Positions 1 through 64,000 of a DNA stretch of 64,000 bases are shown piece after piece. The notes below the pieces were generated by a model. That model saw nothing but the letters and a program-made list of their open reading frames with translations. It had not been told where the DNA came from and made no database searches. The DNA comes from Undaria pinnatifida (lineage: Eukaryota; Sar; Phaeophyceae; Laminariales; Alariaceae). The position numbers and the translations under genes are program-made. The stretch spans positions 6,240,222-6,304,221 of the forward strand of contig JABAKD010000007.1 in the NCBI GenBank assembly GCA_012845835.1. Reading direction: 5' to 3'. Positions within the stretch are counted from its first letter, which is position 1. Every line of letters begins with the position of its first letter.

Positions 1-1362
1 TACTTGAGTGAACTATAACCATCTCCCAAAACCGGTTTTGGTTAGAAATTGAACAAATCCACAATGAACAACGCCACATCATAGGTATACGACGAGAAAT
101 TTCCAGAACACGGTCAAAAGTACCTACGTTTTTTAGTTGAGGAGCCCGCCATTCAGGCGCATTTCCAGGAAAAACCTTATCCCCACTTGTATCGTAGGGT
201 GCGTCAACATCCGTTCGCTAAATGCAATATAAATTCGGTTTGCCACACCACTCCGTTTTGAAACAAGACCTGAAATGCGTTGACAGTGATGACTCAACGG
301 TCTGCGTTACATTCCGTAATATGTTGCGGGATAATGTTTGTTGGGACGTCCAAGGTACATTATGCCACATCTTCAAAAACGTTCCCACCCCTGGCCGATT
401 TAGGTCAAGACCAGAGACCTACGCATCTGGAAATAATAGCAGGTGATGGTATTTGGACCTAGAGCTCACCTCAAAGTAACGCTATGTTGTTCCCAGCCAA
501 ATATTTGCCTCCTGTTCTTTTTCCGAGGCAATATAGGGCGGTGGCATCGGGGGGGGCGGTCAAAGTCGTACTTTGACCATTCCACTAGAGCATATTGGTG
601 GGTCCTACCACCCTACTTAGCTCCCCGTTCCTTATTGAAATTGGAGAAAGGGATTTTGTCACACCACGTAACATGCATAAATGTGTGTTTGTTGTCTTTA
701 CATTACACCACCCTTTCTGGCTAACGACATCATCAGTCCAACCAGAGTACGTGCTGATTCTGCATTGTATAGAGATTCCTAAATTTTGGTATCTAACTCG
801 GTGAAACAGGGCGAACCGTATACCAAAGTGTCACAAATCACCAAGGTAAAGCAAGAGAAATGGTATCGTACCGGGTATCAAAACACTTGTTTTAAAGAGA
901 TATACCAGACCATCAAAGAAGTAACAAAAATGAGAAAAACGGGTGAAACACAGAACCAAACAAGCAAACAAAAGCAAAACAGACGACAAGGTAATGTGAA
1001 GAATATATGCAAGGAGATCGAGAAGGAAAGGCTGCAAGAAGAACAACATACGTGCTAAAGAGGAACAGATGCCTGTCTTACGCACAGAACTTCAGGGATA
1101 TGAAGAGGGAAAATATTTCATCATAAAACCGGCGGGGCGGGGGGGGGATGAAGGAGTGAACATTAACAATAAATCAGAAATGTAATACCTGGTATATGAG
1201 AGCAACTCATTGCTGTCGTTTTTGCGCTCCCGCTAATGAACCCAACGAAAACGGACAATCAAAGCAGGAAATTCCGCTCAATGTGGGGGGGTCTGCGCTG
1301 TATAGAAAGACACGCTCTACTCAGTAGTCGAACTGGTACGATCTCCAATTTTGTTCCTGCAT
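1..1362. other. Intergenic, no gene recognised
   Basis: Only short frames on both strands. A perfect 9-bp hairpin GGTCAAAGT-CGT-ACTTTGACC lies at 558-578, and a purine-rich stretch at about 830-1060. Confidence 0.6.
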
Positions 1363-1915
1363 CCATGTTGTTGTTGTTGTTGCTGTTATTGTTGTTCTCA
1401 CATTAACTCGCACAATCAAGTCCGTGGTCACAGGACAGGCTCCAGTCACTCTGGAGCTGAGGAATACCTCAGGGAAAAACACACACAACCCAAGGTGGTA
1501 CACGCATATATCACAGTTGACGCAATTCATGCCTCCACCAGAAACAAATAATAGTGAAATCGGGAGTCAGTCTACGATGTGCCAGGTCCAGGCCGGTGCA
1601 TACGTCTCACTACTCACGCCTGGAGAAACCAAATATTCCGATGCCACCCAAGGAAGACTACCACGTATATATTACACGGATTATCTATCACTACGCATAC
1701 GCACAACAGGCATAAGTCAATTGGAGAAAAAGAAACAAAGAAAAGAAGATAAAGGAAAGGAAAGAAAAGAGAAGAAAAAACGAAACAAGACGAAAAAGGC
1801 ATACAAAGAGAAGAAAAAGACAAGAAAAGCAAGGAAAGACAAGACAGGAAAGCAGGGAAAGAAGAAGAGAAGAAAATAAAAAAACGAAATAGAAAAAGGA
1901 AAGGAAGAAAAATGT
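1363..1915 (-). repeat. (CAA)n-tailed retroposon, copy 1, with purine tract
   Basis: Read on the minus strand, the element ends in GTGAGAACAACAATAACAGC and further CAA units. About 380 bp are shared with the copy at 21788 (landmarks: GTCCGTGGTCACAGGACAGG, GCCTCCACCAGAAACA, CGATGTGCCAGGTCC). The far end runs into an A/G-only tract at about 1728-1915, much longer here than in the other copy. No coding capacity is recognised, so it is probably a non-autonomous retroposon. The Lys/Arg-rich open frame across the purine tract is not a gene. Confidence 0.75.
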
Positions 1916-3077
1916 CATACTAGCAGACCCTAGGAACTGGCCAAGGATGGCATTGGGCTAACAGAGGTACATACAGCTGAATGAAGTACGACTGCTCCCC
2001 TCCTGGGTTTCCGTTGATTGTCGCTCTTGGCGTCCTCCGCCTTGAGGTGTAGCCGGCTCTATTCCGCCTCTTACGTGTGATATGTCGTACTCACGCGGTC
2101 CGCCCGGTCTACCACATTAGACTATACTACATTTGCATTAAATTCCATGAAAATTGTCATGTGCTTTCATTGACGTTGATGGAAGCTGCCATGGAAGTTG
2201 CCTTGATTCCATGCAATCTTTCCTGGAAATGATCGTGTAAATATGCCCAACGCCCTTGGAAGAATGTGCTTCGAACTGGCTTCCATTTCTCTTTCAATGT
2301 GCTTCCATGGACGGTGGTTTTGCTTCCATTGAAGTAGGATATTATGGCATGGAAAGTGTATATAAGTCCACAGAAGTGAAAAGCAAGTTAGTGGAAGCCT
2401 CTATAGATGCAAGTTGGCCCCAAAAAAACAATAGTGTGGCGGATTGGGTCCGCATCGTCGACGATCCCCGGTGCCAGTTCCCACTAATCTTAGCCGCACT
2501 GGGCGATAGCACGCGGCATCTACTCCTAACAGCGAAGGGGTAGCTATCTGTGGACCGCTCGGAGACTTTGTATACCCTGATGGCGTCGTCTGCCCGACAC
2601 TGGGCCCAGTTCTTTTCTGGCCGGCCTTACCACGGGTTGACCCCCATTGGCCATCATCCCGAATATCACGCAAAGGGTCGCTCCCTCATTGGCCATCCGT
2701 TGTACGGCTCCCCAATAGGAGAGGCGTCGCGTACGAGAAGTAGTCTCAACGCAATCAATTGTTGTGCCTTCTTGCGAGCATTGGCGTACGACATGCTGTG
2801 GTCGTTGCGGTGTCTGTATGCTGTAGTCGTTGCGATGTCGGTCCTAAAGCCATTGATCGTTGGGAGGAGGCTATGGTGTGCCATTCGATGTTTAGCGAAC
2901 GAAGTGTTCAACAAAAAAAATTGCTGCTTTCGGCTCAGTGTCGTTGTACGAAATTTGACGGTTGAGCGGGTGTGCGTTAGTTGTCTGCTCACTGTTTTCG
3001 GAGCTACATACGCCGACAACAACGACACAACGAATAATACAAACACTTTTCAAAAAAGTCGAAACAAGGACACACTC
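1916..3077. other. Intergenic, no gene recognised
   Basis: Holds the TTCCAT motif cluster. Overlapping short frames at 2400-3090 show no recognisable domain. Confidence 0.55.
2140..2410. repeat. Cluster of TTCCAT/ATGGAA motifs
   Basis: TTCCAT occurs five times and ATGGAA three times in about 270 bases, often as CTTCCAT or ATGGAAG, in irregular spacing. A TATATAAG at about 2359 lies among them. It could be a degenerate minisatellite or a binding-site cluster; nothing downstream confirms a promoter. Confidence 0.4.
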
Positions 3078-3250
3078 CACCTGTGATATCGAAGATTTCG
3101 TCGAAACGAATATTTGCAATTTGTTGGTGATACTCCGATCGCTCGTACTACTGGGGTTGTGTTCTTAATAAGGATGTAGGGCGGCGACTTTGTTAGACCT
3201 TCAGCGTCGCTAAAGTCATAGTAAACAGGGTGGTGTTAGTCAATCTGTGG
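3078..3250 (-). repeat. TGTATT-ended repeat family, copy
   Basis: It reads GATATCGAAGATTTCGTCGAA, then GGTGATACTCCGATCGC, AATAAGGATGTAGGGCGGCGA and AACAGGGTGGTGTTAGTCA on the plus strand, the reverse sense of the family. It is truncated at the far end. Confidence 0.7.
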
Positions 3251-3679
3251 TCGGAAATTACAAAAAGAGAAAAATCAGGTTGGGGAAATCTATTATACAA
3301 ACCGTATATATATTATAAAAATTAAAATATATATATATAGGTCTATTGGTAAAACTTGTGTATGTTCGATAATTTTTTCCGGTTGAGGTGAGGGCTACCC
3401 GCTTTTGTCGTGACGTCTTTTTCACTCCGTTTTTTTGTTTCTTTCGTGGGCCCATCTTCCATTCCCGCCCCCCCCCCCTGTCTTGTTTCGGTTCAGCTTC
3501 CTTCTTCATTTCCAACTTTTCACGTGTGTTTGTTTTTTCCTCGGTTTCTGTGTGGAAACTACACATCCTCTTAGGGGATCAATGTGACGGTTTGGTAAAG
3601 AATGCACCAGTTTATCATGACATGATGTATATCCTATACGTCGGACAACCAGTGAGTAGAGGGCGTAGTGTTCAAGAGG

Positions 3680-3755
3680 GTGGGGGTGGGGTGGTTGGCT
3701 GAGGAGGTGGGGGGGGGGGGGGGAGAGGGGGGGGGGATGGGGGTGGGGGGATGGG
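3680..3755 (+). repeat. G-rich low-complexity tract
   Basis: Runs of G up to 13 long, interrupted by T and A, with quadruplex potential. Proline- or glycine-rich frames on both strands here are artefacts. Confidence 0.85.
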
Positions 3756-4565
3756 TAGAAGCGGAAGAAGCGGCATATATATATCACTGCCCAATGTTTG
3801 CCCTCCTCTTCGTTGCATTTGTCTTGCATCGCCAAAATCAATTTGCAGTGTATTCAATCGAATGTAAATCTCTCTGTTGTATTTGGTGACTACACAGAAA
3901 TGGAGCTCCTGTAGAGCCCTAAAATCCCTTCCTACACTAAGTTCAAGTATATCTGTCTCTGAAAAGGGGTTGAAATTTTCAAGACGTTAAGAGGCATCGG
4001 CCCGGATGCTGCCTGCGCTTGAAGTGCAAGAGGCCGGTGTCACGATAATCAGTGCATTGTAATGAAAAACGCATACTCGCGTGCCATGCACCGTTCAAAT
4101 TCCCTCGGCCAAAAAACTATCGATGTGAGACGTGCCGCCTCCCGTATATCTTAACTATTAATAGACATCTTCCAATTAATTTTTTTCCGACACACTCTGA
4201 AACAAACCACGTGTACATACAGGGCGTGCGCACATCAGTGCAGCCGTTATTCTCCAAGACATGTTGTCTCGCATGGGGGGTCGACCCGTGGTAAGTACGA
4301 TAAAGGTGCGCAACAATTTCCTTGCGTCGTCCTCTTGATTGAGGAGGCCAGAACAGAACCCGAAAGTACGCATATTACTATCATCAAGCATGAAAGTGAA
4401 CCCTAATAATGAGCAATTCCACGCCCTGGGCGCCCAACGAATATTATTTTCTAGTTCCAGGTATTTATCGTAGTTTCTCATGCTGAGCACCCCCATTAGT
4501 CAGAAACAGAGATTCCGGTCCTACGCATGTCTTTCGTTTTCCTTTTTGCCTTGTGTTTCGATCAA

Positions 4566-4712
4566 GGCTACGGTGGGGGGGTACCCCCAATTTCATTCCC
4601 GGTTCAAAGGCAAAAAAAGGTATAAAAATCCAAAAAAGGGTATACCTCTAGTAGTATACCATTTTGGCTTTGACCCGGCAGTGAAAATTGGGGGCACCCC
4701 CCTACCGTAGCC
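4566..4712. mobile_element. 147-bp foldback element (MITE-like)
   Basis: The ends are long imperfect inverted repeats of about 50 bp. The left starts GGCTACGGTGGGGGGGTACC and the right, inverted, GGCTACGGTAGGGGGGTGCC, continuing CCCCAATTT and CCAAAA. The middle holds a second small palindrome, GGTATAC...GTATACC. An exact 11-bp direct repeat, CCTTGTGTTTC, lies at 4549-4559 and 4711-4721. It has no coding capacity. The whole element could fold into one hairpin. Confidence 0.75.
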
Positions 4713-4804
4713 TTGTGTTTCTGTTGTTTCTTGTTCCAATTGACTTGCGTACCTGTCGTGCGTATGCGAGGTAACATGCACTCCTTTTTTTTTCTCTTTT
4801 TCTG

Positions 4805-5152
4805 GTATTATGTTATTTTGCCTCCCATTAATTATCCTTGCACGATTCTCGTTCTCCCTTCCAGCAAAAATTCAGATCCGGAATCACATAGAGGGACTTC
4901 CCCCCCCTCCCCGCTACGGTGCGTGCCACTATTTCGATCGCGAGAGGAATTCATTCAGCATTTTATTTCCATCATCGTCGACTCGCGTCGAATTGTACCT
5001 ACCTACGCTGCTAGGATCTCTCAGCAGTTGATTCCGTTTTTCGTTTTTGCAAATATGTAAAAAAATCACCATGGTGGGAATCAAACTCAAGGACCGACGC
5101 TAGTATTAATAGTATTCGATTGTAACCACTCGATGAACTACCGGGGCAACCG
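4805..5152 (-). repeat. tRNA-headed SINE, copy 1
   Basis: On the minus strand it begins GTTGCCCCGGTAGTTCATCG and has a B-box-like GAGTTTGATTCCC, as in the internal pol III promoter of tRNA-derived SINEs. A body follows that is shared with the copies at 16712 and 20868 (CAACTGCTGAGAG, TAGCAGCGT, TCGACGA, AAAATGCTG) and a G-rich part ending near ATTAATGGGAGGC. No complete tRNA fold is claimed. Confidence 0.75.
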
Positions 5153-5164
5153 CTCTACGCAAAA

Positions 5165-5483
5165 TATATTCGTCGTAGTCTTTCCTGGGTATCATGCGAT
5201 GTAGTCGGCTATCCAGACGCGGGTATTGCGACGTATGTATGCACCAGTCAGTATGAGCCTGACACGTCGTAGGCTGACTCTCCCAATTTAACTTTTTAAT
5301 CGTTTTCTGTCGCAGGCATGGCTTGCTTCAACTAACTGGTTTGCGTGTACGACTTGGGCTTTTAAATAATTTTCCCCTGGAGTATTCCGTCACTACAGGG
5401 TGACTGGAGCCTGTCCTGTGACCACGGACGGGCTTGATTATGCGTGGAAATGTGAGAACAAAACAACCCCCACCACCACAACT

Positions 5484-5538
<55 letters not shown>

Positions 5539-5560
5539 CGGCAACAACACCAACAACATG
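5165..5560 (+). repeat. (CAA)n-tailed retroposon, copy 2, with long CAA microsatellite
   Basis: Same family in the opposite orientation. TGACTGGAGCCTGTCCTGTG and GACCACGGAC match copy 1, and more diverged sequence reaches back to about 5165 (GACGTATG.ATGCACC). The 3' tail is a long CAA run at about 5478-5540. It starts within about 15 bp of the SINE at 4805-5152, so one may have landed beside the other. Confidence 0.75.
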
Positions 5561-5731
5561 TCGTAGAGCAAATATTTTCGTATGCATAACATTTGCGTTT
5601 CCTGTGAAGAGTTGAATGTTGGATAACCATTTCTCTTCAGTTTCAATAATACCAATAATAATGTAATAATAATAGACATGCTTGAGAACTAGACTAGACT
5701 AATAACAATATTATTTAAAAACAAACAGAGA

Positions 5732-5830
5732 CTACACTCACTCCTGCACCTTTATTTAAAATCAGAGATTTCACCAATATTCCATCGAAACTAATCTTGA
5801 ATATTTGCACTCCGTGTGTGATAATCCACA
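5732..5830 (-). repeat. TGTATT-ended repeat family, diverged copy
   Basis: On the minus strand ATCACACACGG, TGCAAATATT, AGTTTCGATGGAAT and GGAGTGAGTGTAG match the family's terminal 100 bp with many differences. It lies between two short inverted CTAGA-type runs (5688-5701 and 6007-6021). Confidence 0.45.
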
Positions 5831-6807
5831 TCATTGAAAATTGACGAGCAGTGGGATTGATGAACCCTGTGCGACAAAAAAAATCAAAGCAAGAACCGGG
5901 GGGAAGAAGGGACGACACCTGATAACACGGCTTGTCCATTAGCTGAAGCGTGGTATTAATAGTGGGCAAATATATATATATATATGTATTTATTTATAGA
6001 CTATACAGTCTAGTCTAGTCTATAGACTATCTTGCTTGTATTGCAGGGTACGCGTTTCTAACTATCCCCTACAAAAAAAGCAACCACATGAACACGGGTT
6101 TTTCACAGTTATATATCCTCGCCCACCTTGCACACACCCACGCCCGGTCGCAAGCACTCGACGCTGGCCACCTCGTTCTATCTCAAGTGCATCGTGCACA
6201 ACTACTCGACTGTACACGCCCACACGACAGTACCCGGCCATCGCAGGGTACCCAGTACACCTCAACACAGCTCCATCCAACAGAGCGAGCGCACAAAGAC
6301 GAACGTATTAGCAGCAGCAGCAAGCAGCAGCAGACGTTCTGGCAGAACTGACCCCGAGGCAACAACTTCACCAGCGGTCAAAAACCATACAGGAGGCTCC
6401 AAACTTGCGGTTAGTTCAGCATTGATGTTGGTCATTTGCACATGCCTTGGTGCAGGTTGTGTCGTTTACCAGAAAATGATATGCACCCGCTAGACGCGCA
6501 CGTGATGACGCAATCCTTCTCCAAACGTTGTACTTTGTGTTCTCGCCCAGACCCCACCACGCCTGTGACTTTGGGGCTAGGTTCGGGGGGTTGGGACCTG
6601 CACCAGGTGATTCATTATACTACTTTTGCAGTATATTGAGAAGGGGCGCATCATAATATGTAGCTCTAGGGGTGCCCGAAGATGGTTTGCCGTTTTCACT
6701 GCAGTGGCAGGACGCCTGGTTTCCTGACCGCTGCATTTTGTTGGGTGCTAAGCGCGAGGCAAACACCCACTCATTTCGTCTACCCTCCAGCGTATTATTC
6801 GAAAAAT

Positions 6808-7180
6808 TAAAATACACTCCAGCTTAGAGATCGAAGATGTCTGGAAACTCATCTTTTCAAGCTGTGCGTGACACTCTGATCGCGCGTGTTACCGGTAGTG
6901 TGTCCTCATCAAGGATATAGGTCAGCGACTCCCCTTGCAACTACAGTGTAGCTATTAGGGTAAACAGGGTGATGTTTGTCCATCTGTACGCGGGAACTTT
7001 AAAACCCGTTTCGGACGCGTCAAAATCTGACAGCTGCGGAAGGAGATGAATAAGTTTATCAAGTGAATCCTGTATGCCGCATAACCGGCGATGGGAGGAC
7101 GGGGATTGTCTGGGGCGTGGGGGCAGGGCAGCTCAATCTTTGCATGAAAACGAGCGCATTATGTGTGAAAACGGGCTTTC
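6808..7180 (-). repeat. TGTATT-ended repeat family, longer copy
   Basis: It starts AAAATACACTCCAGC and continues through CTCCTTGCAACTACAGTGTAG-like, GACAAAATCTGACAGC-like and GGGCAGCTCAATCTT segments, the last also seen in the copy at 11469. About 370 bp. Confidence 0.7.
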
Positions 7181-8639
7181 GGGCTGCTCTCCTCCTCTTG
7201 TGCAAGGCTATTTGCTTCGTTATAACTAATGGGTGTGCATTGCCACGATGGGGTTGGTCCTCCGTCTCGGCTGGAAAATTTAGGAAGGTCCTTCAACTGC
7301 CATCTGTCACAGGCCCACTACTGTACCCACTGCAGTTCCCAATATCCCGTGCACCAGTATGTAATCCATACTGCAAGCGTCGCGCGTGGCACGATGGAGA
7401 TGCTAGTTGGTGACCAAAGCGTTTTTTCGGAACGGCAGTGCTGTTAACACCGAGCCGTCGGAGTTTCACGATCTTCTGCGCGAAACAGTTACAAACGGTG
7501 GTATGCCAATATGACCTGGTGGTGTTGTCCTTTGGGGGTTTGTTCTCCAATCTATTTCTCGCTGAGGCACACAGAGCTCATCTTGTGAGAAGCCTCCGGA
7601 TATAGGCTATATATCATTGGCACACCTCAACCGCAAAAAGCCTACCGTAATCGTGTGCTCGCTATTACAGGAGCGGTGGTCTCTAGGCGATTCCGGTCTG
7701 GAGCGGAGGACGTAGTGGTGATTTCCAATCATTTCCGACTTTGGCTCGCGCTGAGAACATGCGACATGTCGTTGGAATACCGACCTGGTTTGATTGACAT
7801 TACAAAGGTGTAGGCATGGGCGACCGAACAGGGTTGTTAAACCGGATGCACTTGGGATGTACTTTCACTGCCAGGCATGAGTGAGGTTTAGATCTCGTGA
7901 GTTGGGTGGCGTCAATCGTAAGGTGCCTCCAGACCGTATGCGTCCAATGATACTGTGGACAAGTGGTTGATGTCAGAAAAATTTTTTCCGCCCGTATCAC
8001 GTATGCTAACGTAGCTCGTCGGCCATTTCTTTCTGGTGTTGTGTTAATGTTTTCATCGCGGTGTTCACATAGTCTGGGTACAGAGCAGTGCAGAGCTCCT
8101 TGCATAACAAAAATGCTCGAGATATACAAACAAACGAATACGAGTAAAAACCTTTCCATGACGCGTTTCCTAATAGACTTATATCAGCGACAGAGAGCCG
8201 CGTCTGTGCAATGCTTTGCGCAACTTGTGTCCTGGGGTTCCGCCAACGTTTCTTCATCGAAACCGCCCGTTAAAAAACAATTTCCGAGCGTATACATATC
8301 CGGAAAAAAGGTGCCCCTTGCCACATCGACGTCATCGTTCGATTGTCCTCTGCAAACATAATGATTACATGAAGACACGCAAGTTTCGATTGTTGAGTGA
8401 GGCTGTAGCCTCGCATGTACGTATACTGTTTACAAGGGATCTGCGAGACTTCAACCTAAAATTAATTGCGAGAACCTACCTCGCAAATATTTTTTTGTTG
8501 TTGTCATCAAGACATCCATGTCTCGTTTAAACGTAGTTTCGGGCAAATGGTAGGTCCCCCTGACTCCTATGAATAAGAGACCTACCAAGATACACCACCA
8601 ACGACTGGCACGGTAGTACCACATATTTTAAAAGCCCCC
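7181..8639. other. Intergenic, nothing recognised
   Basis: Frames up to 132 codons occur on both strands over the same bases (7800-8530), with no domain, start context or splice support. Confidence 0.55.
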
Positions 8640-8995
8640 CCTCCCGCCCCCCCGCCCCCGCCCCTACTTTGATCCAATTCAGGCGCCCACATCCTTAAAA
8701 CCTCCGCCCTCCCCTCACAAGTTCTTCGACTTACAGGATTCACTTGATAACCTGATGAATTTCCTTCCACAGCTGTCAGATTTTGTCCCCCTCAGAAACG
8801 TTTTTTTTTGTAGTTTCCGCGCACAGACTGCCGATCATCACTGTGTTGACCCTGGTAGCTACACTGTAGTTGCAAGGGGAGTCGCCGACCTATATCTTGA
8901 ATGATGATGAACAACCCGTAATACGCGCGATGGGGGTATCACTCACAGCTTGCAAAGATGAGTTTAAACAAAATATTCGATCTTACAGCTGGTGG
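8640..8995 (+). repeat. TGTATT-ended repeat family, plus-strand copy
   Basis: It runs from a C-rich stretch through CAGCTGTCAGATTTTGTCCC, TTTCCGCGCACAGACTG and GCAAGGGGAGTCGCCGACC to CAGCTGGTGGAGTGTATA. It faces the copy at 9063, ends toward each other, 70 bp apart. Confidence 0.75.
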
Positions 8996-9062
8996 AGTGT
9001 ATATATATATATTTTACATATATATTACAAAAGCATAGACTTTACAAAAGCATAGACTATAC

Positions 9063-9310
9063 ACACAACTGCGAGATCGAAGATTTTGTCGAAACGTATT
9101 TTTGCACGAACTGTGTGTGATACTCCGATCGCGCGTATTACTGGGTGCATGTCCTCATTAGACTATGGATATAGGTCGGCGTCTAACCTAAGAAATACAT
9201 ACAGTGTAGATGCCAGGGTCAGCAGATTGATGCTAGTCAGTCTGTGCGCGGAATCTACAAAACCCGTTATTGAGGGGGACAAAATGTGACAGCAGTGGAA
9301 TGAAATGCAT
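9063..9310 (-). repeat. TGTATT-ended repeat family, inverted partner
   Basis: It begins ACAACTGCGAGATCGAAGAT and reaches GGGGGACAAAATGTGACAGC. The 70-bp spacer to the copy at 8640 contains a TA-rich run and a direct duplication of TTACAAAAGCATAGACT (about 9026-9058). Confidence 0.75.
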
Positions 9311-11464
9311 CACATGTGACTCATCGGTTAACGGCGACTGTGTGCGATAACGTGTCGTACAGTGGAATATCTCATTTCAGAGACACCGGAGAAATCCAAA
9401 AATCGTAGAACGCTGTATAGGGGCGACGTGGACATAACCTGTACTATGATACGCAGCTGTGGACGCTAAAAACCGCAACACCGGCAAACCGGGGTGGTAG
9501 GGGGAGAGGGGCACCCGTACCGCTACAGCTATAGACGGATGTCGGAACGAAACGCTAGATCCTGTCACAAGGAACCAGTTCGACAAATATGTGGAGTGTG
9601 CATGCTACTATAGCCCTAAACCGATAGTTTTTCCTTTGGGCTTTCGGTAGCCGGACGAAGTCGGCAGTGATTACACCTACTTGCTCTTTTGCTTCTATTT
9701 TCGTTTTGTTCCGGCACAATTCCATGACTAATGGCAAATCGGTACGTGCGCTGAGCCAATATAACGTATTTAGCCGGCTAGTGGACATGCGACTCCAGCG
9801 AATTACCAGCCCGCCTGCCGGCCTCAGCAACGGGGTCGAAACCAGCTATACTTGCTTCCGCCGGCCTCACGGGGGGGGGCAAGTAACGTAATAACGCAAC
9901 CCATATATAAGTATCCTTCCTATTTACAGGTATGGCAGATAAACAAGCCGAGTGGAAGGCGCCTTCCGGCATTTACTAATTGTTAGTCCTATTAAAATAT
10001 GAAACAAGTTCGTTACCTACGTCGTGCCGATTCACCGCCCAAAAACCAAGGCTTCAGTAACATTGGAGGACGAATGCCGCTGTTGGGCGATGACATGTTT
10101 GGGCCACACTCTTTTCCTTTCTGGTGGACAGGCTCCTGAACAAAAGACAAATCACACATTCTTGGAATACTATGCCTATTTTCTCCTCAAGTGATAGTTA
10201 CGATTACCATCAGTTAGGTGGGGTCGGAGAGGTTATACTGCTGGTGATTTCGTGAGGCCACTAATAATGGTAACGTTTCACCTAACGACACCATCACCAG
10301 AACGCCCGTGGTCCAACGTGATATATTAATCTAGCGAGGTGCAAATTCCGTGATCAGAGACTGTGAAACAGAGAAGCCAAAACCAAACGCCCACGAAAGA
10401 GCCGCGAAAAGTAGAGCAAAGATCAGCGAGTACAGGGTACTAGAATGATCGCAAAATATAACAGCACAAGCTTGAACCTCCTACCACATAATCGAGTGTG
10501 AGCATGAGGGTATACTTTCAGGTATCGTTGGACGGGTAACAGAGCATAATTATCTGCTGCTGCGGCGGATGCTGTTCGCTAACTGTCTCGGTTTTAGGAC
10601 GACGAGTGTATGACCACTAGCCGTTTTTATTCGTATGACCATTACGCCCGGGACTGAGTACACCGGGAAGTTGATTTTGTGTGTTAGCACTGGTGACACG
10701 AGAAGGATCCATATCTGGCTTGATGCCTACGTCCAACTACTTGTCTGCGAAAATACCGGATGAATGTGTGGTTGTTTGAACAGGCGAAATGACCATGAAA
10801 GTCATTGCTCAACAAGTACGTCAGTGGACCGGCGTACCAGAGCACGACAAGGACTTCCTCCCCGCGATAGAGGCATTATTCTTCATGACGACTACAGTCT
10901 GGTGTATCAGCCCAACTCAACAGAATAGGAACTAACGCATATATGAAACTAATTTCATTCAGATGCATTACTTTTCCCTTTAAATTCGCACCGAAATTCA
11001 AGAGCGAGAAGTTTCTCCGATACACCGTCGAAAGAGCGTTTTCAGCCCGCCACCGAGAGAGGCCCAACTTTGTTCCGGTGGTGCTTGTGATATGTATTTA
11101 ACACATTCCGCCGACGCCCCACCTAAAATCACAACCTGTATCGCACAAACAAACACATACAGGCGATATCAACTCATGACCTTTCGAATTATCATTGCGG
11201 TAGCTCCGATTCATATAATAATGTATGGCATTCAAGTTCAAATTATCTTCCGCTTCGGCGCCCGCTTGCCCGTAACCCCCAATATTGCCTGCACCTAGCA
11301 CCACGAGAATAGTAGAGGATCCTACACATTTATGCGACCTAAAGCGGCTGCGAATGCCCTCGCACCATCGTTTTCAACCTCCCTCCGCCACCTATCCCCA
11401 AATCCCAAACTGCCCGCCCTCCCCTGTCCGGTTGTGCAACCTACAGGATATACTATAAAACTTG
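9311..11464. other. Intergenic, nothing recognised
   Basis: Long stretch with few frames over 60 codons. No repeat family or gene was seen. Confidence 0.6.
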
Positions 11465-12080
11465 GAAAACACTGCAACTGTGAGATCGAATACGTTGTCG
11501 AAAGTAATATTTGCCAGCTGTGTGTAATACTCTGATCCCGCGTAGTACGCGTTGTGTGTCCTCATTAAGGATATAGTTCGGCGACTCTCCTTGCAACTAC
11601 AGTGTAGCGGTATCAGCGTCAACAGGGTGATGTTAGGCAGTCTGTGCGCGAAAACTACATAACCCGTTTCTGAGGGGGACAAAATCTGACAGCTGTGGAA
11701 AGAAATGCGTCAGCCAATAAAGTGTATCATTTAAGTCAAATATACGGTGAGGGGATGGCGGAGTTTTTAAGGACGTGTGGGCCTGATTTCGATCATAAAG
11801 GGGGCGGGAGGGGGGAGGGGGAGAGGGGACGGGTAGGGAGGAGACGTGTGGGGCAGCTCAATTTGAGGGTGGAAAACTATAAATCCTTCTTTTGGGGGAT
11901 GGGGGGGGAATGTGGCGGGGGGGGGGGGGGGGAGGGGCGAGGGCAGAGGGCGTTAGGTCGCATAGATGAAGGGGGTTACTATACGCGTGGTGCAAGGTCT
12001 AGGCGATGGTGCGGGTGGTGGGCAGAGAGGGGTCGTTGGGGGCGGGGGTGGGTGGGAATTGCAGCAGCGGCATGGACGGC
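11465..12080 (-). repeat. TGTATT-ended repeat family, long copy with G-rich interior
   Basis: It begins ACTGCAACTGTGAGATCGAA and includes GGGGGACAAAATCTGACAGC, TTTTTAAGGACGTGTGGGCC, GGGGCAGCTCAATTTGAGGG and CTATACGCGTGGTGCAAGGT. Long G-runs lie at 11800-11945. With the copy ending at 15563 it defines at least 600 bp of the element. Confidence 0.78.
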
Positions 12081-12129
12081 TTTAACATGATAAATTGTTG
12101 TATTCTCTCCACAACCGTCAGATTTCGAC

Positions 12130-12560
12130 CACCTATCAAAAGGTGTTTTTTTTATAGTCCGTGGAGAGATTGACTTGCCCTCGCACCCTCCCACCGCCCA
12201 TGACATTTTCAACCAACCCCCCCCCCACCCACAGCCCCCGCGCCCACGAAAACTCCCCCCCCCCCCCCGCATCGGTTATACTTACGTACTAGATAAATGT
12301 GATAATCTGATGAATTTCTTCCACAGAGGCCCCATTTTGTCGCCCTCTGAAGCGGGTTGTATAGTTTCCGCGGCACAGATTTATTTGCATCACCCTGTGT
12401 ACCCTGGACCAACCTACACACTGTAATTATCAGGGGAGTCGCTGACCTAGACCCTTATTGAGTACAAAACCCAGTACGCGGGATCAGAGGGTCACACACA
12501 GCCTGCAAATATGAGTTTCGATAAAATCTGTGATCTAAAATTTGGAGGCGTGTATTCCTG
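12130..12560 (+). repeat. TGTATT-ended repeat family, diverged copy
   Basis: C-rich left half, then CTGATGAATTTCTTCCACAG, TATAGTTTCCGCGGCACAGA, CAGGGGAGTCGCTGACCTAG and TTGGAGGCGTGTATT at the end. Confidence 0.65.
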
Positions 12561-12589
12561 CAACTTTCAATATTTTGTGTATTTATACA

Positions 12590-12912
12590 TCCCAACCCTT
12601 CCCCCGCCGCTTATACGACTTACATGATTACAAGACTAACTGATGCAATCCACAGCCGTCAACTTTTCTCCCGCGGAAAGACGTATTTTGTAGATTCTAG
12701 CTGCAGAGATTGATTTATATCCCCCCCTGTCGACCCTGGTACCATCCAAATATAAGGGGGGTCGTTTAAGGTCATAGGGTGGAGAGACAGAATGCCTGCT
12801 TCTGGTCTGCCGATTGATCAGGTTCTCTATGTCCACACCAAGTAGTACGCGCCCACGAAGTAACACACACAGGTATCAAAGATGAGTTTCAACGAAATTT
12901 CGGTCGCACTGG
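12590..12912 (+). repeat. TGTATT-ended repeat family, strongly diverged copy
   Basis: Fragments ATCCACAGCCGTCAACTTTT, GTCGACCCTGGTACCATCC, AGTAGTACGCGCCCACG and GATGAGTTTCAACGAAATTT appear in family order with unrelated sequence between them. It lacks the last bases of the family. Confidence 0.5.
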
Positions 12913-13827
12913 CGGAGCCTGATATAATTTTATATGACATTTGTCTGTCTAGTAGGTTGTCACTCGTGAGACAACGCGTGTCATCTCTGGCGGATGACGC
13001 ATCAGCACGGGCACCTGGTGTGCGATTTGTAATCGAAAAGTTCGTCTCCTATTTTGTTTCAGGTGCAAACTACCGATTCATTTTACCACTGAAGCGTTCA
13101 GCGCGATACCCACGGACTCGTATGATAAACATTGCATTGTTGATTTTCCTTGAGGCAGCGTGTTTCGTTGGGGCAAAAGAAGGGGAAATGGTTTGATAGG
13201 ACTCACAGCGAAAATGTAACAAAATATCCCAATCATGGCTCCAACTTAGCTTGCGGTACACAAAATGCGCGTTCTGATGAGCATCATTCGGAATATATAT
13301 GTTAATGTTCTGCGATAATCTAGACCGTATGTTCTTAATAATTGTTGAGTATACAGTGATAGAAACGTAGAGCAGCGTGTAAATTCGTATATATTCAATC
13401 ACCATTTCACCCATCCTGTGCTCATGCGCCGTAAAGAGACGACTCTGGTGGTCACAAAACCACGAGACAGAGATACACGTTTAAATACACCAAGGTGATT
13501 AGGCCACACGTGTGTAATCGACGGCAAGTGACTTGCCTGAAAAAACAAGTACCCTATTATAGACTGCATTAATTTCATGTACTCCGTCCCAATATATTTA
13601 ATTTTCTGTTGTTTTTACGACATGGTGTCTAAAATCGTTTAACAAAGTAAATGGTTCATATCATATTCGAACCATATTATTATCTGGGCCGTGCAGAACG
13701 CACGTGTCCCCTACTAAAGAACGCGCTAGACCTTACAATTTTTCCGTGGACTATTAAACACCTCGTGTGACGATCCGTGATCTGTCCTACGTATGACATG
13801 GTAAAATATATGTTGATAATATACAAT

Positions 13828-13960
13828 AAATCGCCGACCTATATCCTTAATAAGGACACACAACTCGTCATACGCTCGATCGGAGTATCACACACAGCTT
13901 GCAAAGATGGGTTTCGACGAAATCTTCGATCTCACAGATGGAGTGTATTTTTTTATAATA
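13828..13960 (+). repeat. TGTATT-ended repeat family, short copy
   Basis: Terminal 130 bp only: CGCCGACCTATATCCTTAAT, GATCGGAGTATCACACACAG, GGGTTTCGACGAAATCTTCG and a TGGAGTGTATTTTTTTATAA end with a T-rich tail. Confidence 0.75.
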
Positions 13961-14559
13961 AATACATCGTATGTGTAGTAGATGATTGCGATCGTGGTAT
14001 GCTGCCCGAGGTGCACCAGTTTTCTTTTAGGTTTGTGGTCGATCAATTACTATCGTTTCAGAGATAAAAGGCTGTCAAACGTTGTTTCCCGGAAATATGG
14101 CAACAATTTTTGGGCATAATAAACGAAACAAACGAAATATGATCGAGCTACATACGTTACCTTAACACTCTCTTCCACGCGACATGCTTTTTCTACGCGG
14201 ACAGGACCTAGGTTTCGCCTGGGTCCTCCACAGTTAGGGACACTGGAACAAGGTTGCACGCACTAGCAAGACTGGGTGAAAATAGGACTTGAAGCCGATT
14301 ATTGGTCAATCCAAAGGAAACCAGTCTACGTCATCATCTATCTGATAGACAAACATATATATCCCCAACCTGAGATCAAAATCTATCAGAGTAGTAAACA
14401 TTACCAGCCAGTTGATATCATCTAATTATCCATCAAGCCATCCATGCTGTAGCTCCGACTCATCTCGCCCTCCCCCCCCGCTCTTTTGTTCCCCGCCCAG
14501 TTCGTTCAAACGCCGCACTTACAATCGAGATCGGCCTGGGTAATAAACACTTCTAAGCA

Positions 14560-14800
14560 AATGATATCACGTCATTATATTTCTAGCCTTCCATGACGTA
14601 GCTTTCATTCATCCCCCCTCGCCCCCTCCAACGCCCCCTCCTTCTCCACGCCCCGCACGATCGCCTAGACCCAGCACCACGCGTATAGCAAGCCCCTATA
14701 AAAATGATTAATACGCGCGATCGGAGGATCACACACAATGTTGCGAACATCAGCGTCGACCAAATGCTTGATCTCGTAGCTGCGGTGTATTTTAATATTG
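14560..14800 (+). repeat. TGTATT-ended repeat family, internally deleted copy
   Basis: It joins the upstream part (CTAGACCCAGCACCACGCGT, matching 11970 and 15050) directly to the terminal part (AATACGCGCGATCGGAGGAT ... GCGGTGTATTTT). The middle is missing. Confidence 0.6.
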
Positions 14801-14819
14801 TATGTGACCTAAACCTTCT

Positions 14820-15563
14820 AAAAACCCTCCCCTCCCCCCCCCTCCTCCCATCCATTATTTTTCGTTTTTTTTAACGCTCTATCTTGCTTAAACGCCCCAC
14901 TAAATGTCGAAATCACGTAGAGCAATAAACACTTCCACGCCCTGGAAGTCGCTTCGTTTTCTTTGTAGAGCCGGCCATGCCGCTGCTGAACCCCCCCCAC
15001 CCCGCCCTCCACGCCCCCTCCTTCCCCACCACCGGCACTATTTCCTAGACCTTGCACCACGCGTATAGCGAACCCCTGCAACTATGCGACCTAAAGCTCT
15101 CTCCCCCTGCCCTCCGCCCCCCCCGCCATATCCCCTCCCCCCTCCCCCAAAAGAAGGATTTGAAGTTTCCACGCGCAAATTGAGCTGCCCTACCCGTCTC
15201 CTTTCCTCCCTCCCCCCCTCCCGCCCCCCTAATGACCAAAATCAGGCCCACACGTCCTTAAAAACGCCGCCCTCCCCTTCGTGAATATTCGACTTACAGG
15301 ATTCACTTGGCAAATTATCGAAGTTCGTTCCACAGCTGTCCGACTTTGTCCCCCTCAGGAACGGCTTTTATAGTTTCCGCGCACAGACTGCCTAACATCA
15401 CCCTGTTGACCCTGATAGCTACACTGTAGATGCAAGGGGAGTCGCAGACCTATATCCTTAATGAGGACTCGCAACCCGTAATACGCGCGATCGGAGTATC
15501 ACACACAGCTTGCAAAGATGCGTTTCGACAAAATATTCGATCTCACAGCTGGAGTGTATTCTT
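14820..15563 (+). repeat. TGTATT-ended repeat family, longest copy
   Basis: It contains in order C-rich tracts, CTAGACCTTGCACCACGCGT, CAAATTGAGCTGCCCTACCC, ACACGTCCTTAAAAACGCCG, CCACAGCTGTCCGACTTTGT, CGCGCACAGACTGCCTAACA, CTTAATGAGGACTCGCAACC and the terminal CACAGCTGGAGTGTATTCTT. It is the best template for the family in the window. No reverse transcriptase is encoded in it. Confidence 0.75.
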
Positions 15564-16524
15564 TTTTTGTAATTTACATATGATTACTCTTTTGGCTCAG
15601 GGGACAGGGATTGGTCAATATTTCTTTCGTCTCTGTCTCAGTATAGGATTCCCGGAATTGAAATTTCTCGGTCAATCGCTGCGTTCGAGCGCCGTCCTTG
15701 GCGGGCGGCTCCAACGACCAGCGCCTGGCATTATCCGTTCTAGATTTCGACGTGAACGCGGATAGACGCTGAGCGAGACAAGCGACAAGTTCGCAAACGT
15801 TTGTACTTTGACCGGTACTTCTCAGTAATTCTTCGGGTCTCGATGTTTAGAGAGGTTGATGGAAAAAAAAAATGGGCAAGAGGTTATTTCAAACTTGGCG
15901 TCATAACTTGTCCTAAAACAAGCAATACTACCTGAAAATAAATCCCCATCGTACCGCGAAATGTATCATAGTGCATTTGTTAAATGAGTGTTTCGGTGAC
16001 ACGTGCGTACATGGACAGACGTGGCAAACGCACGCATGAACAGAACGAGGAGGTAGCGATTACGGTTTCTACGCCAGAACAAGCCACACATCAGTATTAT
16101 TACGAGTAGTTGCGTCCCCGGCCACAAACGCAGTATTTACTAGTTCGAGCACATCGACAAAGTTTGTATTCGCTTGTGCAAGTAATGTAAGATCGGGTAG
16201 GACCACACACACTGATGATTGCTATATGACTCCCACTCTTTTTGCCTGACGTATCCTATAGATAGAGCGTGTAAACTCAGGGAATACGTTTTCGGCATAA
16301 ACTTGAGGGAAATATCATTCATGTTGCTGCGTCACGCCACGGTCGTACGTAGTGGTAGACGGTATCCGCAAAAGAAAATAAAGGCATGCATTCATCCCGG
16401 TATCGCACCAGTGGGTTATTCTTTTCTCTGAGGAAACTCTTGGGATAGGTATGGCGGTGATGAAGGCGTCGTTGCTGTGGCGCCTGTCTCTGTTGCTGAA
16501 GAGGTCGTGTTGGTACGTACCTGG

Positions 16525-16612
16525 CATTAATGACGGGCGATCGATATTATAATACGTAGCTTGCAAAATTTGAGTTTCGACCATAACTTCGTCTGACTCA
16601 CAGGTAGATGTC
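16525..16612 (+). repeat. TGTATT-ended repeat family, small diverged fragment
   Basis: GGGCGATCGATATTATAATA, GTAGCTTGCAAAATTTGAGT and CATAACTTCGTCTGACTCAC resemble the terminal part of the family. Confidence 0.4.
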
Positions 16613-16711
16613 ATCGTTAAAAGGAATATATAATATGTTTTCGAGTTGCTTCCCACTTGACGTGCTCCTCACTGCTGGTTGCTGATTGATCGTCTCTAGT
16701 GAGTTGGATTG

Positions 16712-16945
16712 AGCCGGTCGCCCCGGTGGTCTACGGTGTATCATTGAATACTGCTACCGTTGACCCTTGAGTTCAAATCCCACGGTTGTGAGATAAATGA
16801 CATTTATTTTTGCACAAATACACGAAAAGATCATCTAACAGCTGCTGAGGACGCCTATTGATAGCAGCGTAAGTAGGTACAATTTGACAATATTCGACGA
16901 GGGAAGAAAATGCTGTATGAAAAGTTGCACCCCCTCGGTATACAC
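16712..16945 (+). repeat. tRNA-headed SINE, copy 2
   Basis: It begins GCCGGTCGCCCCGGTGGTCT, with B-box-like GAGTTCAAATCCC at 16769-16781 and the body motifs CAGCTGCTGAGGACGCC, TAGCAGCGTAAG and CGACGAGGGAAGAAAATGCTG in split form. Similarity fades after about 16945 into C-rich sequence, so it is shorter or more diverged at its 3' end than the other two copies. Confidence 0.75.
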
Positions 16946-19686
16946 CCCCCCGCCCCCCCCAGCAAACACCGATACCTGATAAACCATCTGCTGAATACAC
17001 CCCACAACAAGAATTTACAAGTGTGTATTTTTTCCTGCGGGGTACCATGTGGACACGAAGCCGTCTGCCAACGAGAGTGTCACAGCCAACCAGGAATGCG
17101 GCTGTCATAAACGTGCCGTGTTGAATAATCGCACCAAAAATGTTGCCTAGCGATGTGGCTGTGCGAGGAGCTGGAAAATGTACCTGTTAATTAAGCAGAT
17201 CATCAGCACAAATTTCACCCTAACTTCGCTGACGATAAAACACGCAGCAGGTTTTGTTTCATTTTGTAATGCATCAATTTTTTCCACTATACGCTTCTTT
17301 ATAACGATGGAGGAGGGACATTTCACAACAAGTCGTCAGGCGCTCTATGAAAAACCTATCATTACTGTTGAAGCTAAGAAAAATAGTCACAAACATTGCA
17401 TTTTCGAGACCGTTCGACCCATTCGACTTCGGCCGACCATCTTGGCGTTCTCACAACGGACAAGTGATGTGGCAGGCTCGTGCATAAGTGTCGTGGGGAA
17501 CTAACTGAGGTTTTGCCTAACGACGATGTTGCGGGGTGTTGAACTACTCATATGTGCGAGCTAAAAATATCAATTCGTTTTGGTTGTCGTACAATTCACG
17601 CTCTAGTTTGGACATTATATCATAATAGGTTTGGCGTCGGACGATTGGGTAAAATAGTTCCCTGGAGATGCCGACTATCCGACAATTATTTTGTGTTTTC
17701 AATTTGGAAACAGGAATGCTTTGGAACGAAGGGCAGCATGTCGTTTTGAAGGCCTCCCCGCCTTTACGGAAAACAAATTATTGTCGACAGTCATCGGTAC
17801 GTAAAGAAGAGAGAGAACGTAGACTCGCCCACATGTAAATAGACAGCCCGGGCTTAGACAAAGACGTGAATCGCCCCAGAGTGTGTTTTGATGTGTTTTT
17901 TTTCATGTTCCGAGGCCGGCTAGATATGTTGATAGGCTGCGTGCGTTCGATTTCACCACACTAGAAAGCTGTGTTTATATTGGTAATAGCTTATCGAATG
18001 AGAATGAACACCTTATTTTAATAATTTGCTTCACAGAAAGATATTTTGTCTATGCAGTAAAACTAACCACTATCAATTCACAGCATACAAAGGCTCCGCA
18101 TGGGCGCCGGCTTCGGGTAGGGCAAGGCAGCACTTCGACAACTTAAGACGTAGCTGTCCGATTTGGCATGCATTGAACTTTAAAGCAATGCCAAGAGTTT
18201 AATACGAACATGGGATTATGAAAGTCATGTTTTGACAAAAGAAAAAACGTAATATTATACAACAAAGAAGGCAAGGATAGGCGAAACAAACAATGTTAAG
18301 TGCGCCGTCAAGTAAAAGTTGGCGTCTGTCAAACAAAAATACCGAAAAGAGAATAATTGAGAACCTGCGTCGCCTCTAGGCGAAACAAAAGAGGCCTTGG
18401 CATTAATGAAGATACTGCACTGCTGTCCCCGTGGCAATGGAGGTTCGAAGTCGACAGGATGCAAAGTCGGTTTGCATCAAACGTCGACATGAGGATATGT
18501 CAGCCGGCGAGGTTTTGAAAGAAGATTGCTTTGTTTGTTACGTGAAGGCTGTCGCATTGATTGGTCTGCGTGGTCGCGGGCGAGGAGAAAAACGTAGAGG
18601 AAGAGGGCGATCTCTCGTTCAGGCGGCGTTGCCTAAGATTGGTGCAGGGATGGCTTTGCTCGTACGGGAGGTTGGCGTAGCGCTTCTTCTCTGTTTTTTC
18701 TTGGGAAGGCGGGATATTATGTGTGTCTGCTGTCTTTTCTTCGTGGGGGCTTTCACGTTGTCGAAATCGGACGCGTCCCCTCAATGCATAATGTCCGGAG
18801 TGTCTCTACCATGACGACTGCTGACAGTGCCGTGCGTATTTCCAAGAGACTGACATATTATTTACTGGTAGTAATATGCATATGTACCATTATGATTTTT
18901 TTGCCTAGTCCGTCCCTTTTTCTCCGCCGGCGCAGAGTCTTTTGGTGTGCTTTCTTCTGCAATGCGATCAGACTACCCGTCGGTATATTATCAGCCGTGT
19001 GCCGGGCTCATGGGACGTCCGTGGCGCGAGCTATGGCCGCGGAAAGCCGCCGAGACTGGCTCTATTTTGCGGGGTATGAGACACTTCTGTCCCCGGGCAA
19101 CCACACACTAGACGTATTTAAGCCTCGAGGTTTGGTCTTAAGTACTTCCAACTGGAAGAGCTAGGCCATTCGATATTTCGACCTTAAACGCATAGAAAAA
19201 ACACCATATGTCTAAAACTCGAAATAGTGGTCTCTTTCAGTACGCATAAAAAGAAAAGCCGAGGAAAGATCAAACTACTTGAAAATAGACTATGATATTT
19301 CTGCACTACTCCAGACGCAGATGGCAAGACGAGGATTTATGTCATGAGTCAGCACATACATGAGTGGGTGGAAACTTCGAGAAATACCCTCCCCTGCCCA
19401 TACCATGCTGTGCGAGCTTGAACAAACGGCCAAAACAAATAACTGGTGCCTGGCAAAAACATTGAGTGCTTCGTACTCCATACTCGCTTCATACGTAGGA
19501 TACCTCGCAGGCGTCTGCCGCCTTCGGTGTGCCTCAGTGTGGCAGTCAGTACAGCAGCACAGCAGGACTGGCCCTCAACCCGGTTCAATTTCCACCCTCG
19601 AAATGTAGGCATCCGTCTGATGTTTCCTCGAGCTTTTGTCGTCTGAAATGCTGTTGTTTGCTGGAAAATACTCGGAAAATTGCTTC
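16946..19686. other. Intergenic; two unsupported plus-strand frames
   Basis: Frames at 18431-18814 (127 codons) and 18721-19164 (147 codons) overlap. They are rich in Arg/Gly and hydrophobic residues but match no family I know. They could include exons of an unknown gene. Confidence 0.4.
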
Positions 19687-19860
19687 AAATATGCACTTGG
19701 GCCAAAATGTGCCCAAGTGCATATTTTGGGAAAATCCACATCTCACCGTGGTCTGCCGTGGTCGTGTAGGTCGATAAAATAGACCTATTTTGTAGACATT
19801 TAAAACACGACAGGGCTTAATTTGGTTTAGAGCCTAAAATATAGGCATATCGTCAGGCTT
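19687..19860. repeat. Cluster of perfect palindromes
   Basis: A perfect 16-bp stem (aaatatgcacttgggc at 19687-19702, inverted at 19711-19726) with an 8-base loop is followed by TAGGTC...GACCTA (19767-19787), AAAATAG-AC-CTATTTT (19776-19791) and GCCTA-AAATA-TAGGC near 19838-19852. No protein frame uses this region. It could be a degraded foldback element or a structured transcript. Confidence 0.6.
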
Positions 19861-20099
19861 AAATACGTCTACTACACACACGGTGGAACTTTAGTCCTCG
19901 CACGTACATCGGGGTGGCATCAAAATGTATTTGCGAGAGAATTTTCCCGCACTGCTAGACGCGGGCGCGGTGTATATGTACCCGCTGCAACGACGTGAAC
20001 TATGTCATTACTGTGAGTTCTCCCTCACAATTGACACGGTGGTTACCATACCTGTATAAAGAGATATAAAGTAGCAACACAACCCAAGCAAAAGTAACG

Positions 20100-20775
20100 A
20101 TGTGCACACAACAGACCATATCGGCAACAAACATCGGTATAAGCACGCGGGGAAAAATACTGGACACAGAAAACAAACAACAAATTGACACCAATGATTC
20201 CTCTAACAGCAGCGACAGCAGCAGTACAAACCCATCAGACAGCGAAAATGATCAAGACAACAACAGCGGCAACAATAACAATTCTGGTCAATGGTCCATT
20301 ATTCCCGAGATTGGTTATGGTGCATGTTTATTAAGATGTATCTCGCGTCGTGTGCACAACAACCCAGCTTTACATCACATCGTCCGTGCACATATTATTG
20401 CCCACATCACAACCAATTTGTACACCGTTATCCCAGGATCAGGTTTCAACACTTGCCACGACAGCATCTTAGCTGGAGCAAATCAAGAACTTGTGGAAGT
20501 CGCTGGATCTCAACCTACTACATATTCGAGTGTTGAAGAGTATCTCCACTTCATGTCACAGCCTTACACATATATATGCTACAAACGTAGAATTAGTTGC
20601 TGCCACGCAGTTATACGGAGTGGACTTTCGAATAACTTATCACACCGAGCCTCAGCAATATCCCAACCCTCCTCCTACAAAAGTCTGTGATATCTTATTA
20701 TATTATCCACATTCTTTCCACTACGCATCCCTCCGATATACACCTTCTGCAAAATACTTCATCATCATCAGTTAG
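20100..20775 (+). pseudogene. OTU-type cysteine protease remnant
   Basis: An ATG frame at 20100 gives a Ser/Asn/Asp-rich low-complexity N-terminus (residues about 30-62), then G-Y-G-A-C-L-L-R-C-I-S at 72-82. This aligns with the OTU core G-D-G-N-C-L-F-R-A-I-S and puts the nucleophile Cys at residue 76. The helix after it (HHIVRAHIIAHITTN) and SVEEYLHFMSQ also fit the family. An H-Y-A-S-L motif, like the catalytic His end of OTU domains, follows near 20720. The domain is not in one continuous frame (about one break), so it looks dead or intron-disrupted. OTU proteases remove ubiquitin and are also carried by some mobile elements; which origin applies here is unknown. Confidence 0.6.
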
Positions 20776-20867
20776 TTGTAGTCATTCGACTTGCGTCGCC
20801 CCCGGGAGGCACGTGTCCACCTCCCGAAGGGGAACCTTGTAATAATATACCTTTGCAATAATATTTT

Positions 20868-21217
20868 TTTTTCATCCCATGTATTATCCCCGCACCACTC
20901 TCGCGCTCCCTCCCAGTAGTAACTCAGATCCGGGGTCACATAGCGGGCCCTCCTCCTCCCTCCCCACTTCGGCACGTGCTTTCATTTTTACCGCGAGGAG
21001 AATCCAGCATTTTCTTCCCTCGTCGACTCGCGTCGAACGAACCCACGCTGCTAGGCGCTCTCAGCAGTTAGTTGATCCCTGTTGTTTTTTTTTTTGCATT
21101 TTTGCAGATAATGTCAAATCTCATCGTGGTGGGTGTCGAACTCAAGGACAACCAAACGTTAGTAGTATTCGAGTGCAAAACCACTATTATTTATAGACCA
21201 CCGGGGCGGCCGGCTGA
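20868..21217 (-). repeat. tRNA-headed SINE, copy 3
   Basis: The minus strand reads GCCGCCCCGGTGGTCTATA, then B-box-like GAGTTCGACACCC, the same body, a G-rich 3' half and a terminal A-run (window positions 20866-20874 are T). The A-tail gives the 3' end that copy 2 lacks. It lies about 90 bp past the OTU remnant. Confidence 0.78.
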
Positions 21218-21787
21218 CAATCGATGAAAACAAAACAGGATCTTTGCATAGAGATTATATTCCCTCCCCCATATTGTATGATATTTACGATGGATGACGC
21301 GATATGTATAGAAAAAAGCGCCTGAATACCTAATTATCAGCGTACGCGGAGTTTTAGATATAATGAATAACGAACGACCGCGACGGCCGAGCACGGCAAA
21401 GCATAGCTCTTCGCTCTGCTGAGCTAGCGGTGCGCTGCTGAGCTGAGCCGCAGGGCATCGCAGGGCACTGCACGGCGCTTCGTTGCTGTAAGCTACACCG
21501 CTGCGATGGGGTGCTGGGCGGTGTCGAGCTGATGAGCCAAGCCCAGATCTCAGCCGATGAAGCTTCGTCAAGTACAAAACAAATGGTGCGAATCAAAGAA
21601 AAGCTAAAGCTGGACCGTTCCGCAACAAATGCACAGGCGGCAAATTAGCGGCAAATGGTAGGAAGTTCAACTTACTATTAATAATAGACGAATAGGAAGA
21701 AGAATCGCGAAAAGGTTCAAAATCGTGTTGGCAGAAAAACCAAATTTGCAGGAAGCAGCTGAAAGGTCAAGAAACAGGCAATATTTC

Positions 21788-22165
21788 CGTTGTTGTTGTT
21801 GTTGTCGTTCTCACCTAAACTCGCATAATCAAGTCCGTGGTCACAGGACAGGCTACAGTCACTCTGGAGCTGAGGAATACCCTAGGGGGAAAACACAAAC
21901 CAAAGGTGGTGCACGCAGGAAGCACATCTGACGCAATTCATGCCTCCACCAGAAACATATAAAAGTGAAATCGGGAGTCAGTCTACGATGTGCCAGGTCC
22001 ATGCTGGTGCATACGTCTCATTACTCGCGCCTGGAAAAACCGACTATACCGCTTGCCACCCTCGAAAGACTACCACGCATATATTGCACGTGGTATCTAT
22101 CACTACGCGTACGCACCACAGACGCAAGTGAATTGGCAAAAAGAAACAAAGAGAAAGGAAAGGAA
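21788..22165 (-). repeat. (CAA)n-tailed retroposon, copy 3
   Basis: About 375 bp closely matching copy 1, with a short GTT (CAA on the minus strand) tail at 21789-21808 and only about 30 bases of purine tract at the other end. Copies 1 and 3 end at the same purine-rich place, which likely marks the true 5' end of the element. Confidence 0.75.
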
Positions 22166-24557
22166 ATGGGTGCATGGGGCCAAGAAAAAGAAACGGTAGA
22201 TATATTTTGGGGGGTCTACTGGCGAGTCTGCCACCAGAACGATGCCACGTGGTTTTTCGACGATCTACAGCAGTACTACGAACGACTTCCGGTACACCCA
22301 CCGAAGCACGGACTACCGGCGAATTACGCGATCGACAGCTAGCTGGCTGTGGTTGTCACGAGTCTCTGTGTTGGGGGCTCCTGTGCGCTTCCTCTTGTTG
22401 ACTCTTGTTCGGGTAAAACATGCGGTGTGCTCCGTTGTCTCACGGCAGCAACACACCAGAATCAGAACGTCCGCTCGTACGACGTATCATTCTTACACAA
22501 AATGAAATATTTTTTTCTCCTTCAATAGGAACATAAAACGGTTGTTATATGTTGGACAGGGTGATGCGTGTACGACTAAAGTTGCCAACAGCACTCGTAC
22601 TGCAATTTGAGCTATCTGCTGTGGTTCTGGTTGCTACTAGTTGCTGCAGTATGCGCTAGAAGTTTCGCCCTTCGGCTACTACTGCTGCTGCACCTGATGT
22701 TGTGTGTTTGCCAATGTTGTCAGTTGGCGTTCATGCTCGTCGTACATACTGCTGTTCTCACCCAGTACGTACGGGTTTCCTCGTACCTCGACGGCACGAC
22801 GACGAGCTCAAAACAGAAGGGAGGTGACATGAAATGGCATGGACAATGGCCACATAGAATCGAGCACAGCGGGATAGTTCGCTGCGAATCAACCGCACTC
22901 GTTCATGCTTACAGCAGAGGCTGCCTGGAGTGTCAGCGGCCGTGCTAAAGCCAGGACCAAAGGCCGAAGAGACGGCTCGACTACCTGCTTGGTTTTGTCT
23001 CGAGATTCTGTTACATGAAAACGCCATGATTCCATGGTTTGGGAGTTATTTTGTCACGAAACGTTTTGCGGTCGGTAATTTGTGTCGCGAAGTTGTTTGA
23101 TATCGTCGGTAACTTGTGTCACGTTTTAGGTGAACCCACCCTAAAAAATCGAATCTCCAGCTGGCAAAACGAGCAGAAACAAAAGCAATAAAATGCCGAG
23201 CAAGAAACCAAACGAACTAGTAAAAACGTACAGCAAAGAAACTAACGCTCGAGAGTATGCCACCGCAAAATTCCAAACATTATCCCGTACCGTTTGGAAA
23301 TGATGCCAATTTTGTAAATCATTCAGGCGTTGCAGCCATCAAGATTCAACAATTTTTCCAAAATTCCTCCTGGACTCGCTCGTCTCGCTCGGCACCCGTC
23401 CGCGTTCACGTCGATGTGCGGAACAGACACGGCAGGGCGAGGGGGGTTGGAGCCGCCTCCCGAAGGCGGCCCTCGAACTAAGCCATATTCCACGGAGAAA
23501 TCCAGTTCCGCGAATCGCATACTTAGGCCGAGACAAAAAACTCCTGCCCAAAGTCCATGACACCAAGGAATGACTCGATATTCAAAGAATGTTTTTTATG
23601 TATTTATATCGGCAACAACTGCTACTAGTATGTAGGCCGAAACAATCAAAGTCGGACTGTACACAGGCTGTCTCGAGTAGGAGTAGATTATTCAACGAGC
23701 TGTTTTTTTACACGACACGAGTGTCGCATGCTGCCGAGATTTACAAAAACAAGTAAATAAAAAGAATTTGTTTCCTGTTTTTCGACACTTACTTCCAAAG
23801 ACTCGTGTGTCCAATTTTGGTAATTATGCGATCGATTGCTTAAGTTTCAATAGCAATATGTCGCAAAGGAAGAATGACTGGTCGCAACGCATTCATTCCC
23901 CATTCCGGAAAAAAATTACAAGAACCAGCGCCCATTAGCGTCACAATACCAACAGACAATTACTTAATAAAACCTAGTGAAATTTGGAAAATGCGTTCAT
24001 GTATAGAAAAGGTGGAGCTCTTAACTAACATGTATTCATACAATCACAGCCATTTTCCAACACCAAAATTGCAATATTGCGGCAAAATCGTGACCATTAA
24101 GGATGTAAACACCTGGACTGGATTGTGGAATCTATACTTCTAATAGGACGAAAATGAGACAATCGGGGGAGGGACGGGAGAGTACTCTTCCATTAATTTT
24201 TAAACCATTATGTCACGTGCGTTTAGCTAATAATGCACGCACGCGATGGAATCGCACGTACACACGGTCGTCAGACGAGTGGGCTTCATTGAACAACGTG
24301 GCTTTCTCCCTTTCGTGTATTTCGTTTTACACGTGTTTTGCGGATATCGATTATACCCCAAGAACTACAACAGCAGGCCAACCTAAGTGGTTTCTCAGGC
24401 TCCTTTTTTCCCGACTACCTCACATTTAAATTTTGATGCTGCTAACGTGATACCGTATTCCAACTTACCTCAGAAAGGCGTTCAAATGTCACGTTACTAA
24501 CAACGTGTTCCCTATGAAGCGGGATTTTTAAATGTCGCGCGGAGAGAGGTCTAAACA
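22166..24557. other. Intergenic, nothing firm
   Basis: A frame at 22607-22948 starts with a hydrophobic, Leu-rich stretch and one at 23874-24143 is polar. Neither is recognisable or supported by splice sites. Confidence 0.45.
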
Positions 24558-25260
24558 AGGCCATTTCTCATACAGCCGGTTTCGACTGAAGCCCAAATCG
24601 AGCTTGCACAGACAGTCAAAAGAGGGCTTTTGCGACTCAACTTTTTTCGACTGAGCTTTCCGACCACCACTCTGTGATCCAGTCGAAAACTCGACTTTTC
24701 GACTGGATCTATCGGTCGAAAAACTCTGTCAAAGAAGTTTTACATCTGTTTTTTTTTTAACCTATCGCATCGCTCATCCCAGCACAAAAAACACATCCAC
24801 GCGCCCACACACCCACACCAGGGACCACACAGCTGTATAATGCAACAGGGTCGACGCTGCCGTGGCTATCACTGCTGTTGCTTCTCGCCGCAAGTCAGCG
24901 TGGCGCACTCCTAGCTTCGCTCGCCCCCAGCATGTATCACACGACAGCGGTAGAGCGTGTTATCGATTCCACTTTGCCAACAACGGCTACGCCTGCAGTA
25001 GCTTTCGCAGCTCTCGGCTGAGTGCAACGCCACGAACGTAGCTTTGTCGGCTCTTGGCCAAGCCCAACGCCATACAGCACGCCATACAGCAGTACTCTCT
25101 CACACCAACCGCCTTTAGGAATAGCACACTAACTGAAAATCGACTCGACTGACGAAAACAAGAAGGACCACCAGAAGAATACAGTGGAAAAAAAGTCCAG
25201 TCGAAAAGGGACGTTCTCGACTGGAGCAACCAGACTTTAATGTATGTGTAAGAAATGGCC
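24558..25260. mobile_element. 0.7-kb TIR element with CAGTCGAAA repeats
   Basis: The left end AGGCCATTTCT (about 24558) is matched by AGAAATGGCCT at the right end (about 25251-25261). Inside both ends are many CAGTCGAAA/TTTCGACTG motifs. One pair forms a perfect 11-bp-stem hairpin at about 24691-24718 (CCAGTCGAAAA ... TTTTCGACTGG). No transposase is recognisable. It looks like a non-autonomous DNA transposon; its superfamily is unassigned because no clear target duplication was found. Confidence 0.6.
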
Positions 25261-26569
25261 TGAACGCCGTTTTTCGCGTAAGTCGTCTTGTTGGACCCGT
25301 TAACTACTAATAACCACTCGTAACGCCAAGAGGAACCGCCCACATATATTGTTCACGACAAAACAGTCACAGCTCGTAAGACGCAATTTCGAAACTTCCC
25401 GCACACACAGGTTGTCGACATGCATTTTGACATGGTCGTAGATTCAACTGACGCAGGACGCGTGCTGCTGCAGTAGAGGTAGCACTTTTTCTGTTTTGTT
25501 TTTTCCGAACGAACGGCAAGGCTTCTCAGCCCCAAGTCGTCGCAACGTAAAAACTTTTTTTTGAGTGATCCCACGATAGGGGTGGCACCTTTCAAGCCAG
25601 AAACAGGTACACCTGGCCGGTTGACCTCCTCAAATGAGGAACTTCCGGTTAGTCATTGGTTAAGGAACTTCACGATTATATATTTGCGTGTAGGACTAGG
25701 AAAAAAGGTTTGGTCGGGCTGAGGAAACAAATGTCTTCGAAGAAATATTTACCGAAGAGCTCGAGCTCTACGCATTTGCAGCTCAGAACCGTTTTGCCAC
25801 ACCGCTAACAACGTGGGATAGCTCATTTCGAACAACACTCTATATTGTGTTCCAGTACGTTGATGTTGTTCAGGGGGAGTTGATATTCTTAATATTTCGA
25901 ATGGGGGCGTGACAATGCGTACCGGATACGACAAATCAATACCAGGTACATCGCAGCACCCATGCCATCGTTCCACAAGCAACTAGTTGTGCTGCATCCA
26001 AACTACTCCGTGAGTTGGTCAGTTTTTTTTCTCTTGATACAGTACAACAACCTTGACGTGCTATATCAGCGGCCTATACAACGAGCTGTGACACCTATCT
26101 CAGCCGTGAGGTGGCCGCTGAAGTTCGATATTAATGCCCGTGATATACAATATATTCAGTCTATATCACCCGTGATATACGAAAGCTTCCGTCAATAACA
26201 TGCACGATATTATACACCACGACTCTATATAACCGGGGATGTAGGTATATAACAGCTCCGTACACAACCCGCAGTCATACCGGTCGAGCTTCATTGAATT
26301 TGATATATTTGTACATGTATTCCGTAAATATATCATATTTCTATATCTATCTCCCTTTGTTTTCAGCTAGACTACCCTATATATATAACCACTCTATCAC
26401 CGCTCCGAAAAGGTCAGTTAACTTGCATGAGATCTCAAAAGGGTGTCGATCACTGATGATGGGCTATACCACCCTTGATAAAATACATCGTCGTTACAAA
26501 ATAGGACTATGTAGGGAATGATGTATTTTTTCAGCGGCTTATATCAACTGTGCGATCACCGGATACTGA

Positions 26570-26820
26570 AAATAAAAAAATACACTCCAGCTGTGAGATC
26601 GAAGATAATGTCGAAATTCATCTTCGCAAGTTGTGTGTGATACTCCGATCGAGCGTATTACGAGCTGTGTGTCCTCATTAAAGATATAGGTCGGCGACTC
26701 CCATTGCAACTACATTGCAGCTATCAGGGTCAACAAGGGTGATGATAGTCAGAATATGCGCGGAAAACAATAAAACCCGTTTTTGAGGGGGACCAAATCT
26801 GAAAGCATTATCATGTTTGA
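26570..26820 (-). repeat. TGTATT-ended repeat family, copy
   Basis: It begins AAAATACACTCCAGCTGTGA and runs through GTCCTCATTAAAGATATAGG and TCAGGGTCAACAAGGGTGAT to GGGGGACCAAATCTGAAAGC. It closely resembles the C1 insertion at 50419. Confidence 0.78.
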
Positions 26821-26869
26821 TATAACGTGGGCGGAGATCTTCCTTCAGCAGCAGCAGGCCTATCAGCAA

Positions 26870-27175
26870 GAGGGAAGGTAGGGGTTTAGAATACTTCAAG
26901 GGGGTGGTGATATTTTGATAGGGGAGGGGGTTAGAATACTTCAAGGGGGTGGTGATATTTTGATAGGGGAGGGTTGTAATTGTTAAGGCGGAGTTAAAAT
27001 GTGGAACAGGGAGTTAATAAATCAAGGGCCCCCGGGTAGAAACTTGGAAGAAGAGGTTGATCGTTTGAAGGCACGGGCATAAAAATTGGAAGGGGAGGCT
27101 GTTATTTGAAAGGGGGGGTTGATGTCTGGAGGAGGGGTTTATATCGTAACGTTGGGTTTATGTATTGCCGAGGGG
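26870..27175 (+). repeat. G-rich minisatellite with a recent 53-bp duplication
   Basis: The unit TTAGAATACTTCAAGGGGGT plus GGTGATATTTTGATAGGGGA and a few G occurs twice in a row (about 26885-26980). More degenerate G-rich units of about 20 to 25 bp follow to about 27175. No protein frame was recognised. Confidence 0.75.
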
Positions 27176-29300
27176 AAACGATAACGCGTAACACACCTCC
27201 GCCGTAGGATGAATGAAATATTAGGCTCGTGCTACGACAGAGGAAGCACGTTTTGCCGGAAAACGTTTGGAAATGATGGGGCTCCTAAGCCCTCCTTGAC
27301 CAAAAATCGACGGATCACACAGTTCGTAAGTTGTCGTTAATCGTGTATTTTGTTTTGCGGCTTGGCCAAATTAGTGAACTTAGACGACTTATAGCGCTCC
27401 ACAGAGAGTACCGCCCTCAGAAAACGAAATGGTGTACCTTACGGTAAGATTCGTCAAACATAGATTGTGATAAGAAACGCCTGCCAAGGAAAATGTGCAC
27501 CATGCCTGTTCCGAGGCTCCTCATACCAAAAGAGCTCTATGCACCTCACGAAACAAAAACCATCACGGAAATAACTTAAGTAAGTGCTGTCCGACGAAGC
27601 AAGGAATAGTGAAAGCAAAAAGTCCGTTTTTCTGACTATTTCCGACAATTTCCGACAATTTCCGACTATTCTTGGTTAAAGAGCTCGCTCATACACTCAG
27701 AAGCAATTTGCACTAAAATTCTGTCTCTGTCGTAGCAGCTCGCGTCAATTATTTTAACGGGAAATCGGCACAAACACGTGAACTACGAGTATTACAGCCG
27801 AACGACGAAACAACCCAGTAGTCCAAATAACCAAAACGACCAACCGAATAATACCCCAACGAGCGAATGACTAGGAGAAAAGGTCGCCTTGAACGCATAG
27901 ATCATTCTACAATTCGACGGTCTAGATGCAATATCTGCTCTACCTAGCGGTATGTCTTGCAATTATGTGTAGTATATGTCCAGCCTTTGAAACCCCGCGT
28001 AGAAATCGTCAGGTTACAATCCAACGCTCACCCCTGGTCATGACGAATAGACCTGGCATATCGCGTAATTGAACAAGGACTGTATCTTCTCGCGAACATA
28101 TCCATCAAGAATATATAGGGATCTTTCATGCCCGACGAGTTACACCGTGACAGTCTGTACACACCGGAAGTGGTATGACGCATTTGTTGAGGAACCGCAG
28201 ACACAATGCTCTCTGTAGTTGCTCTTGCCTTTTTTTCGCAACCTCATATCTCACACCGTTGGAGCGATTGCGTGCAAGGCATGAGAAAAAAATGCCCGCC
28301 TTTTATTCAATTTTTTTTCGGTGGCCGTTCGGCGTGTTTCGAATGTTGTTTTTCAATCGACTAGCAATAGTCACTAGCAGTATTCCAGTTGTGTGAGTTT
28401 CAGGCCAACATTATGGTAGCGGGCAAAAGTTCTGAAGCTTCCAGTTGCAACGATAGAGCGCCTCTTTCGCTGTTGGCTTTTCGTGTGATGGTTGGTTCCC
28501 CGATGTGCATCCATATTGAGACACGAAATTGTCCCTTGTTTCCAGCAACACTTGTCGGGTCAAGTTCTTGATCAAAATGGTGGTATCACGGACAATTTTT
28601 GTTTTGTCTTTTGTGACTTAAGATGGATGAAGAGTTCGCAATCGCCAGCACGTATTGCCTTGTATTCCTCTCAGCAATGTTTTCACAGCAAACAACTGTA
28701 TAGAACGAGTCATAACCATATACATATATAAATCGACTGTTGGACTTAGAGAAAGCACGGATGGTATATACCTTTTTTACATATCGTAAACCAATTCAAA
28801 GGAACGTGGTCGGTGATTCGAGCGGTGGCATTTCACGAGCGCTGACATTGTTTTTATTTTTTTCAGACGGGGTAGGGGTAAGTACCCTGCATCGACACGT
28901 CGTTGAAATCGTCAAAGTGACATCCCTGCGCTTAGCTGGGATTACAAAAACATCGGCTCACGCTGTGAAACAGGTCAATCATTTATGATTGAAATCTTAC
29001 TCATTGATTGAGCTTCAATTTTTCGCTACAAATATCGCTCTGTGTCGTTACAAATTATATGGTGTTTGAAGAGTGTTTCATAGGTCATACGGCAGCTCAT
29101 TTGATTTAGGCTTGCTTTTTTATGAACGGCCGGTGGGACGCCCACGATAATTCTCGATTGTATGGACCGCACAGACGTCTCAATGCACCGCTAATAAAAC
29201 ATGCATCGTCTTCCGTATTCAACAAGTACACTACGCCGTCTTGTTTCGATCTTCGCTAGGTGAACTTGTCCAGGCACATACCGCGCTTAACTTAACCACC
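27176..29300. other. Region upstream of the modular gene
   Basis: It should contain the promoter and 5' UTR of the modular gene. A small TTTCCGACAA tandem repeat lies at about 27640-27670. No TATA box or other clear promoter element was seen within 150 bp of the ATG. Confidence 0.4.
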
Positions 29301-29376
29301 ATGCGCTTGGCGCGGTTTGCTCTGGGTGTCGGCACCGCGCTCATTTTGGGCCTTTCCGCCCATGCACAGAGTGAAG
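29301..29376 (+). CDS. Exon 1: start codon and signal peptide
   Basis: The ATG sits in a good eukaryotic start context (ACCACCATG). It opens a 25-codon frame with a short basic n-region (MRLAR), a hydrophobic core (FALGVGTALILGLSA) and an A-H-A/Q-S type cleavage site, followed by S-E and one base of a split codon. The donor is gtgagc, leaving phase 1, which fits every exon downstream. This is a textbook secretory signal peptide exon, so the product should enter the ER. The 5' UTR and promoter could not be placed: the preceding 100 bases show no clear TATA box. Exon 1 is not copied in block B, so B extends the existing gene and is not a second gene with its own start. Confidence 0.8.
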
Positions 29377-30962
29377 GTGAGCTCCGACTCGTCGTTGTAA
29401 TGTAGGAGAGGAGTGCTCAATAGAGGCACGTCACGAACTTTTTGTGTTTCTTTTATCATGAGTTACGTCCTTCACTCGAAAACCGATGTGGACGAGAAAA
29501 TAACCACTACAACCGACCATCCCATGACTTAGGTATGCAACAAGAGTAAGAAACAAATTACGTGTGATCTATGACGATTTTGTGTGATGGAGAGCCCCAT
29601 CATGCACACACAATTTCATACGAAGGGTGTTACTTTCATTGTAGATCGTCCTAAGAACATTGTCCAAACATCGACCAGGGATATCGACTTCCAACGGTGC
29701 CTTCCCTGACGGGCGGCGTACCTCAACGGAAATCGTCCTCAATCCCATCGGAGCACCGTTTGCGGTTTGCACCATTATTCTTTGTGTTACTTCTTCCGTG
29801 CATGCGAATGTACGTCTTTCTCAGCGTGGGTGATGCAGTGTATGAAGTATCGCCTCGTGCGTATAACCGTAAAAACAAGGAGGTGCCGCGGCTACAGGAG
29901 AACGCCATAATATCAGAAAGTACTGCTGTACACCACGTACGTGCAAGGGCCTATGAACTGCCTGCGTCGAGCCATTGTATCTCAACCGCAACAACGCACA
30001 TTTTCGATTTTGTTTGGTCGCGGGTCTAGTAGATTACAAATTGATGTAACATTCTGGCACGATGGTTTTGGCTGCCTATTCGAGTTAGGGATGTAGGCTA
30101 TCGTTTAAACGTGCGTACGCTTGAATCTTTATTACGGCCTTTATCGAGTGTTTGTTGAGGTGCCAGTAGTCGTGTCTGCAGTTTTTCTTTTTAAACAACC
30201 TCATTCGTATCTGATAAAAACGCCGCCGCTGCTGGCTACTGCTGACCCGGATCCCCTCTTTTATAGCAACCCCTTGAGGTACACAGCACCAACATTGCAC
30301 CCAACCTTCGACGTGTAGTTGTCAAACGTTCGTGATGAAGGAAACATTGTAAAAACGCCTCGTGGGTCAGAACGATCGTGTCCGAGTGAAACCCTCGCAC
30401 GATCGTTGTGCCGTATCCGCCGTCCGATCGTCGAAATCCGTGCAGGTTGTACATCCAACATTCATTTCATGCATTCGTTGTTACATATATTTCGGGCTGT
30501 TACATCCTCTCATTCGCCTGATATTGTTTCGATGCTTCAATGTCGCATCCCGTGATCTCCATGGCCTGCGGTTGATCTAGGTCGAATTAAATATTTTGAT
30601 CTACCAGCTTTTACCTGCGGGCTATTGTGCCTGATAATTTTACCGTGTATCAACCAAACCCCAGTTGAGGTTTGAGGTTCACGTTTGTTGCGTGTTTAGC
30701 TCATGGCGTTGATCCTCCGGTTTTACGCGCACACGTGTATCACGGTTTTTGAATCATGATGTAGGGTATTGTTATCCCCACCTGATGAACGTACTGACGT
30801 GTTGTATTCCTTTTACAAGGAAAATGACGGCGTCATTCCAGTAAAACGACATGATTATGTCATTTATCATCCAAAAAAAAATGTGACGCCGAACGTGCTC
30901 CTCCCTCTACTTGTGTGCGTTGCCGTTGTGACGTGAATTCGTGCACCGAACGTGCAAAGCAG

Positions 30963-31031
30963 AGTGCGACACGAACGTGGACTGTGACACAGAGTGCTGC
31001 GCGACGTTGTACGATCCACCCATATGTGTCG
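30963..31031 (+). CDS. Exon 2: cysteine-rich module a (five Cys)
   Basis: The exon follows a ...aaagcag acceptor and ends at a gtaagt donor, and is 69 nt, phase 1-1. Joined to exon 1 it reads E-C directly after the signal peptide. Its pattern is C-x5-C-x3-CC-x8-C, with an LYDPPICV ending. It has five Cys, not six: the Cys between the CC pair and the last Cys is missing and the spacing is changed. It may pair its odd Cys with module b, which also has five. Its copy a' at 39725 keeps every Cys. By eye the pair differs at 6 of 69 positions, changing D to Q, V to G and P to S. Confidence 0.75.
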
Positions 31032-32999
31032 GTAAGTGAAACGTGCATATATATGGCGTCGACCAAAACTCGTTCCGTTTGAACAGCATCTGTGTCGGAC
31101 ATTAAGGAGCCATCCCACAGATGGCGTGCAGAAAACATTTCTTGTCTTCTTACGTGAAAAGTTTGTTACCTTACCCGAACCGTGACTCGGAAGATATTCA
31201 CGCGCCACCCGGTCAAAATTTCCATGCTCAGTTTTTGACCAACATGTACCCGTCACAGTGATAGTTTCACATCTAACTACCTGACCTGGTCAGATGTCTT
31301 CGTCGGGACTCTATTTCCAATATCTAAGGAGTCAGGTGTTAGGACAAAGCGTGCCATGGACGAGCGAGAAAATTTTCGGTTAATTCTCTTCTTGCGGACA
31401 GGGCGGGACTCATCATTGAAGCAAATATTCATTATCGACTGAAATATTTATCTGTTTAGAAGACGGTTCGAACTTAAGCCTAGGCCATGCGGTGTCGTTC
31501 TTCCAAGTTTTGCACCCTCGCCAGCCCTTACCTCAGTTGTAATCGTGGTGAGACGTAAAAAACGCTGCGGATGAAGGGCAGCGAACACGTTATATGCACT
31601 GCGGAACCAGCAGATGCATCTGAGGTGGTCCCCTCTACGCGAACGGTTTAATATTGTGATGTTTCTTTGGGCGGTATTGACAGATACAAGTCGAGGGCAA
31701 TGAGCAACGGCTATAATCAGCCACGATAAATCCGCCACTGTTGACGTTTCATTGGTAGCAAGCTGGCTAAAGATTCCTCGATAACATCAGAATTCCCATT
31801 CTTTATTTGGTTTTCCTTGAGCGCACCAGCAAAATGATTATACGATAGCTTCCCCCCCGCTAAAACAAAATATCAATCATATCTAGCGAACGTTTCGTGG
31901 CTGCTCGAGACGAGCAAGGTTGGTATAATATATCATATTTTGTTACTGTTTTCCAAAACGTAACGAACGATGCCGTCGACATGACAAGATACATCCTTCT
32001 TGAGGAGATACAGCCAGTAGCTGGGGTTTCCAAACGGGAAATCCCGTTAACCAAAAGTAAGGCGGCTGCCGCAGAATGTATCAGACGCGCGTCGAAAACT
32101 CCTCACAGTGCTATGGCAGACCATACGTTCCAATGGGCAATCCAGTTTACAGCAAAACGCATTCCACCCATAATGCATGCGTAACCAGAAAGCAGCCAGT
32201 TTGCGCTGCAGCCGAGATATTTCACCGGCTGCCATCCTCTCTCCGTCGTCGACGCCGAAACAAAGTAGAATGGACTCGGTGTCCCCATGCGATTTCAATT
32301 TTCCGACGCGCGTGTAGCCAGCCATACTAACCAGCACGATTGGTTAAATTTATCGTGAGTGAAAGCATACACTATGTGACCTTGCCGTGCGGTGAACCCG
32401 CGGTGTAAAGCAGGCTCAATGTGGCGTTAAGGTTTGTGTATGCGCGGCTACGTAGGACACGTGCCACTTTGAGCACCGGTGTTTCCATGAAACTCCATTT
32501 TTTTTTTTGGGTGCAGCTGCAAATCATATTCAAAACCTTGATGTTGATTCCAATTGGAGGCGCAACACGATGGGCAACCGCATCGCATACGTACACCAAA
32601 ATGCAAAATTGCCGATACAGCGTGACGTTGCGGCAATTTATGTTTGAGGTGTCCAATCCTTTAGATTTCTGAAAAAGAACATGTTAGCACATCGAGTCCT
32701 AGAAAAGAAAGATTTTGTCACACCCCATTGAAATTGTCAACAGTGATATATATTGGCAGTGCGGACATATATATGAAGAATTCCATGAACTTCGGCGAAC
32801 CAATGGCTTTTTATGGATGTCGTCGGACAAGTCGTCCGCGTTCGGCAAAACCACACCGACTTGCAAGAGTCACACTGATACCACTGTATGTGTCAAATGT
32901 CTATGCACACAGTTTTGTTTCGAAAAATATCGCCGGCCTCCAAACACATCAAAATGCGCCGTAAATCTTCATGCTCCTCTCTTTCCTGCGTTAATATAG

Positions 33000-33089
33000 A
33001 ACACAGTTATCTGTACCCCGGAGCGCCGTGCAACACGGAGGATGGATGCGACTGCTACAAAAGGAAGTGCATCAACGGCTTCTGCAAGG
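33000..33089 (+). CDS. Exon 3: cysteine-rich module b (five Cys, divergent)
   Basis: The acceptor is ...taatatag and the donor gtgggt; the exon is 90 nt, phase 1-1. I chose this acceptor over the ACAG seven bases downstream because only this one restores the phase-1 frame and puts all the Cys codons in frame. The module begins with a non-Cys stretch HSYLYPGAP, then C-x5-C-x1-C-x4-C-x4-C. It lacks the CC pair that marks the other modules. Its copy b' differs by only about 3 of 90 bases although the flanking introns differ far more. Together a and b carry ten Cys, so they may fold as one two-exon unit (inference). Confidence 0.75.
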
Positions 33090-33521
33090 GTGGGTCACGC
33101 GAGTTACGATGAGGTTACTACATATATCGTTACACACATTCGATCTATTTGATGAATCTCCTCATGTCAAACGTAGACATACATCAATCCTTTGCGAACG
33201 CGTATCGAAAAGTTGAACATCAGAACGGACTAAGACCGCAATTTGACAAGGGGTAGACTCGCGCGAGTGACCGAAAATCACCTGAAAGAAAAATTCAGAA
33301 GAGAGCGAGTGACACCCCTTCTAATATATCCTAGATGATCCTCAACCCTAACCTTGGCCAGAAACATTCGATACTTCAAATACTTCACGCGTGACAGGGA
33401 GGCCATGTTATGCGTGTGCAAGAAATGTTCCAAACATCTCCTTCAGGTTAAGCTGGAAGACACGTAAGCGCAACGTCCGTAGACATGTTCAATGATACTT
33501 CCGTTTCCGGGTCTGTGGCAG

Positions 33522-33605
33522 GATGCGTAAGGGACAAGCAGTGTCCCGGATCTACGATATGCTGCCCGGACGGGTCTTGCGCCCTAACACTCGAGCTCTG
33601 TAACG
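33522..33605 (+). CDS. Exon 4: cysteine-rich module c
   Basis: The acceptor is gtggcag and the donor gtaaga; the exon is 84 nt, phase 1-1. The split codon gives Gly, then C-x5-C-x5-CC-x4-C-x6-C with the CCPDGSC core. It is the canonical six-Cys module of this gene. The intron to its left (432 bp) is the shortest in the gene. The donor is followed by a GGT-rich tract. An in-frame TGA lies 18 bases past the exon end, so failure to splice would end the protein at once. Copy c' at 42270 keeps all Cys and changes S to D, T to K and E to D in the loops. Confidence 0.8.
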
Positions 33606-33624
33606 GTAAGAAATATTTTTGATG

Positions 33625-33725
33625 TTTAGTGGTAGCGGAGGTGAAAGTGGTGGTGGCCCTGGTAGTTGTGGTGTCGGTAGTAGTTGCGGTTTCGCTAGTA
33701 GTGGTGGTGGTGTTGATTGTGGTAC
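33625..33725 (+). repeat. GGT-rich intron tract after module c
   Basis: Interrupted GGT/AGT/GTG triplets begin about 20 bp after the donor of exon c. The matching tract follows exon c' at about 42376-42470. An in-frame stop lies between donor and tract, so it is not a Gly-rich extension of the protein. Confidence 0.7.
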
Positions 33726-34605
33726 GTACAAGAGGGCAAAGCGCAAATTTACGATTTCCACCGAAAAAATTAGGAATGATCGAGATTATCCTAGTGCTTA
33801 CCTTCATGATGACCCAATTCGACGGTAGGGGAGGCTATGTAAGCAGCTTGTTGGGATTGTTCGCGCATGAGACCTCAGGCTCATTTTCTTTTTTTCTTTT
33901 TCATGCTGTGTGTCCGCGGAATGAATCGGTAATGGATTTGTGAGCTTCGCGGCGCCCAATAGATGGCCAAACTTGGTCTATCGGCGCGGTAAAATCTTTC
34001 GCCCTCGAACGGCCCCAATCCGATGAAGGTGGGTTTGAAGTTGCCCAAACAAACGTAGATGGTGCGGCGTATCGTGCAGTTGTGTGAAAAGGTTTGTTCG
34101 TCGATAACGATCATTTGATGGTGTGACATCCTTTGACGTATGTGTCGATTCCAGAGTGATTCGAGCCGTCCCGTTATGCCGAGCGGGTTTAACCGCGGGT
34201 TCGTAGGAAATAGGTTCCCGCAAAAACTGCTGTACCCGGCATTTAGGGCCAAGTATGTTACGCTTCTGTTCCCAAATATGAGAGCTGTCTCCTTGTAGCG
34301 AGTGGTGTTTGTCGGCGATTACGTACAAAAACAGTTCCCTGTATACATCTGGCGTACCCAGTGCGTGTGTATCATTGCTTCACGGGCTAAGTTGACGCTC
34401 TTGCAGCCTATAAATGCTAGAAATAAACGTATCGGATGTTGATCAGCAAACAGGACGAATCATGATCAGAAATCTGAGCTTCACCCAAAGCACGGAATGG
34501 CACCTCAGACGTAGGTTAGGTTTCCACTCATCACATGCAAACATTGTGTGTTCGCCAACGTCCGCTGTTCATCCCTGGTCTGCAAATTTCATACCTCGAC
34601 GGCAG

Positions 34606-34686
34606 CTTGCGAGGATGACAGCCAGTGCAACGACGACCTGGTGTGCTGCCCGAACGGGGATTGCATCCACGACCTCAAGCTCTGTG
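34606..34686 (+). CDS. Exon 5: cysteine-rich module d
   Basis: The acceptor is gacggcag and the donor gtgaga; the exon is 81 nt, phase 1-1. It reads A-C-x5-C-x5-CC-x4-C-x6-C, with acidic loops EDDSQ and NDDLV and the core CCPNGDC. Its copy d' at 43264 differs at five positions, four of them synonymous and one K to E, the clearest sign of purifying selection among the pairs. The codons are strongly G/C-ending, unlike the flanking intron. Confidence 0.85.
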
Positions 34687-37603
34687 GTGAGATACGCTAT
34701 ACACTATCAATGCTGATGGCGCTATTTAGTTCGTTATCTTTCAAGGGGACAAACTGTACGGGAGCGAACACCTGTCCCAGGCAAGGAAATGCAACACTGC
34801 AAAAATGACGGGAATGCATCACGGGGGGGTCAAGCTCACCTGTGGACCGTTTACGTTAGTGCCAAACTCAACTCGTGTATCGACTGGCCCAAGAAAATAT
34901 CACGATGACATGAAAAGTTTTAAACAATCAGATAACTCTAGCTCCATAGCGTGATCGAAAAGGCACCGAACGATCTAAGAGGGCACCAATAAGGGGTTAC
35001 GTTTGAGCGGTAGAGGACGATTTGGAAAAGAAGGGCGCATCAAAGGGAAAGCTCAGCGCAGTAAAGGGGAGAGAAACTAGGTCAAATTGTTCGTATACCA
35101 ATTGTTCCAGATGGGAATTTACGTATATTACCACGGACGAAGAAATGCGGCAAAATTATTCAAGCATTTTTTCTGTGTGAGGGACCTGAACTTGCGAGAA
35201 AGGAAAACCAGTTACCTCAGTCGTCGAGCGGAGGTGTGAAAATGGCGCACTGCATTACCCTTATGATGACGCATACGATGTTAGAACCAGATAGATAGAG
35301 TGGGATAATGTGAGCATTACTACAATAAATAACGAAAAGTGAACACGGAAGCTGTGGGGGAAAAAGTCCGATGTAAAGTGTAGAGGTTCATTTTGGTACG
35401 TAACGTAGTGGCGGGAAGACGCTCGCAATCCTATGAACAAACACCGAGTCGGCCGTATGGCAAGGGAAACGTTAGTAGTACACACACCGGGGAGCGGGAG
35501 AATGTGAACAATAAAACTCATTGCGGACGACATTCGAGGAAAATGGCGGCATAGGCGGACAGAGCACAGTAAATAGTTGGGAAGTGAAACTGTTTACCCT
35601 AGAAGATAGATGGTGGCCACAAGCAGTCAGGAAGGATCAAAGTAACAGGAATGAAAATACATTAACGAAATAATCAGACGAAAGGTAATGATCCCAATTG
35701 TTTTCGTCCTTCTTCGGAGTAACAATGGGTACCCGTCTACAATGGCATGTGCGCGGTTATTGGTCAAATATCTAGGGCAAGCAGAAAATGAAATGCACTT
35801 CTAATCGGCTTTCATGCCGCTTCCCTCCCCCTACCTCAAACGGGAATGACCGGTTTGCATGAGATTCTTCATCACGAACCACCTACTCCACTCTTGGTCA
35901 CTTTACGAAGCGGAGATCCCCGCTCTTCCAGTATTAAGTCGGGACATCAACGCGCATTTTACGTTTCGTGTTTACGATTCACATTGATAACCTTTGCCAG
36001 AGGTTAGCTGTGATTGCAGTATTTGGCTGATCTCCATCAGCCTTGCCAACCAGAACCTCCGTGGTAATGACTAGTCAATATATCACCCGCTTTGTTCTGC
36101 ACCGTAACGGAATCAAGTTTTCACGAAAAATCCTCAGCATACTAGTGCTACTCAAATTGGGATAGATACTGGCAAGCGAATGGTGCTTGAACCCGTTCCC
36201 CTGTGTAGCATCGAAATGTTGATTGTCCACCCACCGCCAAGAACCCTGTGGGTGAATTTCGCGACGGACCAAATAAGTGCACATCGAATACTTTGCTCCG
36301 CATGCGTCATACTTGCATAGTTCAGGCTAGAAAGCGCACTTTACAGGTGATGAAGACGTGTATGTTTTCGACCCTCGTTGTCAACAACCCGGAACCGATC
36401 TAGCAACGTGGTTCAGCCATCAGTGTCCGTAGCGGACTCGTAGACGACATACAGACGGGGTCGCGTTGAACACTATCTCGGTCGACACTCTTTATCGTTG
36501 GTACGTTGAACAGAAGGCATGTTACAGGTCGATCTGCAACATGTGGACGGAACCGGTCACGTCGAACGTGTACTCTGTGCTTGCGCTTCGGCGTGACTCC
36601 CTGTACTTAGTTTGTCCAGATCATAGCTGACCTGTTGTCACAATGGGTAGCTACTGTTGTTGTTACATCATTGTCACGGAGAGACGTGGCGCTGCATATT
36701 CAAAAATGTCCATTATTACGCGGGCTTCTTCGAAAGGTGAATATGACGCCTGCTATGGTCCGCATTTCATAAATGTTGTATATAATGGTCCGATCAAGCC
36801 TGACTATGAGAAAAAAAACATAATCCGTCTCTACACCGATCAACAGTCACCTTAGCCAGATATAATATACTTGTTTGTAGAAACCCTTAATCGGATTTGA
36901 ACAACATAATAATGGGTTGTTTGGTCTCGTTGAGAACATACATCAGCCACGAATTGTTTATCCCAGTAGAACTTGATCACCGGCGCGTTCTACGATAAAG
37001 GTAGCGTGTCGTTAGGCTGAAGAAATTAAGTCAAAACTACGCTCCTTACCCCAATGTGTCATTTTGATGTTGTTGTTGTTTCCTAATTCGATTGGATGCA
37101 TACATAGGCCATTGTACTGCATACCGGGCGCACAACTATATTTGTATTCGTTCAAAGTTTTGGTGAGACACGAAGCTGTTAAACGGTGAAACTTCCGAAC
37201 ATATTTATGGCGCCTTGACCGCAGGGCGCGCCCGATCCCTCGATAAAACCTAACGTTGTTTGACGGGCACACCTGGCTGTGGCTGTATGCACCAGGAGTC
37301 GATTGATACCCAAAATTGATTTTCAGTCGTGTCTCGTCGTTTGAACAACTAACGGTGCCTTCCTTTCTCCTCGTGCACGAATACATCGCCTCATGTACGA
37401 ATCGTACGTGTGAGACCTCAAACGCCTGCTTCTCTGTGTGCAGGCGATCTTTCCATTACGTTAGCCGCCTAATGATACCCAACCACAAGACTGTGGGATC
37501 TACGAACATGACCCGTGGTCCATAATTTCTTAGTATCCTCGACGTCGAGGTCATACATGGTTCCGTATGTTGCACCCCGCGTGCTTTAACTCGTTGTTTG
37601 CAG

Positions 37604-37687
37604 CTGGATGCGAGAACGACGACGACTGCCCGGAAGATTTGTTCTGCTGCCCTGACGGAAGTTGTATCCAAGAACCCGAGCACTGCG
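37604..37687 (+). CDS. Exon 6: cysteine-rich module x (single copy)
   Basis: The acceptor is ttgtttgcag with a good pyrimidine tract, and the donor is gtgagc; the exon is 84 nt, phase 1-1. It reads A-G-C-x5-C-x5-CC-x4-C-x6-C, with ENDDD and PEDLF loops and a CCPDGSC core. It is the only module in the window without a second copy. It lies between duplicated blocks A and B and most resembles modules e and e'. It may mark the original gene downstream of block A before B was inserted, or a relic of a different duplication. Confidence 0.83.
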
Positions 37688-38742
37688 GTGAGCACTTAGT
37701 GGGAGTTGTCGTTGGCAGGAGGATGAACAGGTTTCAACTAAAGTTTCCAAGAAGAAATTTTGCACGACGAATATACAAGTGTATTTTCTTTGTGTATGTG
37801 TGATGTCAATATTGTTGACGGGTTCTCCGCGTACCATTCATTCACCCTTATCAGGTTCCACCGTGTTCGCACGGAATACCTATATAGTGTGGAAGGGAAT
37901 AAAATTGTGAAATATCAGCGGGACGTACGTCTACGATCAAACAATCTCCACCTCCAAGTTGGGCGAGATAGATATTTGACCTTCATAACTCGCTAGAACC
38001 CACTTCCCCCTGCCGTCAACCAACGAGATAGATTTTGCATTTCGTGACTGCTCTTGACGCGGAAGAATGATGTAGGTAAATTGTTCTCATTCGTGTTGTG
38101 GGTGTCAAACGGCACTGTATATCGTGAGACACGGCCGGGACTAGTTTCAAAACAGTAGAGTCTAGTATAGAAGAATTTGTTGGGCTGCCGTAGGCCGACT
38201 CCTCTTAAAATTTAGCCTCGAGCACATGAACAAGTGCCGAGTCTTCCCAACGCATATTTGGCTCTTTGGGAGTGCCTGTGACATATACATCGAAGTAGTA
38301 TGCAACATATTCCCCTATGCTGTGTTTTGTGGAAAAATATATCGATCCCGTACTATAAAGGACAAACTCTCCTCGGTTCAATGCGAAACAGTTGTCCTAG
38401 CCACGACCAGGGATGATGATTGTTTACGGCGCCTATCCAGACGGCCGACGTAGATCAACGGAAAACGAGCACAATCCGGTCGGAGTACCGTTTGTGCTTT
38501 GCACCATTTTCCGTTCAAGTACCTTTTCCGTGCATGCGCATGTACGTCGTTCTCGGTTATCTAGTGTGTCAAGTATCACCTTGCGCGTAGAACCGTAAAA
38601 TCTACGCGGTGCCGCGTGTCCCGGAAAACGCCATTTGCTCAGTAGGTACTTCTTTGAACTACGTACATGGGCCTACGCACCCAGTCCGTCGTACCATTGA
38701 CTCTGAAGCGCAACAAGGACAATACATACTTGGTCAGTCCCC

Positions 38743-38794
38743 GGTCTAGTCTAGTAGTTTACCCATTAGGTCTAGTCTAGTAGTTTACCCATTA
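38743..38794 (+). repeat. Exact 26-bp tandem duplication in block B
   Basis: Two perfect copies of a 26-base unit beginning GGTCTAGTCTAGTAGTTTAC. Block A has only one diverged version near 30025, so this duplication is younger than the A/B split. Confidence 0.9.
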
Positions 38795-39724
38795 GCTAAA
38801 TCTCTGGCGAACAACAGTGTCTCATTCTGGCACGATGATTTTGTCTGCCTTTTTTTTTTACGGATGTAGGCTGTATTTTTCAATGTCGGTACGCTAAAAT
38901 GAATGTTGATCACGCCCGCTATCGACTGTTTGTTGATCAGCCAGCAGTCGTGTCCATAGTACTTGTTTTTTCCTTCACTTTCTAGGTATCTGACAAAATG
39001 GCCACCGCTACCGGATACTGCTGACCCCGACCCCGTGCTTTGAAGCAGCCCTTCGAGGTACACAGCACCGACATTGCACGAAGTTTTAAAAGTGTGGTGT
39101 TAAGCGTCCGTGATTATGTTATAGCACCTTGGGTCAGAACGACAGAGTCCGAGTCAAAACCACGTACGATCTATGTGCCGTATAATTCCGTCCCTGTTGC
39201 ACACAAGATAACCATTGTGTCCGCATGTCACATACCCTGCGGGCTGTCTCCCTCTTCTTTACGCCTGATAAAGGTGCGATGATCCAAGGATGCATCTACC
39301 GTGCCAACCATGGCCTGTATTTGCTATCATGGGGTTTAAATGTTTTGATTGAACAGGATTTTACCTGCGTGCCTCTATATGATCACAAGATCATGTATCA
39401 GTTGAACTCTGGTTGAGGTTTATGGTGCATGTCTGTTGCGTGCCTAGCTCATGGGGTTGATTGTCGGGCTTCACGCGCACACCGTTAGCACACCTTTGGA
39501 TTATTATGTACGATATTGTGATGCACACGTAAAGGACGTGCTGACGTATTGGGACACCTTGGCCGTGTATCCCTAAAACAAGGAAGAAGATTTCGTTATT
39601 CCGTGAAACAACATGATAATGCTCTTTAAAATCGAAGAAAAATGGTGACGCCCACCGTGTTCCTCGCCTTTTACATTTGACGTTGCCGTTGTGACGTGAA
39701 TCGTGCACCGAACGTGAAACGCAG

Positions 39725-39793
39725 AGTGTCAAACGAACGGCGACTGTGACACAGAGTGCTGCGCGACGTTGTACGATCCATCCATATGTGTCG
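39725..39793 (+). CDS. Exon 7: cysteine-rich module a' (copy of a)
   Basis: The acceptor is gaaacgcag and the donor gtgagt; the exon is 69 nt, phase 1-1. It has the five-Cys pattern C-x5-C-x3-CC-x8-C of module a, with loop changes (QTNGD for DTNVD, PSI for PPI). The upstream intron keeps recognisable similarity to that before a, marking block B as a duplicate of block A. All five Cys are kept, so the missing sixth Cys is ancestral to the duplication and not recent damage. Confidence 0.75.
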
Positions 39794-41744
39794 GTGAGTG
39801 AAACGTGCACGAATACCCAAAGGAGACCACCGCTCCCGGACAATGTTAACTGGAAGAGGGCCTCGACCAAAGCTTGGTCCGTTTGAACATAATCTGTGTC
39901 GGACATTATAAAGACATCCAACTATCAAGGTGCAGCAAACATTCCTGATCTCCTATCATGATGAGTTCACCATGTCACACGAATCGTGACTCTGATTACA
40001 ATCGTGCGCGCCACTCCATCACCGTTTCCATGCTCTGGTCCTAAAACATATTGTACTCGCCATAGTAATGATAAGCGACAGTTGCACACCTGAAGATCTT
40101 AACCGGTCCGTATATTCGTTGGGTCCTCACTTTCCTCTATGCAACGAGCCAGGTGTTCAGACACAGCGTGCCAAGGCAGGGCGATCAAAATTGTCGGCCA
40201 AAAATCATATCGTGGACTGGACGGGAATCATGAACGCAACCAATACCTATCACATCGACTGAAGTACACTTCGATTTAGAAGACGACTCGAAGTTAACAC
40301 TAGGCCATGCGGCGTTGATCATCTAGTTTAGCACATTCCTTAACCCTGCTCTCACTATTCATCGTAAATAGAAATGAAGAACACGTCGAATGATGGGCAA
40401 CGAAAAGGTTATATGCACTTTTGCCCTCTAACCTGTATCTGAGGTGCTCCCCTGTCCGAGAAATGTTCGACATTTTAAAGTTTAAATAGCAGACAGCAGG
40501 CCGTGAGAATTGCGCTATGGGTACAGACAGCCACAATAAATATTCAACAATCGACGTTTCATCAGTGTGAATCAGGTTGTAGACTTCTCCATAACATCAG
40601 CCAATTCATTCGCTAAAATATTTTCCCTTGAGCGCCCAACCAAACTGAATATACGAGAACCCCCTCCCCTCAAGCACAACGATCAAATGTAGAGAACGTC
40701 CCGTGGTCCATCTGCGCAAGGTTAGTATGGTATATCATATATTCTTAATGTTTTCTAAATTGAAATGAAAGATGACGTCGATATGACAAGATACATCGTA
40801 TTCGAGGAGATACGGCCGGTAGCTGTGGTTTCCAAACAGGAAATTCCGTTAAGCAAAAGTGAGGGCGACCCTAGAGAACGTACTAGACGCGTATCCAACA
40901 CACTTCATGGTTGTTATGGCCGACAGTAGGTTCCAGTGGGACATCCAGTTTACAGCAAAATGCATTCCATTTCAAAATGCATGTGTAACGAGAGCGCAGC
41001 CAGTTAGTGCTGCAGGCGAGATGTTTGATCGGCGGATATCCTCTATCCATCGTCGACGGCGAAACAAAGTAGAAGGGATTCAGGGCCCCGATGCGATTTC
41101 AGGTGTCTGCATCGCGTGTAGCCAGCCATACCAGCCAACACGATGGGATACATCATTAGTGAGTGAATATCATGTCCGTTTAACCCGCGGTGTAAACCAG
41201 GCTTATTTTTGCGTTAAGGTGTGTGTATGCGTGGCTCCGTGTGAAACATGTCACGGTGAGCACCGTTGTTTCCGTGAAACTATATTTTTATATTTCGCAT
41301 CTAGGTGCATAACGCGATGGGCAACCGCATTGCACACGTATACCAAAATGCGGCATTGCAGGTACATATTGACGTTCCGGCGATTTTGGTTTGAGGTATC
41401 CAATGCCTTAAATTTCTGAACACGAACATATTGCCACATCTATCGTAGCACCACATCGACATTTTTTTGTCAAAAGGGATATGTATTGGTAGTGCGTATA
41501 CATGAAGAATATCATTCGACAAAGGAGTACCACGAGTTTTTTTCGGGTCGTCGGACAAGTTGCTCGCATCTATAAGGGCCACGCCCACTTGCCAGCGGCA
41601 CACGGCTATCACTGCACGTGACTATTTTCGATGCATACCGTTTAGTCTCGAAACACATGACCGGCCTCCAAACATACCAAAACGCGGAATAAACTTGCCG
41701 CACCTCTAAATCTTTATGCTCCTCTCACTCCTGCGTAAATTCAG

Positions 41745-41834
41745 AGAACAGTTATCTGTATCCCGGAGCGCCGTGCAACACGGAGGATGGATGCGACTGC
41801 TACAAAAGGAAGTGCATCAACGGCTTCTGCAAGG
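41745..41834 (+). CDS. Exon 8: cysteine-rich module b' (copy of b)
   Basis: The acceptor is aaattcag and the donor gtgggt; the exon is 90 nt, phase 1-1. It begins E-N-S-Y-L-Y-P and keeps C-x5-C-x1-C-x4-C-x4-C. From the first Cys to the donor it is identical to b at the DNA level, and only three bases near its start differ. Flanking intron similarity is clearly lower. This supports strong constraint or local conversion of this exon. Confidence 0.75.
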
Positions 41835-42269
41835 GTGGGTCACGCGAGGTTCGATGAGGTTACCATATATTTCTTTAAACACATTCAATATTTTTGATGA
41901 GTCTCCACATGTTAAACGTAGACATATATCAATCTATTGCGAACGCATATCGCAAAGTTGGAAAATTTCGAAGCATCAAGACCGCAACATTAACAGGGGG
42001 TGGACTCGCGCGAGTGGCCCCGGACTACCTGGAAGAAATATCCCGATGATTAAGATTGACGACCCCCTTTACCATAGTCTAGGTCCTCCTTAAACCTAAC
42101 CTTAGCCAAGAAAGTTCGCTCGTCTAACTACTTCACGCGTGACAAGGAGGCCATATTATGCGTGTGCAAAAAATGTTCCAAACATCTCCTTCGAGTTATG
42201 CTGGGAGACACGTAAACGTAACGTCCGGAAACATGTTCAATGATGCTTCCGTTTCCGGGTCTGTGGCAG

Positions 42270-42353
42270 GATGCGTAAGGGACAAGCAGTGCCCCGGAGA
42301 CACGATATGCTGCCCGGACGGGTCTTGCGCCCTAAAACTCGACCTCTGTAACG
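42270..42353 (+). CDS. Exon 9: cysteine-rich module c' (copy of c)
   Basis: The acceptor is gtggcag and the donor gtaagc; the exon is 84 nt, phase 1-1. It keeps G-C-x5-C-x5-CC-x4-C-x6-C and the CCPDGSC core. Compared with c it has D for S in the second loop, K for T and D for E in the last loop, all between Cys residues. The GGT-rich intron tract after the donor is also duplicated. Confidence 0.8.
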
Positions 42354-43263
42354 GTAAGCAAAAATTTTGATATTTGGTGGTAGTGGACGTGAAGGTGGTT
42401 GTGGCATTGGTAGTTGGGGTGTCGCTAGTAGTTGTGGGGTCGGGAGTAGTGATGGTGGTGGTCGTGGTACACGACAAAGAGATCATAGCGCAATTTTGTT
42501 ATGTCCACCGAACAAAATGTTCAGGAATGGTCGAGACTAGTCTAATGCTTGCCTTGATGACGAAAATCGACGGTATGGGATGCTTTTTCAGCTGTTGCTT
42601 GGGATTACTCGCGTTTTTATGTTATTATGCTGTGAGTGCGCGGAATGAATCAGTGATGAAATCGGTCGTCTTCGCGTCGCTCAACAAATAGCTGAACTTC
42701 GTCTGTCCGCGATATTTGAATTATCGAACAAAAAAGGCTCCAATCCAACCGTAGATGATCCGGAGTATCGTTCAGTTGTGTGTCAATGTTTGGTCGTCGA
42801 TAATGTCCGTTTGATTGTGTGACGTGCTGGGACATATGCTTCGATTCCCGAGTTCCCGTTATACCGAGCGGGGTAAACGGCGGGTAGGTACAAAATCGTT
42901 CGCGGCAAATAACTGCCGTAACCGGAATTTAGGCAAAGTACACGCTTCTCTTCCCGATACATGAGTGATGTCTCATTCTAGCGGGGGGTGTTCAACGGCG
43001 AGTAGGTACAAAAATAATTCCCGGTAAATATCTGGCGTACCCAGCACGTGTGGTTCATTTCTTCACGCGCTAGGTTGACGGTGGCCGCCTACAAGTGCTA
43101 GACCTAAACGTATCCGATGTCGATCAGCAAACAGGACGAATCAAGATCGGAATACTGCGCTTCTCCCTAAACACGGAATGGAATCTAATCGAATGCGAAC
43201 ATTGTGTGTTCGCTTGCGTCGGCTGTTCATCCCTGGTCTGCAACACTCATACCCCTACGGCAG

Positions 43264-43344
43264 CGTGCGAGGATGACAGCCAGTGCAACGACGACTTGGT
43301 GTGCTGCCCGAACGGGGACTGCATCCACGATCTCGAGCTCTGTG
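43264..43344 (+). CDS. Exon 10: cysteine-rich module d' (copy of d)
   Basis: The acceptor is ctacggcag and the donor gtgaga; the exon is 81 nt, phase 1-1. It encodes A-C-x5-C-x5-CC-x4-C-x6-C, identical to d except E for K in the last loop. It is the last exon of block B; block C1 starts about 270 bp downstream. The following intron (621 bp) is among the shortest in the gene. Confidence 0.85.
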
Positions 43345-43965
43345 GTGAGATACGCTATGCATTAACGGTGCTGATGAACCATTTGGTTCGTAATTAAGAT
43401 AAACTGTACGCAAGGCAAACAAAGGCACTAACCAGAGGAAAACCCAACACAATACAATGGTGAAAAAGCATCACGTTTAATTGAAGCTTACCTGTGGAAC
43501 GCTTATGTTCTTATCAGCTTCTGCATCGAATGGTCCACGGGAAGAACACGGTGCCATAAAATATTTCAAGCAATTAGATAACGCTGCTTCCATAGCGTGA
43601 GGGAAAACGTACATGATGATGCTATGATGGTGTTACGATGATGTCATGATGATATTGCCCGCCTTTATGTTGTGGTGTTTGCACCAATCCCGTGATCGAC
43701 TCCTCACTTCACTGACAATACTTATTTAGGCCATCCTGTTAAACTAGCGCATGTTGCCATTCCATTCAGGATTCGTATCGAAAAAAAACAACATCACCAG
43801 GGGTTGATAACCCTACAAGGAACGGGGGTTACCTCTGCCGGTGTCACCAAGCCATCGCAGATATAAAAGCGCCAGCAGTGTGATCTCCGTACCGTAGCCT
43901 GGGTTCACATGATGTTTTACTAGGTTTGCAACTACTTATCAATCGAATATCAATCCGCTTTGCAG

Positions 43966-44049
43966 AAAGCTGCACGAACGACGGCGACTGCGGTGACGGG
44001 CTATTTTGCTGCCCGGACGGAAGTTGCGTCAAAGATCTGGAACTGTGCG
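43966..44049 (+). CDS. Exon 11: cysteine-rich module e
   Basis: The acceptor is cgctttgcag and the donor gtgagg; the exon is 84 nt, phase 1-1. It reads E-S-C-x5-C-x5-CC-x4-C-x6-C, with TNDGD and GDGLF loops and a CCPDGSC core. Beyond the donor the frame stays open for about 65 codons, to 44246, and includes further Cys. Read-through of this donor would therefore give a longer tail, but the clean donor and the uniform phase argue for splicing. Copy e' is at 55325. Confidence 0.83.
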
Positions 44050-45689
44050 GTGAGGACTGTAAAACCTTCCCTGCATTGATTCCATGCGATAAGGACCAAC
44101 GCAATTTTCCAGGGCAAACCCCAGCTCGCGGCTACGGCAAGGCAGGTTGTTTAGGGATGACAAAGTCGGCGGCACACAGCGACCCTGGCAACGCGCTAAC
44201 CATGCGGTTTCCGGTAGATATTTTTCCATCGCCGTTGTGGAATTAGTCTCTGGTTTTCAACTAACATGTTCGTGTTTAAAGGTTGTTTATGGTGGTGTAG
44301 GCGGGTCATGCCCTTGGGTGGTGTGGATATCAGAGGGACCGAAAATGGGGCTATCTGCCGTGTTGAGGTCTTGACCAGGCGGATTTGTCTGCCGTACGCA
44401 TTCATTGAAAATTGCTACCTGCTGCACAATGTATGAAAAACCTGCCTACACGAAATATCACACAAAGATTGCGATTACGAACGTTGCCGAATTTTTGACG
44501 GGGAACAACTAGCCTGTATGCCACAAAATACTTACACCAATGGCATGTACGATCGCTTTCATCGGCACCTTGGTTTAGTTTAGCGAGTTTTTGTTGCAAA
44601 CCGCAACGTAGTTATAGTTGAACAGGAGTCATATCCTTCGGTGTTTCATTGGGTAGAAAGCATGTTCGACATCATCGACGCGACAACACCTAGTTTGAAG
44701 TGTTTGGTTCCTCAAAAACTTTTTCAGGCCTTTACTACGTAAATAGTCTGAAAATGCCATGTGTTTGGTCACTTGATTTAACCTCGTTCGTTTTGTACAA
44801 TAAACATTTCATGCCACGTGAAGATGCGAAATATCCAGAGCGTGGTATGTGTACCATATTCCAACACTTTAATTTGGGATGTCTCACGGCAACTTGGCTG
44901 ACTAAGGGACTTCTTATTAAACCAAAATCGTACGAATGTCAACAATTTCGCACAATCATTTCCTGTGTACACCTACGTCAAGCAATTCTTCGCCGAGATG
45001 CACCCCACCTCCAATTTGGTTGTGGTTGAGCCAGACAAAGGTATCACGTTGAAGCATAATTAGTTTGTGACTGAGGGGGCCCCTCAAACCAAACCCGTGG
45101 CAGTTCCAAGATATATTGGGCACAATCGAAAGTTTGAATGCCTCAGGTATCATGAGTCTTCTCATCGATATGCATTTCTGATTGTTTCATTCAAGCGATT
45201 TACTTTAGATAAAACATAGAGCTCTTCAAGGGCCACAGCGGGTATTTGCGATTTGTTTAAGTCTTACGTACAATATACCTCGGGTTCGCTCCACGGTCTT
45301 GCATGATCACCAGAATCGCCTATATCGATCATCCACGGTTTGTGTGTTTTTATTTACCGCAGTACATACATCTAGTAGATAAACCTAAGCCTCCATCCCC
45401 GGAACGCCTGTAACCTCCGACTGTTGCGACTGTTACCAGAATTGCTATAGCGACGATCACAACTGGTGGTTACGAGCACGTGTGATGCCAAAACGGGCTG
45501 TGAGTTGAAATGCCATTCTCTGTTATGAGAAACCCTCTTGATTTGTCTTATCATTTTTTCCGCTGATCGACAGCCCAGCGCACACAGCATAACGGCACAC
45601 AAGGGATATCAAACTTTGGTTTCCTATTGCCGTTTTCCGAGCTTTAGAACCGAGATCCACAAATATATTTTAAGGTTTTCTCAACCTTC

Positions 45690-47578
45690 TTTCCGCCATT
45701 AACAAGTTTACACGAGACGGATTGAGTTTTGGTTTGTCAAGACGTAGTACATACAACAGGAAGCCCGATTTGCTGGCAACTCAACTTAAAACGACGTAGG
45801 GGCGAGATTCATTCTTTGCGTAGGACCGATTATCCGATAGCCTCCCCCCCAAAAAAGAATTTGTTTTTAACGAACGTGTAAAGGACGCTCGACACAAGTA
45901 AGGGCACTGTCGAAACCAATACATGTAATACTTTCTTTGGTGCAACGGTCTAACGACACGCGACGTTTGGGTGTCGAGGGACCTCGTATTTCAGGAGGTA
46001 CGACCGGGCGCTGGTTTTGGATTCGCCGATTTAGTTACAAGAACAGTGAGAGGGGCTACCGCAGACCGACTCCTAGCCGAAGCCGGATGTAGACCCTCGT
46101 ACCATGAGGGTTGGTGGGTGGGTGGGTGGGTGGGTGGATGGGTGGGTGGGTGGATGGGCGGGTGGGTAGGCGGTGGGTACCGCCTCTCGGTTTAGCGACC
46201 GGAGGCCTGGTGCTCAAATGTTTACCTCCTACAAATGACTGTTTCTGCGACAGCCCGCCGGCAACAAAAATACAGTTTTCTTTAACGAAGGTTTCACGAC
46301 GTTTCGGTACGAGGTAGAGTGTTATGACAACGTCATCTTCATAGTTTTGCATGTTTTCAAAAGCTTACGGAGAGATGACCGCCGGGATGGCAAGGGTCGC
46401 TAATATTTCGATTGAAGGGTATTGGGGGGGCTATCATAGAACAACTCAAGCCTTCAAATCATAAGGTGACTAGCACTTGTGGCCTCCGGATAGTCCACCA
46501 CCGGAGACTACTCTGGACACTCAGAGGGAAGTGTCGAACCGTTGGTGCTTGTGACTGAAGCCTGCAAGTGAGCACGCGGTCAACCCCTTTACTGTTGAGT
46601 GGTTCATTCGCTACGATTTTTTTACTGATGCTGTCAAAAAGTAGAAAATCCTATCATATATCGTTGGTGTGATTCATCAATGGAAACCTCTGTCCACGAG
46701 ACAGTCCTGTGGTTCGAATAGAAATGGCTACTACCCCGGAGAATCTCGATTTCAAACGCTGGCTTGTGCACAGGTCTAGCTATATGGGCTCAGTATATCG
46801 ATTTTTGGCCTCCACTGTACTCAATTCTGTGACATAGTGAACAGGTAATCCATAACATTGAATTCGTACAGCTGCATGATGAAGTACCGCCGTTAACGAC
46901 GTCGACCACCTGACACACACCGCTGATGCGTATTGGCTTACGACCGCAGACGCCCATGCGAACGCTTTCCGTTACGCCCTCTCCTCTCGTCAAGTACCAG
47001 CTGCATGCACGTCGCCGCACCAACAAACCGTATACGTGATCCTCGTTTTTGACGAGGGCGCTTCCAAAATCCGTCGCCGTGCATTACACTACGTCAAGGG
47101 AGGGGGCCGCCTTTTTCTCTACCGGCTCTTAGCCTGTCGCCCGAGTGACTCTGAATGTCCCGGACAGATCCACGTTAATTGATCAACTTGTCGCAGAGCT
47201 CGCACTAACATTCTTACTGGGCATTCGCATGCTTCGAAAAGAGACACCACGAAATCATAAGATCACGAGGAAAAGGAGAGCCACTCACGCGAATGACTCC
47301 TTGCAAATACAAAACAAGCTTTCAAAAGCCCCCCCCGCTATTGGTCCACCAGGGCATTTTTCACAATCAAGTGGCATTGTGTCGTTATTCAGGGACATCA
47401 CCGAGTTTTTTTAAGGATACACGCGACTAAATGGTGAGGGCTCTTTCACAGACAAAATGCCTTTGCTAGATGCTCATGATTGACGTTGGGTACTGGCAAA
47501 ATTGGTGACGCTCTGAACCACCTTGACAACGGGGAACGAAGGTTCGTGCGCTGTCCGAAGCGAACATAGCGTGCTTCT
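45690..47578. other. 1.9-kb segment present only in C1 intron
   Basis: Comparison with C2 (junction near 57030) shows this segment as an insertion in C1 or a deletion from C2. It holds a (TGGG)n microsatellite at 46110-46170 and no recognised protein or repeat family. The ends show no obvious inverted repeats or clear target duplication by eye, so its nature is open. A frame at 47145-47414 is not recognisable. Confidence 0.6.
46110..46175 (+). repeat. (TGGG)n microsatellite
   Basis: About 65 bases of TGGG/TGGA/TAGG tetranucleotide units in the C1-only segment. Its G-runs could form quadruplex structures. It is low-complexity; the open frame through it (repeating Gly-Gly-Trp-Val) is an artefact. 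Confidence 0.9.
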
Positions 47579-48048
47579 CTGAAATACTCGGATATTATGG
47601 TGTACGGCGAGGCATGACAATGCAGCTCCTGAACAATCAGTGCAAGACGCATACAAATGCAAAGTCACAATATTTTACCCCTGGATTATCTGTGCAAGTT
47701 GTTACGGTCGAGCTGCGCAACGTCGCCCAACGAGCACACAAAACAATAAAACATCCAATGCAAAATTGCTATTCCTCCTTCACCTGTTGTGTCATTTGAT
47801 GACACCTTCCACCCAGTGGTATCCCTGTTGTTTCCCATTGAGCGGCTATCATCGCTCCATACATTATTGCGGATAATGGGGCAAATTAATACATACAAAC
47901 GTTACACATACAAATATATACACTTAACGACGTTACACACGATTTTCCGTTAGTAACCCAATGCCCCTTTGACATATGCAAATATCAACTGAGCGAATTA
48001 AGCACAGCTTTCCCTCGCCGAATGATCGCTCCTGCTAACTGTTTACAG

Positions 48049-48132
48049 ATTGCAGGGAAACGGGCTACTGTCTTAACGGGCTCATATGCTGCGACATCGA
48101 CGGGAGTTGTGTTACGGACGAGCAGTCATGTG
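48049..48132 (+). CDS. Exon 12: cysteine-rich module f
   Basis: The acceptor is ctgtttacag and the donor gtgagg; the exon is 84 nt, phase 1-1. It reads D-C-x5-C-x5-CC-x5-C-x6-C: one residue longer between CC and the fifth Cys (DIDGS), while keeping D-G. The linker to module e is a single Asp. The upstream intron is 4.0 kb, about 1.9 kb of which is absent from the equivalent intron of C2. Copy f' is at 57489. Confidence 0.82.
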
Positions 48133-50418
48133 GTGAGGAACATTGGGCATTCACATGTGGTGCGGGGACACTTGTCTTACGTCGCATCACAGACGACCGA
48201 ACACATCGAAGCAACAGCAAGTGACGAGTGCTGCGCGGCGTACCATAGTAGGTGGCGCTACATGGTGGTTGGGTTTGTTGCTGATTCGCTGATAACGTGT
48301 ACGGTAGATTTGAACGTAAATCGGGCAGATGGCGGAACATTAAGCGCAGTAGAGAAACGCAGTTTGAGCCTCGATTGCAAAGGTTATACCCATTGGCGGA
48401 AGCCTTTGACCACCGCCGACGAAGCGTGTACCAGTCTGAAATTCATCATGCGATTCATGTGGAATCTGAAGTGGTCCATAAATGACACAGGAGAACAACC
48501 GCGTTCTTGAAAGCTGCTATTCTACGACATAAACTCACAGTATTCAAAACGAGTTGAAAGAAAAGTATACAGCGCGCAAGTAACCGGGATGTGCACACAG
48601 ACCAACCCAGGCCACCTCGTAGCTACCTTCGACCGGAGTAGCAAGAAACCCATGCAGGTACAAAAATGCTACGATTGTAGAACATAAGCTGTACGATCAA
48701 CGGCCTCTTTTGACCAGGGCTATTAGCCACGCCGATGCATGTACAAACCCGGAAAAAATCGAACATTACGCTATGACTGCCCCTCAAAATACAGATGCGG
48801 CAACGAGGATACCTTCATATTCTCGGTCGACTTTTCCCCTCCCCAAATCCCACACCAGAACATATTTTATTTGTAGTCTCAGATTTGACGTTTTCCGTAG
48901 CTCCTCAAAACTTTTGTTGGTTGACTCATGTCTTCCACAAACCGCGTGAATGACGCCAAGCCGAAAACTTTGAACCTTGTTACCGTTAGGGCTCCTGAAA
49001 ATGAGCGGCATTGTCTCGTTTTGACAACGACAAACTTCGGTAAGTACAACGCCTCAAAGTGGAGGGGAGGACCTCTATTGAAGACCAGATATAGCCCGAT
49101 CTGAAGCTCACAGCATCGGTGGATGAAAACGTTATGAGACACTCGTGTAGCGTGACTCTACGGCATGAACAAGCCGAAGTTAAATTCGCAGTATGTTCGT
49201 CAAGTCACCTTTATCACTGTTCCAATGTAACATGCGAAAATCAAACTACCGGAAACCCCGGGACAGGAGGACGGTTTGGAGCCCCCGTGACCTTTCGTAT
49301 GCCAAGCATCATCAATTTCGTCTGTGCCTAATCGTTTGCTAAGATTGTGTTATGTTGCATGGCTAGTCAACTGATTTCCGTGTCGAAAAGTCCAATCGTA
49401 TTTGAGAGGAAGCTTAGCATTGCGAATAACGGTGTTCGGATGGAAACATTTGTAGTAGTTGTATGGTGGAGTTCAGGAGTCCTTCCGTGGTGAGGGTGTG
49501 GCGGAGGACTCTGACCGCGTTGCATGAGGAGCTCAATATCTAGCCCGGCACATGCCTTCGAAGGCATTCTCTCGCGCAATGCGAACAACCTTTCTGCGTG
49601 CGAGTCCTGAAAAATAGTCCCTTAAACATGTCAGAAAAACCATAAGTTCCTCTATTTACGTGATTAAACGGCCAGGGACGTCGACCAAAAAAGTGCAAAT
49701 ATATTGTTTGATGGTTTTAGGGTGGTACGTGTTGAACGACGGGTTCCCGTCTGGGTTGTACATTTTGGGTCATCGAGCAACGCAAACATCATAGTAATGC
49801 GTAGTGTCCATAGACCAAACACTGTCGGTAATATCTTGGAGAGACGGCTCATAGCGGCCAGCGCTCACCACTAGGCGGTGAGGAACGCCCTCATGCTTTT
49901 GTTGGTCGAGTCAAAACGTGTCCATTGTTGGACTTAATACAATGTAAGCCATTCTCGAGTGGGCAGCGTTCTGGGTATGCCTATGTCACGTGCCTCATAT
50001 CTAGCTCAACAGGTTTGACTTCCAAACTGTGGAATGTGAGATGACCAGGGCGCTAATTTCTTCATGTTTTTGGTTTACTGCATGACGGGGCTCAATACCA
50101 CGATCTCTAACACTATTGTTCAAATTCTCCAAAATGTTCGACTATATGTCTAGGCGATGAAATCTCTGGTGAGGGAGTGATTTTCTGCTTCCCTATGAAA
50201 TACCTTTTTAGGCGTGGCACAGGGATTTTCGAGTGACGGCCCTCCCAGCGAAATATTTTGGTCTGTTTCGTAGCCGATGTATAAATATGTCGATTGATCC
50301 GTGTCTATCGAACGCTGCGGCCCCTCGAGGCACGATCCTCTACATCAGGTACACGATGAGAATCACGCGACTGCACTTCCGTTGGGGTTCATATGTGATG
50401 GCCGAATGGGACATATGT

Positions 50419-50555
50419 TATAAAAAATGAAAATACACTCCAGCTGTGAGATCGAAGATTTTGTCGAAACTCGTCTTTGCAAGCTGTGTGTGATACCCTG
50501 ATCGCGCGTATTACGGGTTGTTTGTCCTCATTAAGGACATAGGTCGGCGATTCCC
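50419..50555 (-). repeat. Short copy of the TGTATT-ended repeat family, inserted in C1 only
   Basis: A 137-bp copy, sense on the minus strand, containing only the shared terminal part of the family. It is flanked by AATGGGACATATGT on the left (50405-50418) and AATGGGACACATATGT on the right (50556-50571). The C2 paralogue has a single unoccupied site, AATGGGGCATGTGT, at 59894-59907. This defines the insertion exactly and gives a target duplication of about 14 bp. Confidence 0.85.
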
Positions 50556-52614
50556 AATGGGACACATATGTGAATGACCCCGTACCTTGGGTTCAGGGGG
50601 TTTTGAGCCCATTAACGTTGTATAAAGAGTGTTGTCCCTGGTGTATGTGACATAAACTATAGCGGGGGGTGTCGATTAACACCACTTGTGGCTGAAAGTG
50701 CGTTTTGTACGCACCAGTGCTACGGCGATGGGGAGGCCCCCCAATATACACCCGGATTTAGCAACTCCCCCAAGGGAATATACATCGCTAACATGCCCAA
50801 CTTAGTCGGATTTCTTCGCACAGTATAGGCAGCTATTCCAGTGATGATTGAAATCCCAACATTTTGTGATCGCGAAGCAAATGACCGGACAGGAACAGGC
50901 GAAAGACTAGCACGAGGATCCCAGGGCCACTATATACGGGTTCTCTATAGTGACCTCCCCACCGTAGCTTCGGTGTACAGTACAGATTCGCGTTGCTTCT
51001 TTGTGTTCAAAAAGCGACTTACGGTTGGATGTTCGCGATCAATGCATTGCTGCATATTGTAGGGAAACTACCAAAAAGTGAAGGTTATTATACAACGGTT
51101 CTCTCGGGCTTAAAACGTCCTGTGCAGCGTTGTGCCGCACAGCAGCGCTGTTGTCGAAACACTCAATCCCACCATATCACTGGGGATACGCAATTAATCG
51201 TGGTGCGAACATGCTTCGGTTTGAAGCCAATCATCCTTCGTGAAAAACGTTCTAAACTATTCTCGATGTTATACATACATCATGCACATATTTCGCAGTT
51301 TCCTGAACCTTCTCATCCGACACTATTTCCAGAAATATAGTCGCGGCAGGGGTGTGGCATCAACCCCTGAGCTCCTCACATGAGTAACTCAACATCTTAC
51401 ATAAAAAGTATTTTTCCCAAGAGGCATTTATTCGCACGATCCGACCATACCGGTTGGCCTTGCTTCTAAAATAATAGGTACTCGAGCGTGAAAGAGCTTT
51501 GTTTTCTGGCAGTTCATCTCGTGAAGAGCTCAACCGCTCAAGGAATTTTTTGGCCAGAACCATGCAATCCCTACCGTCGGATAACTCATGAGTAAATACA
51601 GTGTAGTATCGATACGCAAGGCGTTGTCGACCCCGGCCCGCGAAATTAATGGACATGAGCCATTCCACAGAAAAGGCAAAGAAGAACGTTCCGGAGCTCT
51701 CAAGGTGAGGAGCTCGTTGTGTCACCCAAAGAATGACGTCGAACGCATTCGTTCGCAACGCCTGACCAAGCTTTTATGCCGTAGTCCCGAACAAAAATTA
51801 CTCGTGCGAAATTTTGACTGACCGGTAGTTCCTCTCGTGAGAGGCTCAAAATGGGTCAGGGACGTTGTTGATAGAAACGTACGAGCCCTTCCGTGACATG
51901 GCTAAACCAACAACGCCTTAGTGCGAACGACCCTCTTTAAGGCGCACAATTGCTCCCGTTCCACTTTGTCGCCTTCCGTTCGCTGCAAAAACATAATGAT
52001 GGACATGTAACAAGTAGGATTTGATTCGGTTGGACACAAATATCAGACGTGTCGTCGTACGAGCGAGATAGTTGAGGATACGATACCAGCCGTCTGCGTT
52101 TTCAACGATATATGCGCGTCACAAATATATCAGGAGGGTACACATTTTTTTGCGATAAGAAAAAGGTACGGAGCTCTTACGGGATAGGCTCAGATGTATT
52201 CGAACTATCTTTCAGTCACAAGTGCTCTTAGACGGTTGAGACCCCATACTAAAGTAGATTGTACTCCCTCTACCCTTTCGTTTTCGCACCTTCTGACAAA
52301 TAATTGACAGATTTTGGGGTTGTCTCGATGGAGTAGCGATGCGGATGTGCAAGGCTCTCAAGCTGTACTCATATTTTGGGCTCAAACGGACGCTTCGTCT
52401 GTCAGACGGCGATATCAACTAATACCTTTTTAGGGGTAGGAATCACAGTTTAGCACCAAATTCGTACATGGTCGCCCCAAAACAAAGTTGTGCGTACTTA
52501 CTTTGTTATTCTTTCCCTCTCAGATATTGTTGGTTCTAACATGTACACACGCGTGTCGTTTTGTATCGGCTTCCAACCACGCCATGGTATAACGTATATG
52601 TATGTTCTCAACAG

Positions 52615-52704
52615 GAATGTGTGAGGACCACGAGGACTGCACAGTTACAGCTGGTTATGCATGCTGCGAGGACGGCTATTGTGTCAGCTCCATCGACCCA
52701 TGTG
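52615..52704 (+). CDS. Exon 13: cysteine-rich module g
   Basis: The acceptor is ttctcaacag and the donor gtaaga; the exon is 90 nt, phase 1-1. It reads G-M-C-x5-C-x7-CC-x4-C-x6-C, with a second loop two residues longer than usual (TVTAGYA) and a CCEDGYC core. It is the most divergent pair: against g' six of eight base differences change the amino acid, but all Cys are kept. Its upstream intron (4.5 kb) carries the retroposon insertion at 50.4 kb. Confidence 0.82.
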
Positions 52705-53099
52705 GTAAGACGCGCAAATGTTGACGGTTATGGTCTTTTCGTCCATGATATATTGCACGGGGTGTCATTGCCAAAGTTCAGTGCTCTGTGGTGACTGTTG
52801 GAGTCATAAATCGTTGAACGCGATTCCAATATTCATTGATTGGTTGGAACATGCTGTAAAACCCAACACGTCTTTGGCGATTCTGTAAATGTAGGAATAG
52901 AAGCCGCGTAGTTTATTACATGGTCCCCGCAACAACGTACTTTACTTTCGTCGTAACAGGCCATTCCCTCTTCACGCACGTCATCGAACCGCGGGTAGAG
53001 ATAATGAACCGCGACGCAAACAATCGTGCAGGCGACCAAGTTGAGGTGTCAAACTTGGACTTTTTTTTCGAGATACCACGAGCTTCGAAATTTAAAAAA

Positions 53100-54612
53100 T
53101 GTCTGTCAAGCATTCCAATGCGTGCATCTTCTGTCTTCATCCACTGAGCGTACGAAATAGGCACCTCGTAGTATGCAGGGTGCAGATGAGACGCATAATC
53201 CTGGGAGTTTGGCTCGTGAACGAGGCAAACCGTTCACTCCCACGATTAGTGCTTGGTTCAAAGCGCAGCTGATCCGACGCTGGTTTGAAAAAAATCGCAA
53301 AGAAGGCATGAAGGACGCGTGCTGCGATACCTGAAGCACTTTTTGGCAATTTCTTTTCTTAACGACGGGGCTCCTTATCCAAAAAAATTCAAACATAGAC
53401 CTTCTATTTGGCATGATTCTCGTGGTGTACCTAAGTCATGATATTTTTAAATGTAGTTGCATTGTGATTTTTCCTCCAAAACAGACTTTGAGACAAGTCT
53501 TGAGCTATTAAGTTGAGGAACTTCGGCACAAAAAGTGGTGCACCTCAATCGTATCACTCGTCGAAGGTCGAGAATATCACAATGCCCTCAACTCCCGTAT
53601 ATCACGTTTCTTGTTTTGATATAAGCGACATCTTGACGCTATGGCTTTCGGTTGTGACCACAGGTGTAGATTCATTCATTCTAAACACACAAATCGTACA
53701 GTTTGCTATACAGTATTTGCCTCACTGGCAAGATTTGCAATGTATGATGTACGAGTCGGGCCCAGCGTATTCCTAGTTTCATACTTTCCACTCTCTAAAA
53801 TCACATGAGTTCCTGCCATAGTTTCATACCTTCCGAGATACACCGCTGACCACGGAGATGGTACGAGGGCAACCCCATTCTCTCTACCGGGCTGGCGCCT
53901 CGCGAAGGTGCCTGTTTACCTATAGCTGGCGCTAAACGTTAGGCCCTCTTCGTGTACAACGTAGACTACCGCTCACATGCGCGTTCGTATCGCACATAAA
54001 TAAACCATCACAAAAGCTAAACATCGAAAGGGAGGAAAGGCGTCACTAGATCCAGTGACCTCGAGTCGCTGCATAGGACATCACCAACAATGCCGCCCAA
54101 CAAATAAAAATGCCAACCTCCTGCGTGGCGTTGACCTGCATGGATTATTGGCATTCCATGATGTAGAGGTTGGGACATCACCCACTCCAGGTGTTTTTAT
54201 CCGGTGGTATGATTGTCGTCTCATGGAAGGGTTGGTTTTCTAAGGACAGACGCCTTTGATCCCCAAGTATTGTGCACCACATTTCGATCAGCAAAAAGCC
54301 TCCCAACAAAAGGAGCTGAAAACATGACCTTGTGGACCCAAAAGGCGGATTACGAGATGCTACCGGAAGAAACCTCCATTGTGGTTTCGATAAACAACAT
54401 GAATCACAACAACAATAAAGTCACCCTTTTCCGACGACTTCTGGATGAAGGAGCCTTGTGATTTAGAAACCGTGTTTCCGACGAAACCTGCTGCCTTAGT
54501 CTCGTACCAGCTGTAGACCTATCGTATATTACGATTTTTGCGAGTAATTTTGTTTTTGAACTGTTGGCATTAAAAGCGCACGTAAATGATGATCTGGTTA
54601 CGCTAGCGAAAG
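53100..54612 (+). repeat. Near-identical tract shared with 62500-64000 (C1 member)
   Basis: From about 53100 rightward C1 matches C2 almost perfectly (isolated mismatches and a 6-base gap near 54105), whereas the 200 bases just to the left differ at many positions. The change is abrupt and lies inside an intron. Open frames of 60 to 87 codons occur here on both strands, but the few differences change amino acids freely, so they are not credible genes. Confidence 0.75.
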
Positions 54613-55324
54613 TCTCCGAAATCATTTTTCGGGTGGGATGGTGAGCTCCCGGTGTTAGCAGACAAGACGTGTTTGCTGCTCCCTCACCGAATGGTGAATT
54701 GTCAGTGATTAATAGTTTCAGCGGCATTGATAATTCAGTAGTATTCATAAAGTGCAGAGGGCGTTACGCGTACTGAGGGTTTCGTGGTCAAAGGGATCGG
54801 TTTTGTTTCAGGCAGTGTATGCTCCGTGTGCACTGTTTCGGGCCACTCTCATCATGGGTTGAACTTCACTCCGTACATATTAATAGTTGGGCATAACCCC
54901 AACGCGTCCACACTTCGCTTATCTCTTCCTGTCGGATATTAATGCCTCCATAGCGTGATTGAAACAGTATATGATGATGCTATGATGATGTTACGATGAT
55001 TTCATGATGATATTGCCCCCCTTGATACTGTGTTGTTCGCGCCAATCGCTTGAGCGGCTCTTTACCTTATTAACTATACTTATCTGGGCCATCCTGTTTA
55101 ACTAGCGCATCTTGTCATTCCATTCCCGATTCGTATCGAAAAACGACAACATCACCAGGAGTTGATAACGCCAAGGACAACAGGGGTTACCTTTGCCAGT
55201 GACACCAAGCCAGCGTAGAAATACAAAGCGCCAGCGGTGTGATCTCTTTACCGTAGCCTGGGTTCACATGATGCCCTCCTAGGTTTGCATATACTTATCA
55301 ATCGAACATCAACCGGCTTTGCAG

Positions 55325-55408
55325 AGAGCTGCACGAACGACGACGACTGCGGTGACGGGCTATTTTGCTGCCCGGACGGAACTTGCGTGAAAGATCTGGA
55401 ACTGTGCG
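55325..55408 (+). CDS. Exon 14: cysteine-rich module e' (copy of e)
   Basis: The acceptor is ggctttgcag and the donor gtgagg; the exon is 84 nt, phase 1-1. It has the same Cys pattern as e, with D for G in the first loop and T for S before the fifth Cys, plus two synonymous changes. It lies about 360 bp inside block C2, the same offset as e in C1. Read-through of the donor would stay open only to 55512, much shorter than in C1, so a conserved read-through product is unlikely. Confidence 0.83.
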
Positions 55409-57488
55409 GTGAGGACTGTAAAAACTTACCTGCATTGATTCCATGCGATAAGGACACACGCAATTGTCCAAGGCAAACGCCAGTTCACGGCTACGGCAAG
55501 GCGGGTCGTTGAGGAATGACAATGTCGGCGGCACAACTCGTTTCTGGCACCGCGCTAATCATGCGGTATGCGGTTGATATTTCCCCATCGCCGTTCTAGA
55601 ATTGGTCTCTGGGTTTCCGCTCACATGTTCGTTTTCAATGGTTGTTTTTGGTGGTGGAGGCGGGCTATGCCCTTGGGTGGTGTGGATACAGGAGGGACCG
55701 GAAGTGGGGCTATCTGCCGTATTGAGGCCTTGACCAGGCGGGTTTGTCTGCGGGACGGATTCATTGAAATTGCTACTTGCTGCACAATATATGAGTTATC
55801 TGCCAACACGATATATCACACTGAGAATACGATCACGAAGCTTCTCGAGTTGTTGACAGCAAGCAACTGGCGTGTGTGACCATATATTGATTACACCAGT
55901 GGCATGTGCGATCGTTTTCATCGGGCCCTTGGTTTCGTGTTACAAGTTCAGGTTCCAAACCGCAACGTAGTTAAGGTTGAACAAGAGTCATATATTTGGG
56001 TGTTATATTGGGTAAACAGCATGTTCAACAACATTGACGCGACAATACCTTGTTTTAAGTCTGTAACCCCCCGAAACTCTTTTTAGGCCTTACTACGTTA
56101 ATAGCCTAGAAATTCTTCGGATTCGGTCACTTCATTAACCGCGTTTTCTTCGTAAAAGAGATACACTCCATTATACTAAAAAACGCGAAATATTCAGAGG
56201 TCGTGGTATGTTCATGATATACGTACCTTTAACTTGGGATGTTTCACGGCAACTCGTCTTGCTAAGGGACTGCTTATTCATCCAAACTCGTCCGAATGTC
56301 AACACTTTCGCACCAAAAGTTGCCGTGTATACGCATGTCAATCGAGTTTTCGCCGAGATGCTCCCCACCTCCAATTTGTTTGTAGTTGAGCGAGGCGGAA
56401 GTATCACTTTTTGTATACATCATTTTATGGCTGAGGGGACCCCTAAAACCAAAACCGTGGTAGTTCCAAAATATTCTTGGCACAATCTATAGTTTGAATG
56501 CCTCAGGTATAACAAGTCTTATCATCCACTTGCATTTCTGTTTCTTTCATTAAAGTGCCATACTTTAGATAAGGCATAGAGCTCTTCAAGGGCCAAAGCG
56601 CGTATTTGCGATTTTTTTAGGTCTTACGTACAGTATACCTCGTGTTCCCTCCATCGCCTCGTATGATCACCAGAACCGCCTACATCGCGCATCCATTGTT
56701 TGTGTGTTATAATTTACCGCAGTGCATACATTTTGTGGATATACCTTAGCCTCTATCCCCGGACCGACTGTAACCTACGGCGGTTGCGACTGTTGCCAAA
56801 TGCGATAGCAACGATGACAACTGCCTTTATGAGCACGTGTGATGCCAGAACGGGCTGTGAGTTGAAAATACTATCCTCTGTGATGAGAAACCTTCTCGAT
56901 TTCGCCATGTCATTGTCCGCGCTGATCTACAGCCCAGCGCACACAGCATAACGACACACAAGAGATATCAAAAAACGATTCCATTTTCCGTTGTGTAGAA
57001 CAGAGATCCACAAATTCCATTAAGATGTTGTCAATCTCCAAAACTCGAATGCTATGGTATACGGCGCGGCATGACAATGGAGATCCTGAACAATCAGTGC
57101 AAGACGCATACCAATGCAAAACGTTTTGTGTTTCCAAATCGTTACGGTTGAGGTGTGCAACGTCGCCCAACGAGCACACAAAATATCAAAACAACCAATG
57201 AACTAATGGTATTCTCCTCTTCACCTCTTGTGTCATTTGACGACAATTTCCACCTAGTGGTATCCCTGTTGTTTCCCATTGAGCGGCTATCATCGCGCCA
57301 TACATTATTGCCGATAATGCGGCAAAATATATACATACAAACGTTACATATACAAAATATACACTCAACGACGTTACACACGACTTGCTATCAGTACCCA
57401 ATGCCCCTTTGACATATGCAAATATCAACTGAAAGAATTAAGCACAGCTTCTCTTCCCCAAATGATCGCTCCTGCTAACTGTTTACAG

Positions 57489-57572
57489 ATTGCAGGGAAA
57501 CAGGCTACTGTCTTAACGGGCTAATATGCTGCGACATCGACGGGAGTTGTGTTACGGACGAGAAGTTGTGTG
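57489..57572 (+). CDS. Exon 15: cysteine-rich module f' (copy of f)
   Basis: The acceptor is ctgtttacag and the donor gtgagg; the exon is 84 nt, phase 1-1. It encodes the f pattern C-x5-C-x5-CC-x5-C-x6-C, with changes only at the end of the last loop (K-L for Q-S) and two synonymous changes. The upstream intron is 2.1 kb, against 4.0 kb before f, because the C1-only 1.9-kb segment is missing here. Confidence 0.82.
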
Positions 57573-60500
57573 GTGAGGAACATTGGGCATTCACAAGTGG
57601 TGCGGGACACCTGACATACATACGTCGCATCATAGACAACCGAATATACCGAGCAACAGCAAGTAACGAGCGATGCGCGGCTAACCATAGTAATTGGCGC
57701 TGCATGGCGGTTGGGTTTGCTGCTAGTTTGTTGACCACGTATACGGTAGATTTAATAGTAAATCGTGCAGATGGCGGAATATAAAGCGTTGTAGAGAAAT
57801 GCAGTTTGAGCCTCGATTGCAAAAGGGTTATACCCATGGGCTGAAGCCTTTGGCCACCGCTGATTAAGCGTGTACCAGCCTGACATTCGGCATGCCATTC
57901 ATGTGGCATCTGAAGTGGTCGCCAGATAACATAGAAGAACAACCGCTTTGTTCGAAGCTGCTCTCTTCAACGACATAAACTCAAAATGTTCAAAACTAGT
58001 TGAAACAAATGTATACAGCGCGCAAGTAACCGGGATGTGCACACAGACCAACCCAAGCCACCTCGTAGCTGACTTCGCTCAGATTAGCAACAAAAACATG
58101 CACATACAAAAATGTTATGATTGCAGAACATGAGCAGTACAATCAACGGCCTCTTTTGACCAGGGCTGTGAGCCACGCCGATGCATGTACAAACCAGGAA
58201 AATATCGAACATGACGATATGAATGCCCTCAGAATACAGCTCCGGCAACGGGGATACCTCCATGTTTATTTATTCTCGGTCGACTATTTCCCTCTCCAAA
58301 TCCAACACTAGAACATATGTGTTGGTCTCAGATTTGACGTTTTCCGTAGCTACAAAAAACTTTTGTTGTTTGACTCATGTCCGACACAAACCCCGTGAAT
58401 GACGCCATGCCGAAAACTTCAAACCTTGTTACCGCCAGCGCTCCTGAAAAATGAGCGGCTGTGTCTCGTCTTGTGAACGACAAATTGTGGTGACTACAAC
58501 GCCTCTAAGTGGAGGTGTGGACCTCTATTGATAACCAGAAATAGCGCGATCTGAAGAAGCTCGCAGCATCGGTGGATGAAACAATAATGGCACTCGTGTT
58601 GCGTAGCCCTACGGCATGAACCAGCTGAAATTATGGTCGCAGTATGTTCATCAAGTCACGTTTTTCACTGTTCCGATGTACCATGTGAATATGGGAGCCA
58701 CCGGAAACTCCGGGACAAGAGATCGGGTTGGACCCCCCGTGGCCTAAAATTTGCGCATCATCATCAACTTCACCCGTGCCTAATCGTTGGGTAAAATTGT
58801 GTTACTTGTCACTGCTAGTCAATTGATTTCCGTGTCGGACAGTCCCATCGTATTTAAGAGGAACCTTAGCACTGCGAGTGTCGGTGTTCGGATGCAAACA
58901 TTTGTAGTAGTTGTATGGTGGAGTTCAGGAGTCATGCCATGGTGAGGATGTGGCGGGAGGCTCTGACCTCGTTGCATGAGGAGCTCAATATATCGCCCGG
59001 CACAAGCCTTCAAAGGCATTCTCTCGCGCAATGCGACCAAGCTTTCTCCCCGCGAGTACTTGAAAAAAGTCCCGTAAACATATAAGAACAACCGCAACTT
59101 CCTATGTTGACGTGATTAACCGGCCAGGAACGTTGACGCAAAAGGTGCAACCTTTATCGTTTGATGGCTGTAGGGTGGTACGCATTGAACGGCGGGCGGT
59201 TCCAGGCCTCCCGTCTTTTTTGTCAACGATGAAATCATATAGTCTACAAAATTTTTGGTTATCGAGCAACTCAAACAAAATGCAAATGCATAGTGTCGAT
59301 AAACTAAACACGGTGAGCGATATTCTCGATACACGGCTCCTCGCGGCCAGCGCTTACCACCAGGAGGTGTAGAACGTCGTCAAGCTATTGTTGGTCGAGT
59401 CAAAACGTGTCCATTGTAGGACTTGACTCGGAGTACGCCATTCTCGAGCGGGAAACGTTTTCGGTATGTTTATGTCACGTGCCTCAAGTCTAGCCCAACA
59501 TGTTTGACTTCCAAACTGTGGAATGTGAAACAATCGGGGCGCTAATTTCTTCAACTACATGGTTTATTGCATGACGGGGCTCAATACCACGATCTCGTCA
59601 AAATATTGTTTAAATTTTCCAAAGTGTTCGACCATATATTTAATCGATGGAATTCTTCGTTGGGTAGTGACTTACTGGTTCCCTAGGAAACACGTTTTTA
59701 AGCGTGGCACGGAGCTCTTCGTGTGACGGCCCTCAGAGCGAAACATTTTTGTCTGTTTCGTAGACGATGTATAGATATATTGCTCGCTCCGTGACCATCA
59801 AACCCTGCGGCCCCTCGAAGCAAGATCCTCTACCACATCAGGTACGCTGCGAATCAGCGACTACCTTTTCGTCGGGGCACATATGTGATGGTCGAATGGG
59901 GCATGTGTGACAGACCTCGTACGTAGGGTTCAAGGGGTTGTGAGCCTGTTAACCTTGTAGAAAGAGTGATGTCCCTGTTGTATGGGACATATTAGACGGT
60001 GCGGGGTGTCGATGTTCACCACTTCTGGCTTAAAGTGCGTTTTGTACGGACAACTTCTACGGCAATGGGGACGCCGCCCCATTAAATATACCTGGATTTA
60101 GCAACTCCGCCGAAGGAATATACCTCGCTGACATGCCCAACTAAGTCGGATTTCTTCGCACAGTATAGGCAGCCATTCCAGTGTCCATTGAAATCCCAAT
60201 ATTTCAAGATCACGAAAGCAATTGACCGAACAGGAATAGGCGAACCACTAGCGCGAGAGACCCAGAGCTACTAAATACGAGGTCTCTATAGTGACCTCCC
60301 CACCGTAGCTTTGGTGGACGGTGGAGGCTCCCATCGCATATATATGCATTTAAAAATCGACTTGCGGTTGGATGTTCACCATCAGTTTATTGATGCATGT
60401 TGCAGGGTAATACCAAACAAAAATGGTTAGTATACGAAGGTTTTCTCCCGCCTAAAAATACCTGTGCAGTGGTTCCGGCACAGAAGCGCTGTTGTCGAAA

Positions 60501-61898
60501 CACTTAATCCCACCACTGGACTGGCGATACGCAATCAATCATGGTTTGAATATGCTTCGGTTTGAGAATAATCATCATTCGTGAAAATTGTTCCAAAACA
60601 TTCTGGATGTTATACATCATGCATATATTTCGCATTTTCCCGAACAAACTTATCCGACACCATTTCCAGCAGTCTAGTCACGGCAGGGGTGTGGCATCAA
60701 TGCCTGAGCTCCTCACATGAGGAGCTTAACATGTCACATGAAATTTTTTCATTCCAGGACGCTTTTCCCCGCACGACCTGACCAAGTTGCTTTGCCTTAG
60801 TCCTAAACAATACGTACTCGAGCGTGAAACTGCCTTGTTATCCAGCAGTTCCTACCGTGAAGAGCTTAACCGCCAAGGGACGTTTTTGGCCAGAACCGTT
60901 CAATCCTTGTCGTGGGATGACTCATGAGTAAGTGTAGTGTAATGCCGATACGCTAGTCGTTCTCGATCCAGGGACGCGTTGAATATGGAAACGAGTAATC
61001 TAACGGTAAGGATAAACAGGAGCGTTCCGGAGCTCCTAAGGTAAGGACCTTATTGTGTTACCCGAAAAATGGCTTGTAACGGATTCGTTCGCACTACCTG
61101 ACCAAGCTTCTTTGCCGTAGTCCTGAAAAAAAATTTACTGCTGAAATATCATGACTGACCTGCACTTCCTCTCGTGAGGGGCTCAAAAAGGATCAGGGAC
61201 GTTGTGGCCGGAAACGTGCGACACCTTCCGTGAGATGGCTAAACCAACAACGTCTTAGTACGAACCACCCTCTACGAGGCGCATCATCGTTCGTGTTCCA
61301 CTCGCCCGCCTTCCAATCGCTGCAAAAGAAGAGTGAAGAACATGTACTAACGATTGAAGCGAACACTCCGTAGGACTTGAACCGGTTGGGAAGCGAAAAT
61401 ACGACGTGCCATCGTACGAGCGAGGTAGTTGAGGCTACGACACCAACCGCCTGCGTTTCAAACGATATATGCGGGTTACGAACACATCAGGAGGTCAGAC
61501 GTTTTGTTGCAATATTAAACAGGTACGGAACTCTCACAGGATAGGCTCAGCTGCATTCGAACTATCTCCCAGTCACAAGTGCTCCTAGACAGTTGAGATC
61601 CCATACTTCAGTAGGTTGTAAATCATCCACCCTAGCTGATTCGCATCGTCTGATAAGAGATTGACAGATTATGGGGTAGTCACGAACGAGTAGCTATCCA
61701 GTTGTGCAAGGCGCTTAAGCCGCACATGTTTTATTGGCTCAAACGGACGCTTCACATTTCAGACGGCGGTCTCAACTATTACCTTTTTAGGGGTACCAAT
61801 CATAGTCTAGCACCCACTTCGTACGTTGTCGCCCCAAAACAAAGTTGTGCGTACTTACTTCGCTATTCTCTCTCTACAAGAAATCGTTATTTCTGACA

Positions 61899-61935
61899 TT
61901 GTTGTTGTTCTTCTCACATTCAATCGCATAATCAC
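61899..61935 (-). repeat. 37-bp stub of the (CAA)n-tailed retroposon, C2 only
   Basis: TTGTTGTTGTTCTTCTCAC and the following ~18 bases match the tail end of the repeats at 1363, 5165 and 21788. The matching C1 site near 52535 lacks it (ACATGTACACAC continues directly). A short ACAT duplication may flank it. It is a copy reduced to its 3' tip, inserted after C1/C2 duplication. Confidence 0.7.
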
Positions 61936-62008
61936 ATGTACACACCCGTGTGGTTTTGTGTCGGCTTTCAACCTGCCCATGGTTAACCTGTATGTATCGT
62001 CTCAACAG

Positions 62009-62098
62009 GAAAGTGCGAGGACCACGAGGACTGCACAATTAAAGATGGTTACGGATGCTGCGTGGACGGCTATTGTGTCAGCTCCATCGACCCATGTG
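62009..62098 (+). CDS. Exon 16: cysteine-rich module g' (copy of g)
   Basis: The acceptor is gtctcaacag and the donor gtaaga; the exon is 90 nt, phase 1-1. It reads G-K-C-x5-C-x7-CC-x4-C-x6-C with a CCVDGYC core. This is the last exon visible. The donor shows that the protein continues, and the 1.9 kb that follows matches the intron after g, which contains no exon before e'. The next exon is therefore expected to the right of the window. Confidence 0.82.
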
Positions 62099-62499
62099 GT
62101 AAGACGCGCAGGGGTTGACGGTAACTGTGTTATTCTTCCATGGTAGATTGTACAGGGTGCCATTGCCATCGTGCAGTCCTCTCTGGTGACTGTTGGAGTC
62201 GTAAATCGTTGAACGAGGTTCCGCTACCCATTGATTGGTTGGAACATGCTCTCAAACCTAACACGTCTGTGGCGATTCTGTAAATGTAGGAATAGAAACC
62301 GCGTAGTTTACTACATGGTCCCCGCAACAACGTACTTTACTTTCGTCGTAACAGGCCATTCCCTCCTCATGCCCGTGATCGAACCGAGGGTAGAGATGAC
62401 GTATTGCCACTTGAACAATCGGTCCAGTGACCTAGTTGGGCTGTCAGACCTGGACTTTGTTATATGTATACCACGAGCTTCGAAATTTATAAATGTCTC

Positions 62500-64000
62500 T
62501 AAAGCATTCCAATGCGTGCATCTTCTGTCTTCATCCACTGAGCGTACGATGTGGGCACCTCGTAGAATGCAGGGTGCAGATGAGACGCATAATCCTGGGA
62601 GTTTGGCTCGTGAACGGGGCAAACCGTTCACTCCCACGATTAGTGCTTGGTTCAAAGCGCAGCTGATCCGACGCTGGTTTGAAAAAAATCGCAAAGATAG
62701 CATAAAGGACGCGTGCTACGATACCTAAAGCACTTTTTGTCAATTTTTTCTCTTAACGACGGGGCTCCTTAACCAAAAAAAATCAAACATAGACCTTCTA
62801 TTTAGCATGATTCTCGTGGTGTACCTAAGTCACGATATTTTTAAATGTAGTTGCATTGTGATTTTTCCTCCAAAACAGACTTTGAGACAAGTCTTGAGCT
62901 TCTAAGTTGAGGAACTTCATCACAAAACGTGGTGCACCTCAATCGTATCACTCGTCGAAGGTCGAGAATATCACAATGCCCTCAACTCCAGTATATCACG
63001 TTTCTTGTTTTGATATAGGCGACATCTTGACGCTATGGCTTTCGGTTGTGACTACAGGTGTAGATTCATTCATTCTAAACACACAAATCGTACAGTTTGC
63101 TATACAGTATTTGCCTCACTGGCAAGATTTGCAATGTACGATGTACGAGTCGGGCCCAACGTATTCCTAGTTTCATACTTTCCACTCTCTAAAATCACAT
63201 GAGTTCCTGCCATAGTTTCATACCTTCCGAGATACACCGCTGACCACGGAGATGGTACGAGGGCAACCCCATTCTCTCTACCGGGCTGGCTCCTCGCGAA
63301 GGTGCCTGTTTACCTATAGCTGGCGCTAAACGTTAGGCCCTCTTCGTGTACAACGTAGACTACCGCTCACATGCGCGTTCGTATCGCAAAAAAATTAACT
63401 ATCACAAAAGCTTAACATCGAAAGGGAGGAAAGGCGTCACTAGACCCAGTGACCTCGAGTCGCTGCATAGGACATCACCAACAATGCCGCCCAACAAATG
63501 CCAACCTCCCGCGTGGCGTTGACCTGCATGGATTGTTGGCATTCCATGATGTAGAGGTTGGGACATCACCCACTCCAGGTGTTTTTATCCGGTGGTATGA
63601 TTGTCGTCTCATGGAAGGGTTGGTTTTCTAAGGACAGACGCCTTTGATCCCCAAGTATTGTGCACCACATTTCGATCAGCAAAAAGCCTCCCAACAAAAG
63701 GAGCTGAAAACATGACCTTGTGGACCCAAAAGGCGGATTACCAGATGCTACCGGAAGAAACCTCCATTGTGGTTTCGATATACAACATGAATCACAACAA
63801 CAATAAAGTCACCCTTTTCCGACGACTTATGGGTGAAGGAGCCTTGTGATTCAGAAACCGTGTTTCCGACGAAACCTGCTTCCTTAGTCTCGTACCAGCT
63901 GTAGACCTATCGTATATTACGATTTTTGCGAGTAATTTTGTTTTTGAACTGTTGGCATTAAAAGCGCACGTAAATGATGATCTGGTTACGCTAGCGAAAG
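62500..64000 (+). repeat. Near-identical tract shared with 53100-54612 (C2 member)
   Basis: C2 partner of the homogenised tract, running to the window edge. It lies in the intron after g'. No exon-like Cys-rich frame flanked by splice sites was seen in it. Confidence 0.75.

What the first reader, a model, noticed from the sequence alone, without database searches (positions are those of the whole stretch)
29301..64000. A gene built from at least 15 single-exon cysteine modules behind a signal peptide
Seen: exon 1 encodes a signal peptide, then 15 exons of 69-90 bp each carry one Cys-rich module, all GT-AG bounded and all phase 1-1, giving 441 open codons. Known: symmetric-phase exons let modules be duplicated or shuffled without frame damage. 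Inferred: a secreted, acidic, disulfide-dense chain of tightly spaced beads (1-2 residue linkers) with about 20% Cys. I know no named protein with this layout.
Basis: partly seen in the sequence, partly recalled or inferred. Interest (0 to 1): 0.9.

Follow-up and report, generated by a model that had tools for sequence, protein, structure and literature searches.

The report
Multi-knottin gene, one exon per bead
This stretch of what looks like an animal genome carries what appears to be a real gene for a secreted protein built like a string of tiny, tightly cross-linked beads, most beads on their own swappable exon, and it shows how such chains can grow by copying blocks of exons.

Summary
Exon 1 (29301-29376) encodes a signal peptide; 15 exons of 69-90 bp follow, all GT-AG and phase 1-1, joining into 441 open codons with 86 Cys. 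They behave as coding sequence: seven copied exon pairs differ at 37 of 582 bases without an indel, while the copied blocks as a whole differ at 15-25% of aligned bases.

Three corrections. (1) Only 11 of 15 exons have six Cys in the stated pattern. The other four are two A+B pairs with five Cys each; A+B together show a ten-Cys order like colipase and Dickkopf, so the chain probably has 13 domains. (2) The array grew by copying multi-exon blocks (order ABCDE-ABCDEFG-EFG). (3) The six-Cys bead resembles the inhibitor cystine knot (knottin): a predicted model (pLDDT 80) matches squash trypsin inhibitors and ICK peptides best, though none of 39 matches is significant, and Pfam leans weakly to WAP.

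Function is inferred: an acidic, uncleaved, multivalent extracellular binder or scaffold. It fits the described class of secreted cysteine-rich repeat proteins, but its one-exon-per-knottin layout differs from the multi-knottin genes I found described. Species unknown; no transcript or relative available.

The parts
29301..29376 (+). Exon 1: signal peptide MRLARFALGVGTALILGLSAHAQSE, preceded by CCACC before ATG, phase-1 donor gtgagc
   Evidence: outside the copied block, which starts at 29656
30963..31031 (+). Exon A1, 5 Cys (C-5-C-3-CC-8-C), first half of presumed 10-Cys domain
   Evidence: acceptor has a weak pyrimidine tract
33000..33089 (+). Exon B1, 5 Cys (C-5-C-1-C-4-C-4-C), second half of presumed 10-Cys domain
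33522..33605 (+). Exon C1, six-Cys knottin-like module
34606..34686 (+). Exon D1, six-Cys knottin-like module
37604..37687 (+). Exon E1, six-Cys knottin-like module; older paralogue of E2/E3
   Evidence: the match to E2/E3 covers about 100 bp, essentially the exon alone
39725..39793 (+). Exon A2, copy of A1
41745..41834 (+). Exon B2, copy of B1
42270..42353 (+). Exon C2, copy of C1
43264..43344 (+). Exon D2, copy of D1
43966..44049 (+). Exon E2, six-Cys knottin-like module; the one modelled with AlphaFold2
48049..48132 (+). Exon F1, six-Cys module (C4-C5 loop of 5)
52615..52704 (+). Exon G1, six-Cys module (C2-C3 loop of 7)
55325..55408 (+). Exon E3, copy of E2
57489..57572 (+). Exon F2, copy of F1
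62009..62098 (+). Exon G2, copy of G1; last exon seen, array open to the right
29656..34983 (+). Duplicated block A-B-C-D (copy at 38387-43630, 70% identical, offset about 8.73 kb)
43585..54612 (+). Duplicated block E-F-G (copy at 54943-64000, three segments of 81-85% identity, cut by the window end)

Best explanation
It is the 5' part of one intact eukaryotic, probably animal, gene for a secreted disulfide-rich bead chain. Eleven of the module exons each encode one knottin-like (inhibitor-cystine-knot) bead. The A and B exons together encode a ten-Cys domain with the Cys order of colipase and Dickkopf domains. Because every module exon is a multiple of three and every intron is phase 1, unequal recombination in the introns could copy whole blocks (ABCD; EFG) without breaking frame; the chain lengthened that way, under purifying selection. 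Shown by computation: open exons, phases, block copies and constraint. Supported but not proven: splicing into one chain and the knottin fold. Inferred: an uncleaved acidic chain that works by multivalency, many similar small faces giving avidity for an extracellular partner or surface.
For: Gene model. Constraint on exons and no indels in them. One signal-peptide-like exon on the + strand, with the copied block starting 280 bp downstream of it. Knottin: an HMM of the 11 modules finds squash trypsin inhibitors and knottins engineered from them at the head of 26 PDB matches (top six E 0.026-0.035). An AlphaFold2 model of E2 with 10 paralogues has pLDDT 80.4. Of its 39 Foldseek matches, by my count of the names, 20 are squash-type or built on them and 9 are spider or cone-snail ICK peptides; EETI-II matches at 1.0 A over 23 columns; no entry is named WAP. 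Uncleaved: the only dibasic sites lie inside the two B modules, none in the 12 linkers. Block copies.
Against: No transcript, relative, genome or species was available. No fold match is significant (best E 0.64). No Pfam family reaches its cut-off for the chain, for A, B and A+B, or for any of the 11 beads. Seven of 11 beads match WAP weakly (best 17.7 bits against 20.8), and knottin-type families match only three of 11, best 17.3 bits against 23.2. Sequence support for colipase/Dickkopf is close to none: hhalign probability 0.5%; in shuffles A+B reaches 2 and 14 of 1000 against Dkk2, but four other adjacent module pairs reach 6-13; A and B do not resemble the knottin profile beyond Cys positions. 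In block 2, 12 of 15 conserved segments are not exons. The acceptors of A1 and A2 are weak. Function rests on analogy.
Confidence: 0.66

Rival explanations
1. The six-Cys modules are shortened WAP (four-disulfide core) domains that lost the first Cys pair, and the protein is a multi-WAP-like protease inhibitor or antimicrobial protein.
For: Seven of 11 modules match Pfam WAP weakly (12.6-17.7 bits; C1 and C2 best, E 0.0044 and 0.0053; profile about 15-35 of 41); the C-x5-C-x5-CC core is shared.
Against: Six Cys, not eight; none of 11 reaches the 20.8-bit cut-off; the C5-C6 loop is 6 in all 11 modules, longer than in WAP (recalled); none of 39 fold matches is named WAP.
Confidence: 0.15
2. The chain is a structural or calcium-binding matrix protein (cuticle, shell, egg case, extracellular matrix); the acidic C1-C2 loops bind calcium or mineral and the beads give stiffness.
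For: Net charge about -72 with 92 Asp/Glu in 418 residues; Asp-rich C1-C2 loops in several module types (D, E, G); one weak LDL-receptor hit (E 1.1).
Against: No calcium-binding motif was tested for, and no Pfam family of that kind matched; otherwise untested.
Confidence: 0.25
3. It is a polyprotein precursor cut into separate knottin peptides (venom, defence or signalling peptides).
For: Signal peptide followed by knottin-like units; the octocoral colipases described in PMC11896702 come mostly from such modular precursors.
Against: No dibasic site in any of 12 linkers; linkers of 1-2 residues; strongly acidic.
Confidence: 0.08
4. The locus is several genes or alternative cassettes rather than one chain: splicing picks subsets of module exons, giving isoforms with different numbers of beads.
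For: Every module exon can be skipped without frame damage; long introns (432-4482 bp).
Against: Only one signal-peptide-like exon was found on the + strand. Stop-bearing end exons inside the array were not searched for, so separate genes are not excluded. Isoforms do not conflict with the main reading.
Confidence: 0.3
5. Artefact: chance Cys-rich frames, or a decaying pseudogene array.
For: No transcript evidence.
Against: 0 pattern hits in 60 shuffles; exon constraint with no indels or stops.
Confidence: 0.03

Closest known systems
SCREPs, secreted cysteine-rich repeat proteins (PMC6262176, parts 1-4 of 8 read)
   Same: Secreted, Cys-rich, tandem disulfide-rich domains; a 'combinatorial domain repeat' in that paper's words
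   Different: The functionally studied members named in the parts I read have two domains; this chain has about 13 and is still open. That paper does report up to 8 and 12 repeats for chitin-binding and Sel1-like domains, and ICK was not among its 20 commonest folds. The class is defined by architecture, not by descent
Spider double and triple ICK toxins, DkTx and Hc1a (PMC13172734, abstract, outline and passages); remipede double ICK (PMC9950431, passages)
   Same: Tandem knottins behind one signal peptide, changed by duplication and unequal crossing-over
   Different: There the whole mature Hc1a toxin lies in the third exon and doubled inside it; one to three ICKs in the passages seen. Here each knottin has its own phase 1-1 exon. 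No relationship shown; not called a toxin
Mussel mCRP-I knottin arrays (PMC10138031, passages incl. part of the abstract)
   Same: C-C-CC-C-C knottin arrays in tandem in one secreted precursor
   Different: All arrays lie in the fourth exon, and the authors call exon duplication and shuffling not plausible there; their C5-C6 loop is 3-5 against 6 here
Colipase / Dickkopf CRD fold (PMC6078440, section 9 and passages; 1eth, 3s2k)
   Same: A+B has ten Cys with CC at positions 3-4 and CxC at 7-8, as in Dkk1 CRD2 and colipase
   Different: C6-C7 and C9-C10 loops are much shorter; no significant sequence match; here the two halves sit on separate symmetric exons
Octocoral colipases (PMC11896702, section 3.2.4 and passages)
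   Same: Mostly multi-domain secreted precursors with colipase folds; loss of exon 2 there leaves a peptide lacking 6 of 10 Cys, so the domain appears to be split between exons there too
   Different: Five-exon genes with cleavage sites between domains; no knottin beads mentioned with them in the section read
Squash trypsin inhibitors (EETI-II, MCoTI-II)
   Same: Best PDB sequence and fold neighbours of the six-Cys bead
   Different: Single-domain plant inhibitors (recalled). In the alignments bead C1 falls on the second Cys of EETI-II, so the frames are shifted by one Cys, as in a circular permutation (my reading); inhibitory activity not tested

Membership tests
Inhibitor cystine knot / knottin | Six Cys in order C-C-CC-C-C with typical loop lengths | tested here: met
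   11 of 15 module exons; loops 5, 5-7, 0, 4-5, 6; the typical ranges are recalled
Inhibitor cystine knot / knottin | Small cystine-knot fold | tested here: inconclusive
   AF2 pLDDT 80.4, pTM 0.36 for one bead; knottins make up most of 39 Foldseek matches but all have E above 0.6
Inhibitor cystine knot / knottin | A Pfam family of ICK peptides above its cut-off | tested here: not met
   Conotoxin I-superfamily 17.3 against 23.2, Toxin_12 11.8 against 21, Toxin_22 9.7 and 9.6 against 25; 3 of 11 beads match any
Inhibitor cystine knot / knottin | Disulfides 1-4, 2-5, 3-6 | not testable with these tools
   Model coordinates were not in the script box
WAP four-disulfide core | Eight Cys in four disulfides | tested here: not met
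   Six Cys per module
WAP four-disulfide core | Pfam PF00095 above cut-off | tested here: not met
   7 of 11 beads match, 12.6-17.7 bits against 20.8; the F and G beads give none
Colipase / Dickkopf fold (A+B pair) | Ten Cys, CC at 3-4 and CxC at 7-8 | tested here: met
   Both A+B pairs against 1eth_B and 3s2k_C
Colipase / Dickkopf fold (A+B pair) | Significant sequence or profile similarity | tested here: not met
   Pfam none (with misjoined letters also none); PDB two unrelated hits at E 2.4 and 2.6; hhalign probability 0.5%; shuffles not specific
Colipase / Dickkopf fold (A+B pair) | Colipase-type fold | not testable with these tools
   The predictor takes only contiguous window sequence; A and B are split by an intron. 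B alone: pLDDT 71.6, 5 weak matches
SCREP | Secreted, Cys-rich, tandem-repeated disulfide-rich domains within 20-500 residues | tested here: met
   Signal peptide by simple rule, 20.6% Cys, recent copies 80-96% identical, 418 residues so far; their algorithm was not run and the full length is unknown
Class 1-1 shuffled module (PMC8001218) | Module bounded by phase-1 introns on both sides | tested here: met
   15 of 15 module exons by sequence; the 3' side of G2 is its donor site only, the next exon lying outside the window

The most novel reading that the evidence does not exclude
The gene preserves, or has re-created, the step by which a single knottin-like subdomain gave rise to the two-subdomain colipase/Dickkopf fold, an origin proposed from structures in PMC6078440. 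Here the two halves still sit on separate, mobile, phase 1-1 exons (A, B), in the same array as stand-alone knottin exons (C-G), so half-domains and whole knottins could be shuffled together.
Probability: 0.17. Interest if true: 0.82.

Novelty: new variant of a known kind. Interest (0 to 1): 0.55.

Why it matters
The multi-knottin genes that I found described grow inside a single exon; [quoted passage not shown] This locus shows the other route for 11 knottin-like beads: one phase 1-1 exon each, copied in blocks, with constraint on the exons. If A+B is a colipase-type domain split at its subdomain boundary, it would make a proposed origin of the Dickkopf and colipase fold testable in gene structure rather than only in protein structure.

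Tried and rejected
WAP membership: weak Pfam hits, rejected on Cys number, score and fold. Granulin was considered from memory only, not tested. Pfam Tt1219-like (E 0.0092, 16 bits against 27) and NCBIfam TraA (E 4.7): below their cut-offs and taken as chance. Profile comparison of the beads with Dkk/colipase: probability 2%, 14 columns. Homology of A and B to the knottin beads: tested with Cys-preserving shuffles, not supported; the N-terminal half of Dkk1 did score better against the knottin profile (1 of 400 shuffles reached it), one of seven queries tried, so not used as evidence. Species: not resolved; no genome held, no tRNA or Rfam hit, no Pfam family above cut-off in 10 of the 135 ORFs listed. 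GC 46.5% and CpG o/e 1.02-1.10 made me think of an arthropod such as a tick, but that is a guess from memory. Relatives: only the joined C1-D1-E1 chain was used as query; no match in phages; in viral contigs 9 and in genome contigs 41 stretches matched a peptide pattern and none was confirmed; a eukaryotic relative was not expected in these collections. Papers: ten searches listed no description of this protein or of one-exon-per-knottin arrays that I recognised; only open-licence PMC text is held and I read few of the papers listed.
Full report
The observation. An HMM of the six-Cys modules gives 11 strong hits, the next best at E 0.75. Joined to exon 1 at 29301-29376 the exons give 441 codons without a stop, with 86 Cys. 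The start codon sits in CCACCATG. Exon 1 encodes a typical signal peptide, and by a simple hydrophobicity and donor rule it is the only such exon on the + strand of 64 kb. The six-Cys pattern, with loop ranges set after seeing the modules, occurs 11 times in the window and never in 60 dinucleotide shuffles.

Is it under selection? Two blocks of the locus are copies of one another: 29656-34983 with 38387-43630 (70% identical) and 43585-54612 with 54943-64000 (three segments of 81-85%). In the first block the 60-column windows with at least 92% identity form five segments: four are the exons A1, B1, C1 and D1, one is not an exon. In the second block there are 15 such segments and only three hold exons (E2, F1, G1), so the contrast is weaker there. 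Over seven recent exon pairs, 37 of 582 bases differ and there is no indel; against the rest of the blocks the deficit is significant (p 1.4e-19 and 2.2e-5). By an approximate count, synonymous differences exceed nonsynonymous ones per site (14 of 109 against 20 of 452, p 0.0026). An eighth, older pair (E1, E2) was kept out of that count; with it p is 0.00013.

What the modules are. By sequence there are seven exon types in the order SP-ABCDE-ABCDEFG-EFG. Recent copies within a type are 80-96% identical; E1 is only 57% identical to E2 and E3; different types share 23-57%. Types C to G have six Cys each, spaced 5, 5-7, 0, 4-5, 6. Types A and B have five each. An odd number of Cys in both, and their occurrence as an ordered pair in both copies, suggest one ten-Cys domain split by an intron. 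Its order, with CC at positions 3-4 and CxC at 7-8, is that of Dickkopf CRD2 and colipase, whose PDB sequences I compared. That is a resemblance in Cys order only: Pfam, PDB and profile comparison give no support. In full shuffles, A2+B2 and A1+B1 against Dkk2 are reached by 2 and 14 of 1000, but four other adjacent pairs by 6-13 of 1000; against Dkk1 and colipase A+B is unremarkable. A and B do not resemble the knottin beads beyond Cys.

Fold of the six-Cys bead. A profile of the 11 beads picks out squash trypsin inhibitors and their engineered relatives in the PDB (26 matches with E up to 10, best E 0.026). A model of E2 built with its 10 paralogues has mean pLDDT 80.4. Foldseek returns 39 matches with E up to 10, none below 0.001. 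By my count of the names, 20 of 39 are squash-type inhibitors or knottins built on them and 9 of 39 are spider or cone-snail ICK peptides; two are Dickkopf chains; none is named WAP. Against this, Pfam leans to WAP: 7 of 11 beads match it at 12.6-17.7 bits (cut-off 20.8), while ICK-peptide families match three of 11 beads, at 9.6-17.3 bits, also below their cut-offs; the F and G beads match nothing. I read the bead as a knottin at about 0.75. B alone gives a modest model (pLDDT 71.6) and five weak matches, four of them small venom peptides.

How the array grew. Each copied block holds several exons and long introns; the signal-peptide exon lies 280 bp outside the first copied block. E1 matches E2 and E3 over about 100 bp, essentially the exon alone, and is older. 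The last 2 kb of the E-G block are 93.6% identical and locally 99-100%, against 78-84% for the other segments, which points to gene conversion or a later exchange. The window ends inside the second E-G copy, so the true length of the chain is unknown.

How it most likely works. From sequence: a secreted-type, strongly acidic chain with 12 linkers of 1-2 residues and no dibasic site in any of them, so a cleaved precursor is unlikely. Inferred: many small rigid faces on one chain give avidity for an extracellular partner or surface, as in the studied two-domain SCREPs (PMC6262176, parts 1-4 of 8 read). I put this multivalent binder or scaffold reading at about 0.4, an acidic matrix protein at 0.25, WAP-like protease inhibition at 0.15; exon-skipping isoforms may coexist with any of them. 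Stop-bearing end exons within the array were not searched for. Nothing here shows that it is a toxin.

Against what is known. Class 1-1 modules are the standard units of animal exon shuffling (PMC8001218, passages read). For the multi-knottin proteins I found, the route is different: spider Hc1a doubled inside its third exon (PMC13172734, abstract, outline and passages) and mussel mCRP-I arrays lie in one exon, exon duplication being called not plausible by the authors (PMC10138031, passages). Octocoral colipases are mostly multi-domain and their domain appears to be split between exons, but with cleavage sites between domains (PMC11896702, section 3.2.4 and passages). The proposal that colipase and Dickkopf domains arose by doubling of a subdomain shared with ICK proteins is in PMC6078440 (section 9 and passages read). 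Ten searches of open PMC text (listed under Tried and rejected) showed no account of this protein that I recognised. I therefore rate the locus a new variant of a known kind, with its main interest in the exon layout and in the A+B pair.

Limits. The species is unknown, no transcript or relative was available, and splicing is inferred from sequence. The acceptors of A1 and A2 are weak, although their duplication with conserved frame supports them.

Noticed in passing
window 52539-54612 and 61934-64000: These copied stretches are 93.6% identical, locally 99-100%, while the other segments of the same duplication are 78-84% identical: recent gene conversion, a later exchange, or possibly an assembly effect.
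   Followed up: partly
window 8636-8991, 11465-12084, 14966-15561; 1376-1745 and 21789-22157: Dispersed repeat families, some inverted, in the left part of the window, perhaps mobile elements; not identified.
   Followed up: no
window 20070-20690: A 206-codon stop-to-stop frame with a protein-like composition and no Pfam match.
   Followed up: partly
window 5478-5558, 3678-3755, 46108-46178: A 27-copy ACA repeat, poly-G tracts and a GGGT repeat.
   Followed up: no
whole window: GC 46.5% and CpG observed/expected 1.02-1.10, so no sign of CpG depletion by methylation.
   Followed up: partly
window 33378-33445: A non-exon stretch in the intron upstream of C1 reaches 95% identity between the two block copies, close to the exons; could be a splicing or regulatory element.
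   Followed up: no
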